Source of the DNA: Norana najaformis
Taxonomy: Eukaryota; Annelida; Clitellata; Crassiclitellata; Hormogastridae
Direction: 5' to 3'
Length of the DNA: 64,000 bases
Assembly: GCA_964023275.1 (NCBI GenBank)
Contig: OZ029916.1
Span: 48,294,362 to 48,358,361 of the forward strand
The translations under genes and the position numbers were made by a program. The notes under the pieces were generated by a model. The model ran no database searches. It saw nothing but the letters and a program-made list of their open reading frames with translations, and was not told the DNA's origin. Positions 1 to 64,000 of the stretch are shown here, piece after piece. Each line of letters begins with the position of its first letter. Positions within the stretch are counted from its first letter, which is position 1.

Positions 1-159
1 AGCTGTTCGAACACAAAAGTCATTGAAAAATCCGCTTTGAGACGAAAGAAATGACAAGCGGGAAAAACACAGTGGTACATGCATGTGTATGTGTTGTCGT
101 TGTTCTTGGAGCTGTTGTTGTTGTCAGTATTTTGTTGCTAACGACACTTTGTCATAAGA

Positions 160-232
160 AAGATGATTAGCGTCGCCTTTCTCCTTAATCCAGGTTTCCA
201 ACGGTCACCACCCGACTGAAGACAGTTAACGA
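160..232 (-). repeat. Old, partial copy of the short SINE-like segment
   Basis: The sequence reads GATGATTAGCGTCGCC, then CTCCTTAATCCAGG and CACCACCCGACTGAAG, which are the middle and far end of the short SINE family found throughout the window. It is a diverged version of the class E downstream segment and shows no target duplication, so it is probably an old immobile piece of the array. Confidence 0.6.
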
Positions 233-286
233 GTTTCGATTATCGATTAGCTAATCATCTTTATTATGTAAGGGTAAGATGGACGT

Positions 287-333
287 CTTGAAGGCCCTGG
301 CAGCCGCAAGATGTCGTTAACTGGCATACATCT
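287..333 (-). repeat. Module M, inverted copy
   Basis: Read on the minus strand this holds TTAACGACATCTTGCGGC, then GCCAGGGCC and a diverged GACGTC. It is one of the few copies of module M that does not point along the plus strand. No TATA or start box accompanies it. Confidence 0.6.
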
Positions 334-376
334 CTTGGCTACCATGACTACGTGCAGCGGAATTCTTCATGTCATG

Positions 377-1142
377 TCATGTCAATTCGTCATCGTCGCG
401 TCGCGACGGTTGACTACATAATAGGGCCATCTTCGACCAAAGCCATCTATTGCTCGCAGCATCGAACAACTTGGTTCCCGATAAGCCAGTCCAAGCCGAG
501 ATGTTGTCAATCCAACTTATCTTTGGCCTTCCGCGGCCTCGGTTCCCCTCAACAAGACCGATCATAACACTACTCTCGATGGTGTCCTGAGGATGTCTCA
601 TCACGTGCCCGAAATAACGCAACTTGCGGGTCTTAATGTGACCCAGCAGCTCGTTTTGCACCTCTGCCAGTTGGTACACCTTTTCATTGGTCATCTTCTT
701 TGTCCAAGCAATCCGCAGTAACTTTCTGATGCACTTGTTTTCAAAAGCCTGAATGCGTCTCTCCTCTTCCTTCTTTAATGTCCAGGCCTCACACCCATAT
801 GTCGCCACCGGCCATGCCAAGGCCCTCATCAGGCGTAATTTGGTCTTGATGCCAATTGACTTGTTTTTCCACATCTTTGTGAGCTTAACCATGACTGCCA
901 TTCCCATGGCTAGTCTCGATTTCACCTCAACCGTACAGTCCGCATCCACTGCTACTCTGCTCCCCAAGTACATTAAGTAGTCCACCTTCTCCAGTCTTCA
1001 AGCAACCACGTTGATCTCAAGTGCTTCGCCTGTATTTGCCATCACTTTCGTCCTTTTCGCATTGATTAGCATATGATATTCGCAGCATTCTCAACACGGT
1101 TTACTAACTCCTGCAGTTGTTTGTTGATGTGGCAGTTTTGGA
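377..1142 (-). pseudogene. RTE-type LINE reverse transcriptase, C-terminal remnant
   Basis: The minus-strand frame encodes the end of an RTE-clade endonuclease/reverse transcriptase. Visible family signatures are INAKRTKVM near 1065, YLGSRV near 965, PVATYGCEAWTLKKEEERRI, then YFGHVMRHP and RGRGRPKISWIDNI close to the C-terminus. The reading continues upstream of the first Met through an in-frame stop near 1010, so the copy is broken. The endonuclease and catalytic core are missing, which fits a 5'-truncated retrotransposon copy. A short SINE interrupts the upstream edge. It has no expected host function. Confidence 0.85.
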
Positions 1143-1144
1143 CT

Positions 1145-1256
1145 GTAGTTCCTCAGTTTAACGACAGCTTATGGCATCAAAGGCCGTTGCCGTCGCCCTC
1201 CTCCTTTATCCAGGCTTGGGACTGGCACTACCCCAAACAAGGCAGTGGCGGAGTTT
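1145..1256 (-). mobile_element. Short (TAC)-tailed SINE with 11 bp target duplication
   Basis: This is a near-consensus 112 bp copy: plus strand GTAGTTCCTCAGTTTAACG through CTCCTCCTTTATCCAGG to GGCAGTGGCGGAGTTT. The flanks at 1134-1144 and 1257-1267 are identical (AGTTTTGGACT), a clear target-site duplication. The insertion is inside the RTE remnant, so it is younger than that remnant. Confidence 0.9.
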
Positions 1257-1285
1257 AGTTTTGGACTAAACCCGGTGGCGGTTAT

Positions 1286-1320
1286 TATAACGTCGTAAGA
1301 GACTTATTTAAAGGTGTCTG
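1286..1320 (+). promoter_or_regulatory. TATA plus start box, class D-like
   Basis: TATAA starts at 1286 and GGTGTC starts at 1313, a spacing of 27. The box reads TTTAAAGGTGTCTG. Confidence 0.6.
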
Positions 1321-1542
1321 ATATTAAACATGCGTAATAGTTCTGTAATGACATCTTGTGGCCGGTTTGGCCTTTGTTATTCCCAGTAAATAACTAAAGA
1401 AATAAATATATATGGTAAATTATTGAACAAACCGACAAAAATGAATAAATAAATATATGAATAAATAAATAATGTATTAAAAACATATCGTACCACAGTC
1501 GCCCATTTAAGGCAGTTTATGTTTAACAACGATGTACTTAAC

Positions 1543-1630
1543 AAAGATCATTAGTGTCGCCTTTCTACTCTTTAATCCATTTTACCCAGGCTTCCGACTG
1601 GCACTACCCGACCAAAGGCAGTCGGGAGTT
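1543..1630 (-). repeat. Old class E SINE-like segment
   Basis: The plus strand reads GATCATTAGTGTCGCC, then CCCAGGCTTCCGACTGGC, ACTACCCGACCAAAGGC and GGGAGTT. This is the diverged form seen in class E units. It directly abuts a younger SINE copy. Confidence 0.65.
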
Positions 1631-1745
1631 ACAGTAGCAGTTCCACTGCTCAACGTCATCTCATGGTATCAAAGGCCGTTGACGTAGCCCTCCTCCTTTT
1701 TTCAGGCTTGGGACTAGCATTACTCCCAAACAAGGCTGTTGCTAC
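1631..1745 (-). mobile_element. Short SINE copy, diverged
   Basis: The copy begins GCAGTTCCACTGCTCAACG and runs through ATGGTATCAAAGGCCGTTG and CAGGCTTGGGACT to a decayed GGCTGTTGC end. No clean target duplication was found. Confidence 0.75.
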
Positions 1746-1780
1746 TTTCCATAACAGCGTTTATTCTAAGCTAATATTAA

Positions 1781-1817
1781 TATAAATTGGCGTACAAGCA
1801 TTTTAAGGGTGTCTAAA
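1781..1817 (+). promoter_or_regulatory. TATA plus start box, class A
   Basis: TATAAA starts at 1781 and GGTGTC at 1808, a spacing of 27. The box is TTTTAAGGGTGTCTAAAT followed by ACAGTTTATTTTATGTCAT, the class A leader. Confidence 0.7.
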
Positions 1818-2059
1818 TACAGTTTATTTTATGTCATTGTCACGACCCTGTCTGCTCTCTCGTGGCGTCCAGAATCGTGACGAGAAATCTCTCTCAAGCC
1901 GATAGGAAGTTTAGTAGTTTTAATCCAATCAAACGGCGGATCTATATACAACGTCTGAGAATCACTCTCTGTTAATAAGTCTGGGCGAAAACATTTGTCA
2001 GGATCTTCCAATGTTCGGTTGCTGCTGTGTTCGCCAGAGTGATCTCCCGAGTATATAAG

Positions 2060-2410
2060 ACCTAACTGTTCCTTTTATACAGTGAAACCTAATTGCCTAC
2101 TCGAGTTTACTATCTTATGGCATCTACCAGATGCCCCCATTAATATTCTATTAATTGGGTGCCGATCGTTCATTAGGGCGTTGAGTTTTCATTAGTGGAG
2201 GCCGGCGGGTTGCCCCCAGCTTCGTGGACGAAGGCCCGTTAGGCATTCGTTCGGGCGTGACGAATAGCGTCCATTTGCCGTCATTAGCACTAGGCGTCGC
2301 CGTCCTTGCGTGGTCTTCCGACCGTCATCATATGGGCTGTCTGCTGCAGTAGCGCTGAGTCGAGGGGAATCTGACACGGCCGTGACAGTCAAGCGAACAC
2401 AATGCGAAAT
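2060..2410. other. Stretch with no recognised feature
   Basis: This is comparatively GC-rich DNA, with many CpG between 2200 and 2390. I recognise no repeat family, RNA or protein motif. It separates a class A leader from a tRNA-SINE body, so it may be an insertion into a class A unit. Confidence 0.4.
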
Positions 2411-2414
2411 AATA

Positions 2415-2690
2415 TAGTGGTTGCTCTCTGGTCAAATACCCGCCATGGCGTAATTTGTTTCTACACTTCGGCTCCATTTGCGGCCTCAACCCAATGAGCA
2501 CATGACCATTAATGGCACGATGAGGCGGTGAGGGAGAGGATTTACCACCCACAGGCATATATTGAGGCTAAGAAAAATGAAGTTACTAACACTTCATAAT
2601 AACAGCTGAGTCATAGGTACTTCTTCTTCAGTGTTTGCTGACATTTTGCGGATCCAAGATCGTTTTCCTCGGACTTACAGATTAAGTTGC
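2415..2690 (+). repeat. tRNA-derived SINE body lacking the tRNA head
   Basis: The body blocks of the tRNA-SINE are present in order: GGTCAAATACCCGCC, TTCGGCTCCATTTGC, GATGAGGCGGTGAGGGAGAGG, GAGGCTAAGAAAAATGAAG, ACACTTCAT and a closing TCAGTGTTTGCTGACATTTT module. The tRNA A and B boxes are absent. Confidence 0.75.
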
Positions 2691-2735
2691 AACTATCAAA
2701 CAGAGTAACACAAATTTTCGAAAGCAACTGCTATT

Positions 2736-2776
2736 TATATAGACAGCACGGAACCGTTTTAAAGGTGTTCAAATGC
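2736..2776 (+). promoter_or_regulatory. TATA plus start box, class B
   Basis: TATATAG starts at 2736 and GGTGTT at 2764, a spacing of 28. Downstream is the class B text AAATGCTATGTAGC, then GATTAGCCATTGTTTAGC, the start of module M. Confidence 0.75.
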
Positions 2777-2975
2777 TATGTAGCTGCCGTTTATGAATTG
2801 AGGATTAGCCATTGTTTAGCTACAACTGACGAACGGCAAGATTGTTTACGTCAAATTTACTGTTTTTTTAAAAAGAAGTGTTATTACATACTGGAGATCT
2901 ATAGATCAAAAAATCATGTGTTTATTGTCATCATATGATTACAAGATGATTATATGATTAGAAGATGGGTTTAGT

Positions 2976-3215
2976 ATTTCAAGTTCTTTCGACTGTCAAG
3001 CGAGAGATCGCAGTTTCAAATCCCCCAAGGCAGAATGTTTTTCGAAATTTTGGCTCCAGTTGCGCCTCCTACCCAATTCAGCTACATCCATCGACAACAC
3101 ATAAACCTCCGTACACGGAGTGAGTAGATCAGACGGTGAGGAAAATTGTTGGACACCCGCCCTCATCCGCCGAGACTAAGAAAAATTAAGTCACTAGTAC
3201 TTTCACACAAATGAC
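2976..3215 (+). repeat. tRNA-derived SINE with decayed head
   Basis: The head keeps CGACTGTCAAGCGAGAG (anticodon arm) and a B-box-like GCAGTTTCAAATCCCCC. The body follows with TTTTGGCTCCAGTTGCGC, CTACCCAATTCAGCTAC, CCGAGACTAAGAAAAATTAAG. The anticodon loop CTGTCAAG resembles tRNA-Asp(GTC), but the source tRNA is only a guess. Confidence 0.75.
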
Positions 3216-3375
3216 GACCTTAGGGTTTGCTCAAGGGCCACCGTCTTCTTCTTCTTCAATGCTTAGCCGCAAAGCCTTAGCGACATCTTACGGCAGCCAG
3301 GATCGTTTACATCGATCCCTCATTATAACGAAAGAGGGTAATGCCGAACACGTTAGCTTAACCTCAGCTGATGAA

Positions 3376-3414
3376 TATACAGTCTATAAGAACACATTTT
3401 AAAGGTGTCCAGAT
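3376..3414 (+). promoter_or_regulatory. TATA plus start box, class B
   Basis: TATA starts at 3376 and GGTGTC at 3404, a spacing of 28. An upstream CAGCTG lies at 3365-3370, as in other class B units. Confidence 0.65.
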
Positions 3415-3458
3415 GCTCTAAATCTTCGTGTTGTGTTTTGTGGGTTAACAAATATTTA

Positions 3459-4069
3459 GTGATGAATTCGTATATCTGGGGAGCGTTATAGCGGAGGACG
3501 GACGATGTACAAGAGACATCAGACGCAGGATTGGCTTGGCGTGCGCGATGTTCGGCAGACTAAGCAAGATATGGAGAAGCAGATATATCAATAAGAACTA
3601 AGAAATAGCTATACGAGTCATTTGTCATCCCAGTGTTGCTGTACGGAGCAGAATGCTGGTGCCTGCGCAGGGAGGACGAGAGGAGACTGCTGGTGGCAGA
3701 AATGGCCTGGTTGAGGAGAATGCTGGGCAATGGCAGGAGAAACGAGGTAATACGCAGGGAGCTTGGGCTGACGGATACAGTAGTAGACAGGGTCAGGAAA
3801 AAAGGCTCTCTTGGTTCGGGCATGTATCAAGAATGGACGACAGGAGACCTCCGGGTATGACGATGTATAGTTATGTGGAAGGTACAAGAAGCCGTGGAAG
3901 ACAACCAAAAACTTGGATGGATAACATAAGGGAGGATCTGAAGGCGTGGAACATGGATATGAGAGAAGCGGTGGATAAAACCAGAGACAGAAGTGCCTGG
4001 AGACGACAAGTTGAGGCCTCATCGTTGGCCCGTTGGCCTGACGGAGGAGAATAAAAGAAGAAAGAAAAA
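3459..4069 (+). pseudogene. RTE-type LINE C-terminal fragment with target duplication
   Basis: Plus-strand frames encode the C-terminal part of an RTE-clade reverse transcriptase: EFVYLGSVIAEDGRC at the start, then YGAECWCLRREDERRLL, SWFGHVSRMDDRRPPG and RGRQPKTWMDNIREDLKAW. At least one stop (near 3600) and two frame changes break it. The flanks AAATATTTAG at about 3450-3459 and 4070-4079 match, consistent with a target duplication. The 3' end is A/G-rich (GAAGAAAGAAAAAG). It sits inside a class B unit between the leader and module M. Confidence 0.85.
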
Positions 4070-4160
4070 GAAATATTTAGCGACATCTAACGGCCACCAG
4101 GACCCTTGAAGTAAAACCACTTCTTTGTGATAATGCGCAGTTGCTAACTAATGAATTAAT

Positions 4161-4278
4161 ATTAGTATTAATAGTTCCACTGTTTAACGACATCTTGTGG
4201 TATCAAAGGTCGTTGACGTCCCACTCCTCCAGTATTCAATATTCGGATTGGCGCTAATGTATTAAAGGTTTTGGCGGC
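4161..4278 (-). mobile_element. Short SINE copy, strongly diverged far end
   Basis: The start is intact: ATAGTTCCACTGTTTAACGA, then CATCTTGTGGTATCAAAGG. The far half is degraded, ending TTGGCGGCCTT. Confidence 0.6.
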
Positions 4279-4282
4279 CTTG

Positions 4283-4320
4283 TATAGAGTTCTAAAACAC
4301 TGATATAAAGGTATCTAAAC
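4283..4320 (+). promoter_or_regulatory. TATA plus start box, class D
   Basis: TATAG starts at 4283 and the box GGTATC at 4310, a spacing of 27. The leader AAACATAACCCAACATTA and then GTGTCTGACGACAGCTAACG follow, as in other class D units. Confidence 0.65.
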
Positions 4321-4631
4321 ATAACCCAACATTAATAAATGTATTCAGTGTCTGACGACAGCTAACGGATGCCATGTTCGTCAGACAGACGGTTTCTTAC
4401 AAGTTTCATTTCTAATAGATACTGCGTGCTCACTCGTATCGAGATAAGTATCATAATTGTCCATAAATTATTATCGTCACTTCCTTTTTCGCTTCTTAGA
4501 TTTATGTATGCTTATAACGACATCTTGTGGCTGCCAATGCCTTTCAGGTCGTCCTTAAACAAACTGTTCTTTTCGACACTTTATAATTAATCCAGCGTTT
4601 AGAAGTAGTTCGCTGAGTTAACCTGTCGAAT

Positions 4632-4748
4632 TGTAGCAGTAGTTCCATTGTTTAACGACATCTTATGGTATGAAAGGCCGTTGACTTTGCCCTCCTCCTT
4701 CGTCAGGCTTGGGACCGGGTCTAACCGACTAGAGGCAGTGGGGAGTTC
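4632..4748 (-). mobile_element. Short SINE with 11 bp target duplication
   Basis: The copy runs from TGTAGCAGTAGTTCC to GGCAGTGGGGAGTTCA. The flanks at 4621-4631 and 4750-4760 match except at one base (ACYTGTCGAAT). Confidence 0.85.
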
Positions 4749-4885
4749 AACTTGTCGAATAAACACGGCTGCAGAATGTATACGGTAAAAAGAAACATTA
4801 AAAAAATTTCAAATGCTGTTTAGCTTCCTGTCATCATTTGCGTATTGTTTAATGTTTGCCGAGAATTGACGGCCCGCCGACTACG

Positions 4886-4925
4886 TATAAAGTCTCAAGT
4901 TCCAACTAAAACGGGTGTCTAAAAT
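4886..4925 (+). promoter_or_regulatory. TATA plus start box, class C
   Basis: TATAAAG starts at 4886 and GGTGTC at 4914, a spacing of 28. The box is AAAACGGGTGTCTAAAATG. This is the clearest TATA in class C, which otherwise has weak TATA elements. Confidence 0.7.
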
Positions 4926-5531
4926 GTTCAAATGCAATAGGCGTATTATAAATTCAATAGAAACGTTTGCGTAAATTATCAAGTTAATATAGATAGTTCT
5001 GCTTTTAGATAAGTTAGTTCAAAACGAAAATTATAATTTTTTTTCAGTTTTCTGCATATTTTTTGCTTTTATTGTACAGCATTTTGATGCATATGATATT
5101 CTTTGTATACAGCTCATGAATAGAAGACGCTATTAATGAACTTAAGATTCTTCGATACCTCGCCGGGTTTGAGCATTTGGATCCTAGATGACCCCATCAG
5201 ATCCGCCTACTTTAATACTTACACCCGGCGTACAACAGACAAGGAACGGTAATCACGACCCAGAAAACAGGTCGGAAAACTCAATATTCGCAAACCGATC
5301 ATAGTAACAGTCCGATCACGAAACATTTATTAAAAAACGCGCTTTGAGACGAAATATAAGACAAACGTTTTAAAGGAGTCTAATCTGATCAACGCATCGT
5401 GCTGTGTTTTAAGACAGATTCTCGCTGGGAGGGCCGTTGGCGTCGACCTCACTTTACCCTATGCTGCCATCCGTCTTCATACGCCGAGACTCCTCTTCTT
5501 ATCGACATCTTACCCATCATGCGTACAAAAA

Positions 5532-5573
5532 TATATAGCGTCGATAGAAAGTGTTTTAAAGGTGTCTAAAATG
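5532..5573 (+). promoter_or_regulatory. TATA plus start box
   Basis: TATATAG starts at 5532 and GGTGTC at 5561, a spacing of 29. The box is GTTTTAAAGGTGTCTAAAAT. Confidence 0.7.
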
Positions 5574-5910
5574 AGCATTTGAAGTGCACAGTGTTTATTA
5601 GTAGCTTTTGTTTTTAACGACCGTGTGTCATAACAAACATGATTAGCGTCGTCCTCTTCCTTTGTCCAGTCTTCCGATTGTACCACTCCATTAAAAATGG
5701 AGGCGGAGTTAAGGGTTGCGTCGTCGCAGCGTTAGGGAGCAGCTGACGTAATTGTAATTGAGTGGTATTCTTTATGATTAATGTCCATTGTTTAAGGACA
5801 TATCACGACTGCCATGGCCGCTTACGTTGACATCACCTCGGTTTTTTTAAAATTATATATTGTTCTGTAACCGCAGGGGCTCTTTTCTTATCTTTTTGGC
5901 GCAAAGGTCG

Positions 5911-6025
5911 ATAGTAATTTCTCAGTTTAACGATATCTTATGGCATCGAAAGCCGTTGAAGTCGTCCTCCTCCTTTATCCAGGCTTGAGACTGGCACTAC
6001 CCAAATAAAGGCAGTGGTGGAATTT
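5911..6025 (-). mobile_element. Short SINE copy shared by both duplicates
   Basis: The copy runs from ATAGTAATTTCTCAGTTTAA through GTCCTCCTCCTTTATCCAGG to GGCAGTGGTGGAATTT. The same diverged start (AATTTCTCAG) is seen in the duplicate, so this insertion is older than the duplication. Confidence 0.85.
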
Positions 6026-6639
6026 TGTTTCAATTCAACGGAGCTTCTGAATATAAACGGAACAAGGATAACCTTTGTCTACCGTCATTTAACGTATACT
6101 AAAACTTTTGCCTTAATATTCAGTTTTAGCTTAATATAAGTAAGCCGAAAATAAAAAAAAACATTTTCGCTTATTTGCTTTGATATTTTAAATGGCATTC
6201 TTTGCTTGTCTTTGCATACAGTTTTAAATCTGGTGGCACCATTAGTGATCTTATGAATGTATAGCGCTTCTTCTAGACCACATAGAGTGTGGATAATTGG
6301 AGCCTAGATGACCCCATAAGATACGCCTACTTTAGTGTGCACAGAGGGTGTACAACCGACAATCACGAACCGGAAGAATCCTCCGAAAACTCAACATCCT
6401 GAACAAACTCGTGTAAAACACCACCGGGGCAAACCGGTCAGAGTAGCAGTCAGAAGAGCAAAAACATGAGAAAAAAGTCCTTTGTGAGTCGAAGTGTAAG
6501 ACTTCGTTGTTTGGTTAATGAATTACAGGTTTTAAACGAATATTAAAGTTTACAGGACAACACTGAATACAGTTCTTACCGTAAGTTTTAACTGCACTAT
6601 AGGCTTCATACACGGTGAAACGGATGGAAAAACGACTAA

Positions 6640-6677
6640 TATAACGCCGTAAAGAGGTGATTTAAAGGTGTCTAAAC
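6640..6677 (+). promoter_or_regulatory. TATA plus start box, class D
   Basis: TATAAC starts at 6640 and GGTGTC at 6667, a spacing of 27. The leader AAACATAATCTAGCATAAT and an M variant (CACGACATTTTATGGATGCC) follow. Confidence 0.75.
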
Positions 6678-6838
6678 ATAATCTAGCATAATAGAGTTTA
6701 GAGTTTCACGACATTTTATGGATGCCATGGTCGTAAAACTGGTAGTTTCTTAAAAAGTTTCGTTTTGAATCGATACTGAATGCCCACTAGTTTCATAACT
6801 GTCCACCCATTAATATAAATATTGTAGTTGTTCCAGGG

Positions 6839-6960
6839 TTAGTAGTAGTAGTTCCTCAATTTAACGACAGCTTATGACATCAAAGGCCGTTACCGTCGCC
6901 CTCCTCCTTTATCCAGGCTTGGGACTGGCACTACCACCAAACAAGGCAGTGGCGGAGTTT
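6839..6960 (-). mobile_element. Short SINE copy with (TAG)n end
   Basis: A near-consensus copy begins with four TAG/GTA repeats and ends GGCAGTGGCGGAGTTT. The duplicate at 57.74 kb lacks it, although homology is fading at that point. Confidence 0.85.
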
Positions 6961-6988
6961 CAATGGACGAAACGCATGCGGTCATTTA

Positions 6989-7026
6989 TATATAGTCTCA
7001 GTCAAACAAATTTTAAAGGTTTTTAA
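6989..7026 (+). promoter_or_regulatory. TATA plus start box, decayed box
   Basis: TATATAG starts at 6989. The box TTTTAAAGGTTTTTAAAG has GGT at 7018, a spacing of 29. An M copy with AACATCTTGTGGCTGC follows near 7050. Confidence 0.55.
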
Positions 7027-7136
7027 AGATTCCACTGCTTTTTTTAGTGTTAATAACATCTTGTGGCTGCAAGGCCGTTAATTCTATCTTATATCTGAGT
7101 GATTAATTAAGTCCTTTTCCACGCGAATAGATAGAA

Positions 7137-7172
7137 TATATAGTGTCGGAAACACGCGATTTAAATGTGACT
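7137..7172 (+). promoter_or_regulatory. TATA with decayed box
   Basis: TATATAG starts at 7137. The expected position 28 bases on reads ATGTGA within TTTAAATGTGACTA, a decayed box. A related pair lies near 46434. Confidence 0.45.
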
Positions 7173-7561
7173 ACGGAAAACTGTATATTTGTTGCAATAT
7201 CGAGGTCAGGAGTTGACCCCGACTTCTGTGCAAAAGTGGAAAAGTAGCTGGCGATCTTTTTTCTATATTTTCTGTGTAAAGAGTCTGTTTCATAACGAAG
7301 ATGATCTGAGTCACCCTCCATCTAAGCTTACTAATGGAACCACTAGAGAGTTAAGGGTAACATAGACATAGCGATACAATACAGCACATGAATATGTAGC
7401 TCAGTAGTCATTTCGTATTGCACAAACCGATGTCATTCATTGTGAGTAGTTTTCATTGATTAGTTTACATCTTCCGGCTGTCAGAGCCGTTTACGTCGAC
7501 ATCAACTCACTTACACTATGCAACATAACGGGTTGAGACATCGACTAAGGAAAATCAGGTT

Positions 7562-7600
7562 TAAATACCATTTGTGAAAGGGAATTAAAGGTGTCTAAAA
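7562..7600 (+). promoter_or_regulatory. Start box with weak TATA, class E
   Basis: The box GAATTAAAGGTGTCTAAAAT is intact, with GGTGTC at 7590. The position 28 bases upstream reads TAAATA, a weak TATA. Confidence 0.5.
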
Positions 7601-7864
7601 TGCCGTAATTTAATGACAACGTAGAATGTTACACGTCATCTTATGGCTACCAAGAATATTTGCGCCGACTTAAGTGCAAAACGGGATGTACACATGGCGA
7701 TTTCGTGTTTTGTACTTGTTTTACGAAGCTCTATTAAAACGAAGATGATTAGCATCGCCGTCCTCCTTTATCCGAGTTCCGCACTGGGACCACACGACTT
7801 AAGGCAGTAGTAGATGTAAATTAGCGGTTTGAGTGCAGTTGACCTTTTTGCACTAGTACTAAAT

Positions 7865-8170
7865 AAGCCTCCTCCAATCTCAGGAAGGCTTCCACAGGTG
7901 TTTTTTGCTCAGTTTTCACTTTTTTTAACCCCCCTCGTCCCAGAAAGCCTTCCACAGAATAGTTTGTAGTAACCTCCTTCAATCCCAGAAAGGCTTAGAG
8001 GAACCGATTTTTCCAATAGAGAATGTGTTTTGAGGATATTTTTCAACCCGTTTCAATCCTTTTAGCTACCCATAGTAACCATCTTCGATCCCAGAAAGGC
8101 CTCGACAGAATATTTTGTTGTAACCTTCTTCAATCCCAGAAAGGCTAAATTCTTAGAGGAACCGAATTTT
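7865..8170 (+). repeat. Imperfect repeats with CCCAGAAAGGC core
   Basis: AATCCCAGAAAGGCTTAGAGG, or a close variant, recurs at about 7870, 7945, 7990, 8090 and 8135. Two copies are followed by GAGGAACCGATTTTTCCAAT or a near match. The family is not recognised. Confidence 0.6.
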
Positions 8171-8528
8171 TCCAATTAGAGAAAATTTTTGGTAGTGATT
8201 ATAAAAAAAATTCTTGTTGAAAAATTTTGATTATAAGAAAAGATCATTGACGATTTTGAATATTATTAATTGATAACGGAAAAAAGTTGTGCGTGTGGCC
8301 CCTCATAGGACGAAGAGTATTATGCGGTAAGTTGAGCAAATTCATGTTCTGTGGACATCACAGGGCTCTTCTTGCGATGCGTTTACCAGCGTTGCATTCA
8401 GCACAGCTATCGTCTCAAACATGGTGTTATTTTAACCGTACCATGTAGCAGTTGCAGTGTAGGTACAAAGTCTGTGACACGATTATGACATCCATGTGGT
8501 GGTACAAAAGCGATACAAAAGTTATACA

Positions 8529-8812
8529 ACATTGGGAAACGCTCTGAAGGTGTTATAAAAAGTTCTTAATGAGCTTCTAGAGACCCCTGAGAGGTTTGAG
8601 GATGATTCTGATGGGTTAGAACAGCAAATCATTGCAAAAGCTCTAAACCAACTCATAGAACAAGAGTTTGGTGATTTAGAACAAAGTATGGTAAATGATA
8701 GGCCATCAGGTTTTGTACAGTGTCGTAGACTAGTTTTGAAAAGGATAAAAACGACTTTTTTGTCGTTCAACCTCTTAAAGGTTTTTGTTTTTTGTTTTCT
8801 GTTTGTTTTTTA
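8529..8812 (+). pseudogene. Unrecognised protein-like frame
   Basis: In the frame that includes GGA at about 8533, one stop codon near 8555 is followed by about 80 codons of hydrophilic, protein-like sequence. It contains LLETPERFEDDSDGLEQQI, then QLIEQEFGDLEQSM and GFVQCRRLVLKRIKTTF. There is no early Met, so it may be an exon or the end of a decayed transposon protein. I do not recognise the family. The acidic helix followed by a basic Arg/Lys segment could suit a nucleic-acid protein, but that is speculation. Confidence 0.35.
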
Positions 8813-9015
8813 ATCCAATTCATATGGCGGTGAAGCAGTGGGTTCAACACCTAGGTTAACATGTGATCTAGAATTCCTTTGTAGTTCTGCCAATATTCGC
8901 TATATGGTAGTACTGTCCGCTTAGGCTATGTTGGTCACTTTCGTTCACTAGATGGCCAGAAACGAATCTAAACAGAGCAGTCGTAAGGGCAGACCAAGCA
9001 AATTAGTGTCGGCTG

Positions 9016-9175
<160 letters not shown>

Positions 9176-9672
9176 ATATGTACATGTATATATTTACAAT
9201 TTCTATTTTCGTGTTGTAGAGCATTGGGTGCATGTGATTTTTGTGTGTACAATTTTAGATTGGAAACCCCCAACAATGAATTTATGATAAATGAGATCGA
9301 CTTAAAGATTTCACAATTTGAGAAATGGGCGTCTAAAGGAACCTATCAGATGCGCGTACTTGACTATGTACAGCCAGTGTACAGCAGACTAAGATCAGTA
9401 GGCCTAATCACGATCTGGAAGAAAAGTCAAAAACTCAAAATCCGACAATTTCGTGTAAAATAACAATACTGTAGGTGGCCAAGCTGATCGTAGTAGCACT
9501 TCGAAGATGAAAATAATTAAGAAATTAACCGCTTTTAGACGAAAATGTTGCGTTGGTGTTATATCGTATTGGTTAACGACCTGTTACGTCTGCCAAGGAC
9601 CGTAAACGCAGACTTTACGTTAAACGAACTCCGTATCTCACAAAGAACTTCATATTTAACAAATATGAAGTT

Positions 9673-9713
9673 TATATAAATGCAATGAGAGCGTTTAAAG
9701 GGTGTCTAAATAC
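9673..9713 (+). promoter_or_regulatory. TATA plus start box, class A
   Basis: TATATAAA starts at 9673 and GGTGTC at 9701, a spacing of 28. The leader AAATACAGTTTATTTTGTG runs into the tRNA-SINE at 9752. Confidence 0.75.
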
Positions 9714-9751
9714 AGTTTATTTTGTGTTATGAAACGAATATCAACCACGGT

Positions 9752-10010
9752 GCACCATAGTCTACTGGTTAGCGCGATGGACAATCATGCGAGAGGTCGA
9801 GGGTTAAAATCGTCGCCAAAGCAGACTTTTTCCTGATTTCGACTCCACTTGCCCCCTCCCCCAACCAACTCAGCTCTCATTGATCCACTTATGTATACCG
9901 AGAGGGAAATTTATGCGGCGAGGGAAATGACTGGCCACCCATTCGTCTACTGAGGCTAAGAAAATCAAGTCACAAATAATTTCCACCCACACTGAATCAG
10001 GGCTACTAGC
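9752..10010 (+). repeat. tRNA-derived SINE with readable A and B boxes
   Basis: The head contains TCTACTGGTTAGCGCGATGG (A box region), ATCATGCGAGAGG and the B-box-like GAGGGTTAAAATCG. The body follows: GACTCCACTTGCC, AACCAACTCAGCT, GGCGAGGGAAATGACTGGCC and GAGGCTAAGAAAATCAAGTC. The A box is good but the B box has one changed base. It is preceded by a class A TATA and start box, so a Pol II-like and a Pol III-like promoter lie about 60 bp apart. Confidence 0.85.
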
Positions 10011-10174
10011 TTAATGGACTTCTTCTTCGGTGTTTGGAGACATCTTACGGGCGCTTAATAGTTTTATGCCAGTAGCGACATCTTGTGGCTGCCGGTATCT
10101 TTCGTGTGGATCTTAACGCAATAATTCTTTTCCATGCTTTTGAAGTGAGCCCGGTGTATATTCGAAATCGGTTG

Positions 10175-10400
10175 TCCAGTTGTGGCCCGTTGGTCAAATC
10201 CCCACCTGAGCAGAAATTTCTTTCCATATTTCAGCTGCACTTGCGCCCTCTATCCAATGATCACACTGACCTTAGTGGGAAGATGAGGCGGTGATGGAGA
10301 GGGTTTGTCACTCGACCTCATATGCCGAGGCTGAGAAAAAAATAGTCACCTACATTTCATCCTCATAGCATCTTCTCCTTCAGTGTTTATTGACATCTTA
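10175..10400 (+). repeat. tRNA-derived SINE, decayed head
   Basis: The head is reduced to CCCGTTGGTCAAATCCCC. The body is clear: AGCAGAAATTTCTTTCC, TTTCAGCTGCACTTGCGCCC, AAGATGAGGCGGTGATGG and GAGGCTGAGAAAAAAATAG, ending in TTTATTGACATCTTACTG. Confidence 0.8.
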
Positions 10401-10471
10401 CTGATGCCAGGATCATGCAACTCGGATTTGCCGAATAAGAAATCTCACGGAGGAACGGATCCAACGATTAC

Positions 10472-10591
10472 TAGTAGTAGTAGTTCCTCAGTTTAACGAC
10501 AGCTTATGACATCGAAGGCCGTTGCCGTCGCCCTCCTCCTTTATCCAGGCTTGGGACTGGCACTACCCCTAAACAAGGCAGTGGCGTGGTT
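10472..10591 (-). mobile_element. Short SINE with (TAG)n end
   Basis: A near-consensus copy runs from AGTAGTAGTAGTTCCTCAG to GGCAGTGGCGTGGTT. No clear target duplication was seen. Confidence 0.85.
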
Positions 10592-10619
10592 GGAGAATAA
10601 TATTAGCGCTGCTTCTAAA

Positions 10620-10656
10620 TATATAGCTTATGAGGAAATTTTTAATGATGTCCAAA
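10620..10656 (+). promoter_or_regulatory. TATA plus start box, class B
   Basis: TATATAG starts at 10620 and the box GATGTC at 10647, a spacing of 27. Upstream GCGCTGCTTC resembles the class B CAGCTGCT element. The leader CAAATGTTCTACGTC follows. Confidence 0.6.
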
Positions 10657-10958
10657 TGTTCTACGTCTTCGTGTTCTGATTAAAGAATTAGCCAATTGTT
10701 TAACGACATCTGACGGCCACCAGGACTTTGAGACGTCAAACTCGTACTACATGAAAATCTGCTCAATATATTAACATAATATGCAATTCGTAAATTCTCA
10801 ATTTTAACAGTGAAACTGGCATCTAAAATGTGCTAACTCTAACCCTTTTCCGCTTCATGGATACATGTTTATAATGACATCTTGTCGATAGCACTGGAGT
10901 TGACGCCGACTTTACCTTACCTCACAATTATACTGACTGCATGGAGAATCTTGTGATT

Positions 10959-11067
10959 AGTTCCACAGTTTAACGACAGCTTATGGCATTAAGGCCGTTG
11001 CCGTCGATCTCCTCCTTTATCCAGGCTTGGGACTGGCACTACCCCCAAACAAGGCAGTGGCGGAGTT
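10959..11067 (-). mobile_element. Short SINE with 12 bp target duplication
   Basis: The element is flanked at 10947-10958 and 11068-11079 by identical AATCTTGTGATT. It ends GGCAGTGGCGGAGTT. Confidence 0.92.
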
Positions 11068-11096
11068 AATCTTGTGATTGAACGGGATGGCCTTAA

Positions 11097-11133
11097 TATA
11101 GAATGCAGCGAAAACGTTTTAAGGGTGTTCAAA
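11097..11133 (+). promoter_or_regulatory. TATA plus start box, class A
   Basis: TATAG starts at 11097 and GGTGTT at 11124, a spacing of 27. A tRNA-SINE follows. Confidence 0.7.
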
Positions 11134-11184
11134 GACAGTGTATTATGCTTTTTCACTTGATTATATAACATGGTGGACAATAAT

Positions 11185-11440
11185 TAAGTAGTAAGCAATG
11201 TACTGTCAGTCGCGAGGTCGTTGGTTCAATCCTCGCCAGGACAGCAATTTGTTTCGAGATTTGGCTCCACATGCGCCCTCTACCCAACTCAAGTTTTATG
11301 CGTACGCCTCTGTACGCTGAGTGAGAAGAAGAGTCGGCGAAGAAAAAGGCTGGCCATCCGCCTCATCTGCCGAGGGTAAGAAAATTAAGTCACTATTACT
11401 TCATACCCATAACTGCCTTCGGCCTGTTTATGGGACTGCT
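11185..11440 (+). repeat. tRNA-derived SINE
   Basis: The head keeps TACTGTCAGTCGCGAGGTCG and the B box TTGGTTCAATCCTCGCC. The body follows with GATTTGGCTCCACATGCGCC, CTACCCAACTCA, GCCGAGGGTAAGAAAATTAAG and TTCATACCCATAACTG. Confidence 0.85.
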
Positions 11441-11680
11441 TGAAGTTTTAGGTTTTTAGCGACATGTTACGAACGCCAGGATTGTGAGCGACCATGCCTA
11501 TACATGGAAGATACTATCAAAGTAGTTCCTCAGTTTAACGACGTTGGAAAACGCTATAGCTATCGATTTGAATTTTCCATTCTTTAACGACATCTTGTGG
11601 CTGTCAGGGCCCTTGCAATCGACCTTACCTTGCCTAACACACTGACTATTTCTGTATTGCGTGAAGGTAACCCCTAACAG

Positions 11681-12287
11681 TAGTTGTTTCCAATGTTTAA
11701 CGACATCTTATGGCATCGAAGGCCGTTGACGTCGCCCTCCTCCTTTATCCTGGCTTGGGACTGGCACTACCTCCAACAAGGCAGTGGCGGAATTTTAAAT
11801 TAATTAATAGTTCCTCATTTTAACTACATCTTATGGCATCGAAGGCCGTTGACGTCGCCCTCCTCCTTTATCCTGGCTTGGGACTGGCACTACCTCCAAC
11901 AAGGCAGTGGCGGAATTTTAAATTAATTAATAGTTCCTCATTTTAACTACATCTTATGGCATCGAAGGCCGTTGACATCGCCCTCCTCCTTTATCCGGGC
12001 TTGGGACTGGCACTACCTCCAACAAGGCAGTGGCGGAATTTATAAATTAATTAATAGTTCCTCATTTTAACTACATCTTATGGCATCGAAGGCCGTTGAC
12101 GTCGCCCTCCTCCTTTATCCGGGCTTGGGACTGGCACTACCTCCAACAAGGCAGTGGCGGAATTTATAAATTAATTAATAGTTCCTCATTTTAACTACAT
12201 CTTATGGCATCGAAGGCCGTTGACGTCGCCCTCCTCCTTAATTCGGACTTGGGACAGGCACTATCCAACTAAAGGCAATAGCGGAAT
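11681..12287 (-). mobile_element. Tandem block of five short SINE copies
   Basis: Copies start near 11681, 11808, 11931, 12054 and 12179, with a period of about 123-125 bp. Copies 2-5 share the same private change (CTCATTTTAACTACATCTT), so they multiplied locally from one copy. The linker GGCGGAATTTTAAATTAATTAA repeats at each junction and looks like a shared target duplication. The last copy has a diverged far end (CAACTAAAGGCAATAGCGG). Confidence 0.92.
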
Positions 12288-12299
12288 TTTACTTGATAG

Positions 12300-12785
12300 A
12301 CTAGCTCGGTCGGTACATGTGTAAGGGGCAAAGTGACGTCAAGGGCCTTTAATGCCACAAGATGTTGTAAAAAACACTTGTGCTACTACTTATTGATGTT
12401 TCGTACTTCTTTTGTCAAATACTGAAAAGGGCAACGTACAGTCGATGTTAACGGCGCTGGTAGCCTCTAGATGTCGCTAAACCTTTTGATATTACGATTT
12501 TCTGCTTACTTTAATTGTTGCTATATATTCTTAATCTGCACAGTCGTTGGAATTTTATCAGAAGAATAAAGCCCGTAATATGCAATATGTCGTTAAACAA
12601 AGGACACTGATACTATTGTCATTAATTACACTGCAATTATAACATTAGCATAAACTTAATTTGTGTTTTAATTCTCATTTTTCATACACTATAATCCACT
12701 CTGCTCGTTTTCAATGAATTCATCGGGCGAGATCCCTCACCACCATTCCCCATTTGAATGTTGTCACCCCATTTGTGGCCCTTCA
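12300..12785 (-). repeat. Inverted segment of array sequence
   Basis: Module M and class E text occur here on the minus strand: GGGCCTTTAATGCCACAAGATG near 12342, ATGTCGCTAAACC near 12473, ATATGTCGTTAAAC near 12585, and GGGCGAGATCCCTCACCACC near 12725, which is the reverse of the class E text GGTGGTGAAGGATCTCGCCC. It marks a local inversion in an otherwise plus-oriented array. Confidence 0.7.
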
Positions 12786-13399
12786 CAAACAGTTGATGAT
12801 GTTATAACTATCCATTCTTTAACGACACATTGCGGCTGCTAGAGCCGATGAAGTGGATTGATCTCTGAATAATTCAAATTATCAACGATCCAGCGATTAG
12901 TAGTTTCCTATGTTTAACGACATCTTATTTTATCAAAGGCCTTTGACGTCGATTGGAGAAAACTTGTTCAGTTTTCTCAGTCAATTCTGGTGTTAAACTT
13001 CGATAATCGATGTCATAGGATACTCTATTCAAGTTGTCCAACTGTTCTATATCATTCTGTCTGATTTGAAGATTAGCCATTGCTTAGCGACATCTTGCGG
13101 TCACCTTTATCCTTACTTTCGTCTACGCAGTTGAATTGTTCACGTAATTGGCGATCTATTAAATCTTAATTTTCTTATATAAACGGGTGTCTAAGTTTTG
13201 CACATGAATAGGGCATAGATCTAATAATTATCTACTTAAAACGTTTGCATTGACTAACAAATTAAAGTAGACTGTTTTGATTTTATAAAAGTCAGCTGAA
13301 AAGTTTTGATTTTACATTTTTTCGTATATTTTTATTATTTTGTATCATTTCATTTGTAGGCTATATGTTATTTTCCGTAAACAGTTTTAAAATGAGAGC

Positions 13400-13800
13400 C
13401 GGCATTAATCGTAATCGTATTCATAAGCTCATGATTTCTACAGCGTCAAACGAAAGACAAGTCGCGGTAACCAACTTATTTACAGGCGCTCAGTCAAAAC
13501 ATAATCCATGGGCAGGAAGGGTTCAGTTCCAGGTCAATATCCAAGAGTCAGGCAGGTAGACAGTGAGACGGATATGGTGGATGGTGTTTCTGACTGGAGC
13601 GGAGAAAGAGAAATGAAGAGGAAGAATCAGGAGATGATTTTCAGTTTTGAATGGAAGACCTGAACAGAGACTGCAAGAGGTTATGTGTTGGTGAGTTTTG
13701 TGTGATGTGTCAGATAACTGTTGCAGTCCTGACGGGAGTTTATTCCAGATGGGTGGAAAAGTTACATCTATGAAATTCAGATTGCCATGAGACCCGACAA
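13400..13800 (-). pseudogene. CR1/L2-type LINE 3' remnant
   Basis: The minus-strand frame contains FPPIWNKLPSGLQQLSD, equivalent to the WNKLPPELRQLSG segment near the C-terminus of the copy at 44.9 kb. It ends in the same 3' text (CAGCG, then GAAATCATGAGC) with ATTACGATTA-like tail units near 13400. The upstream edge is cut by a MITE. Confidence 0.75.
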
Positions 13801-14016
13801 GTAGGGGAAAGTGGTATAAAACGGGCCCCCTGAGTCTGTCTACCAAAAATGTTTTTGTCATTCTGTTAATAAAGTTAATCGTACATATATGCTGCCTAGT
13901 AAATGCACATTGAATTACCTACATTAGCAATGTATTTGACAGAGAATATTTGCAAAACTGTCCCTTAAATCACTGGTTTTGTGTTAAGGGGCCCGTTTTA
14001 GACCACTTTCCCCTAC
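13801..14016. mobile_element. MITE with about 31 bp terminal inverted repeats
   Basis: The arms at 13801-13831 and 13986-14016 are inverted copies beginning GTAGGGGAAAGTGGT, with one mismatch and one indel. The interior has no coding capacity. TA at 13802-13803 and 14014-14015 would give a TA target duplication and an element of 210 bp, as expected for a Tc1/mariner-like MITE. The superfamily assignment is inferred. Confidence 0.8.
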
Positions 14017-14017
14017 G

Positions 14018-14370
14018 ATGGCTCAACACAGATTGAGAGAGAGTTTCCTGAAGCAATTCGATGTATGCGCTTCTCACAATCGGTGGACAGAACGAGAAAA
14101 GTTGGATTGGCTGAAATGCTCCTTGCAAGGACCAGCTAGCCAATTACTCTGGACGTTAGGGGCAGAGGATAATGAAAGCTTTGGTGGCCTGGTGAGACGC
14201 TTGAGACAGAGGTTTGGATCAGAGGGACAGGCCGAGTTGTATCGGACTCAATTACGATATCGTAGGAGAGGCCGTAGTGAGTCCCTCATCGACCTCATGG
14301 CAGACATATCGCGGCTCATTATCCTAGCTTACCCAGGACCAAGCACGACTGCGGAGAACCCCCTGATTTG
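14018..14370 (+). pseudogene. LTR-retrotransposon gag fragment
   Basis: An open frame from the ATG at 14018 encodes a Ty3/gypsy-like gag segment: FLKQFDVCASHNRWTEREK, then WLKCSLQGPASQLLWTL and LVRRLRQRFGSEGQAE, ending MADISRLIILAYPG. Family resemblance is lost after about 14360. There is no protease, reverse transcriptase or identified LTR nearby. The MITE lies directly upstream, so the true start may be further 5' or lost. Confidence 0.7.
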
Positions 14371-14419
14371 TGGCTGGAGGCACCAAGTTTCAGCTCCCCT
14401 TGGGTCGGATGCATGACAG

Positions 14420-15035
14420 GGCCCGTTGGCCAGGATGAGGCGGAAAACTTCCGCGTCCCTGTGACTTGCGGCAACCCATGGCCAGTGGGTTGGGGTACGG
14501 CTAGGGGGCGCTTAGCCCTATCCTCTGCACCTCTTTCCGGTGATCCAATGGGAGACTGGTATCGGTGGTAAGGGGAGGACATCTTTATATGACGCGTTGT
14601 GGATCTGAATTAAGCAGACAGGACACGTACACGTTTCAATATGTTCTATTGACCAAAGATCACTACTAGTAAACACTAATATCAATAAGACTACACAATA
14701 AAAGTTGGTAACACAAAGAAAACAAGCAGTTGGCCCTGTGCCAGATATCCTAGGCTTGGCTTAAGAGCGTATAACTGGTAGTGGAAAATACGAGCTATTG
14801 TAACTTCATTACAATTTCCGCTAGATATCATATGTTAATTTGAGTCTGACCTATGATTATCATATAGGAGACTAAACCCCAATTAACTTGTGTATCTGCT
14901 TACTGGCTAAGCAAAGCTTGTAGGTACCATAGTGTAATGTAAAGTGACTGCAATCAATAGTCACTAGAACCTAGAAAAGAGAGTATAAGACACGGACGGG
15001 GGTTACAAGCATTATGTATCACATAACCATGCTGA
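14420..15035. other. Stretch with no recognised feature
   Basis: GC-richer DNA to 14580 may be further retroelement sequence; it reads open for about 67 codons but has no motif I know. From 14600 to 15035 I see no repeat, RNA or coding signal. Confidence 0.35.
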
Positions 15036-15466
15036 AAAATAACAGTATAAGGAACCGTTTTAAAGGTGTCCAAATAGAAAATATGTTTTCGCATATTTTC
15101 GTTGTATTTTGTGTAGCATTATTTGGATTGGTTCTATGCAGTTTAAGAGTAGGAGCCAGAAAAACGTAGCGCTACATTAAGGCATACACAGACTGTGGGA
15201 ATTTGGAAGTGTCGATGACATATTCAGATCCACGTTAACGAAATTAACGTCTACGAAACTACGAATCTGGACATAGATACATGCACTTAGTAAGCAGTTT
15301 CCATTATTTAAGAACCTTTTATGCGGTCAAAGGCCGTTTACATCAACCTCTCTTAACAGTTTTATGATTATAACGACACCTTGTGGCTACCAGTTGCCTA
15401 TCGCATCGAACTTAGCGCAGTAGATAGTTTTTTCGAGCCAATCCATCGTGCACGAAGCTACTCTTT

Positions 15467-15505
15467 TATATATTTGCAGTGAAAGCGTTTTAAGGGTGTT
15501 TAAAA
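15467..15505 (+). promoter_or_regulatory. TATA plus start box, class A
   Basis: TATATA starts at 15467 and GGTGTT at 15495, a spacing of 28. The box is GCGTTTTAAGGGTGTTTAAA. Confidence 0.65.
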
Positions 15506-16062
15506 GCAGTCAACTTCTTGTCACGTTAGGGGCTTTAAACAGAATGTATGGATGCGGGAATTCCATGGTAGTTCTCTTGCTATTCACCAGGTGGCATTAC
15601 TGTCCGTTTTGGCGAAGTCGTTCCGTTTCACTCACTTGATGTCCGGAATGAGATCGGCAAAACATAGAAAATCGTAATCGCAGGCGAAAGGAAAAAACTT
15701 CAGCTGAATACGAAAAATATCTATGCTCGAATTTGGTGCAAGTTTTCTATTTCTTAGCATTTGTTGCAGATTTTCGGATTCTGTCTACATGGCGATGGAA
15801 TTAATCACTCCTCGTTTTAAATTGGAACACCGCTATTAATAAACTAATGGTATTGTTATATAGAGTTTTAGACAGGAAGCTGACATTAAAGAAATTATGT
15901 TTATACTAGGCTTATCCAAGACTCCACAGAGTTTGAGAATTTGGAGCTTAGGTGACCCGATGACCCCATCAAATCCGCGTACTTCAATGCGAACAAGCAA
16001 CAACGGTGGTTATCACGAGCCGCAAGAAAGTCCGACCGTCAAGATTAAGATCCCTACTACTG

Positions 16063-16180
16063 CTAGTAGTAGTTCATCAGTTTAGCGACATCGTATGGCA
16101 TCAAAGGCCATTGACGTCGCCCTCTTCCTCTATCCAGGTTTGGGACCGAGTCTACCCAGCTAAAGGCAATGGCGGAGTTT
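16063..16180 (-). mobile_element. Short SINE copy
   Basis: The copy runs from GCTAGTAGTAGTTCATCAG to CTAAAGGCAATGGCGGAGTT. It keeps the CCAGCTAAAGG variant of the far end. Confidence 0.85.
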
Positions 16181-16314
16181 ATAATGTAAAGCGGCTCAAG
16201 ACTTTTAATACAGACTTACTGTCTGACCAATGGAATCCACACTTAGGCGATGGACTTATACTGTTATAACAACTGCATTTCTTACTTACATATTTACTTA
16301 GCAGTGGTTTTCTG

Positions 16315-16415
16315 TTTAACGACGCTGTGTCACATCAACTATGATTAGTGTCCCCCTCCTTCTTTTTCCAGGCTTGGGACTGGCACCACCCGACTTGAGG
16401 CTGTGTAGGAGTTAA
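16315..16415 (-). repeat. Class E old SINE-like segment
   Basis: The plus strand reads TTTAACGACGCTGTGTCAC, GATTAGTGTCCCCCTCC, GGCTTGGGACTGGCACCACC and AGGAGTTAAG. It is the diverged relative of the short SINE carried by class E units. Confidence 0.7.
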
Positions 16416-16539
16416 GCAATATTTTAACGTAGCCATGAAGCACAGTTGATGAATATATATCTAGGATGTTTCGTATTGTAACTGTAATTGTAAAATCCTT
16501 CGTATGGTATCCCCGTGTTTAGGTTCCATTTGTTTAACG

Positions 16540-16585
16540 ACATCTTGCGGCTTCCAGAACCGTTTGCATCGACACACATAGGAGG
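16540..16585 (+). repeat. Module M, class E upstream copy
   Basis: TTTAACGACATCTTGCGGC is followed by CAGAACCGTTTGCATCGACA. It lies about 65 bp before the TATA at 16624, while a second M copy lies 50 bp after the start box, so the promoter is flanked by M on both sides. Confidence 0.7.
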
Positions 16586-16623
16586 TGATCCGAAAATATT
16601 ATCGCTTAAACGAAAATTATACT

Positions 16624-16662
16624 TATATAATATTTGTGAAAGCGAATAAAAGGTGTCTAAAT
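16624..16662 (+). promoter_or_regulatory. TATA plus start box, class E
   Basis: TATATAA starts at 16624 and GGTGTC at 16652, a spacing of 28. The context is GAAAGCGAATAAAAGGTGTC. Module M follows at 16690, and the P element interrupts the unit at 16751. Confidence 0.78.
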
Positions 16663-16750
16663 TCCTTACGTTAATCGCAGTCTAGTGTTTAACGACATCT
16701 TATGGATAGCAGAACTGTTAACCCAGATTTCAATGCAAAAGAGGGATGGC

Positions 16751-16784
16751 CAAAGATCTTAGAGTCGTAGACTAAGATATGACA
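16751..16784 (+). repeat. P element terminal inverted repeat (transposase 3' side)
   Basis: This 34 bp end is identical to the reverse complement of 20471-20504. The transposase N-terminal THAP domain is expected to bind subterminal DNA of such elements. Confidence 0.95.
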
Positions 16785-17183
16785 CTTCCTATCTCCGCTG
16801 TGTATTCGGCCTGGTGGTGGTCAAATGTACGCAAACCGTGGCGCCACGTAGTGATTGGATTGATAGCTTCTTAGCAAAGATAGACGCAGACAAATAATGT
16901 AGCCTATTGGTAAGCGCTCTCGGCCTGAAATTTGGATATACAAGTAAAGTGAATAATTTTTTATTGCAAATAAAATTCACTCACAGTTTACATAATTCAA
17001 ATATACATAATTAAGAACATTAACATTGAACTAAGTGTATGGAGCTGAGCAGTATTACACAAAGATCTTTGGTTTCACATTCATCTTCAGTAAAGAAACA
17101 ATGTCAACAATAAAGCCTCAGAAGTCTGTATCCATGACCAAACCAACAGAAGGCAGACAAATGAAAAAAATAAATTGAACTGC

Positions 17184-20100
17184 TTACTCATGCAAAATTT
17201 TCTTTGCTTTACGATTGCGCTTAAGCTTGCAGGAGTTTTGAAGTTGCTGGTTAAGAATTTTGATCTTACTGTGGATTCGAACTGTCATGTACAATTTCAT
17301 CGTGTATTTCAGCCGGGCACCACATGTTGCTGATCCACATGCAGCAATATCTAAATTCTTTTGGGCAAATAAGCATAGTCGTTTTAATATACCAGAACTA
17401 TGCTGCAATTTGTCAAATGAATTCTGAAACAGTTTTTCCAAGTCCCTGGTGAAAGCCAAAAACGCCATGGATGGGTAAACTAAACAACCAGTGTCTTTAA
17501 ATGCCTTTAGCTGTAAGAAAGGAAACTGAGGATAAGACAAGTGTACACTTGTGTACAAATCACTGCATGTTTGGCACATGCCAGATCCATCATTAAAGCC
17601 ACACTTTCTTAAGATATAGCCACTCATATATGCCAAGACATTGTCAACCTCCAGTGGCAAATCAGGAATATCTGATATATCTTGAAGGTCAAAGTCATCT
17701 TCACATGTCATTTCACAAGTGATCTCATGATCAATATGTGAAGCGGAAGCATAGTGTTCATCATCATGTAACCTGGACTTCAAAAGATTCGACAATGACG
17801 ATATATCTATAAGCACATCATCTATATCATTTTCACAGTTTCGTCCACAATTATCAACAAACAATTTGTCAACAGCGATATATCTAAAATTGGAACGAAA
17901 TTCTGTGACATCAGGATTGTCCCTGTGTCCTCCACAACCACGGATCGTTGAAAAAAAATTCTCAATGCAGTCCTGGTTTAACCGAGATGTCAACAAGAAC
18001 TTATATTTGTTCTCTGCATATAAATTTTTCCACAGTTCAATAATGGACTTTAATGTAATCTGCCAGCCTAAAATGCAAGGCATTGATCTGGCAGGTTTTA
18101 AGTCTTGCAAGTAAGCCAATATGTCTTGGAAGAACACATCATGACCGCTGCCATTAGAAACCGCATGCCCCATGGGTTGCGAACTCTTTATTGTTCGGCT
18201 ATTACAAGCGTTAAAAATCTTATCAAACTTATCAATGAATTTTGCAGTATGTTCTGCATCTCTATCCAACTTTCCAAGGTGACAAAGTGTTTGAATGCCT
18301 GCTGCCACAGAGTGACTAAGAACTTGTGCTGCAAGATTGACACGCAAGCTAGTAAATGGAGGCATATCAAGATGCTTATCCGTCAGACGAGGTGCCATTC
18401 TAATGGGCAGGTTTCTGTCAAATGCATAAAATTCTGACACATGCTTCCAACACACATTTTGCCTATTTTCTCCAGAACCCCATACAAAGTCATGTTTTTT
18501 AAAGTTGTTTCGAATGTTTTTAAGCAAATGTGGGGGATCGTAGATTACATACACTTTTTTGCAACCATTAAACAGAAATGGTTGAGAAACAGAAACGTTT
18601 TCTAATGTTTCTAAATAGCATCTGTTTGTGGGTCCCTGATCACATATAACAGCTTTAGGAAATAAATGTATTTCCTCCAACTTTGCCAGACAATCATGCA
18701 AAAGGCTGTACAAAATAGTTGGTTTGATAGACCCACTTACAAGAAAGTAAGCAAGAGGCTGCTTGAATTTCACAGAAATTCCACGCAACATAAATACAAG
18801 AACATGGTCTGCTGTATGCTGAGTAGTTCCAAACACACCAAAATCCTCAAAACCTTCTATACAATCCCGTTCCCTGTTGTATATCAATTTCTGCTTTAAT
18901 GCCATTTCATCAAAAATTAGCACACAGTCTTTAGCCTTCTCAGAGGCTTGCTGCATCTTTATTTTTAGAGTACCAAAAAATTGCTTGCTAAAGCCGGGAT
19001 AAAGGTTGCAGTTTTGGAGCGTTCGCTGCAAAGTCCTTTTGGATGGCATACAGAAAATATTTTGCAACAGCTTATAAGATTTTCTGCTTTGATAAAATAC
19101 AGACATTGCAAACATTTTTTCATTAACTGTCCAACGTCTACCTTGTTTGGAAACAAGACACATATTGATCTGTGTCTTCAGAAAAGTGACAGTAGATGGT
19201 GGAAGATAGTTGCACAGTTCTGCTATCAAACGGTCACAGGAAGCAGCTCCTTGCTTCCGTGTCAAGACACTGTTGCATTTTGATGTACTTTGATCCTTTC
19301 CTGTCTGTCTCCTCAGTCGAGTTCGTAGTCTGACAATTTCATTCTTAAGTTTCTTCTTGTCTGAACAGTTACATGACGACCCTGTGGAGCAACCTTCAGA
19401 CTGGTCATTTAGAAGTTCCAGGTTAGCAGATGATGAAATAGGCAAAACACTATTGACAGCCACAGCTGCAGAAAGAGACTCTTCCACAGCAAGAACTTCA
19501 TCGCTGTCCTTGTGTTCGTTAGGAACGTTTTTGAGCAGCTGTAATTTGCTGCTTTTCACAGAAACATTTGACTTTGGTGTATGCCTGATAATGTGTCGTC
19601 GTTTTTGTGTGATCGATGATGGCTTGTTTGGAATATCAAACAGTGTTGGAACTGCATTCCATATAAGCTTGTCATGTTTGGTGTTCATGAACTGTGAATC
19701 TTCTAAATGCCTACTGCACAGTCGGAAGGTTTTGTTCAGCACTTCAACACTTTTGCAGTCCAGGTCTGAACGCCGCGAGTTGACTCTCCACTTCTTACAC
19801 CTGTTCTCATGTAATAAAACAGTAACAGCAGATAACTATTAATTTTCTACAATAAAATGTTGCCGGGCAAGTTATAAGCAAAAGTTACATATTGATACGA
19901 CATGGAAACAATCTAGGAAATAAGTCCAGGAATAGATGCGTTCTTAGACAAGATCTGAAAGCCAGAACAGACTTTGCACAGAGAACGTTTGCCGGTCGCC
20001 AACATCTCAAGTGATATTTTCGAAACAGAAACGTTTTCCAATGTTTCCAAATAGCATTGTTTGTGGGCCTCTGATCACGTATAACAGCTTGAGGAATGAA

Positions 20101-20393
20101 AAGCGGTGATTGATAGAAGAGTGTGATGTATTCGGGATTTTCTATACCGACAGTATGGCCTCGACCCTGTCCATCTTTCAATGGATCTATCGGGTATGTA
20201 TCGGGTATGTGATGTATGTTATGTGTATCACCGACAGCAGTCATCAAACATTTAATAATATAGTTTATACGTTACTTTGTAATTACCTTTCAGCATCTTT
20301 CGGAAATCTAAATAATGAAATCTTTTGCGCATTGTACGTCGTTACGCTGCAATTAATCGCAGCACAACAGATCCCTCCTGGCTTCGAAGCCAT
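17184..20393 (-). CDS. P-type transposase with THAP domain, two exons, about 907 aa
   Basis: The gene encodes a cut-and-paste DNA transposase of the P element/THAP9 family. I place exon 1 at 20393-20287 and exon 2 at 19800-17184, with an intron of 486 bp (donor GTAATT, acceptor ACAG). The join keeps frame and completes the THAP C2CH finger: C10-x4-C15, W40, C64 and H67, then the AVPTLF motif at 85-90. A Lys/Leu-rich coiled segment (KKKLKNEIVRLRTRLRRQ) lies near 180-200. The RNase H-like catalytic core follows: IFDEMALKQ (D about 333), VICDQGPTNR (D about 423) and CIENFFSTIRG (E about 649). A Cys-rich segment near the C-terminus (KCGFNDGSGMCQTC) completes the family pattern. The length is close to vertebrate THAP9 and longer than the fly P protein. 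No stop or frameshift was found, so it may be active. The splice sites are inferred. Confidence 0.92.
19801..20286 (-). other. Transposase intron carrying foreign fragments
   Basis: The intron contains at 20020-20100 a diverged copy of its own catalytic-core coding region (equivalent to 18590-18665, with AVIRDQRPTN in place of AVICDQGPTN). At about 20150-20195 there is a reversed piece of class E array text (GGCCTCGACCCTGTCCATC, then TTCAATGGATCTATCGGG). Both are non-functional copies. Confidence 0.75.
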
Positions 20394-20470
20394 GTTTACA
20401 AACTCTATCAATCCAATCGTATGGTGGCGCCACACATCCCAAGGTAGGTGGTGTGTACATTCAGATACAT

Positions 20471-20504
20471 TGTCATATCTTAGTCTACGACTCTAAGATC
20501 TTTG
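20471..20504 (-). repeat. P element terminal inverted repeat (transposase 5' side)
   Basis: This is the inverted copy of 16751-16784. It is followed by the direct duplication GGATGGC at 20505. Confidence 0.95.
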
Positions 20505-20511
20505 GGATGGC

Positions 20512-20870
20512 TACCTGGCGAGTTTAATGTTATAGTTTCTGTGCTAATGACGTTGTGTCATAACACTGATGATTAGAGTCGCCTCTTCCTCCTACTCCTT
20601 TACCCCGGCTATGACTGGCACCAACAGAGTAAAGGCAGTGGCGAAATTTAACTTGTTATGAGTCTCAGACTAGATCGGTCCGCACATGCACATTCAAACG
20701 GGCAGCGGTGGTAAAGGATATCCCCCGATAAATTCATTGAAAATGAGCAGGGTTGATTAAAGAGTACTAAAAATGAGAATTATAACACAGTTTATGCTAC
20801 AGATATAATTCCAGTGTAACAAAGACACAATTCACGATGGTATTATTATCTTTTGTTAAACGTTTATTCT
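20512..20870 (+). repeat. Class E unit, remainder after the P insertion
   Basis: The order matches other class E units: TACCTGGCGAGTTTAATG, TAATGACGTTGTGTCATAAC, an old SINE-like segment, ATTCAAACGGGCAGCGGTGG, CCGATAAATTCATTGAAAA and AATGAGAATTATAACACAG. Confidence 0.75.
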
Positions 20871-21048
20871 GTTCCACAAATTGAACAATATGAAGAACAT
20901 GTACTTTCGGACAAACAAGATTTGAAGGTGACATTCAACCATAGAGGTTATACTACTTACACTAGAGGGAATATGACGTCATTTGCTTGAAGCCGCCGTA
21001 TCAGACGGCCTTGGCCGACTGGTTGGAGGACTGAGTAGCTGTGTGAAA

Positions 21049-22414
21049 ATGTCGAAGCGATCGACTTTAAATTGTGTGGCATATGGATGTTACAATTTAT
21101 CCACGCCCGAAACAAAGGCCGCCGGAATATCATTTCATCGGTAAGTTTTTTTATTTTTGTGTTTTTGTACTTTTATTTAATGCGTAACTTTCGAAATGAA
21201 ATGCAAACAGTCTCGTTTAAGCCTGTGTGTCGGTCGCATGTTGGCAAATTTACGTTTAATCGTCTGCGATATATATTTTTATTTTATTTGTGTGTTTTAG
21301 TAGTTTTGTTTAATAGATAAGCCTCGAAATGAAATCCAGTCTCGTTCAAGCAACGTCAGTTATGTTTTCTATTGGAACAAATAAAACAATAATTCTAGAA
21401 AGTGTTTTTGTTCCATATTTGTGTTTCCATGTTTTTGTTTCTGGAACCGAACCCTTTTGCCTATCGATTTTGTTTTGACTGAGCGCCTGTGAATGAGCTG
21501 GTCCCCGTGACATGGCTTTCGTTGGGCGCTGTAGAAATCTGGGGATTAGGATTACGATTTTGGAACAAACATAGGCCTAACTTTTTATTACTAGCAAACA
21601 AATCATGGTGCAAGGGAATAACGTTTTCTCATTCTGTTATAGGATTCCAAAGGATCTTAAAACGAGAAAGAAATGGGCAGTCCGTGTGCACTGCGACAAC
21701 TGGAAACCAATTGGTTACTCACGTATCTGTTCCGTTCATTTCGAAGATGGATGTTTCCACAACAGTGGCATATGCAAGAGGCTATTACCAGGTTTGCCTG
21801 TCTACTATGACTTTAATAATATGTGAATATCCTATATGAAATTTGTGGCTTTTTTCACTTAATCCCAGTTAATAGCTTTAGCACTAAGATTATGTCAGCC
21901 CAGCTTGCGATCAGTAATTATGCGGTGTCCAAATTCAAATAAACTACCGCAACACTGCACCAAAATACTACAACAATATCCACGTATAGCTCAATGTGAT
22001 GGCTGTGAGATCTTGTGAAATCTTGCATTAATGGTCCGGTTGTAATTCTGGAGGTGTATCCATTTAATAAGTCAATCTAGGAGACAAAGTTTGCAATGCT
22101 GTGACATGGTGTGACATAATAAGTCAAATATCTATATCTGTAACAGATAAATGCTACAGGTAGTTTTTGGTTGATCCTGCACAATATTCTTGTTCATCTT
22201 TAAAGGGGCTGAACCGACGCTGTTCAACTTTCCAGCTCATTTGCAGCCGAAGAAACATACAGTCCGATGGGTACGCACATCACCCATTGCGAAACACCAT
22301 GTTGCTGCTGATTTCCATGTAACAAGTTCTGCTGCACACTCACAACAAATATGCAGCCAAACTGCAATAACAGGTGATCATTTGTATTTTCTACACTCAC
22401 CAAAGAAGATCTAA
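21049..22414 (+). CDS. THAP-domain protein, three 5' exons
   Basis: THAP domains are C2CH zinc fingers that bind DNA; they occur in host regulators and at the N-terminus of P-type transposases. Exon 1 (21049-21140) gives NCVAYGCYN with C9-x4-C14 and ends at donor GTAAGT. Exon 2 (21643-21791) gives RIPKDLKTRKKWAVRVHCDNW, with W, and RICSVHFEDGCF, carrying the last C and H. Exon 3 (from 22206) gives PGAEPTLFNFPA, the AVPTIF-type motif. Both joins keep frame and acceptors are AG. Exon 3 stays open to a stop at 22412-22414, or may splice at CAG/GTGATC (22373). No catalytic core was found downstream, so this is either a truncated transposase or a short THAP regulator. The first intron holds an L2 3' end. 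Confidence 0.75.
21450..21572 (+). pseudogene. CR1/L2-type LINE 3' end inside the THAP intron
   Basis: The text matches, in the same sense, the 3' end of the copy at 44.75-45 kb: TGCCTATCGATTTTGTTTTG, ACTGAGCGCCTGTGAATGAG, GGGCGCTGTAGAAATC and a GGATTACGA tail. Confidence 0.8.
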
Positions 22415-22880
22415 TGGACCATTCATCTGGGACTGAGCCAATTAGGTATCACTGAGTTCTGCTGATGAAGACAGTTGTTGAAGTATATCTTTGCTGTTGT
22501 CTGCACCACCAGGCAAATGCTTCATAAGACACTTTCATGAACAAACCAAGCGGTTCAAATTAAATAAAGCTGTGATTTTTAGCGGCCAGTAGAGTGTCAG
22601 CTATCTACGATGATCTGTTACTTACTACTTAGGATATGAATATTTGATGACAATGTTACTGTTTGATCCAATTATTTTGCTTGCTTAATTGTCAGTTTTA
22701 CTACAAATTTCATTTTGGATTCAATTTGACATATGAACTGCATACATCTAGAATGAGGGTAGAATGCAGCATGCTTCTATTTTCAGGCAGATACTGGTTT
22801 TGTCTACCACAGTGCCAAAGGAATACACTACTCAGTTTTGTTTTATTACTTGTGTCTTCTAGCTTCATTTGACTATTTGA
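22415..22880. other. Non-coding stretch downstream of the THAP gene
   Basis: I see no further exon with recognisable transposase motifs, and no array text. It may be intron or 3' untranslated sequence. Confidence 0.35.
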
Positions 22881-22882
22881 TG

Positions 22883-23145
22883 TTACAGCAGATTAACATT
22901 TATATTCCAGTTGATTAGCACCTATTGTACAGCAGATTAACATTTATATTCCAGTTGATTAGCACCTATTGTACAGCAGATTAACATTTACGTTACAGTT
23001 GATTAAAATTTATGTTGCAGCAAATTAACGTTTATGTGACAGCTGGTTAGCAGTATGTTACAGTTGATTTAGCATCTATGTTGCAATTGATTAGCATTTA
23101 TATTACAGTTGTTTAGCATCCATGTAGCAGCCGATTAGCATTTGT
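22883..23145. repeat. Tandem repeat, about 44 bp doubled monomer
   Basis: A 44 bp unit (ACAGCAGATTAACATTTATA, then TTCCAGTTGATTAGCACC) is repeated about two and a half times almost exactly. It then decays into 22-23 bp monomers built on GTTGATTAGCATTTATGTT. Confidence 0.85.
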
Positions 23146-23149
23146 GTTG

Positions 23150-24205
23150 TGATAAATCGCATTCAATAATGGTCTCATTTTGTTATTTTTTCATTTTTGC
23201 ATATGCGAACAATTTCTTAATAAACAAACTGAGTTTGATATCAAAATTTTAATTATAGTTAGAAAAAACTGATGCTTTGAGTTTGTGGAATTTTAAATAA
23301 ATATTGCTCATCAGAGTTTGTGAAATTGATTTGTTATATGTATGTAATGAACACCTTGGTTCGCAAGCATTTCTCCATGGCTGCATACTTGAACTTGCTT
23401 TCTTGCATCCTGCAACCCAAATGCAGTTTCGTGTGTGGAGTTTTGATTCAAAATGAAAAATTTATGCTACTGAGCCGTTTGTCAATTCTCTGGCTCTGCC
23501 TTGTCAGGTCAGGAGCACTTCTGAAATTTCTTAAAGAGGTGCTATAAAAATTTGCACTTACAACTGCTGAGAACTGCCTGTTATATGAATAACAAAGACG
23601 TGATTACTACTGTCTGATTTTGTTTTCTTCAGCATTTCTTTTGTTGGCTTAAAGAATTTACACTTTTATTTCTGGGCTGGAAATATTTGGCAAACATGAA
23701 AACTTAATTCAAAAGGACATTTGTTGCAACGGTGTTGTTCTTATATAACCCTGCTTCAAGTGCACTTATGAACTATGTAAGGGGGGCATTAACAAATTTT
23801 AGTTGTATTGTATGGTACAATTTACAGCTCTGATAAAGATAACCTAAAGACAAGTAATGATATGTCTCTGTTATATACGAGTTTGGTGAAGGTAGAATGA
23901 AGCATATATCTATTTTCAGGCAAACAGTCATTTTGTCTAGCCACAATGCCAAAGCAATACAGTATTTATTCATAAACGTACATCACATCACTTGCTAAAT
24001 GTAATGGTTACGAATGCCATTTGTACATAGGGCTTCGTAGGCTAGTAATATTTTCTAACGTAAATAAAACAGTATAATTTGCATTTTTTCTTCTCGCTTT
24101 CAAACAAAAATTTGTTACTTTTCTGTACTTGAAAAAATATGGACAAAGAAACGGAATAAATCAAAAGCATTTCGATGGTTTAACGCAGCATCCCATTGTA
24201 CATAC
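23150..24205. other. AT-rich stretch with no recognised feature
   Basis: The short open frames here have no motif I recognise, and there is no array text. It belongs to the same array-free block as the THAP gene. Confidence 0.35.
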
Positions 24206-24348
24206 GTGGACTACCTCCAACCAGCGGGTCAAGGTCGCTTAGCGACGGTGGCTTCACAACGCGCAGCGTTATTTGCCGGCTGCGCTCCATCTATAGAGTA
24301 TAAATCATTGCATTCAACCGAGTTAATCCACTGGCGTAACATGCAACT

Positions 24349-24388
24349 TATAAAATCTGCGTGCGCACTGAAACGGGTGTCTAACTTG
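24349..24388 (+). promoter_or_regulatory. TATA plus start box, class C
   Basis: TATAAA starts at 24349 and GGTGTC at 24376, a spacing of 27. The box is GAAACGGGTGTCTAACTTG, followed by the class C text GGTTGTCTAAATAATGAAA. Confidence 0.7.
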
Positions 24389-24924
24389 TGCAAGAGAAAT
24401 AGACGTCTTAACGATTCACTTGAAACGGTTGTCTAAATAATGAAATTAAAGCAGGCAGCTTTGCTTTCATACAAGTCAGCTGAAAAATTAGATTTTCAAT
24501 TGTTTCCATATTTTTTTGTAATTTTGTCATACTTTCCTTTGCATGGGCTATTTTAGCATACAATTTAAGAAACCCCCCTAATCAACATATGATTTTATAG
24601 CGCTACTTCGGGACTTCATAAATTTTGGGTTTTGGAGCCTAGAAGATGCGTACTTGTATGCCCAGTAAAGAAATAATGAAATAAGTAAATATAGATAGGT
24701 AAATAAATAAGTAAACAAACCTACATCAACGAATAAGTAACTAAATAAATGAATAAATAGTAAATCCATTGCTAACAAAAAAACAAATAAATAACAAATA
24801 AATAAACAAGATTAATAATTTAAATGAAACAATGTCGTACCACAGCCGCCCGTTAAAGTTAGTTTCTGTTTAACAAAGCTGTGTCGTAACGAAAATGATT
24901 AGCGTCGCCTATAGAGGACTTTGC

Positions 24925-25030
24925 ACCCACACTCATCTGCCGAGGCTAAGAAAACTGAAGTCACTAACACTTCATACACATCCCATATACTGACTACCTC
25001 TCCTTCAGTGTTTGTTGGCATCAAATCTCA
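24925..25030 (+). repeat. tRNA-SINE 3' part
   Basis: Only the end of the body remains: CACCCACACTCATCTGCCG, AGGCTAAGAAAACTGAAGTC and ACTAACACTTCATAC, closing with TTCAGTGTTTGTTGGCATC. Confidence 0.7.
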
Positions 25031-25331
25031 ATGAACTGAAAGACTGTGTCATCCACACTATAGGAGCGCCACCGACTATACATTTGACGAACAAATACGG
25101 AGCACACGATTAAGGCAGTGGAGAAGATAAGGTTTGTATAGACGTAGCGATACAACGCAGCAATAGTATAGCTAAGGTAAAGTCATGTTGTAATCGTAAC
25201 TTTTACAACATTAGTTACGCATCCATTGTGAATATCTCTCTGTTTAATTACATGTTGCGGCTGCCAGGGCCGTTCATGTCGAGATTACCTTCATTGGGTG
25301 GCACACGCTGTCGTTCAACCAAAATAAAATT

Positions 25332-25370
25332 TATATAACGTTCGAGAAAGTGAATGAAAGGTGTCTAAAC
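25332..25370 (+). promoter_or_regulatory. TATA plus start box, class E
   Basis: TATATAA starts at 25332 and GGTGTC at 25360, a spacing of 28. The sequence CGTTCGAGAAAGTG precedes the box. Confidence 0.75.
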
Positions 25371-25694
25371 GTGATTTATATTAATAGCATTGTCGATTGC
25401 AAAAACGGGATGTATACCTGGCCACTTTGTGTTTAGTTTCTCTTTGAACGACTCTGTGTCATAACGAAGATGCTTGGTGTGGCTTTTTCTCTCGTCTGCC
25501 CCGATTTTGGACTGGCACCACCCGATTAAAGGAAGTGACAGAGTTTGTCTTGACATAAATCTCTGATTAGCACGTTCCGTATATAGGAGGACCTCAAATG
25601 CGGTGTCAAGATTCGAACCAGCAGCGGTGGTGAAGGGTCTCGCACGATAAATTCACTCACCACCCTACTGCACCCTAGTTGAGATATCTAAATT

Positions 25695-25900
25695 TTCCTC
25701 CCTGATTTTTCCAGCCACGTATACACGATGTTTACGCAACTGGGTTGACTGAGGGCAGTCCGAAGGTTAAAGACCCAGTTGTTCTGGGCGCACTCTCGTA
25801 AGAGTTTGTCCTGGAGGCCTGCCTGTCTAGGACACTCCAGGAGGTAATGTCGTACGGTTTCCTGGATATTGCATTGGTCACAATCTCACTAGATATATTG
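25695..25900 (-). pseudogene. LINE C-terminal zinc-motif fragment
   Basis: The minus strand reads CDQCNIQETVRHYLLECPRQ, the C-x2-C...H-x4-C motif that ends many RNase H-type LINE proteins. It is followed by a Leu-rich tail and IVYTWLEKSG. The rest of the element is missing. Confidence 0.7.
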
Positions 25901-26035
25901 TGAAGCGGCTTAAGACCTTTCATACCGACTTTCTGTCTGACCACGTGACTGTGACCCAACCACGCCTACGAATCCACGCTCAGGCGATGGACTTGTAGTG
26001 CGATAACAACTGCATTGCTTACTTACTTATTTATT
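25900..26035 (+). repeat. LINE 3' end family with (TTAC)n tail
   Basis: The text AAGCGGCTTAAGACC, CCGACTTTCTGTCTGACCAC, GCGATGGACTTGTAG and CTTACTTACTTATTTA recurs near 16190-16300, 52390-52500 and 54800-54925. The short tail repeats suggest a LINE 3' end. It always lies before a class E old SINE segment. Confidence 0.6.
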
Positions 26036-26304
26036 AGTAGTGTTTTTTGTTTAACGACGTTGTGTCACATCAAACAAGATTAGTGTCGCCCTCCTTCTTT
26101 ATCCAGGTTTCTGACTGGTACCACCCGACTTAAAACAGTGGGGGGGTTAAGGGATGCTTCGACGTAGCTAAAAAGCGCAGTTGATGAATATGTATCTTGG
26201 CGTTTTCGTATTATAATTGTTAAAGCCTGTGTATGGTATCCCCGTGAGTAGAAACCATCTGTATAAGTTGCAATGGTTGCATAAGTAGTTCCAAAAGTAT
26301 AGCG

Positions 26305-26696
26305 AGATTCTTGACGCAACATCTGCCCTTGGTCTCTGGATGTCCTCTAATCGCCTCCGACTGAACTCTGCTAAGACCCAGTTCATCTAGCTTAGTGGTC
26401 GCGCTCAGCTTGCTAAGGTTGATTCATCATCCTTACGCCAGAGGTTTCCGGATATTCTATTCTGTTCCAAAGTCCGTGATCTTGGGGTTGTACTGGACCG
26501 GGAACTCTCCTTGACCGATCATGTTGACAATATCTTCCGCTCATGCTTTTACCACCTTCGTCAGCTTCGTACCATCCGCCGCTCCCTCTCCTTTCATGCC
26601 GTTACCACTCTAATTCATGCCCTTATCTGCACCAGGGTGGACTCTGGTAACGCTATCTTTGCTGGACTCTCACTTGCCAATATATCCAAGCTTCAG
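26305..26696 (+). pseudogene. CR1-type LINE reverse transcriptase, part 1
   Basis: The frame reads SSNRLRLNSAKTQFI, VRDLGVVLDRELSLTDHV, HLRQLRTIRRSLSFHAV and STLIHALI-like text, ending IFAGLSLANISKLQ. This is the thumb and connection region of a CR1-group reverse transcriptase. An in-frame stop follows QFI. The frame is interrupted after KLQ by another LINE and continues at 27832. Confidence 0.85.
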
Positions 26697-27831
26697 GATA
26701 TATTGGATATACTAATTAAAACTGCAAATAATGAACTTGAATTAATAGCTGAGTGGTTTAAGGCAAATAGAGTATCTCTTAACTTAAGCAAAACTTATTT
26801 TATATTTTTCCATTCTCATAAAAAAATTATACCAACTCAAGAACAACACATCCTTATTGACATTCAACAAATAAAACAAGATATTTCCTGTAAATTTCTT
26901 GGTGTTTTTATTGATAATCATGTTACATGGAACATGCATATCTCCCAAATATCGAAGAAAATTGCTAGTTTGTTTGGGTATATTAAATCGCATTAGACAT
27001 GTATTACCTCAACCCATATTGTTAAACTTGTACTACTCTTTTATATATCCTTATCTGTCTTATTCTAATAGTATCTGGGCAACAAATTATTCATCTCGCC
27101 TCAAAGGTTTATTAATATTACAACGTCGTGCTATAAGAATTGTTGCTAAACAACATTATGGAATAGGCACTAATAGTCTATTTTCAATATTAAATATTTT
27201 AACGATAGATGATATAAATAAATTTCAAATCATAGAATTCATGTATCGCTATGAACGAAGATTATTACCTTGTGTATTTGTCAACTATTTCGTACACTTC
27301 TCTCAACTTCATAGCTATTCCACTAGATTTCAGCATAATTTGTGTGGTGCTTTTGCAAGAACTAACACTAGATACTTCAATATTAAATGCATTGGTCCGT
27401 CAATTTGGAATAAATTACCTTTAGAGATCCTAGTCTGTATTTGTTTAAAAAACATCTGCGTAATTTCCTAATAATGTCACTAGACTGTTGATTATAATGC
27501 TCATATTTGTTAGTCTATAAGTTTTTATTTATGTTTCTGGAAGTCACAGTTATGACTCTTTTTCAGTTTCATAAAGATCACAATGGTGATAAACTTTCTT
27601 AGTTTCTTTTAGTTAAGTTTTAGTTAAGACTTTCTTTATAGTTCAATTATGCCTAATATCAGTTAAACATTTTTGTCGCCATATGCTTCGTTCTGTAATA
27701 GGCGGCCCTAATTTAGCGGGACTTAGGTCCCTTTTGAGTCTACCTTTTGTATCCTAAAAATCTATACAATGGACAGTGTATTTGTTCTTTTCTAGTGTTC
27801 TTTTGGAATCAATAAAGTTTTCGTTCATTCA
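26697..27831 (+). pseudogene. Second LINE nested in the CR1 copy
   Basis: The first frame gives ELELIAEWFKANRVSLNLSK and DISCKFLGVFIDNHVTWN. A frame change near 26965 leads to RIRHVLPQPILLNLYYSFIY, PYLSYSNSIWATNYSSRLK and SIWNKLPLEIL. This is a CR1/Jockey-superfamily reverse transcriptase C-terminal half. It has a 3' untranslated region to about 27825, ending AATAAAGTTTTCGTTCATTC. The copy is 5'-truncated and frameshifted. Confidence 0.85.
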
Positions 27832-28125
27832 GTCTGTTTTCATTGCTGCTGCCCGTCTTATTGGAGGCGTCCCCAGATATGGCCATATAACTTCCTTTAT
27901 GCGGGACACTTTGCACTTGCTTCCCATTCCGTAGCGTATCCAGTTCAAGATCCTAACGCTTATGCGTAATTGTCTTGTTGGCTCTGTTCCATCATATCTT
28001 AGGGACTTCTGCATTTCGGTCTCCTTGGTTCCAGGCCGTAGCACTCTCCGGTCGGCCTCCCTTGGACTCCTGACTGTCCCTCGTATGCGCACTGCTACAG
28101 CGCAGTCTAGAAGCTTTGCCTATGT
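27832..28125 (+). pseudogene. CR1-type LINE reverse transcriptase, part 2
   Basis: Translation resumes with SVFIAAARLIGGVPRYGHIT, MRDTLHLLPIP, a stop, then LMRNCLVGSVPSYLRDFC and RSFAYVG. These are the C-terminal blocks of the copy interrupted at 26696. TTCAG on both sides of the nested element is a possible short target duplication. Confidence 0.82.
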
Positions 28126-28603
28126 TGGACGTAATAGGTGTGGTAAGACAAAAAGAGTCGGTACAAAACGTCTTAAGCCGCTTTACAAATATATCTAACG
28201 AGATAAACAGGAAGACAATTCAAGATGGCTGGTGTAGAACCGACGAATCCACGTCGGGAGAATTCAGACCCGTTGTTTCTGATGTCTGGGAGAAACAGAC
28301 GGTTCTCTGTAGCTGTTCGCAGCGGACTGCACGACGCTGTAGGACAGATGATAAGTAAGGAGGCTGATTGGTTGAGAGAGTCATAAGTTTAAGGAGAGCT
28401 TTCTTGTAAGTGATTCTTACAAGAATCTAGAGCTGACAACCACTGCGTCTTCGGTGGATATTAGATCCACCGATTCTGATTTAGGCGCGATGCTCTATTC
28501 ATTCTGGTGGTTAAATATCAGTTAGAACCCTTAACAAAATTCCCTACCAACGACAACGGCCTTTGATGCCACAAGATGTCGTTCAACTGTAGATATCTAT
28601 CCT

Positions 28604-28722
28604 TGTAGTAGCAGTAGTTCCTCAGTTTAACGACAGCTTATGACATCAAGGTCGTTGCAGTCGCCCTCCTCCTTTATCCAGGCTTGGGACTAGCAGTACC
28701 CCAAAATAAGGCAGTGGCGGAG
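28604..28722 (-). mobile_element. Short SINE with probable 10 bp target duplication
   Basis: The copy is near consensus. The flanks at 28593-28602 and 28723-28732 are similar (ATATCTATCC, TTATCTACCC). An opposite-strand SINE fragment lies directly upstream at 28549-28588. Confidence 0.8.
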
Positions 28723-28798
28723 TTATCTACCCATAGATCTATCGACAGCCTATTTATATAAAGTCTTCATAGACCGGTAACGACTATCGCACCAGTCT

Positions 28799-28838
28799 TA
28801 TATAAGATACAAGGAAACGTTTCTAAAGGTGTCCAACT
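28799..28838 (+). promoter_or_regulatory. TATA plus start box, class B
   Basis: TATATAAG starts at 28799 and GGTGTC at 28828, a spacing of 29. The leader CAACTGCTGTGTAACGTCC and an M copy follow. Confidence 0.75.
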
Positions 28839-29340
28839 GCTGTGTAACGTCCTGTTACGTATTGAGGTTTATTTTAGCGACATCTGACAGGATCGTTTAC
28901 ATTGACGTTACCCTTTTTTCTTAATGAATTGAGTCTGGTCTAGGCATTGTATATACCTACAGGTTGGAGATTTATGAAATCAAAATGTTTAGAGTAAAAC
29001 GGGGGTCTATAAATTGTGCATATAAAATGGCGTCTATATATATAAAGCAACCGATACAGATGTCTAAAAAATCAAATTAAAGTTGGCAGTTTTGGTTTTA
29101 CATAAGGCAGCTGAAAACGAAAAATATATATTTTTCAATTTTGTGCATTTTTATTTTTATTTTTCAAAGCATTAGGTGCATATAGTAGTTTTTGTATACA
29201 GTTTCAGGTTGGACCTTGGAAACTGCCGTTAATGAACACTTGATCACACGGGATTACTTCAAGACCTAACAGAGTTTGAATATATCCAGCCTAGACGACT
29301 AATCAGAGCCGCAAACTTTAGAGTGTACAACTGACAAAGG

Positions 29341-29422
29341 GTATTGTTTTGTATTGTATTGTATTATAATGTATTGCATTGTATTGCATTGTGTTGTGTT
29401 GTATTGTATCGTATTGTATTTG
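29341..29422 (+). repeat. (GTATT)n minisatellite
   Basis: Imperfect GTATT/GTATTGCATT repeats run for about 80 bp. Confidence 0.85.
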
Positions 29423-29492
29423 TGAGCAGTTTCCATTGTTTAAGGGTATCTTTCAGCTGCTATGGCCGTTTACGTCGACATCATCGCATACA

Positions 29493-29611
29493 AGTAGTAG
29501 TAGTTCCAATGTTTAACGACATCTTATGGCATCAAAGGCCGTTGCCGTCGCCCTCCTCCTTTATCCAGGCTTCGGACTGGCACTACCCCAAAACAACGCA
29601 GTGGCGTAGTT
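29493..29611 (-). mobile_element. Short SINE copy
   Basis: The copy runs from AGTAGTAGTAGTTCCAATG to CAACGCAGTGGCGTAGTT. A GACATCA shared by both flanks is offset from the left edge and is not convincing. Confidence 0.85.
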
Positions 29612-29718
29612 GACATCAGCTGATGCCTATATATTATTTATTATTTATTTACTTATTTCCAAAGTTTAACGACATCCTATGGATACAGTGGCCGTTGGCT
29701 GCTAGAACCGTTGACGTT

Positions 29719-29760
29719 TATATAGCTTGCCGTTGATGCGTTTTAATGGTGTCTAAATAC
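29719..29760 (+). promoter_or_regulatory. TATA plus start box, class A
   Basis: TATATAG starts at 29719 and GGTGTC at 29748, a spacing of 29. A tRNA-SINE follows at 29805. Confidence 0.7.
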
Positions 29761-29804
29761 ACTTTATTTAGTGTTATGATTTGAGTATTAATTATGTACA
29801 TAAT

Positions 29805-29975
29805 AACCTAGTGGAGATCGCGATGGACTGTCAAACAAGAGGTTAGAGGTTCACAATTTCTGTTGAGATTTCGGCTCCATTTGCGCCGCCTATCGATTCA
29901 GCTAAACCCAAACCAACACATCATGCGCACACCGCAGAACACCGAGATTGAATACAAGGCTGCGAGACTATATGC
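29805..29975 (+). repeat. tRNA-derived SINE, shortened
   Basis: The head is CCTAGTGGAGATCGCGATGG with ACTGTCAAACAAGAGG and a decayed B box. The body has TTTCGGCTCCATTTGCGCC but loses its far end. Confidence 0.75.
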
Positions 29976-29981
29976 TGACAA

Positions 29982-30020
29982 TATAATTTGCTACGAGAGC
30001 ATTTTAAGGGTGTCTAAATA
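29982..30020 (+). promoter_or_regulatory. TATA plus start box, class A
   Basis: TATAAT starts at 29982 and GGTGTC at 30009, a spacing of 27. Confidence 0.7.
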
Positions 30021-30064
30021 GAGTTTATTTTTTATGACCTGAGTATCAATCAGGACCATACATA

Positions 30065-30370
30065 GTCACTCGGTAACTGCGCAGGATTGTCAAGAGACAA
30101 TTGGGGGTTCAAACCCCGCCAGGGCAGGAATTTGTTTCGACATTTCAGCTCCACTTGTTCCACTGTGTACAATTCAGCTCTAATGAGTACAACTACGTCC
30201 ACTGATTTAGATCAGGCGTCCGGGGAAAGGGCTGCCCATCCGCCTTCATCTGCAGAGGCTAAGAAAAATGAATCGTTAGTACTTCATGCCCATTACTGCT
30301 TCATGGGCTACCTATATGGTGCTTTGCGACATCTTAGGGATGCAGACAGGATCATTAACTTCGACCATAG
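30065..30370 (+). repeat. tRNA-derived SINE with intact B box
   Basis: The head includes CACTCGGTAACTGCGCAGG and the B box GGGGGTTCAAACCCCGCC. The body has AGGAATTTGTTTCGACATTT, ACTGATTTAGATCAGGCG and GAGGCTAAGAAAAATGAATC. A hydrophilic frame crosses it but is not a real protein. Confidence 0.85.
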
Positions 30371-30398
30371 CTTTATAGCTTAGAAATACTAAAACTGT

Positions 30399-30514
30399 GT
30401 AGTAGTAGTAGTAGTAGTAGTTCCAGTGTTTAACGACATCTTATGGCATCAAAGGCCGTTGACGTCGCCCAACTTCTTTATCCAAGCCTGAGACTGGCAC
30501 CACCCGAGTACGGC
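30399..30514 (-). mobile_element. Short SINE with long (TAG)n tail
   Basis: Seven TAG units at 30401-30421 precede TTCCAGTGTTTAACGACATC; in the element's own sense they form a (CTA)n 3' tail. The far end is degraded (CACCCGAGTACGGCAG). Confidence 0.85.
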
Positions 30515-30574
30515 AGCGTTTAAAGGGTGTCTAAATATATTTTATGTTTGTCATGATTTGGGTGTTAAACAAAA

Positions 30575-30830
30575 TGCCCGATAGTCGTGTGCACGCTGGT
30601 GAAATTCACGCAAGGGCAGACATTTTTTCAGATTACGGCTCTATTTTCCCCACCCCCGAACTCAAATTTAATGATCATTAGAGGGAAGATGAGGTGGCGA
30701 GGGAGAAGACTTGCTGTCCACACATAGATGCCGAGGCTAAGAAAACTGAAGTTGAGATTATTTCATTCCCATTAGTGACTCATGAATACTTCTCCTTCAG
30801 TGTTTATCGACATCCTACCGATGCGTAATC
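30575..30830 (+). repeat. tRNA-derived SINE body
   Basis: It keeps GGTGAAATTCACGC, TTACGGCTCTATTTTCCCC, AAGATGAGGTGGCGAGGG and GCCGAGGCTAAGAAAACTG, ending TCAGTGTTTATCGACATCC. A box without TATA precedes it at 30516. Confidence 0.75.
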
Positions 30831-30917
30831 AAGTTCTCGAACTAACCTAAATACAAAATGTGTAACCTTATGTTTAACTACTTTTAGTCAATGTGTCGAC
30901 TAAATGCAACGGCTTTA

Positions 30918-30956
30918 TATATACCTTACAAGCAACCGTTTTAAAGTTGTCCAAAT
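30918..30956 (+). promoter_or_regulatory. TATA plus start box, class B
   Basis: TATATA from 30918 and GTTGTC at 30946 give a spacing of 28. TGCAACGGCT upstream matches the class B AACGCAGCTG element. Confidence 0.7.
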
Positions 30957-31262
30957 GATGTATAGCTTTCGGTTATGAATTGAGGATTAGCTATTGTTTG
31001 GCGACATCTGACGCTATCCAGGTTCATAATCGTCGACTCATTTCGTTACGACGTGAATTTCACTATGGAAAAAATTTCCAACACGAGATGTAAATAAATT
31101 GTCAAACGTTTTGAGTAAAACGGGTGTCTAAGATGTGCAGACGAGAGGGCGTCTTACAATCAAATGAAAACGGCTGTCTAAAAAATCAAATTGAAGTTGG
31201 CAGTTTTGTTTTTACAAAAGTCATCTGAAATGAAAATTGTCTTTTCTCAAATGTGTGCATAT

Positions 31263-31342
31263 AGCTGGTCTGTTTAACGTCATCTTATGGCATCAACAAC
31301 TTCGGACTGGCTCTACCCCAAACAAGGTAGTGGCGGAGTTTT
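31263..31342 (-). mobile_element. Internally deleted short SINE with 14 bp target duplication
   Basis: Only 80 bp long, it lacks the middle (CGTTGACGTCGCC...CCAGG). The flanks AAATGTGTGCATAT at 31249-31262 and 31343-31356 are identical. Confidence 0.9.
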
Positions 31343-31499
31343 AAATGTGTGCATATTTTGTTATATTGTATAACATTAGTTGCACATGTTATTTAAGTTA
31401 TACAGCATCACATTGGAAATTTGAGTATTTGCAGCCTAGACGACCAATTCAGATCCGCGTACTTTAATGTATACTTTCGGTCAACTCATTATGTAGGCC

Positions 31500-31612
31500 T
31501 ACGTGAGTTGGTTAGGGGGACAGAAAAATTGAAAAATATTAGTCCTGGTGGGGATTCGAACCCCAATCTTAGGGGTCAATAGTTCAACACGCTAACTATT
31601 GGAATGGTTGGC
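31500..31612 (-). repeat. Second tRNA-derived SINE head, minus strand
   Basis: On the minus strand, an A-box-like AATAGTTAGCGTGTTGAAC is followed by a perfect B box GGGTTCGAATCC (plus-strand 31553-31564). The arm around it is GGGG/CCCC. A related decayed copy lies near 62770-62870. There is no good acceptor stem, so I do not call a tRNA gene. Confidence 0.65.
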
Positions 31613-32249
31613 TACATTGGTTAAAGCGTACATCAAAGCCGCGGAGCGCGAGGATGCCCGTTTGCATCCCGGTCGTGGCTCACACCAGAACTTTGAATAT
31701 CGAGCTAACACGGACACTTTATATGGCGTGGCGTCCAGTGAAACGGGCTGCGATGCTAAAGGGATTCACCCGATAAATCCATTGAAAAATGACCAAGGTC
31801 GAGGCCATGACGTGCAAACGACAATGAGAAAGTAGTTTTGTCGCTATTCACCAGATGGCATCATCGCACGCTTCGTTCCTTTTCGTTCACTAGATGGCCA
31901 GCATCGAATCTGTAATACAAGCAGAGTCAGGTCAGGTTAAATCAAATGAGGGAAGGAAAGCTGGGGTAAACTCGGTTCGTGTCAGGTCAGGTAAGGTCAA
32001 TCTAGGTGCGTTGAAGTGAAATAAGGCCATATAATATAGAGTATAGTATGGTAATCAAGGTCAAATCGGGTCAGTTAGAGTCGGGTAACAAGAAGTGTCA
32101 CCAGTAGCAGAGTTCCCATATCAAGCAATGTTGAGAGACGTAGCATTGTAATCGTAATGCCTGTTATGAATTGTCTGTTGCATTAAGTTTAAGAAATCAA
32201 AACCAATATCGGGGTACTGTCACGTTAAATGTATTTGCGACCGTCAGAT

Positions 32250-32420
32250 GTGACTACTCCTCGAATCACAATAAGGGATAACTACAAACTTTGTGAAGCT
32301 TAAAAAGCTTGGATGTCAGATGTCGCTAAACAATGACTTTTCGTCAAATCAGAACAGGAAATTTTGAAGCATTTGGACACCTTTAAAACGTTTTCTAGTA
32401 CCATATATTCTACAGCTGCG
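32250..32420 (-). promoter_or_regulatory. Class B unit in inverted orientation
   Basis: Minus strand: TATAT from 32407, GGTGTC from 32381, then CAAATGCTTC and an M start (CATTGTTTAGCGACATCTG) near 32330. The TATA-to-box spacing is 26. It is the only complete minus-strand unit I found. Confidence 0.7.
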
Positions 32421-32509
32421 CTTAAATTACAGTGTTGCACCGAAGTGCGGGTTTTAGTTCAGAATATTCGCGCAACTGGCGATGTATTACATGTACACTT
32501 TATCGAGAA

Positions 32510-32690
32510 GATCGGGCGGCGATGGAGAGGACTTGCCCCTGCCCTCATCTGCAGAGGCTAAGAAAATTAAGCCATTAATACTTCATACCCATAACTGACT
32601 CTGGGCTGTTTACTGGAGTGCTTTTCTTTCTTCAGTTTTTAGCGAGTCGTTACGGACGCCTGATTTATGTGATACTGTACAATTAAAAGC
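32510..32690 (+). repeat. tRNA-SINE 3' part
   Basis: GATCGGGCGGCGATGGAGAGG, GCCCTCATCTGCAGAGGC and TAAGAAAATTAAGCC are the end of the SINE body. A decayed M (AGCGAGTCGTTACGGACG) follows. Confidence 0.7.
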
Positions 32691-32703
32691 AACAGCACCT
32701 GAA

Positions 32704-32742
32704 TATATATGGTACAAGAAAACGTTTTAAAGGTGTCCAACT
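32704..32742 (+). promoter_or_regulatory. TATA plus start box, class B
   Basis: TATATAT starts at 32704 and GGTGTC at 32732, a spacing of 28. AACAGCACCTG lies just upstream. Confidence 0.75.
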
Positions 32743-33393
32743 TCTGCTAAACGTCTTCTTATGTATTAAGGTTTAGTCTGACGTATATACCATGACTTTT
32801 TACGTCGTCATTACACAGTTTTATAATCAGCCGGCTGAGACGCAAACTGTAAATTTATTTATAAGAAAAAAATGGCGTAAAACGGGTGTTTAAATTGAGC
32901 CATCTGAAATGGACGTCTAAATAATACAGTCGGAAAGAGCCGCCTAAAGCTTCAAATTAAAGTAAGTAGTTTGGTGTAACAGAATTTAGCTGAAAACTAA
33001 AAATTATTAATTTTCAATTTTTTTGACATAATTTTTTGCAATATCTTTATTGCAATAGGTGCATATGGTATTTTTGTATACAGTTTCAAAATTGGAACTT
33101 GGGAGCCGCTATTAATGAACTTGTGATTATAAGGGGTTTCTTCAAGACCTCACAGAGTTTGAATATATCGAGCCTAGATGCCTATCACAGCCGCATACAT
33201 TATTGTCTACAACGGACAAGGGTGGTAACCACGGGACAAAGTCAGTCACAGTCCGAACACGGAATAAAAATACTGAAAAAATCCACTTTTAGACTGATTA
33301 TAAAAACGAAATGCAACTGGAAAAAATCATGGCTATTTTGTCTTTGTTGTCAGACCGGTTTTAGCACAAAGCGACTTGTAGTAATTTCTGATT

Positions 33394-33490
33394 AACGACG
33401 CTATGATTTAACGAAGACGATAAACGTCGCCCTCTTCCGTCATCCAAGCTTGAGACTGGCACCACCCGACTAAAGGCGGTGCCGGAGTTT
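33394..33490 (-). repeat. Class E old SINE-like segment
   Basis: GACGATAAACGTCGCCCTC, CAAGCTTGAGACTGGCACC and CTAAAGGCGGTGCCGGAGTT mark the diverged segment. Confidence 0.7.
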
Positions 33491-33879
33491 ATTTTGTATA
33501 GCATTATTTTCATTTTTAAAATAAGATTTAAGTGTGGAAGGAACCAACATAAAACTTATGAAAATCTAGCGCTACTTAAAGAGCGCACAGACTGTAGTCG
33601 TTTTGGGTGTCGATGACATATTCAGATCCACGTACTGTAAGGTAAACAATAGCTGTGTTACAACGTTGATGAATGAAATCTATTATTATTTAAGCAAAAA
33701 TCATGTAAAGCTGTGTCTGGACTGTGTTATCAACGAGTTGTGTGTATTTAGTGTTGTGATCACAAATAATAAAAGTGGAAAATTTAACTTAATATTGCGT
33801 GTAATTATTAGTAATTTTTAATGACTAAATCAGTTTCTGTTTGGAATGAGAAATGGGATATTTTATTGAAGGCTAACAG

Positions 33880-33960
33880 GTATCGGAATCGTAAGCTCGA
33901 GATTTCTACAGCGCTCAACGAAAGCTAAGTCGCGGGAATCAGCTTATTCACAGGTGTGTG
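33880..33960 (-). pseudogene. CR1/L2-type LINE 3' end
   Basis: TCGAGATTTCTACAGCGCTC, AACGAAAGCTAAGTCGCGGG and AGCTTATTCACAGGTG are the reverse of the L2 3' end. GT/GC dinucleotide repeats follow to 34003. A sister fragment lies at 41798-41880. Confidence 0.75.
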
Positions 33961-34335
33961 CGTGCGTGCGCGCGCGCGACTATATATATATGTGTGTGTG
34001 TGTGATCAGTGTTTCGAGGAATTTAGTAATGGAGGGAGGTGTATGGGGTAATTTGCTAACGCGAGCATTTATACGCAAGCAAAAGGGTTTTTCCAATGAC
34101 GCATGAAGAGACTTTTTGACGAGGGAGAGAGGGGAGGGCTGGTGATGACGGGGATAAAGAGACCACGTGTCCTTATTTATATGCATTCAAATCAAGCTGT
34201 TTCGATATTCCTTAGGTACATGGGGGCAATACTACGAAACCGTCGAGTAATAGTAATTTCCAATGTTTAACGACTTCTTATGGCTGTCGTTAAATTCGAT
34301 TTGACATTATCTTGGAATCTTTTGTCTTACCACAG

Positions 34336-34447
34336 TAGTAGTTCCTCAGTTTAGGTACAGCTTATGGCATCAAAGGTCGTTGCCGTAGCCCTCCTCCTTT
34401 ATCCAGGCTTGGGACTGGCACTACCCTCAAACAAGGCAGTTGCGAAA
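34336..34447 (-). mobile_element. Short SINE with 14 bp target duplication
   Basis: The flanks 34322-34335 and 34448-34461 are identical (TTGTCTTACCACAG). The element is 112 bp. Confidence 0.94.
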
Positions 34448-34773
34448 TTGTCTTACCACAGCGATTAAAAAATTACAAATAAACAGGACTGGAAGTTATT
34501 TAAAGGTGTCAAAACATAAACTAACATTATAAAAATTATTCAGTGGTTGACGAAATTTTACGGATCTCATGTTTGTTTAAAGTGAAGGATCTCTACGAGA
34601 TTCCTTTTTCATTGAAACTACCAGTCTGCTCATATTCATACCAGGGCCATACGTGAAGAATACATTTTTATAGTCACTTAAGTTTCCACTTCATATTTTA
34701 TACTTATAACGACATCTTGTGGCTGCCAGTGCCTTCAAGTCGACCTTGCGTCGTAAAGTCGAAAATAAACGAA

Positions 34774-34811
34774 TATAGAGCGTCAACGAAGTTATTTAAA
34801 GGTGTCTAAGC
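34774..34811 (+). promoter_or_regulatory. TATA plus start box, class D leader fused to tRNA-SINE
   Basis: TATAG starts at 34774 and GGTGTC at 34801, a spacing of 27. The downstream text is a D-like leader that runs straight into the tRNA-SINE at 34840. Confidence 0.7.
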
Positions 34812-34839
34812 GTAACCGAACATTATCAGTAGCACTTAT

Positions 34840-35090
34840 TGTTGTCCAGTTGTTGCTCGTTGGTGAAATCCCCGCCTGGGCAGAAATTTCTTTCTAAATT
34901 TCAACTCCACTTGCGCCCCCTAGGCAACTCAGCTACAATGAGCACACTGACAATTAATGGGAAGATGACGCGGCGAGAGAGAGAGAATTTGCCTCATATG
35001 CCGAGGCTGAGAAAAATGAAGTCACTGACACTTCATACTTTCTCTTATCATCTTCTCCTTCTGTGTATATTGACATCTTACTGATGACTG
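34840..35090 (+). repeat. tRNA-derived SINE, decayed head
   Basis: GCTCGTTGGTGAAATCCCCG is followed by GGGCAGAAATTTCTTTCTAA, ACTCCACTTGCGCCCCC and GAGGCTGAGAAAAATGAAG. Confidence 0.8.
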
Positions 35091-35152
35091 GCTAATTGTA
35101 CCCCGATTTGAACTACGTGATTGAACCAACGATTTACCCCATCTGCTCTACA

Positions 35153-35190
35153 TATACCGCAAAAAGAAACGTTTAAAAGGTGTCCAGATG
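35153..35190 (+). promoter_or_regulatory. TATA plus start box, class B
   Basis: TATACC starts at 35153 and GGTGTC at 35179, a spacing of 26. The leader AGATGCTGTGTAGC and an M copy follow. Confidence 0.6.
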
Positions 35191-35299
35191 CTGTGTAGCT
35201 TTCTTTTATGACTTGAGGATTAGCCATTGTTCAGCGACGTCTGACGGCCGCCATAAACATTCGTGTCGACTCGTTCGCTTTTTGATGTAGTCTGATTAC

Positions 35300-36090
35300 A
35301 TTACTGGATGTCTTTAAACCAATCAAAGTCCGATCGAACGCAGTTTTCATGGACTAAATCCAAACTTTTCAGACGATAGTTTTCCGATTTAAACTAAGTC
35401 TTTACACGATGATACGCAGGCTGATCATCTGCGACATGAGCCTTCATCCGCTCATAACACAAGAACGCAGTTCGACTTAACAATAGTCCGCAACTGCCGA
35501 TTTTCTTCTCCGAGTTACGCTAGAATGCGATGAGGACCTTTCCTGTCCAACATCCAGACGTCAACTGAGCACCACAACGGTTTTCACATCGAATGTTCGA
35601 CAACGCGTGATGTTTCTATTGGCCGAGATGATCGTCTGCGATTTTCACGTATCTTTCGGAGCAGTTTCACAGTTCTTCTATGAAGGATTCGTCTGCTCAG
35701 TTATTCACCGAAGAAAAGAAGTCGCGACTACTGCGTCCCCTCATTGGCTAACGACTTCCTGTAGTAACGCGTCGCCATTGGATAAAAATCACACACGGTA
35801 AAATTGTGATTGGCTGGCAGTCCAAACATCAGTTTGAAATATCGTCCGCATTGATTCACAAACTATGGCAGGTTGCGATCAAAGTAATCCATCGACATCC
35901 AAGTTGATTGCCCGTAAAATCACAATCACCTTATATTCCCCATACTTAATAGATTTTTAGAACCTACGCTGGCCTTGCTATTTTTATTAGTTAAAACATC
36001 TAAAGCCGGCCGAACATTTAAGTAAGTAATCACGTTAGTCAACGCAAACTCTTATTCTAACACACGCTTAGACGCGTCAATAATACACAC
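35300..36090. other. Array-free insert of unknown nature
   Basis: This block of about 0.8 kb lacks array text. GGATGTCTTTAAACCAATC near 35310 has a weak inverted counterpart near 35890-35910 (ATCCATCGACATCC), which could be remains of a TIR. It holds no long reading frame. Nothing else is recognised. Confidence 0.35.
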
Positions 36091-36092
36091 AG

Positions 36093-36215
36093 TTAATAAG
36101 TAAGTAAGTAAGTAAGTAAGTATATTCTTTATTAACCAATAGCTAATCGCACATCGGTTTACAAGTATTTAAGAACACAAGAAAACTTAATATTCATACA
36201 ACATCCTAACAATAA
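36093..36215 (-). pseudogene. LINE 3' end with (TTAC)n tail
   Basis: This is almost identical, in reverse, to 61486-61593: (TAAG)n at 36098-36120, then TATTCTTTATTAACCAATAG and CTAATCGCACATCGG. Confidence 0.85.
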
Positions 36216-36691
36216 AACATTTTCGAGTTAAATTGTCAACAGTAAATTCTATTGAAATTGCTAAACATGGCGAGAATATACATAGATTCAGTTTACAATG
36301 GTTTGAACGAAATTGAAGAATATGTAGCATAGATTTATCGCTATTTAAAGGTGTCTAACCAGAAAATTGCTTCATTCAAGTTTTAACAACATCTTGCGGC
36401 TGCCAGCGCCATTAACGTCAACCTTACCTTATTTTGTAGCTTGAGTTATATAAGCTGTCGCTAGATGGATGGATCGACTCCTACAGTTTTAACGACATCT
36501 TATGACATCAAAGGCCGTTGACGCTGATTGTAAAAACATTTGTAACGGTTCTCACTGTAATTTGCAGTTTTTTTATTAAACATGTTTTTCAATCCTCAGT
36601 TTAATGACATCTCATGGCATCAAAAGACTTTGACCTCATTTCATGAATCAACAATTTTACAAACAAACAATCCAAGTATCAAATCAAATTT

Positions 36692-36805
36692 TTAGTAGTA
36701 GTAATTCCAGTGTTTAACGACATCTTATGACATCAAAGACCGTTGACGTCGCACTCCTCTTTATCCAGGCTTGGGACTGGCACTACCCCACTAAAGGCTG
36801 CGGCT
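36692..36805 (-). mobile_element. Short SINE with 11 bp target duplication
   Basis: The flanks AAATCAAATTT at 36681-36691 and 36806-36816 match. Confidence 0.9.
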
Positions 36806-36834
36806 AAATCAAATTTGTTATGGTCAACATCAAA

Positions 36835-36994
36835 TATATAACGTCGTTGAACTTGTAGTAGTATTTCCTCAGTTTAACTACAGCTTATGGCATCAAAGGC
36901 CGTTGCCGTCGCCCGCCTCCTCTATCCAGGCTTGGGACTGGCACTACCCCCAAACAAGGCAGTGGTCGTTGAACTTGTTTTAAAGGTGTCTAAT
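36835..36994 (+). promoter_or_regulatory. TATA and start box split by a SINE
   Basis: TATATA starts at 36835 but GGTGTC is at 36985. A SINE at 36857-36964 and one copy of its duplication lie between. Removing those 122 bases gives a spacing of 28, the normal distance. Confidence 0.88.
36857..36964 (-). mobile_element. Short SINE with 14 bp target duplication
   Basis: GTCGTTGAACTTGT at 36843-36856 is repeated at 36965-36978. The element inserted between a TATA and its start box. Confidence 0.95.
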
Positions 36995-37530
36995 GTGAGC
37001 TTTGTACAATTCAATCGTTTATTCTCATCACATGAATAAAAAGACCGTGGACGACAGTTCAGACAACACATTTAGCACTTAAAGTTCTTGCTAAAGAAGG
37101 TATGTATAATTTTTAAAGAATGTTTTTTATTTCTTTATAAAAAGAATTCCTTACTTACTTTATAACTTAGAATAGATATCACTTTACATGCAAGGGCTGA
37201 GAAATTAATTGGACCGATTTTTTTAATCATCAGTTTAACGACATCACAGGCATCAGCGGCCGTTAACGTCATATAACAAATCAACAATTTCACAGACAAT
37301 CTGCACATTAGACTATACAGCTAGTTAACACATTTGCTCTTTAAAGTACACAGAAAACTAACATCAGTGGACTGCAATTTCAATTACTAACTAATTATAT
37401 GAAGGAAATTTTATACAGTAAACAAACATAATACAACATAAATTGTAGTTTGCCATACTACTCCGTAGTTTCATACTGATCTTCAATGACAAGTATTATC
37501 CAAATTAACCGTTTTAACTAAAACAAGACT

Positions 37531-37568
37531 TATATAACACCGAAGGAAGCGAAATCAAGGTGTCTAAG
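37531..37568 (+). promoter_or_regulatory. TATA plus start box, class E
   Basis: TATATAA starts at 37531 and GGTGTC at 37559, a spacing of 28. M follows with TGTTTAGCGACACCTTGCGG. Confidence 0.75.
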
Positions 37569-37741
37569 GTCGCCTTCTATCTATATCAGCGGCAAGTGTT
37601 TAGCGACACCTTGCGGCTGCCAGAGCTCTTTACGTCGACATCGTCTTACATAAGAGCATAAACTGTACGTAGAGGAGAACATGACATTGATCGATAACAT
37701 CAGTCCGTGGACTGAATTATCGATCGACCAGTTACCACTCA

Positions 37742-37785
37742 AGGCTTGGGACTGGCACTACCTCAAACAAGGCAGTGGCGGAGTT
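37742..37785 (-). mobile_element. Short SINE fragment
   Basis: Only the far end remains (AGGCTTGGGACTGGCACTAC to GGCAGTGGCGGAGTT). Confidence 0.8.
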
Positions 37786-37999
37786 CATGATAATAATGCA
37801 CATAATTGGAGACCTAAATATTTCCAGTGCTCAGAGTAAAACGGGTGTCTAAGATGTGCAAATAAATTTGACGTCTTAATAATGATGTTGAAACGACTGT
37901 CTAAATAATAAAATTAAAGTTGGCAGTTTTGGTTTTATGTCAGATGAAACAATTAGGTTTTACAAATGTTTTTAATATTTATATTTTTTCTTGATCTTT

Positions 38000-39845
38000 T
38001 CTTCCTCTCTCTTATTTCCAAAATTCACAAATGAGTAATATAACCAATGAAATTAACAAAGATTCTATACAAATAGGTACACAAATTAAAGGGATGCCCA
38101 TGCAAAAGATGATTGTACCATTATTACAGAGCTATATTTATATATACAGATGTACAGAATATTTACACAGTATTTGTTAACATGTTAAACATATTTTTTA
38201 CAAAATTAGTTTTATTTACATCATAACTGTTTAGTAACTGAGAATATCACATAATGTAAATCAAAAAAATTACAGATTATATTTAAACTGGAATAATCAT
38301 CAATACTTAAATGACTCCATCCTTATTGATTATCATCAGAATTCAATAAGCCCTTTTTTGTTTTTTTTATGTCCAAATTCTTTGTTCAAAAGGGGGTTTC
38401 CTGTGGTTAAAATCCAGTTAAGAGTTTCAATAATTGCAGATATTTCAGCAGAATACACTGACGAATTATCAACTAATCTAAAAATTTTATGAATTTTGAA
38501 GGATGGGATATAATATTCTGCGGCCACTTTATCTTCAAGTTTAGATCCATCCGTATAGAGAGGTATATAATCATTATATTTATTAATAATTTCTAATGAT
38601 AAAGATTTCATGTAATCTTGTAAGTCAATTTGTTTATTTATTTGTTTCCTTAATGATGTGTCTACTTTTATAATTTTATTAAGCCATGGTGGTGTATTTG
38701 AAATAATGGAAGCTTAAAAAGGCTGATGCACTGTAGAAAAGAATTCCTCTGTTCTTTTGAATAAAGACTGTTGTTCTCTGAGCCAATTACACTTTCCATA
38801 TTAATTCGCCCAATGATCTTTCATAGTCTGCGTTGTGGGTGGTCTTTTGACCCCAATATCTTAGACCCGACCTTGAGAGAGTTGTGTAGCCAACGGAGGT
38901 GGAGGGGCATTTCTCCACACTCATTTTGAAGGGCCAAAATAGGTGTACCCTTGACTGCGCCACAGGCGAGTCTTAAGGCCTCGGATTGAATATTTTGTAA
39001 TTTTTTAATCTGGGAGTTACTAGCTATCGTATAAGCTACACCTCCATAGTCAAGCAAAGATCTTATTAAGGCTCTATATATGGCCAAAAGGGCTTTTTTA
39101 GATGCCCCCATTTATATCCAGCCAGAGCTCTCATTACGCTAATTATTTTCTTACATTTAGTAACAATGTATTCAATATGTGGTTTCCATTTTAATCTTGA
39201 ATCAAAAATGACTCCAAGAAATTTAGCTGTTCTTTCTAGTTTAATTAGGTTATTGTTTAATGTAATAGATAATTTCGGTTGTTTTAACTTTTTGGTAAAT
39301 AGGACTGCAGTAGTTTTACTGATAGATATTTTGAAACCATTTTTGTTACACCAAGTATCGATAATGTTTATGCCATTTTGCATTTTTTCTTCTATTAATT
39401 TAGTATTTTTGTTTGCATAAAGAAATAGCACTATCGTCTGCAAAAAGTGTGAGCTCTACATTGTCATTACCTGGGTTAATATCATTGATCATAATTATAA
39501 ATAAAAGTGGAGATATTATTGATCCCTTCGTGTTCCATTTTCTTGTAGAAAACTGTTTGAGAATTCAAATCCCACTTTAGCTTGAAAGGATCGATTTGTG
39601 AGAAGCCGTGTACTAATCATTTTCTCCATTACTTTGCAAATGGTAGAAGTCAGTGATATAGGTCTACAGGACTCAGGTGATGTTGGATCTTTATTTGGTT
39701 TCAAAATAGGTGTTATTATTGAATGATTCCAATCCTTTAGAAGGGTTCTCTCTGTCCAGATTTTATTGTAAAATTTCAACAGCACCTTCAAAGCATATTT
39801 GTTAAGATTCTTAAGAAGGTTATATGGAATCCAATCTTCTCCTGT
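38000..39845 (-). pseudogene. Jockey/I-type LINE: reverse transcriptase, RNase H and 3' region
   Basis: The minus strand encodes, in order, NPTGEDWIPYNLLKNL, the fingers block SIITPILKPNKDPTSPES and CRPISLTSTICKVMEKMIS, then LTLFADDSAIS with the FADD catalytic motif near 39440. After a frame change near 39420 come FKISISKTTAVLFTKK, KFLGVIFDSRLKWKPHIEYI and RALIRSLLDYGG. The RNase H piece has PLYTDGSKLEDKVA and SSVYSAEISAIIETLNWI. The 3' untranslated region runs to about 38000 and resembles 55870-56160. The copy is broken by stops and frameshifts. Confidence 0.9.
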
Positions 39846-39888
39846 GGGGTTGTTTTTTTCACGCTACGTGTTAACCCAGCTTTCCTTA

Positions 39889-39926
39889 TATATAGCGCAT
39901 CAGATAACGTTTAAAAGGTGTCCAAA
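39889..39926 (+). promoter_or_regulatory. TATA plus start box, class B
   Basis: TATATAG from 39889 and GGTGTC at 39917 give a spacing of 28. The leader CAAAGGCTGTGTAGC and M (CGCGACATCTTACGGCCGCC) follow. Confidence 0.75.
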
Positions 39927-40474
39927 GGCTGTGTAGCTTCCTGTTATGAATTGATAATTAGACGTTGTTTCGCGACATCTTACGGCCGCCATAACCACTT
40001 ACGTCGGCTCGTCTCCTTTTATATTGATGTAATATAATTACAAAACTGGAGCTCTATAAATCAATCAATCAATCGTTTATTTTCATTGCAATGATTTAGG
40101 ATTAAAAATTCTTCTTAACAGTGTATGTATTATTTTGCTTAGAATGTTAAGAATTCGAAACAACGAAAATATTTGAATATATTTAAATATATTTGAATAT
40201 ATCCAGCCAAGAAGAACCAATGGGGCCGCAAACTTCAATGTGTGCAACTGACACGGGGTGGTAATTAAGAACAGGAAAACACGTCCGAAAACTCAAAATC
40301 CCCAACAATCTCGTGTACAATAACATCGGGACACCAAGTGGATAACCATAGCAGTCCGAAGAGGAAAATAATAGAGAAAAACTCCGTTTTGAGACGAAGT
40401 CTAAGACTTCAATGTAACTGAAGTCAGTTGGTTATGATTAATATATTGCGTTTACACGGTAGAAAACGAATACG

Positions 40475-40587
40475 AGTAGTTCCAGTGTTTAACGACATCT
40501 TATGGCATCAAAGGCCGTTGACGTCGCCCTCCTCCTTTATCCAGGCTTGGAACTGGCACTACGCCCATACAATGCAGTGACGGAGTT
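40475..40587 (-). mobile_element. Short SINE copy
   Basis: It runs from GAGTAGTTCCAGTGTTTAAC to CAATGCAGTGACGGAGTT. Confidence 0.85.
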
Positions 40588-40644
40588 AGTATAAATGTTG
40601 AATGCATATGTTTTACATAAGCTGTAAGAAAAGCGTTTAAGGAT

Positions 40645-40830
40645 GTCGAGATTATGACTTCACTTGCGCCACCTACCCAACTCAGCTACCACACTCACCT
40701 ACAACATATACATCTCTGTACACGGAGTGTGAAGATCAGGCGACGACGGAGTGTACTGGTCACCTGTCCTGATCTGCCGAGGCTAGGAAAAATGAACCCT
40801 TCTTTCATACATATGTACCATGACCTTACC
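40645..40830 (+). repeat. tRNA-SINE body
   Basis: ATGACTTCACTTGCGCC, ACCTACCCAACTCAGCTACC and GCCGAGGCTAGGAAAAATG follow a decayed class A box at 40631. Confidence 0.7.
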
Positions 40831-40869
40831 TAATAAATCTCTCTTTCTACTTAGTGGCACCTGGCGATT

Positions 40870-41106
40870 GTAGTTCCTCAGTTTAACGACAGCTTATGGC
40901 ATCAAGGGCCGTTGCCGTCGCCCTCCTCCTTTATCCAGGCTTGGGACTGGCACTACCCCTAAACAAGGCAGTGGCGGAGTTGCACCTGGCGATTGTAGTT
41001 CCTCAGTTTAACGACAGCTTATGGCATCAAAGACCGTTGCCGTCGCCCTCCTCCTTTATCCAGGCTTGGGACTGGCACTACCCCCAAACAAGGCAGTGGC
41101 GGAGTT
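40870..41106 (-). mobile_element. Two SINE copies in tandem with three target duplications
   Basis: Copies at 40870-40981 and 40995-41106 alternate with three identical GCACCTGGCGATT blocks (40857-40869, 40982-40994, 41107-41119). The two copies differ at only a few bases, so the pair arose by tandem duplication of one insertion or by repeated use of the same site. Confidence 0.95.
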
Positions 41107-41135
41107 GCACCTGGCGATTAAACGCAGTTGCTAAA

Positions 41136-41175
41136 TATATACCTGATGGGGAAACGTTTTAAAGGTGTCCAAATG
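41136..41175 (+). promoter_or_regulatory. TATA plus start box, class B
   Basis: TATATA starts at 41136 and GGTGTC at 41164, a spacing of 28. AAACGCAGTTGCT lies just upstream. Confidence 0.78.
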
Positions 41176-41399
41176 CTTCCTGCTCCGATTTTACGAAAAG
41201 CCATTTTTTGACCGACATCTGACGACCGCTTTTACATTCGACGTCAAAATGCTTGATTGTGAATAACAGGGTCAGCCTAGGGAAGGCAGCTTCTTATTCT
41301 TCCTCAGTGTTTAGGGACATCTTACGGCCACCTGGACCTTTGACATCAAACAGGTTCTTCCTGAAAATCTCCACTTATCGGCTCAAATTATTAACATAA

Positions 41400-41795
41400 C
41401 AAGCGATTTGAACACATGTATATATAATATATATTGGGTTATACAGAATTATATATATACAAATGTTTTGTTCCTTCCAAATAGGCCTTCTTTGAACATA
41501 CATTCATATTATTCTTGTAAAAAATAATTGAAGGGATTTGAATTATTTTTATGCATACAGAAAATACTAAGTGCTGATATTGGTATTGAAAATTAATAGT
41601 CATTTAAGCAAAAATCACATAAAGCCTCTGTTGACTGTCTTAGCAATGAGTTTTGTGTAGTGAGTGCTATGTCCTCAATTAATAAAAGTGGAAAATTTAA
41701 TTTAATATGGACTGTTATAACTAATAATTTTTAATGTATGAATCGGATTCTGTTTGAAAGGAGAAATCGTAAATTTTATTAAAGGCTAATAGGTA
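41400..41795. other. AT-rich stretch
   Basis: It resembles 33660-33830 (ATTTAAGCAAAAATCA, AATAAAAGTGGAAAATTTAA), so it is part of a longer repeat shared with that locus. Otherwise nothing is recognised. Confidence 0.5.
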
Positions 41796-42199
41796 TCGTA
41801 ATCGTGATCTCGAGATTTATACAGCGCCCAACGAAAGCAAAGTCGCGGGAACCAGCTTTTTCACAGGTGTTTGCGTGTGTGCTTGATCGGTGCATTGATC
41901 AACTTAATAATGGAGGGAAGTGTATGGAGTTAATTGCTAACGTGAACATATTTATATGCAAGCAGTAGAGTTTTTCCAATGTCGCATGAAGAGATTGTTT
42001 GACGGGTGATGGAGGGGGTGGGGGTGATGTCTGGGATAAACAGACCACGTGTCCTTATTTATATGCATGTAAATCAAGCTGCTTTCATATTCCTATGGTG
42101 CATGTGGATAATACTACAATACTGTCGATTAATAGCAGTTTCCAATGTTTAACGACATCTTATGTCTGTCGTTGACGTCGACCTGACATAATATTGGAA

Positions 42200-42200
<1 letters not shown>

Positions 42201-42272
<72 letters not shown>
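42201..42272. repeat. (CA)n microsatellite
   Basis: Seventy-two bases of CA repeat carry single-base interruptions. It may be the tail of the minus-strand LINE that follows. Confidence 0.97.
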
Positions 42273-42274
42273 GT

Positions 42275-43200
42275 TCAATGGTTTATTGTCATCATGTGAT
42301 TACAACGATCGTTGACGACAATTCAGAAAATGGATTCAGTATTTAAAATACTTGTTAAAGAACGACTGTCATTACTTAAGAAAATGTCATCATTTCTTTT
42401 ATAAAGCAATTTGAAATAACTAAAATTTTACTGTCACAATTTAAAACTTCTTAATTACTAACATATAATATAACATTTTGGGAGATTTTTTTATTTATAG
42501 TTCATTGATAGTTCATTAAAGCTAGTTATAGGCCTAGACAATCATTCATTCCTATCATAATAATACATGAGAATCTTTTCAAAGATAATGTAATCTAAAT
42601 AATACACTTATAATACAAACACAGTCAAGTATTTGAAGCTCTTTTATCTATGACTAAACCAAGATTATATCTTGATTATAATCCGTTATTTGCACGTGTA
42701 TAGCATCTGCATAGGAGCACAATGTTCAAGCAATCAATATCCAATATCCAACAGATATAATAAAGCAAATGAGATTCTTATCCAACACTTAATATATATA
42801 TATATATACATATATATATGACTTTTGATACACAGTATTTAAAGAATCACTTCATTCCCACTAAACACAGAAGTAAACAAATTATAAACCACAAAGTTGG
42901 TATTAAAATGTAACATCTTTTTACATGAAATTCACAATTTCTTTGACTTATTTACAAAATCTCGCCTTTATTAATAAGATACACTAATCTATAACCCTCA
43001 TTTTGAAAAATACCAACAGAAAGCAAATTCTTAAGTGAGCAATCAGATTTATACATTTCTTTCAATAAGGTGGCTATGTTATCTTTCTTGCACTCAAGAA
43101 AAACCTGACAAGAATCACACAAACCAGTTGAATTCATTTTGCATAGTGAAAAGTCTTTGATTAACATTTGCTACAATCAATCTCAGTCCACTAATTTGTA
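42275..43200 (-). pseudogene. LINE C-terminal fragment and 3' region
   Basis: The minus-strand frame reads SLCKMNSTGLCDSCQVFLECK, a C-x2-C...C motif typical of LINE protein ends, then a basic tail to the stop at 42952. About 680 bp of AT-rich 3' region follow, ending in CAATAAACCATTGAACTG and the (TG)n tract. Similar 3' ends occur near 2910, 40060, 37010 and 44410. Confidence 0.65.
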
Positions 43201-43291
43201 CTTCTTTTTGGCGACTCAGATCTGTGTATTTAATATCTGTACTTACTGAGGGACATATTTCATATCACATCCATTAAACTAAAATATTAAA

Positions 43292-43460
43292 TATACATCA
43301 GGCTAGAGTTTATTTAAAGGTGTCTAAAGAACTCCGCCACTGCCTTGTTTGGGGGTAGTGCCAGTCCTAAGCCTGGACAAGGAGAAGGGCGACGGCAACG
43401 GTCTTTGATGCCATAAGCTTTCGTTAAACTGAGGAACTACTATACTAAAGGTGTCTAAAC
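43292..43460 (+). promoter_or_regulatory. One TATA with a duplicated start box
   Basis: TATAC starts at 43292 and GGTGTC at 43319, a spacing of 27. TAAAGGTGTCTAAA occurs at 43315-43328 and again at 43446-43459 because it served as the target duplication of a SINE. The class D leader AACATAAACTAGCATTATT now follows the second box only. Confidence 0.88.
43329..43445 (+). mobile_element. Short SINE in plus-strand sense, 14 bp target duplication
   Basis: This copy shows the element's own sense: GAACTCCGCCACTGCC at the 5' end and GAGGAACTACTATAC at the 3' end. The duplication is the start box itself. Confidence 0.94.
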
Positions 43461-43738
43461 ATAAACTAGCATTATTAAAAGTTTTCAGTTTTTGACGAAA
43501 TTGTACGGATGCCATGTTTGTTAAGCTGACGGTTTCTTACAGGTTTCCTTTTTGATCGATACTACAAGTCTGCTCATATTGATTCCAGGGTCATAACTGA
43601 AAAATACATAATTATTGTCACCCGTTTCCGCTCCATAGATTTATGCTTACACCGGCATCTTGTGCGTAAAATGCCTTTCAAGCCGACACATAACCAAGTA
43701 GTTCTTTTCCACACTTTATAACTGAGTCCAGCGTTCAT

Positions 43739-43850
43739 GAGTGGTTCCAGTGTTTAACGACATTTTATGGCATAAGAGGCCACTGACGTTACCCTCCCCT
43801 TCATCAAGGCTTGGAACTGGCACTACCCAACTAAAGGCAGTGATTGAGTT
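43739..43850 (-). mobile_element. Short SINE, degraded far end
   Basis: GAGTGGTTCCAGTGTTTAAC to CTAAAGGCAGTGATTGAGTT. It ends directly at a class A box (TTTTAAAGGGTGTCTG). Confidence 0.8.
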
Positions 43851-43904
43851 TTAAAGGGTGTCTGAATACAGTTTATTATATGTCATGATTTTGTGTATTA
43901 AATA

Positions 43905-44190
43905 GAAAACGAGATAGTCTAGTTTGGCGCGCTGTTTAAATCCGCGACTGGACAGAAATTTGTTTCGAGCTTTTAAGCGCCACTTGCGCCCCCTAACCAA
44001 CTCAGTTCTCATGCGTACAGCTCTGTGCACTGAGTGCGAAATTCAAGCGGCGAGAGAAAGCGCTGGTCACCCCTTGCGTCTGCCGAGGCCAAGAAAAACG
44101 AAGTCACTAACACTTCATAGTAACGAATGAGTCGTGACTACTTCAGCTTCGGTGTTTAATGATCTGTGCGGACCCAGAATCGTTTTCCTC
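43905..44190 (+). repeat. tRNA-derived SINE body
   Basis: The decayed head is followed by GACAGAAATTTGTTTCGAGC, GCGCCCCCTAACCAACTCAG, GCGGCGAGAGAAAGCGCTGG, CACTAACACTTCATAGTAAC and a closing M-like end. Confidence 0.82.
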
Positions 44191-44246
44191 GGACTAACCG
44201 AATAGGTTGAAGCCTATATTCAGCAACGTTCAAACGCCGCTGCTAT

Positions 44247-44286
44247 TATATAGTGCACAAGGAAACGTTTTTAAGGTGTCCAACTA
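44247..44286 (+). promoter_or_regulatory. TATA plus start box, class B
   Basis: TATATAG starts at 44247 and GGTGTC at 44275, a spacing of 28. AACGCCGCTGCT lies 12 bases upstream. Confidence 0.78.
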
Positions 44287-44752
44287 CTGTGTAGCTTCCT
44301 CGTGTGAATCGAAGATTAGCTATTGTTCACTGTCTGGCGCCAAAACTGTTTATGTCGACTCTAGTCAATTTTTTACTGAAATAGTACAATTGCATAACTG
44401 GATTTATAAAAATCAATCAATCAATAGTTTATTGTCATCATATGATTACAAAGGTCGTTGTATGCATTTAATATTTAAACTTCTTATTTAAAATGTCTGT
44501 ATTATTTTTACAGAATGCAAACAATTCGAAATAACAAAAATAATCATATCATACATGTATACTGGCATAAACAGAATTGCAAACTTCTTAATTACCAACA
44601 TGTAATAATAATTTTCGGGAGATTATTAAATCTGCCATATATACAGATAATAGTCCATTACACCTTTATCTCAGGAATAGCCTTTCAAGGATGTCAAAAT
44701 AGTGGATTTTTTGTCATCATTTGGGTATTAAACAGAATCCGTAGTAGGTCTT

Positions 44753-45695
44753 TATCGTAATCGTAATCGTAATCGTAATCGTAATCTCGTGATTTCTACA
44801 GCGCTCAACGAAAGCTAAGTCGCGGGAACCAGCTTATTCACAGGCGCTCAGTCAAAACAAAATCGATAGGCAGAAGGGTCAAGATCCAGGAGTCAGGCAC
44901 TCAGACAGTCGGACGGCTACGGTGGATGCTGTTTGAAATTGAAGCGAGAAGAGAGATAAGAGGAAGAGGAAGAATCAGGATAAGATTTCTGGAAAAGAAG
45001 TGTTTTCAGTCTTGAGTGAAAGACCTGTGCAGAAACTGAAAGAGGTGAAGTGTTGAAGAGTTCGTATGATTGACCAGACAACTGTCGCAATTCTGGCGGG
45101 AGTTTATTCCAAAGGGGTGGGGCAGCTATGGCTATCGAGCGATTTCCAAATTTTAAGGATGAGGTGACGGGAGGGCGAAGAAGTGTTAGGACAGATGAGG
45201 AGCGGGTTGAACGGAGTGGTTGGATAGTAAATAATTGACGAAGATAGGAGGATTGGGAGGATTGAAGTGTGTTGTAGGTGAGGGATAAGACTTTGTACTC
45301 TATTCGTTCTGGTATTTTAAGCCAGTGCAGTGATTTGAGAACAGGGGTGATGTGATGGTGTTTGGGGGTTTTGGTGACAGCACGTGTGAGAGCATTCTGG
45401 ATAGCTTGTAGGCGATTTATCTGGGTTGTGTCAATATTGAGGAAAAGTGAATTGCAGTAGTCAAGTTTTGCATGGACTATGGATGTGGCAATGATCGATG
45501 CGGTTTTGAAGTCAAGCATAGGACGGATTCTGCGAAGGTCGCGGATATGCATAAAGCAAGAGCGGGAAAGATGGGTGATATGATCAGAAAAAGTAAGGTT
45601 CTGATCGAAAATAACACCTAAATTACGGACAGAAGAGTTAGTATTAAAGGTGTGGGTGGAGGCAGAGTCCAGGCTGAGGGAGATAATCGTAATCC
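44753..45695 (-). pseudogene. CR1/L2-type LINE: reverse transcriptase C-terminal half with tail
   Basis: The minus strand is open from about 45695 to 44917: VRNLGVIFDQNLTFSDHITH, then HIRDLRRIRPMLDFKTAS, VHAKLDYCNSLFLNI, TRAVTKTPKHHHITPVLKSL, PLWNKLPPELRQLSG and FHSRLKTLLFQKSYP. This is the standard C-terminal order of L2/CR1 polymerases. The 3' end has GCGCTGTAGAAATCACGAG and six ATTACG tail units at 44753-44788. It is the best preserved LINE piece here. The catalytic YADD region is absent (5' truncation). Confidence 0.92.
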
Positions 45696-45780
45696 CGAGA
45701 TTTATACAGCTTATTCACAGGCGCCCAGTCAAAACAAAATCGATGGGCAAAATGGTTCTGTCCAAGGTCAAGATCACAAA
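45695..45780 (-). pseudogene. L2-type LINE 3' end fragment
   Basis: Reverse of the L2 3' end (AATCCCGAGATTTATACAGC, AGGCGCCCAGTCAAAAC, CGATGGGCAAAATGG). It abuts the longer copy. Confidence 0.7.
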
Positions 45781-45784
45781 GTCT

Positions 45785-45990
45785 GCTGTAGTGTTTAGCG
45801 CGCTGTATAAATCCCCCGTAGCAGAAATTTGTTGCGAGATTTCTTCGCCACTTGCGCCCCCTACGAATTCTGCTGTAATGAGTACACTGACAATTAGTGA
45901 AAGATGAGACTTCCTAATGACTTCTCCTTTAGTGTTTACTGACATCTTACAGATGCGACGATCATATACCTCAAACTGACCAAGTAAATC
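45785..45990 (+). repeat. tRNA-derived SINE, internally deleted
   Basis: TAGCGCGCTGTATAAATCCCC, GCAGAAATTTGTTGCGAG, CACTTGCGCCCCCTACG and ATGAGTACACTGACAATTAG are present. The middle is lost before TTCTCCTTTAGTGTTTACTG. Confidence 0.78.
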
Positions 45991-46017
45991 AACGCTTTCT
46001 TCGTCCACTTGACGCAT

Positions 46018-46130
46018 TAGTTGTTCCAGTGTTTAACGACATCTTATGGCATCAAAGACGTTGACGTCACAGTCCTCCTTTATACAGGCTTGGTAATGGC
46101 ACTACCTCCAAGAAAGGCAGTGGCGGAGTT
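46018..46130 (-). mobile_element. Short SINE copy
   Basis: It runs from TAGTTGTTCCAGTG to AAGAAAGGCAGTGGCGGAGTT and abuts a second copy. Confidence 0.85.
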
Positions 46131-46142
46131 AAATCTATTAAG

Positions 46143-46253
46143 TAGTAGTTCCGCAGTTTAACGACAGCTTATGGCATCAAAGGCCGTTGCCGTCGCCCTC
46201 CTCCTTTGTCTAGGCTTGGGACTGGCACTACCCCACAAACAAGTGGCGGAGTT
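46143..46253 (-). mobile_element. Short SINE with short target duplication
   Basis: A near-consensus copy has ATTAAG at 46137-46142 and 46255-46260. Confidence 0.85.
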
Positions 46254-46278
46254 CATTAAGCAACTTCGGACAATTATT

Positions 46279-46316
46279 TATAGCTTCAATTAAACACACT
46301 TTAAAGGTGTTCACAA
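46279..46316 (+). promoter_or_regulatory. TATA plus start box
   Basis: TATAG starts at 46279 and GGTGTT at 46306, a spacing of 27. M follows (AACAACTTGTTGTGGC). Confidence 0.65.
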
Positions 46317-46873
46317 AATCCATTGAATTCTTTGTGTTCAACAACTTGTTGTGGCCGCAAGGCTGTTGATGTCGACCTTATGTCTGAATTTTCATAAATT
46401 CCTTTTCCCTGCGATCGAGGAAATAAAAAATTATAGGGTGTCGGAAATGCGCGATTTATATGTGGCTAGCAGAAAATTTTATATTTGTTGCGCGACGTCG
46501 CCTTCTACGCCAAAGTTCAAAAGATACCTGGAGGTTTTCTTTCTGTAATTTATGTTAAAAGAATCTGTGTGATAACTAAAGATGATCAGTCGCCCTCCAT
46601 CGAAACTTCCTACTGGCACCACCCGCCTAACAGCAATGACGGAGTTAAGGGTTACGTGAGCAGAACCATAGGACGTAGCTAATTAATAGCCTATGTAGCT
46701 CGATAATCATTTCTAATTGCAAAAACCGATGTAACGAATTCCTAGTGTGTGTGAGAGTAGTTTTCATTGTTTAACTGACATCTTCCGGCTGTCAGGGCCG
46801 TTTACGTCGACATCACCTCACATGAAAAGTCCTTCTGGTGTGGTTACACCATGCACTAAGCGAAAATGAGAAT

Positions 46874-46908
46874 TATATAACATTTCTGAAAGCGAATTAA
46901 AGGTGTCA
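46874..46908 (+). promoter_or_regulatory. TATA plus start box, class E
   Basis: TATATAA starts at 46874 and GGTGTC at 46902, a spacing of 28. The text after the box is deleted and jumps to GGGCAAAATGG. Confidence 0.72.
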
Positions 46909-47184
46909 GGGCAAAATGGAATGTGCACGTGGCGATTTCATGTGTAGTTATTGTTTAACGAAGCTGTATCATAACTAAGATGATTGGCGTCGCCCTCCTC
47001 CTTTATCCAGGTTTGGGACTACCACCACGTGACTAAAGGCAGTTGCCAACTTTGTCCTAATGTAAAACTCAAGCTTAGTAGGGTCTGTACTTGGGGCATC
47101 TCAAATAGCGTGTCAACATTCAGAAGGGCATTGAAAACAAGGGGGATGGAGTAGAGAGCTTCATAAATCAGAATTATAACAGTT

Positions 47185-49790
47185 TTTTTTGTCTTTTAAA
47201 TATTTAAAAAATGTTGGGTTATAGTTTTTATTACTATTGACATCTGAGTATGTTTGTCCCAATAAATTCGCTTTCTCCAGATTGGTTTCTGCTTTAATTC
47301 CACTTGATGTTAAAGTAGGCATATATTCATAAGAGGCTACTCCATTCATTCTTCTGGCCATACTCCAAACCGATCCTAGTTTAGTCTGATCTGTGATTGT
47401 TGAATAATAATTTTCCCAGGATGCCTTAAACTTTAAAGTTTGTTTAACAATAGCTTCCTGTTTTTTTATATTCCATGCAATCTTTTAATTCTTTGCTTTT
47501 GATCATTTTATTCCTAAGTCTGTTTCTTTCACATAGCTTGACTGCAGTTAATATTCCAATAAGGAAGCGGTTTATATTTCTTTTGGTTATTATTCTTATT
47601 TTGGATTTTTATTGGTATAGTTGTGTTGGCTAAGTGTGTAAAAGACTCTACTATATTATTAAACGTATCCTCATTATCTTCGTCTAATAGACCTCCTGTT
47701 ATATAAACTTACTGCTTTCTTTGAAACTTTTCCAATCACCTTTGGAAAGCCTCCAAAGGTGCATATTAGTACTACATTCTATAGGAATTTTTTCAATAAT
47801 AATCGTAATTGTGGAATAATGATCTGAACCCATATTATTATTATTTTGTAACGTTGTGTCTAGATTGTAAAGCCAAATCTTGAGATACTATGGAGAGATC
47901 AATAACAGAATTAATTTTAGAATTATAAGGTGCAATATGTGTGAACTGACCTGTATTTAAAACTATTAAATCTTGCTCGTTTAAAATTTCTTCTTTAAAT
48001 TTTCCCTTTTCATTAGTATTCGGGCATCCACAAATTTTATTGTGTGCATTAAAGTCGCCTAAAAGCACTGTTCTTTTATGTGAACAAATCGTTCTGAGTT
48101 CTTCTTTTTAAATTTTATTTAAAGGAGATATGTAAATTTTAAAAATTTTAAGATGACCAACTAGAGTTTTAATTTCAATGGCTTGTATTTCGACATTAGA
48201 AATTTCTTCAACCTCCATTTTAAAATAAAATTTATTCCAACTTTTATGTAAATAGTTAATCCTCCCTTTCCATGGTTTATGCAATCTTTACGTATTATGT
48301 TAAAACCATTTAATTTTGGTGGATTTCTGTTATTTTTAAGGAAAGTTTCTTCTACACAAATAATATCTGGACAACTGTGAGCTTTAGCCAGATAATTTTT
48401 AAGTTGTTCTTTATGGCCATTCAGTCCGTACGCATTCCACTGTAAGATGCAGACCGCCATAGTGAGAGACAATTTTAAATAATAATTATCTTAATTTGAT
48501 AAATCCTTCCAATTGAACTCCATTTCTTTATTGAAAAGGAGCTCAGATGCAGCTGTACTAATTATAGCCTTTGCATAAGATTTGGAATGAGCTTGGTCAA
48601 TGGTTGCTAAACAACCAAGCACAAAAGATGACATCTTTTCACTGGTGAATTCATTATCATTTACATCTGTTTTTTATGATTTACTGCCTGGTAATATTCA
48701 ACATTAAAATTTAAGAACTCCCTAAGAGGTTCTTTAGGAATTACTAGTTTATCATTAGGGTTCTTAGGCTGATTAAAGGATTTATCTCTGACTGACAGAT
48801 GATCGCATCTCAAAGGTTTTGGCACAATGGGATGCATTCTAAACCGACGCCCATTGACATCTAAAAAAGGCGGTAGAACTGTACCCATTGGAAAGGTAAC
48901 CAAGGTGGTTTTTTGCTTAACTCTGGGTTGCCCAAGCGTTGCATATGTTGAGGTTCTACATCTTGTGCAATTTAATTTAGAATGAATTGGTTTTCCAACA
49001 AACCATAAACTACTCCTTTAACCAGATAATTTTGAGCTGGACTGTGGATGGGCAGTTTAGGTTGCGTGGAAGCAGAAGCAGAAGCAAATGTCGAAGCAGC
49101 TGTATAGACAGATGCAGAACCTGCTGCAGAAGCAGTTTTACTGTGAATTTGTGTATTTTTTGTCAGAGAGTATGGGAGACTTGTCCTTACTTTCTTCTCA
49201 TTTAGGGATTGTAACTTAAATACCTTATTTTTGTGCTATGTCCACTGCTATTATTTTCAGCGCTTATTGATTGGTTACAAATACCCTTTCAACTTGGCTT
49301 CCAGCCTGACTAACAATCTCTTTATTGAGCTGTCGGAGTTTATTTTTAAAATATTTGATCAATCCATTTCCTTCACCCTCAATATAAACTGTTATAGAAT
49401 CTATCCCATTTTGTCTCCTCCTCTGCTCTTCCGTCCAGAGAGGGCGGGGGCATTTAAACCTGGGATTCTGATCATTTTGTATCTTATTCCTGTCCTTAAC
49501 CCACTGTCTTGGTGGTTGAGAGGGCAGCAGATTGATTAGAGCCATCCTCTTGTCTGACTCTATTATCAAGCACATACATTTCAAGATTTGACCCATTTGA
49601 CAATTATGTTAGATTAGAATTTGTTTTGTCCACATTCTCACCCTGAGGGACAACAGATTTATTACAACTGATGGTCTTATCTACGTTTGACAGTGAAACA
49701 AATTTTTAGTTACACTTGTCCTTAATGAAGGCCTGAGAGGCCACAGACGGGTCACTCTTTGTGGACACAGCCACACCAGATAATGACAAA
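47185..49790 (-). pseudogene. Jockey/I-type LINE: ORF1 and endonuclease
   Basis: On the minus strand an ORF1-like region comes first: 49596-49264 (basic, with PLWTEEQRRRQNGIDSI) and 48990-48661 with a Cys pair (LNCTRCRTS) and LPPFLDVNGRRFRMHPI. The endonuclease of the second ORF follows: ILQWNAYGLNGHKEQL, DIICVEETFL, GKGGLTIYIK near 48450-48230, and LLGDFNAHNKICG plus SVIDLSIVSQDL near 48068-47900. The linker ends at 47185 in FKYLKDKKNCYN, where the sequence has an A-rich stretch. Stops and frameshifts are frequent. The reverse transcriptase part is absent here but a matching one lies at 38.0-39.85 kb. Confidence 0.88.
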
Positions 49791-49832
49791 ATTGTTGAAG
49801 TGGTAATGCGCGCATTATACGTAGTTCCTGGA

Positions 49833-49870
49833 TATGTAGCTTAGGAAAACGGTTTTAAGGGTGTCCAAGT
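49833..49870 (+). promoter_or_regulatory. TATA variant plus start box, class B
   Basis: TATGTAG starts at 49833 and GGTGTC at 49860, a spacing of 27. Confidence 0.6.
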
Positions 49871-49942
49871 GCTCTATATCTTCGTGCTGTGATAAGAGGA
49901 ATAGGTAATTGTTTAGCGACAAACAAACAACAGTCCCGAGAT

Positions 49943-50057
49943 TAGTTGTTTCCAATGTTTAACGACATCTTATGACATTGAAGGCCGTTGACGTCGCCCT
50001 CCTCCTTTATCCAGACCTGGGACTGGCACTACCCGACTAAAGGAAGTGGCCGAGTTT
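49943..50057 (-). mobile_element. Short SINE copy
   Basis: TAGTTGTTTCCAATG to CCCGACTAAAGGAAGTGG and CGAGTTT. Confidence 0.85.
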
Positions 50058-50180
50058 CGCACATTCAGTAGTTCTTATTGTTCAACTACATCGTATGGCG
50101 ACATGGGTCTTTGACAGGTCTACCTTACATTACCTTGCTAGGATTGGATGTCTTGTAACAGCGATTAAATGAAAATGACA

Positions 50181-50218
50181 TATATCAAAGGAAAAACATT
50201 ATTTAAAGGTGTCTAAAC
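50181..50218 (+). promoter_or_regulatory. TATA plus start box, class D
   Basis: TATATC starts at 50181 and GGTGTC at 50208, a spacing of 27. The leader AAACATAACGCAAAATTATT and an M variant follow. Confidence 0.7.
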
Positions 50219-50502
50219 ATAACGCAAAATTATTAAAAGTGTTCAGTGTCTGACGAAATTTTTTGCGGATGTTATGTTTGTTAAACTGACGGTTCTTACA
50301 AGTTTCATGTTTAATCGATACGAGAAATCTCCTCATTTTTTACACCAGGGTCATGACTACAGAATGCGTTATAATCTTCACTTCCTTTTAAGCTTCATAG
50401 ATTTCTGCTTATAATAAGATCTTGTGGGTGCCAATGGATGCCTTTCTAATCGAACTCAACCATAGAGGTTTTTCCACAATTTATAAGTGACTCCGGCGTT
50501 TA

Positions 50503-50604
50503 GATTGACGACGTATTATGGAAATAAAAGCGGTTGACGTCGCCCTCCTCCTTTATCCAGGCTTGGGACTGGCAATACCCCAAGACAATTCAGTGGCGGA
50601 GTTT
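50503..50604 (-). mobile_element. Short SINE, tail end lost
   Basis: The first 12 bases of the usual plus-strand start are missing. The copy runs from GACGACGTATTATGG to CAGTGGCGGAGTTT. Confidence 0.8.
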
Positions 50605-50734
50605 CACTAGATTAAATGCAACTGCTTACTAAATAACCGTATGAGGAACCGTTTTAAGCTGTCCAACTTAAAAATTCTTTCCGCATATTTTCTTTGTTAT
50701 TTTGTATATCATTCTTTGCATTGCTTTGTATACC

Positions 50735-51290
50735 ATTCGTTGACTACTGCAACATTGCTTTCGCTGGCTTGACACAATGCAGAACCCTTGGGCTTCAAGC
50801 AATCATCAACGCCGCTGCTCGTCTGGCCAATCGGATTAGAAAATCCGACCGCATCAAGCCCGTGCTTCAGGACCAACTTCAGTGGCTAAGGAACGGCGAG
50901 CGTTTTAAATTCAAACTTTGTCTTCTTGCGTACAAATGTCTGAACAACTGTGCACCACGCTATCTAGCAGACAGCATCAGTCCACTATCTGATGACCCCC
51001 AACCGACTGCGACTGCGATCATCAAAGTCCGCCAATGTCTTTGTACCAGCAACTAAGACTAGAATGGGTGATCGGGCCTTTCGGGTCGCTGATCCGCGTG
51101 CCTGGAACAGCCTTCCTGCATCCATTCAGGAGTCCAAAAGGTCAACCTCTTTTAAAAACAGTTGAAATTCCATTTGCTGCATAACTCATTACTTGAGCTG
51201 ACTTTTGATTTTGTAGAGCACCCTAGAAGTAGCTTGTTACTTACGATGCTATATAAATAGTCGTCATTACATTACATTACATTCCATTTG
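50735..51290 (+). pseudogene. CR1/L2-type LINE 3' part with (ATTAC)n tail
   Basis: The frame reads FVDYCNIAFAGL, LQAIINAAARLANRI, PVLQDQLQWL and YLADSISPLSDD, then FRVADPRAWNSLPASIQES in another frame. The 3' end is GATGCTATATAAATAGTCG with four ATTAC units to about 51287. It is inserted in the AT-rich downstream part of a class B unit; the unit's text resumes at CATTTGTTCTGTACAG and is intact at 15080-15160. Confidence 0.88.
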
Positions 51291-51439
51291 TTCTGTACAG
51301 TTTAAGAGTAGGAGCCAGAAAAACGTAGCGCTGCCTCAATACATCACAAATTGTGGGCATTTGGAAGTGTTGATCCAAGTTAGCGAAATTAACATTTACG
51401 TAACTACGAATCTGGACGCATATACGTCCAAGTAGTAAG

Positions 51440-51720
51440 CAGTTTCTTCAAATTCTTCAAGTGGGAGGGAGGTCATTAAATTATTCATAATTATAGTAAT
51501 TAGCTGGCCATAAGTAGGTTAGCTTAGACAATCGTGGAAACTACTTATCTGTACATTAATTTCTTATTGGAAATAACTTCAATATATATCATGAAGAACT
51601 AATTATAACTAGCCAAAACATTAATACTCTACTGGATGAACAAATAAATACTTGAGAAATCTGTAATCAGCGTGAGACCAATGCTGCAACACGGCGCTAG
51701 TCAACAGTACGTTAACCCTC
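51440..51720. other. Stretch with no recognised feature
   Basis: AT-rich sequence without array motifs, coding signal or repeat known to me. Confidence 0.35.
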
Positions 51721-51752
51721 AATGACTAAAACAACACGAGACGCCAGACTTT

Positions 51753-51790
51753 TATATAGACTGCAGCGAAAGCGTTTTAAGGGTGTCTAA
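51753..51790 (+). promoter_or_regulatory. TATA plus start box, class A
   Basis: TATATAG starts at 51753 and GGTGTC at 51782, a spacing of 29. Confidence 0.72.
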
Positions 51791-52129
51791 ATAAAGTTAT
51801 GTTACGTTATGTATCATGGTCATACCTAATAAGTGTCCCCTTCTATGGAGTGAAACCTGGCGGTTAAACACATCTGACGAATATATACCGTACAAGAAAC
51901 TTTTAAAGTGTCCATATATTATGCATACCTTCCTGGTATGAATCGAAGATTATCCATTGTTTAGCGACATCTGACGATTGACAGAACGTTAATGTCGGCC
52001 TCTTGCTTCTTTTCATTGAGTCAAGTAATTATAGCAGTAGTTCCTCAGTCTAACGACATCTTATGGCTTCAAGGGCCGTTAATATCGGTAGGAAGCATTT
52101 GTGTAACAGTTCTCACTGTTTTCCCGACA

Positions 52130-52500
52130 ATGGATTAGTATTTGTCAGCTGTAGAGTAACTTACAAGAGAGCTCGCATTACACGTAGAATATTCTCAACC
52201 CATCAACATTCTTTCCTGTCATAGTTTTTACAGCGCCATCTAGACCTCTGCGATCAGCTCCACATAACAGTTTGTCTCTCCCTGACATCAGAGAATATCG
52301 GTCTGATTTCTAATGAAGCGGATTCAACAATTCTGCAGTAGACAAATGGCATAGTCTCCATGTGTAGATCCCGCGTAACAATGTTTCATTAGACATAATC
52401 GCAAGACCTGTTGGTACCGACATTCTTCTTTGACCTCTGTGACCCACCATCTCGTACCAATTAATTGATGGCGGGCTTTAAAATGCATCACTTACTTATT
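52130..52500 (+). repeat. Repeat block shared with 54.55-54.93 kb
   Basis: Common blocks include CAACCCATCAACATTCTTTC, TTACAGCGCC, GTCTCTCCCTGACAT and TAACAATGTTTCATTA, ending with GCATCACTTACTTATTTACT. The short tail and the order suggest a decayed LINE 3' end. An M copy truncated after GGGCCGTTAATATCGG precedes it at 52035. Confidence 0.65.
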
Positions 52501-52848
52501 TACTCAGTATTAGTTTTTGTTTAACGACGCTGTGCCATAACGACGATTATCAACGTACACCTCTTTCCTTATCCAGGCTTGCAAATGGCACCATCCGACT
52601 AAAGGCAGCCGACGAGTTAATGATTGCCTCGACGTAGTGATGGAGCGCAGCTGATGAATAATATAGATTGGTAATTTCGTGCTGTAATTGTAATTGTAAT
52701 AACCTATCTATGTAAGGCATCATTTGTGAATGGTTTCTATTGTATACGGACATCTTGTGACTGTCATGGCCGTTTACATCGACATAACTTGACATGAAAA
52801 GCTCCGAGAAGCTGATAATACAGGTCGTAGAGTTAATGGAATGAGATT

Positions 52849-52888
52849 TATGTAACGTTGCTGATAGCGAATTAAATGTGTCTAAAGT
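52849..52888 (+). promoter_or_regulatory. TATGTAA plus start box, class E
   Basis: TATGTAA starts at 52849 and the box core TGTGTC at 52877, a spacing of 28. Confidence 0.6.
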
Positions 52889-53300
52889 GCTTTGTGTTTA
52901 TAGCATAGTCAAGTGTTTAGCGACATATTATGGTTGACAGGGACTTTAAGGAAGGCTTGAGTGCAAAACGGGATGTATACATTGCGAGTTGGTGTATAGT
53001 TTATGTTTAACGATGCTGTGTCATAACGAAAACTATTAGTGTCGCCCTCTCCAGGCCTCAGACTGCAGCCACCCAACTAAAGGCGGTGGCCGAGTTAACG
53101 TTTGCATGGACGTAGCGAGAGAATGCAGATGACGGATTCATAGATTCGTTATTTCGTGATGTAATTGTAATAACATTTGTACGGCATCTCTTGTGAGTAG
53201 TTTCCATTACATTAGAACCTTTTCTGGCTCCGTTTCCCTCCAAATCAACTAATACGCAGAGTTATTGCTTGATACAATCGATTTTAGCGATATTGAGGTT

Positions 53301-53338
53301 TATACAAAGTTGGAGAAAGCGAATTAAAGGTGTCTAAG
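53301..53338 (+). promoter_or_regulatory. TATA plus start box, class E
   Basis: TATACAA starts at 53301 and GGTGTC at 53329, a spacing of 28. Confidence 0.68.
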
Positions 53339-53398
53339 ATGAGAAAATTCAATACTTGAATAGCTTAGGGCAGGGAAGCTCAACGTTGACAGATTTGG

Positions 53399-53453
53399 CA
53401 ACGGCCTTTGATGCCACAAGATGTCGTTAAACTGAGGAACTACTACTACTACA
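53399..53453 (+). mobile_element. 5'-truncated short SINE, plus sense, (TAC)n tail
   Basis: The copy starts inside the element at CAACGGCCTTTGATGCC and ends GAGGAACTAC with four TAC units. Loss of the 5' part with an intact tail is typical of target-primed reverse transcription. Confidence 0.9.
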
Positions 53454-53470
53454 CTATGGTAATAACTGGG

Positions 53471-53575
53471 CCGCTGCATTTAGTCGGGTGGTGCCAGCCC
53501 AAAGCCTAGGTAAAGGAGGAGGGCGAAGTCAACGGCCTTTGATGCCATAAGATGTCGCTTAACAATGGGACTATT
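53471..53575 (+). mobile_element. Short SINE, plus sense
   Basis: TTTAGTCGGGTGGTGCCAGC, TAAAGGAGGAGGGCGAAGTC, GATGCCATAAGATGTCGC, ending AACAATGGGAC. It follows the truncated copy. Confidence 0.85.
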
Positions 53576-54152
53576 AAATCGCTGTTCTTTGAAAAAACTT
53601 TTTTGTTACATTTGGAAATTATTGAACAAAAACATCATTATTTTGGTTTAACCATAGATAAAAGTGTCTGAAAATCCTTAATATTAATAGCATCGTCGAG
53701 TGTAAAACGGGATATGTACCTGTCGAGTTTTGTGTATTGATTCTGTTTGAACGACGATGTGTCATAACGAAGATGATTAACATCGCTTTTTTCCGTACTT
53801 TGCCCCGTGTTGAGGCAGTGGCCCAGTCGCTCCTAACATAAATCTCCAGCTAGCAGGGTCTGTACATGGGGCACCTCAGTGGCGTGTCAATCAAACGGGC
53901 AGTGACTGCGAAGGTTCTCGCCCTATGAATTCATTGAAAACGAGCACGGTGGAGCACAGAGTATTAAAAATGATAACTATAACACAGTTATATTTAAACC
54001 ACAATTATAATTGTAGTATAAATCAGAAAGAATTGACGATAGCATTATAATCTTTTGTTGAAAGACACCTTATGCTGCTAGACCCGTTTGCGTCGACATT
54101 ACCTCACACCCAACTACGTCTGATTTTTCCGTAAAGTGCGATTCAAATGTGC

Positions 54153-54321
54153 AGTAGTAGCAGTTACAATGTTTAAAGACATCTTATGACATCAAAGGCC
54201 GTTGAGGTCTCCCTACTCCTTTGTCCAGGTTGGGACTGGCACTACCCGGCTAAAGGCAGTGGCGGAGTTAATTAGTAGTTCCTCAGTATAACACTACCCC
54301 CAAACAATGAGTGGCGGAGTT
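54153..54321 (-). mobile_element. SINE pair, the second internally deleted
   Basis: The first copy (54153-54269) is full length. The second (54275-54321) keeps only GTTCCTCAGTATAACACTAC and CAATGAGTGGCGGAGTT. AATTA-type linkers flank both. Confidence 0.85.
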
Positions 54322-54350
54322 GAGGAATTAATTTTAAACGCGGTTAAAGT

Positions 54351-54388
54351 TATATTGCGTCAATTTAGTGTTATAAAGGTGTCTAATA
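54351..54388 (+). promoter_or_regulatory. TATA plus start box
   Basis: TATATT starts at 54351 and GGTGTC at 54378, a spacing of 27. M (GTGTTTAGCGGCACC) follows. Confidence 0.68.
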
Positions 54389-55240
54389 TGAACATGTCCA
54401 TGTGTAGTGTTTAGCGGCACCATATTACATTAAGATCTGAGTCTTCGATGGAAAGTTTTTAAAGCTCTCACTCTAATAACACACAAAAATGTATATGGGG
54501 CAGAGGCATCATAAATCGGGGATTGCAACATCTGATTTCCGACGCTGGAGTAATAGTGGTTAGTCTTAGAATCACTTACATTAAAGCTCTCCTAATACGT
54601 CGGACTCCCTCAACCCATTAAGATTCTTTCCTGTCGTCTTCCTTACAGCGTCCTCGGCGATCAGCTACACAAAACAGTTTTTCTCTCCCTGACATTCGAG
54701 ACTATTGGTCTGAATTATTCCAACGTGGTTTCAGCAATTATGCATAAGCTAACTGCAATAGTCTTCCTGTTTACATTACTCATAACAATGTCTCATTATC
54801 TCGTAAAGAGGCTTAAGATCTGCTTGTACCGACTTTCTTGTCTGACGACTGTGACCCACCAGGTCACGCTCAGCCAACCAATTGATGTCGTGTTTTAAAA
54901 TGTATCACTTACTTACTTATTTACTCAGTAGTACTTTTTGTTTAACGACGCTGTGCCATAACGACGATTATCAACTCTCAACGCTTTCCTTATGGCACCA
55001 CCCGACTAAAGGCAGTCGACGAGTTAATGGTCGCCTCGACGGAGTGACAGAGCGCAGCTGATGAATTTGTAGCCTGGTAATTTCGTTTTGTAATTCTAAT
55101 TGTTATAACCTTTCTATGTAAGGCATCATTTGCAAATAGTTTCTAATATCTTGTGACTGCCATGGCATTTACATCGACATCGCTTGACATAAAATTAATC
55201 TGTGACTCACTCAGTTCGTCGATTTAACGGAAATTAGAAT

Positions 55241-55280
55241 TATGTAAAGTTGGTGAAAGCGAATTAAAGGTGTCTAAAAT
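55241..55280 (+). promoter_or_regulatory. TATGTAA plus start box, class E
   Basis: TATGTAA starts at 55241 and GGTGTC at 55269, a spacing of 28. M starts at about 55308. Confidence 0.68.
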
Positions 55281-55545
55281 TATTTATATTTATAGCATCG
55301 TCAAGTGTTTAGCGACATCTTATGGCTGCCAGGGACTTTAAGGCAGACTTGAGTGCAAAACGGGATGTATACATGGCTATTTTGCGTATAGTTCCTGTTT
55401 TACGTTACTGTGTCATGAAAAAAATACCTCAGACTGCAGCCACCCAACTAAAGGCGGTGTCCGAGTTAACGTTTGCATCGACATCACTTGACATGAAAAG
55501 CACCGAGAAGCTGATAATACAGTTGGACTTAACTGAAATTGGGTT

Positions 55546-55585
55546 TATGTAACTTTGGTGAAAGCGAATTAAAGGTGTCTAAAGT
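55546..55585 (+). promoter_or_regulatory. TATGTAA plus start box, class E
   Basis: TATGTAA starts at 55546 and GGTGTC at 55574, a spacing of 28. The unit is a close copy of the one 305 bp upstream. Confidence 0.68.
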
Positions 55586-55658
55586 GCTTTATATTTTTAG
55601 CATGGTCAATTCGTTAACGACATTTAATGGCTGCCAGGGACATTAAGGCAGTCTTGAG

Positions 55659-55797
55659 TGGCCATCGGACTCTTTTTTGGCCATCAGGCTCTTTTGTGGC
55701 CATCAGGCTCTTTTGTGGCCGTCAAGGCTCTTTTGTGTCCGTCAAGGCTTTTCTGTGGCCATTTAGGCTCTTTTCAGTTGCCATAAAGGCTTTTTAG
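55659..55797 (+). repeat. Minisatellite of about 20 bp units
   Basis: GGCCATCAGGCTCTTTTGT and variants repeat about seven times. A looser set continues at 56480-56660 (GGCCACGTGGCTCCTC, GGCCGAAACGGCTCTTTTC). Many units have self-complementary GGCC...GGCT ends. Confidence 0.88.
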
Positions 55798-55869
55798 CGT
55801 ATTTGTATATTTTCGGTAATTTTTCGGTGTTTTGTTTTTCGTTCTTTTTTTCTTTTTTTCTTTTGTTTT

Positions 55870-56160
55870 TACAAAATACAAATGAAATAAAATATATTTA
55901 ACGAAATCAACAAAGACTATATACAAATTAGGTAGGTGCAACAATTACAGGGAGCCAATGTTTACAGACAATACCATTTACTACTAAGATGGTGGTGTCC
56001 TAACAAAGTGGTATAGCCATGTGTATTTTATCAAGTAAAATGACTTAATGTTACAAAAGGTAAAATTGATAAACATATAGAAATGTGAGTTTTTCACACA
56101 GGCCCATGTCGTATAAAAGACATAACATTATCTTTAATAATTATACACTAATAAAGTGAT
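55870..56160 (-). pseudogene. Jockey/I-type LINE 3' end
   Basis: AATCAACAAAGACTATATAC and GGTGCAACAATTACAGGGAG match the 3' region near 38050-38110. A pyrimidine-rich stretch precedes it. Confidence 0.65.
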
Positions 56161-56197
56161 GTTCTAGGCCCGTTAAAAGGTTTGAACTCGACCCGAC

Positions 56198-56236
56198 TAT
56201 ATAAGGAACTAGGTAACGTTTTAAAGGTGTCCAAAT
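56198..56236 (+). promoter_or_regulatory. TATA plus start box, class B
   Basis: TATATAA starts at 56198 and GGTGTC at 56226, a spacing of 28. Confidence 0.76.
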
Positions 56237-57385
56237 GCTACCTTTATCTTTTTTGACGACATCAGCCAGGAACGTATGCCAGGAACGTTTTTGTGAACGA
56301 TACACTAAACCAAAACTTAGTCATTTCAGTAGTAGTAGTAGTAGCTCAGTTTAGCGACATCTTGTGGCATCAGCGGCCGATGCCGCCGTCTTGTGGCGTT
56401 GAATTCTTTTCAGCTTTCTTTTAAATATATGCACATATACATAAATTGTTGAAAACTGTCAAATGTATATTTTCAAATGGCCACGTGGCTCCTCTCGGCA
56501 TTTAGATTTTTTCAAGGTCATATCGGCTATCTTACATGGCCATAGTTATTCTTTTGATGGCCGAAACGGCTCTTTTCTGTTTTTCCTCTTCAAATTATGT
56601 GTTTTTTAAAATTATGCATTGTTTTGTGACCGTATGGGCTCTGTTTGCTAACTTTTTGGCCGCAAAGGCCGATAGTAATTTCTCAGTTTAACGACATCTT
56701 ATGGCATCGAAAGCCGTTGAAGTCGTCCTCCTCCTTTATCCAGGCTTGGGACTGGCACTACCCAAATAAAGGCAGTGGTGGAATTTTGTTTCAATTCAAC
56801 GCAGCTTCTGAATATAAACGGAACAAGGATAACCTTTGTCTACCGTCATTTAATGTATACTATAACTTTTGCCTTAATATTCAGTTTTAGCTTTACATAA
56901 GTAAGCCGAAAAGGAAAAACATTTTCGCTTATTTGCTTTCATATTTTAAATGGCATGCTTTGCTTGTAGTATTTTTTGCATACAGTTTTAAATCTGGTGG
57001 CACCATTAATGAACTTATAATTGTATAGCGCTTCTTCTAGACCACATGGAGTGTTGATAATTGGAAACTAGATGACCTAATAAGAATCACCTACTTCAAT
57101 GTGTACAGAGGGTGTACAACCGACATTGGGCTGCAATCACGAGCCGGAAGAACCGTCCGAAAACTCAAAATCCTGAACAAACTCGTGTAAAACAACATAG
57201 GGACGTCAAATCGGCCAGAGTAGCAGTCAGAAGAACAAAAAATAAGAAAACAGTTCTTTGTGAGTCGAAGTGTAAGAGTTGACTTCGTTGTTTGGTTAAT
57301 GAATTACAGATTTTAAACGAATATGAATAAGTTTACAGGACAACACTGAATACCGTACTGCACCATAGCTTCAATACACGCTGAA

Positions 57386-57499
57386 TAGTAGTTCCTCAGT
57401 TTAACGACATCTTATGGCATCAAAGGCCGTTGCCGTCGCCCTCCTCCTTTATTCAGGCTTGGAACTGGCACTACCCCCAAGCAAGGCAGTGGCGGAGTT
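57386..57499 (-). mobile_element. Short SINE with an empty site in the duplicate
   Basis: ATACACGCT is duplicated at 57374-57382 and 57500-57508 (a few extra bases of the left flank also match). The corresponding point at about 6606-6617 reads CTTCATACACGGTGAAACG without an element. Confidence 0.93.
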
Positions 57500-57530
57500 A
57501 TACACGCTAATTCGGGTGGAAAACGACGAA

Positions 57531-57568
57531 TATAGCGCCGTTAAGAACTGATTTAAAGGTGTCTAAAC
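57531..57568 (+). promoter_or_regulatory. TATA plus start box, class D
   Basis: TATAG starts at 57531 and GGTGTC at 57558, a spacing of 27; it is the duplicate of the site at 6640. Confidence 0.75.
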
Positions 57569-57755
57569 ATAATCTAACATAATTAATATCGTTTAGTGTT
57601 TTGCGACATTTTACGGGTGCCATAGTCGTAAAACTGGTGGTTTCATAATTAGACATTTTCGTTTTTAATCGATAGGGCATGCCCGCTCGTTTCATAACTG
57701 TCTGCCCGTTAACATAAATTTTATAGTTGCTCAATGGTTTGGCGTAACTGATGTT

Positions 57756-57796
57756 TATATATGTTGCCTTAAAAGCGTTTTAAGGGTGTCTAAATC
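57756..57796 (+). promoter_or_regulatory. TATA plus start box, class A
   Basis: TATATA starts at 57756 and GGTGTC at 57785, a spacing of 29. Confidence 0.72.
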
Positions 57797-58154
57797 CAGG
57801 GTATTTCGTGTCATTGTATAGGCTTTAAACAGAATGTCTTGTTGCTGGAATTCGATAGTAATTTTTTACATATTTTTTAAATTTTACATAGCAGTCGTTG
57901 CATATGGTAATTTTGTTTGCAGTTTTAGATTTGAAATCGCTATTAATGAACTTGTGATAAATTAGATCTTCTTCAAGACTTAACAAAGTTTGAATATTTG
58001 GAGCCTGGCTGACCCCATCAGATCTGTGTTCTTCAATGTGCTGAGATGGCGAACAACCATGGAAGTTCTACATGCATCAAAAATATAACTTTTCCATTAT
58101 TATTTTAGACCACAGAAAGAAATAATCCCTCTTTTATTAAACATACTATGGTGT

Positions 58155-58273
58155 AGTAGTAGTAGTTCCACAGTTTAACGACAACTTATGACATGAAAGG
58201 CCGTTTTCGTCGCACTCCTCCTTTATCCAAGCTTGAGACTGCCATTACCCCGAACAAGGCAGTGGCGGAGTTT
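58155..58273 (-). mobile_element. Short SINE with 10 bp target duplication
   Basis: The flanks ACTATGGTGT (58145-58154) and ACTACGGTGT (58274-58283) match but for one base. Confidence 0.9.
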
Positions 58274-58299
58274 ACTACGGTGTTAAAAATGCTTATATT

Positions 58300-58340
58300 T
58301 ATATTTATTGTAGTGAGAGCGTTTTAAAGGTGTCTAAATG
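58300..58340 (+). promoter_or_regulatory. TATA plus start box, class A
   Basis: TATATTT from 58300 and GGTGTC at 58329 give a spacing of 29. Confidence 0.65.
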
Positions 58341-58394
58341 CAGTTTATTTTATGTCGTAATTTGGGTATCATACAGTCTTGCCTTTGCAATAGT

Positions 58395-58590
58395 CTTGTA
58401 GTTAGTAGGAAGCTGAAGCAGCGACGGACAGGACTTGCCAGCCGCCGTCATATGACGAGGCTGAAACAAATTTAAGTAACGCCTCCTAATAATGACAGCC
58501 TCATTGCTGCTTCTACTTCAGTCTTTATTGATTGTTTGCGGATGTTATGATATGATGTTATGATCGTCTACTTCGGATTTAGTGAATGAA
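58395..58590 (+). repeat. tRNA-SINE, partial
   Basis: AGTCTTGTAGTTAGTAGG keeps a decayed A box; the body has AGCAGCGACGGACAGGAC, CATATGACGAGGCTGAAAC and CTACTTCAGTCTTTATTG. Confidence 0.7.
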
Positions 58591-58627
58591 AGAACTATTC
58601 CTTAAAACGATTTGACGCAGCTGCTTT

Positions 58628-58760
58628 ATATATACCGCAACGCAAACGTGTTAAAGGTGTCCTAACGACATCTTATGGCATCAGATGCCGTTGTCGTCGC
58701 CCTCCTAATTTTTCCAGGCTTGGGACTGTCACTACGCCCAAACAAGGTAGTGGCCCATTC
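58628..58760 (+). promoter_or_regulatory. TATA plus start box with SINE joined to the box
   Basis: TATATA near 58628 and GGTGTC at 58656 give a spacing of 28. A SINE-like segment (58664-58755) begins immediately after the box (GGTGTCCTAACGACATC), replacing the usual leader. Confidence 0.7.
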
Positions 58761-59378
58761 AACAAAATAGAGAAAAAACTTCTTTCATAGCGACGGTTAA
58801 ATAGGTTTTAAAGGTGCCTAAAGATACCCTTGTATTTTTAGTGCCTAAACGACATCTTGTTGCTGCTAACCTTACCTCACATTGCAGAAACTAGGGGCTT
58901 GATACACATACCCTATCAAATATTGGAGGGATGGAATCCTACAAGTTAGATGTGGGTAGGAAACATTTTTGTAACAAAGATGACTACAATCGGTCTTTCC
59001 CTTCTTAATCCAGCCTTAGGACGGGCACCACCCGACTAAAGACAATGGCCAAGTTTCTCTCTTGACATGATTCTGAGACTAGCACAGTCTGTATATTGGA
59101 GGCACCTCAAGTGGCGTCTGGATATTCAAACGGGCGGCGGTGGTGAAGGATCTCGCCCGATAAATTAATTGATAACTAGCAGGTGGAGTATTGATTATTA
59201 CAAATGAGAATTTTAACAAGACTATAGTAAAACTGCAATTATAATTGCTGTAAAAAACATAAACAATTGAGGATGGTATTATTATCCATTGTTTAGCGAC
59301 ACCTTGTGGCCTTCGACTTTATTTCTGAAAAATTGTGGCCTCGAAAATTTCATTGCCCCGAAAGAAAGTGAACACTAC

Positions 59379-59418
59379 TATATAGCGTCAGAAAAGCAAT
59401 ATTAAAAGGTGTCTGAAC
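59379..59418 (+). promoter_or_regulatory. TATA plus start box
   Basis: TATATAG starts at 59379 and GGTGTC at 59408, a spacing of 29. Confidence 0.7.
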
Positions 59419-59520
59419 AGATCGTTTCGCAATCAGGGCCGTTGACATCGACTAACTTATCCTTTTCAGTATTTGTCGACCGAAAATGTAAATCATCGAC
59501 GGATCAGAGTCGAATTCTTT

Positions 59521-59590
59521 TATATAGCGCAGGTTTATGGATTTTAAAGGTGCCTTAAGGTGTTTAACGACATCTTGTGGCTGCATGGCA
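59521..59590 (+). promoter_or_regulatory. Compact unit: TATA, box and module M
   Basis: TATATAG starts at 59521 and the box GGTGCC at 59549, a spacing of 28. M starts only 10 bases later (GTTTAACGACATCTTGTGGC, then CGACGTCG). This is the shortest complete unit. Confidence 0.7.
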
Positions 59591-59594
59591 GTCG

Positions 59595-60110
59595 ACGTCG
59601 TCTTTAATAATTCTTTGCAAGCGTTGTTTAGCGCAGTTGATCTCAAGTCCGAATTTATGGGTCTTTTGGTCCAGTATATCCGTTCACATGACTTGGATTT
59701 CAAGGATCTCGGCAGAGAGCCACGTCATTATCATAATCCAGATCAGTGATTCGCTCCACCAAATATATGTACACCCAGCTGTCCTTGTTCAATGATTTCC
59801 TCCATGACCTTATCCATTGGGCGCAGTAACATGTCTGGTGCCATTTTACAACCCTATCACACTTCGCAATCTACCCTGAATCATTTTGATGTTGCACCCT
59901 CAATGCTCAGCGTGTCCGTGAAAAAATTCTTCGATAGGCCAACAATTTTCTCCGGCACTCCCTGAGACAGAAGCAGCCTCCAGATGGCATCACAATCAAA
60001 AGAATCAAAGTTGTCCTCAGATCGACATAGCAATCCACAGCGACTGTCTAAACTCTCTACTAGTTTGAATTTTCCCTCTCTAGGTGAGTATGCATTGCTA
60101 TACATCGGTT
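59595..60110 (-). pseudogene. RTE-type LINE reverse transcriptase core fragment
   Basis: The minus strand gives FDSFDCDAIWRLLLSQGVPE and KIVGLSKNFFTDTLS, then MDKVMEEIIEQGQLGVHI. A decayed catalytic block DLDYDNDVALC follows, where the usual Ala of the YADD motif is Asn, and then GLEINCAK. Stops are present. Confidence 0.8.
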
Positions 60111-61015
60111 GAATTCGCTCTCCTCCCTTCGTCTCATCTGCATCAAGTGTTTCTTAACCCTTTAAAAAAGAGGGGAAAAGGAGGACCGTTCTAACATTCA
60201 AACGATCAGCGGAGGTGAAAGATCTCCCCAATAAATTAATTGAATGTCATCAGGGTCGAGTATAGAGTATGAGAAATGAGAATACGGTTATACTACAGTT
60301 AGAGTGGTGATATGACTCAAAACATTTGATGATGTTATTGTCATCCATTGTTTAACGACGCCTTGTGGCTGTCAGGGCCGTTGACGCCGACTTTCCCTTA
60401 GCTATTTAAATAGTTTTCAGCTGAAAATCGAAACATCATTGTTAGTTCCGAATTAAAGGCAGTGCCGAAGATTTAGACCAATCAAACTTATTGAAACACT
60501 ATCACTGATTGACGAAGCAGCGCCAAATTTATTTAGCATGTTTGATCTTAAAAGAGGTGTGCAACTGTTGCAAACAGCTGCGCTAAAAGTAATGTTTTAT
60601 TTAGGATTTTCTCATTAAAAATGTGTCTTTCTTGAAAATAAATAAAGAAATAACATTGAAATAAATTAGTTCGTCCGTAAGGGCCATCTTGGAGACATCA
60701 AATCCCAAGGAACTGAAAGACTGACGCAACATTTACTCCGTTACCATTGACAACCGAAGACTTCACTCGACGCTGCACATACGGCGACCACGGTTGGTCG
60801 AAAGAGAGGTTGTGCAGTCCACGTGTCTTCAGCGATCTCCGAATTCAAGCGATCGTAGCCTACTTGAAATCGAATCCGGAATAAAATGTGAATTTTATTA
60901 GCTTTTTGATGCTGATCCACATCAATTAATATTTTAAAATTCTTATATTTGTCGTGTTCATTGTCTTGTCTTGTCTTTAGAAATCTTCGATCCGAAGTTG
61001 AACTTGATATAAATC
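60110..61015. other. Degraded class E sequence and unrecognised DNA
   Basis: GATCAGCGGAGGTGAAAGATC and TGAATGTCATCAGGGTCGAG (60200-60260) are class E text and an M copy lies at 60345-60395. A weak TATA/box pair is near 60528/60556. Nothing is recognised at 60600-61015. Confidence 0.45.
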
Positions 61016-61189
61016 ACCTGTCGATAGATCGATGAATGGATTACTACAGTTTAACGACATCTTATGGCATCAAAGACCGTTGGTGTCGGTTGGAAATATT
61101 CTTGTATAGTTCTCACTCTGTCGCCTACGATTCCTCGCTGAGCCGATGAACATATGGCGTTTAAATAGATGTATTACTTACTTACTCAT

Positions 61190-61593
61190 TTATCTCTCCC
61201 GTGTGGTGGGGCTATGCTGGGGCACAGGCTAGAGCTCGGCTCCAGGCTTTGATGCGGAGACTTGTGCGTCTCCTCTATCTTCCTGGGAACTCCCCAACGT
61301 TCGATGAACTCTGTGGCATAGCTGATGCTCGTCTCTTTAAAACAATCTTGAACAACTCAAATCATGTCTTACATCAGCCACTCCCACCGATTAAAACCCT
61401 CAGTTATTCCCTACGGCCCTACACCCATGATCGTATTATTCCTCCTGCTGACAATCTAACGCGTAAATGTTTTATTATTAGGATGTTGTATGAATATTAA
61501 GTTTTCTTGTGTTCTTAAATACTTGTAAACCGATGTGCGATTAGCTATTGGTTAATAAAGAATATACTTACTTACTTACTTACTATACAGGTT
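61190..61593 (+). pseudogene. CR1-group LINE C-terminal end with (TTAC)n tail
   Basis: The frame reads WWGYAGAQARARLQALMRRL, PTFDELCGIADARLFKTIL and RPYTHDRIIPPADNLTRKC to a stop at 61500. The 3' region ends in TTAATAAAGAATATACTTAC and five TTAC units. It is nearly identical to the reversed 3' end at 36093-36215. Confidence 0.85.
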
Positions 61594-61893
61594 TTTGTTT
61601 GACGACGCTGTGTTGTAACAAAAAAAAGATTAGCGAGGCTTCCTACTGGCACCACCCGACTTAAGCCGGTGGCGTATTTAAGGGTTGCGTAGAAGTAGCA
61701 ATAAAACGCATTTCATTATTATACAACTTGGTAATTCGAATTGTAATTGTAGTTGTAACAACTTTTGTACTGCATCCCTTGTGTGAATTTCCATTGTTTA
61801 ACGACATCTTGCGGTGGCCAAGATCCGCTGACGTCGAAATCACGGCAAATATGCCAAAATCTGTCATATTAAAGAAATTAGACGAATGATGCT

Positions 61894-61933
61894 TATATAA
61901 AGCCGGAGAAAGCGAAATACAGGTGTATAAAAT
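61894..61933 (+). promoter_or_regulatory. TATA plus start box, class E
   Basis: TATATAA starts at 61894 and the box GGTGTA at 61922, a spacing of 28. Confidence 0.68.
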
Positions 61934-61954
61934 GCGTTGCATTAATAGAAGCGT

Positions 61955-62029
61955 CGAGGAGGGCGATGGTTGTACAACGGCCTTTGATGCCATAAGATGT
62001 CGTTAAACTGAGGAACTACTACTACTAAT
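61955..62029 (+). mobile_element. 5'-truncated short SINE, plus sense, (TAC)n tail
   Basis: GAGGAGGGCGATGG, CAACGGCCTTTGATGCC and GAGGAACTAC with three TAC units. It lies directly downstream of a class E box, where M normally begins. Confidence 0.88.
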
Positions 62030-62426
62030 ACGACTAACTCTGTCACTGTGTTTGACATTTTTTTGCATATATAGCTGGATTAGGTGTATGTGGTATTTTG
62101 TATACAGTTTAAGATTGGAAGCTGCTATCAATTAACTTATGAATATATAGTGCTGCTTCGAGACCTCAGAGAGTTTGAGTATTTGGATCATAGATGGCCC
62201 CATCAGATCCGCGTACTTTAATGTGAACAGCCATTGTACAACCGATGAAAGGCGGTCATCACGAGCTGGAAGAAACGTCCGAAAACTAAAGATTCCCAAC
62301 AGAATCATGTAAAATAACACCAGGACGTCGAACCAACCACGTTCGGATTCCCAAACACGATATTTCGTTGAAAAGATCTACATCGTTTCGATGACTGACG
62401 TCTATTAAGTCTGTATGTTTATAGTA

Positions 62427-62700
62427 AAACGGGTGTTTAAGATATGCAAATAAAATGGGCGTCTTAACAATCAAGTTGAAACGGCTATCTAAATAATCAA
62501 ATTAAGCTTGGCAGTTTTAGTTTTTGTAATCAACTGAAAAAAATGGATATAACAAATATTTTGCAATTTTTTGTTATTTTGTTTAACTTTAGTAGCATAT
62601 GTGATTTTTCGCATAAAGTATTACAGCGATAGCGGCCATTAGTGAACGTACACTTATATAGCGCTGCTTCGAGACATCACAGTTTGGGTGTTTGAAGACT
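62427..62700 (+). repeat. Class C unit
   Basis: GTAAAACGGGTGTTTAAGAT, ATGGGCGTCTTAACAATC, GAAACGGCTATCTAAATAATC and the AT-rich body with TTGGCAGTTTTAG follow in class C order. No proper TATA lies at the expected distance. Confidence 0.7.
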
Positions 62701-63612
62701 AGACGACCAAGTCAGATCCGCGTACTTTGTTGTGTATAGCCGGTGTACTCATCATGTACCTGAGTTGGTTTGGGACAGAAATATTGAAACATATCAGCCC
62801 TTGCGAGGAAGTGAACCCTAACCTTCGGGGTCGACAGTTCACCGTAATATATATGCAGGCCTTGTTAGCAACATTGTCCATCTGGAACTAGATTTCAGTA
62901 AACTGGTCTCGTTAACTACATTGGTTAAAGTAACGTCAACGCGCCGTTGTTTCTTTAATTAAGAGATTTTAATCTCCGGCTAGCACCGGACACCTTCATT
63001 GATGTGACGCCCATTCAAACTGGCAGCAGTGATGAATTGTAATTGTAATTGAAATCGAACATCTATAAAGCGCCACTTAGGAAACAGTGGCGCTCCCGAC
63101 TTGAACAAACAAAAAGGATTTAACCTTTGAAGGATCTCACCCGATTAATTCATCGGAAAAAAATTAACAGGGTCGAGGCCATACGGTCGTCATAGAAAAC
63201 ATTTTATCGACGTCAACGGCCATTGCTGCCATACAGACGTCTACTCCTACTACCAGCATTTCACAACACTCAGTGTTTAAAGCCATTTTACTTTTCCCAT
63301 GGTCGTAAACTGATTTTTTCTCGAAAATATCGGTTTTATTTGATATTACGTATCTGCTCGTTTCCTTCTGCGCTTCATTGCTACATGTTTATAACGACAT
63401 CTTGTGTTGCAAGGTCGTTCACATCGACCTAAAACTTTTAGTTTTTTTCATTGGGGAAAACCCAGCGATTAATTTCCAATGGTTTAACGACATACTATGG
63501 CATCAAAGCCGTTGACGTCGATGGGAACAAATGTTTTTCTACACTTTTCACATTTAATTGTATTTGTTGACTCGACAACAAAACGCAGCTGAAAATTATT
63601 TTGACTGCAAAA

Positions 63613-63960
63613 AACGTTTTAAGGGTGTCTAAATTCAGCCCATTTTATGCCATTATTTGGTTTTTAAACAGAAAGCGAGATGGTCTATTGGTTACGCGGT
63701 GGTCAAATCCAGGGCAGAAATTTGTTTCAAGATCTCGGCTCCACTTGCGCCCCCTACCTAAGTCAGCTATAATGAGTAGTACACTGGCCATTACTGGGGA
63801 GATGAGGCAGCGAGGAAGAGGACTTACCTCCCACACTCTTATGCCGAGACTAAGAGAAATTAAATTGCAAAGGTTTCATAATCGTGACTGTCTCATAACT
63901 GTTTCTTCTTCAGTTTTCATCGACATCTTATTTTTGCCAGAATCATTTACCTCGATCTTG
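63613..63960 (+). repeat. Class A unit: start box and tRNA-derived SINE
   Basis: The box AACGTTTTAAGGGTGTCTAA is at 63615-63634 with a weak ATTATTTT 28 bases upstream. The SINE has GGTCTATTGGTTACGCGG, CAAGATCTCGGCTCCACTTG, CGCCCCCTACCTAAGTCAGC and GATGAGGCAGCGAGGAAGAG, ending TCGACATCTTATTTTTGCC. Confidence 0.8.
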
Positions 63961-64000
63961 CCTAATAAATTTCGTAATGAATAAAACGTGGCGATTTGAG

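Follow-up and report, generated by a model that had tools for sequence, protein, structure and literature searches.

The question raised by this locus is whether a 64,000-nucleotide stretch of the annelid Norana najaformis (the window hereafter) carries a family of small transcription units or a composite repeat equipped with its own promoter. A block called HEAD, made of a TATA element and, about 28 bp further on, a 24-bp box, recurs as a plus-strand array within the window. GGTGTC is present 55 times on the plus strand and 8 times on the minus strand (mean 9.8, maximum 19 in 100 Markov-1 controls), and a TATA lies 24-32 bp upstream of it in 32 of the 55 plus-strand cases and in 1 of the 8 minus-strand cases. 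At 26-31 bp, 50 TATA-GGTGTC pairs were counted on the plus strand and 1 on the minus strand (TATATA being counted more than once) versus a control mean of 0.39 and maximum of 2, so the recurrence reported by the first-pass annotation is real in this window. Its statement that all but one unit share the plus strand also stands: an nhmmer profile built from 43 seeds spanning -50..+14 gave 55 matches over the window at E<0.1, 54 plus and 1 minus. The full box TTTAAAGGTGTCTAAA has 6 exact copies, on the plus strand. All cited coordinates contain the TATA; GGTGTC is not exact in all of them (GGTGTT at 2764, GGTGTA at 61922), so that the original figure of about 60 units takes in degenerate boxes. 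Other repeat types are equally oriented in iterated profiles (E<=1e-3): D13 15+/0-, E body 8+/0-, D1 with its 3' part 81+/6-. Our preferred reading, to which we give about an even chance, is that HEAD would be a promoter-like module within an old composite repeat, beside which a twister-bearing retroposon, D1, has repeatedly inserted. Coordinates are collected in Table 1.

Table 1. Main features of the window (positions from its first letter).
Feature	Position	Strand	Basis
Same-strand array, 54 HEAD blocks and one reversed copy	1266..63636	+	nhmmer profile, E<0.1
HEAD class D, D1 retroposon just upstream	1266..1321	+	
HEAD class B	2718..2775	+	profile
Block with duplicate at 56602-57746, 90% identity	5843..6847	+	
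HEAD class D; D1 empty site at 6620	6632..6678	+	
HEAD class A; tRNA-like stretch (A/B boxes by eye) ~55-75 bp past box	9656..9713	+	
HEAD class A	11078..11133	+	profile
HEAD class C	16603..16664	+	profile
HEAD class C	25313..25370	+	profile
Collinear composite B - E - D13	28791..29333	+	
Collinear composite A - A20 - A14 - B - E - D13	30509..31474	+	
Sole reversed HEAD, class B like	32369..32423	-	
HEAD D - A20 - A14 - HEAD B	34761..35282	+	
HEAD class C	37511..37569	+	profile
HEAD class B	39870..39928	+	profile
HEAD class B, top profile score; two tandem D1 just upstream	41117..41176	+	
HEAD class B	44229..44287	+	profile
Two HEADs class C, core2/D15/D10 in between	52845..53339	+	
HEAD class B	56189..56238	+	profile
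HEAD class D; D1 ends 59 bp upstream of box	57518..57569	+	
HEAD class A	63581..63636	+	profile
D1 insertion with target duplication; missing from paralogue at 6620, flanks 90% identical	57386..57511	-	
Two tandem D1, same 13-bp repeat between and on both flanks	40871..41106	-	
Type-P1 twister match, 66.5 bits, E 6.9e-13	40917..40986	-	
Type-P1 twister match within D1, 61.8 bits	1192..1260	-	
Five D1 units in tandem, spacing 123-124	11670..12291	-	
Reversed D1 inside a box, TAAAGGTGTCTAAA duplicated	43330..43439	+	

D1, the commonest partner of HEAD, is a minus-strand retroposon of about 115 bp which starts with a twister-like ribozyme and finishes with an ACT-type tail. Type-P1 twister (RF03160) matches number 38, of which 36 are on the minus strand and 33 have E<0.03; the top match (66.5 bits) is full length (68 positions), and the Rfam gathering score of 67.2 is reached by none. 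The conserved core is retained in the two best copies. Among 34 of the 38 matches (near-copies 11975, 11854, 12101 and 5961 being left out), stems 2-4 are paired in 80-90% of cells versus 28-46% over all pairs when slid; the P1 stem is paired in 35% of cells. The covariation signal is weak: of 500 shuffles, 35 to 113 reach the observed measures. The first base of D1 corresponds to the base after the twister cut. We infer from these sequences that the D1 twister self-cleaves. No hammerhead ribozyme appeared among matches up to E=10 in the window.

D1 is flanked by target duplications of variable length (8-14 bp), and one empty site was found (6620). Of 40 copies, 12 (including 5 tandem neighbours) have end repeats of at least 10 bp, versus 3% of mismatched pairings. 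In 6 of 11 listed copies, chosen by eye with tandem neighbours left out, AACTCC comes directly after the target duplication or after 1-2 A (1146, 10958, 31263, 40996, 57389 and 58163); at 43330 it comes after one G. Viral and prokaryote collections contained no exact match to a 34-base D1 core, which is what one would expect of an animal element. Such features recall RTE-superfamily elements bearing twisters and their short derivatives: a twister match stands at the very 5' end, most of P1 is gone, the tail is a simple repeat and target duplications are present (PMC7761336); that paper also cites, as in preparation, 5'-terminal RTE twisters that are truncated yet still competent. Unlike the RTE elements described there, D1 is only ~115 bp long, noncoding, and inserted in a single orientation next to HEAD. 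Metazoan non-LTR retrozymes are tandem repeats of 150-450 bp with type I hammerheads (PMC7229834). D1 resembles them as a short noncoding repeat with a self-cleaving ribozyme (here a match only), sometimes in tandem, with low GC and target duplications when present; it differs in having a twister instead of a hammerhead and in occurring mostly as monomers.

D1 has a preferred distance to the box: of the 20 D1 for which a box could be recognised, 11 lie 53-59 bp from it, in one orientation (p 7e-9 if independent, related copies not being independent trials). At least 6 of these 11 have different target duplications. The score>0 cut behind this count was picked after the scores were seen; with a stricter cut, set at the 90th percentile of random windows, a HEAD accompanies 10 of 47 D1, 6 of them at 57-59 bp. 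Some boxes lacking a TATA adjoin D1 sequence immediately upstream (30526, 43857 and 36985). Dictyostelium TRE5-A and yeast Ty3 are retroelements that land at a fixed distance near promoters, as D1 does near a promoter-like module; the D1 target is however a repeated promoter-like module instead of tRNA genes, and D1 carries a ribozyme match and no genes.

A serious possibility, though one we hold somewhat below even, is that the D1 endonuclease, and no promoter activity at all, sets this distance by preferring the ATT^AAACG border of HEAD. The base before the inferred nick is a T in most D1 target duplications, followed in several by AAAC or similar (by eye), and an enzyme favouring T^AA(A)C where HEAD ends could be enough to set the D1 position, with no promoter involved. 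However, at 31263, 36703 and 36863 D1 has entered other sites that follow a T, so that sequence preference alone looks loose.

In the preferred reading of a promoter-like module accompanied by D1, HEAD would have been multiplied head to tail within an old noncoding composite repeat, and D1, whose RNA is minus-sense, would have inserted repeatedly, always in the same orientation, right beyond the TATA end of HEADs. D1 would then borrow HEAD, with transcription starting close to the D1 5' end, and the twister would take off a short leader, so that the D1 RNA begins exactly at the first base of the element. A likely self-cleaving ribozyme would stand precisely where a short retroposon begins, the retroposon having a preferred spot beside promoter-like blocks. 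If true, this would explain how a promoterless element is expressed while its exact 5' end is still copied, and the role of 5' ribozymes in retroposons could be tested clearly. A stronger version, which we consider unlikely, makes D1 a promoter parasite: promoterless, it would target the start site of a minus-pointing HEAD of snRNA type, land in sense and have the short host leader cut off by the twister, which would restore an RNA starting at the first base of D1, HEAD arrays spread by DNA duplication serving as a safe landing and expression strip.

Fixed TATA-to-box spacing with a changing spacer had been proposed for HEAD, and this holds versus the box-side flanks. The spacing test covered 42 of 51 units (30526, 43857, 15065, 58656, 43450, 58815, 29002, 32883 and 62432 were left out); the TATA-box window was obtained for 149 of 167 within-class pairs, those out of register at the box being skipped. 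Its length is identical in 60% of the 149 pairs, with a mean change of 0.6 bp, versus 3.3-4.9 bp for equal-length stretches beyond the box. D1 is a younger repeat (78-83% identity), and its 28-bp windows, too, shifted little in length (0.27-1.42 bp on average, 42-81% without change); the contrast therefore depends on the flank windows, which are of similar age. Two separate conserved blocks are present in HEAD, -29..-22 (TATA) and -14..+9 (40 units of classes A-D, class E left out), the conservation of GGTGTC being inflated as this motif served to choose the copies. The spacer between them diverges like the flanks, yet its length hardly changes. The spacing thus looks constrained, and the array suggests selection on promoter-like spacing inside noncoding repeats.

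A decayed satellite-like repeat without promoter function, whose blocks would be a protein-binding site with fixed spacing or contiguous ancestral sequence conserved by descent, is in our opinion rather unlikely. Such a repeat would accommodate a similarity of mostly about 62-76% between the flanking bins of copies from one class, units with no visible coding capacity, tandem and block duplications, and neighbouring boxes in places only 115-177 bp apart; descent predicts, however, a similar length drift in the spacer, the length of which is nearly fixed.

From the two blocks, the constrained spacing and the changing spacer, HEAD may be or have been a promoter module, and the suggestion of a composite repeat with a built-in promoter is borne out to the extent that sequence allows. 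As in snRNA-type promoters (PSE and TATA), a conserved block of ~20 bp (~24 bp over -14..+9) stands at a fixed short distance, a gap of ~7 bp, from the TATA (-29..-22). The Drosophila PSEA is 21 bp long, with a separation of 8 bp (PSEA-PSEB) or 12 bp (U6 PSEA-TATA) (PMC4227766), and the DNA contact of SNAPc lies 8 bp upstream of where TBP binds (PMC9758055). The box differs from these promoters in matching the human PSE consensus no better than expected by chance (mean 7.25/12 on the minus strand and 6.2 on the plus strand; random 6.5, 95th percentile 8). The HEAD sequence for comparison with the -60..-35 region of snRNA genes is TTTAGACACCTTTAAAACG. The HEAD TATA is near-palindromic. Since the 24-bp block lies beside the TATA and D1 lands ~30 bp on the other side, a minus-strand promoter fits at least as well as a plus-strand one, and we lean slightly to a minus-strand snRNA-type promoter, with a PSE-like box, the TATA and a start ~30 bp on. 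Nematode piRNA clusters have SNPC-4-bound snRNA-like promoters, and likewise gather many small promoter modules in noncoding DNA (PMC7884074); the HEAD array comes from a different animal group.

The opposite direction, with plus-strand noncoding units having a TATA at -28, a start at the box and one short RNA each, is quite unlikely. The TATA-to-box distance does fit Pol II and type-3 Pol III, and within a class, homology runs on for longer beyond the box than before the TATA. By eye, the plus strand of class A shows A- and B-box-like sequence; no tRNA fold as in a Pol III SINE was found, ARAGORN giving no tRNA gene in the window or in a class A consensus. In 30-bp bins after the box, T4 occurs in 10 to 21 of the 58 units, versus 22% (about 13) expected from random 30-bp windows, with 20 and 21 units at +75..+105 and +95..+125; this excess is mild, without a sharp peak, and leaves the terminator position unfocused. 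No Rfam family matches either strand of the window at gathering score, twister matches are mostly on the opposite strand, and a 24-bp conserved block around the start is unusual for Pol II or III. The first-pass proposal of small units starting at the box thus found no backing in RNA families, tRNA genes or focused T-runs.

The preferred reading, a promoter-like module in a composite repeat, agrees with the layout of the window. HEAD units are no independent small genes: the array to which they belong is composite, old and decayed, runs along one strand and repeats the order A-B-E-D13. Self-comparison of the window gave 985 direct versus 154 inverted pairs (36,672 and 10,535 bases covered), collinear chains reach ~1.4 kb, and a 1-kb block is present twice. 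Head-to-tail multiplication by block and tandem DNA duplication accounts for the HEAD copies facing nearly all one way. Of the five divergent classes described earlier, A, B and E are positions within one recurring composite, C and D recur in other orders, and the recurring order weakens the idea of independent families. Terminal duplications around HEADs do not exceed the control (3 of 58 versus 5.9%, all three in D1 sequence), so separate retroposition of HEAD units was rejected. It is very improbable that HEADs themselves are SINE or LINE insertions with an orientation bias: class A resembles a tRNA-SINE, and many core2 blocks look like the 3' end of a retroposon with an ACT-like tail behind it (minus-sense in 34 of the 40 non-D1 copies), but HEADs have no target duplications, the class order is not expected from independent insertions, and transposon-protein remnants occur on both strands. 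For core2, alifold on a MAFFT alignment gave zero energy for real and shuffled alignments alike.

No report of the HEAD array or D1 was found in the literature searched. In viral contigs, the HEAD pattern gave 5 single matches, taken as chance; a profile rescan of these five loci found one HEAD-like sequence, no D1 and no array. Candidatus Nephrothrix is a symbiont dwelling in earthworms, and one reverse transcriptase relative, 71% identical, is filed under a MAG of this organism, which points at most weakly to an earthworm host. The transposon-protein remnants number 6 on the minus strand and 4 on the plus strand by eye, some backed by Pfam or relatives. The closest relatives of the P-element remnants (78-85% identical) are metagenome or assembly proteins, and a further transposon-protein search gave one named match, in Branchiostoma (48%).

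Boxes containing GGTGTC are concentrated on one strand of the window, with 55 occurrences on the plus strand and 8 on the minus strand, compared to a mean of 9.8 and a maximum of 19 in 100 first-order Markov control sequences. TATA-GGTGTC pairs separated by 26-31 bp number 50 on the plus strand, where TATATA was counted more than once, and 1 on the minus strand (control mean 0.39). With one count per box, a TATA is present 24-32 bp upstream of 32 of the 55 plus-strand boxes and of 1 of the 8 minus-strand boxes; a stricter TATA matrix finds the element at 26-31 bp in 24 of 48 chosen units, compared with 3.2% of the control windows. A profile of this repeat block (HEAD), made from 43 seeds that were all on the plus strand and whose own matches are guaranteed by construction, gave 54 plus matches and 1 minus match at E<0.1. 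These counts confirm the same-strand array proposed in the first-pass annotation. The boxes that it quoted are present, two of them in degenerate form (GGTGTT at 2764, GGTGTA at 61922).

Within HEAD classes, the TATA and the box are more conserved than their surroundings. The information content of 40 units of classes A-D forms two separate blocks, the TATA at -29..-22 and 24 bases at -14..+9 (GAAAGCGTTTTAAAGGTGTCTAAA); there is little signal at -21..-17 and a weak one at -46..-36. Unit selection used GGTGTC and partly its neighbours, and bases -14..-7 played no part in it. The TATA-to-box distance is the same in 60% of 149 same-class pairs (42 units), with a mean difference of 0.63 bp, at 65% identity of the inner spacer. 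Equal-length stretches beyond the box, the only side of HEAD compared, are 66-72% identical, keep the same length in only 11-46% of cases and differ by 3.3-4.9 bp. Inside D1, a younger repeat (78-83% identity), length change is likewise small (0.27-1.42 bp), so that the flanks, which have diverged to a similar degree, must carry the argument; with that caveat, spacing was constrained as the spacer changed, in agreement with the first-pass annotation.

The orientation is common to other repeat types of the array (D13, 15+/0-; E body, 8+/0-; D1 with its 3' part, 81+/6-). Self-comparison of the window at E<=1e-6 gave 985 direct and 154 inverted pairs, covering 36,672 and 10,535 bases respectively. 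Transposon-protein remnants are found on both strands (by eye, 6 minus and 4 plus), hence the bias does not extend to everything in the locus. A P-element-type transposase with THAP and RNase H domains among them suggests a metazoan host, and one indirect hint points to an earthworm or other annelid. Classes recur in the order HEAD A with an A20/A14 body, HEAD B, HEAD E and D13, with gaps and losses, forming collinear chains of up to ~1.4 kb, and the block 5843-6847 is duplicated at 56602-57746 with 90% identity. Flanking duplications around HEAD units did not exceed the control level. Together with the recurring order and the block repeats, this makes block and tandem DNA-level duplication of an old composite the best explanation of the single orientation.

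The commonest repeat in the window is D1, a retroposon of ~115 bp on the minus strand, which the first-pass annotation did not describe as an element. In an Rfam search filtered by E-value, one half of it matches the type-P1 twister ribozyme, read along the minus strand; of 38 matches, 36 are minus and 2 plus, and 33 have E<0.03. The best match is full length with 66.5 bits (E 6.9e-13) and the lowest of the rest has 21.9 bits; none of the 38 reaches the Rfam gathering score of 67.2. The two best copies retain the consensus AACUCCGCC, GUCCCAAGCC and UAAAGG.GGAGGG. In 34 copies, pairing is kept in 80% of cells for stem 2, 90% for stem 3 and 88% for stem 4; over all pairs the figure is 76.7%, versus 28-46% with partners slid. 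The outer stem P1 is only 35% paired, and covariation beyond stem pairing is weak. The tandem D1 units resemble those of metazoan retrozymes and may give rise to small circular RNA.

Read in its own sense, D1 consists of the twister, core2 (the conserved 3' part, ~45 bases) and an ACT-type tail. End repeats of at least 10 bp were found in 12 of 40 copies (5 being tandem neighbours) versus 3% of mismatched pairings, and D1 with its duplication at 57386-57511 interrupts a sequence left whole in the paralogue at 6620. Of 11 copies examined, 6 have AACTCC behind the target duplication, either directly or past 1-2 A. Twister cleavage is reported between U and A (PMC6154101), a site located just before AAC in the Rfam consensus; by our placement D1 would therefore begin at the first base 3' of the cut. 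Insertion of a cleaved RNA would produce just such a loss of P1. Truncated active twisters are described at the 5' ends of RTE retrotransposons (PMC7761336), and D1 probably derives, in shortened form, from a twister-bearing RTE element. Core2 has 74 copies at E<1e-6, 34 of them within D1; it contains, in its own sense, AAGATGTCGTTAAACA, often followed by a GGAAACTACT-like tail, and looks like a retroposon 3' end common to several families.

Near-full-length D1 copies are oriented alike in 47 of 49 cases (p 4e-12 if independent), and 10 of 11 with good target duplications have the main orientation (p 0.012). A HEAD scoring above zero lies within 110 bp downstream on the plus strand for 20 of these 47 D1, and none for 27; the distance from D1 end to box is 53-59 bp in 11 of these 20 (p 7e-9 if independent). 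A stricter HEAD cut retains 10 D1 with HEAD, 6 at 57-59 bp. At least six D1 beside HEADs (1146, 10958, 34339, 40996, 57389, 58163) have differing target duplications and adjoin classes A, B and D, so that these are separate landings.

The first base of D1 is ~30 bases beyond the TATA, measured along the minus strand. HEAD is similar to snRNA-type promoters in that a 24-bp block stands ~7 bp away from the TATA: the Drosophila PSEA is described as spanning 21 bp and standing 8 bp from PSEB or, in U6, 12 bp from the TATA (PMC4227766), and SNAPc as touching DNA 8 bp upstream of the TBP site (PMC9758055). By this resemblance, HEAD would be directed along the minus strand, with RNA starting where D1 sits. 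Two results count against the minus reading. The human PSE consensus, as given in PMC5493778, fits the HEAD box no better than chance allows, and within-class homology reaches further beyond the box than beyond the TATA, as would be expected of a plus-strand transcript. The plus reading, in which boxes are transcript starts, would place the 24-bp block across the start, and we know of no Pol II or type-3 Pol III promoter with such a block. On balance, the minus strand is slightly favoured. D1 may then borrow HEAD for its expression, its twister trimming the leader from RNA started at HEAD. A strong alternative explanation of the fixed D1-box distance is a simple preference of the endonuclease for the edge of HEAD; in several copies, the nick inferred from D1 duplications falls at this edge, ATT^AAACG.

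Coordinates of D1 junctions and of other elements in the window
Position	Strand	Feature
1146, 10958, 31263, 40996, 57389, 58163		D1, AACTCC after duplication (58163 judged by eye, one mismatch in its target duplication)
43330		D1, one G between target duplication and AACTCC
34339, 36703		D1, junction overlapping or mutated
36863		D1, truncated
4640		D1, junction unclear
11670-12291		Five tandem D1 units, spacing 123-124
29428-29481, 55302-55341		Core2, examples
9701-9810, 30009-30120	+	Class A tRNA-like stretch ~55-75 bp past box: A box, anticodon-like GTC, B box (by eye); not called as tRNA by ARAGORN
24376-24483		E body, GGTGTCTAA-like motif ~every 30 bp (GGGTGTCTAA, GACGTCTTAA, CGGTTGTCTAAA; by eye)
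36103-36242, 61445-61584		140-bp inverted pair with 96% identity; the array appears to be much older
22875-23148		Minisatellite, 22/44-bp, TTAGCA/TTAACA units
55658-55795		Minisatellite, 19-20 bp, GTGGCCATCAGGCTCTTTT
13988-14413	+	142-residue frame, weak PNMA (gag-like) match, E 0.008, under Pfam cut-off
17184-19835	-	P-element-type transposase, uninterrupted frame of 883 residues; domains: THAP, RNase H, GTP-binding insertion; nearest relatives (78-85% identity) are proteins from metagenomes or assemblies
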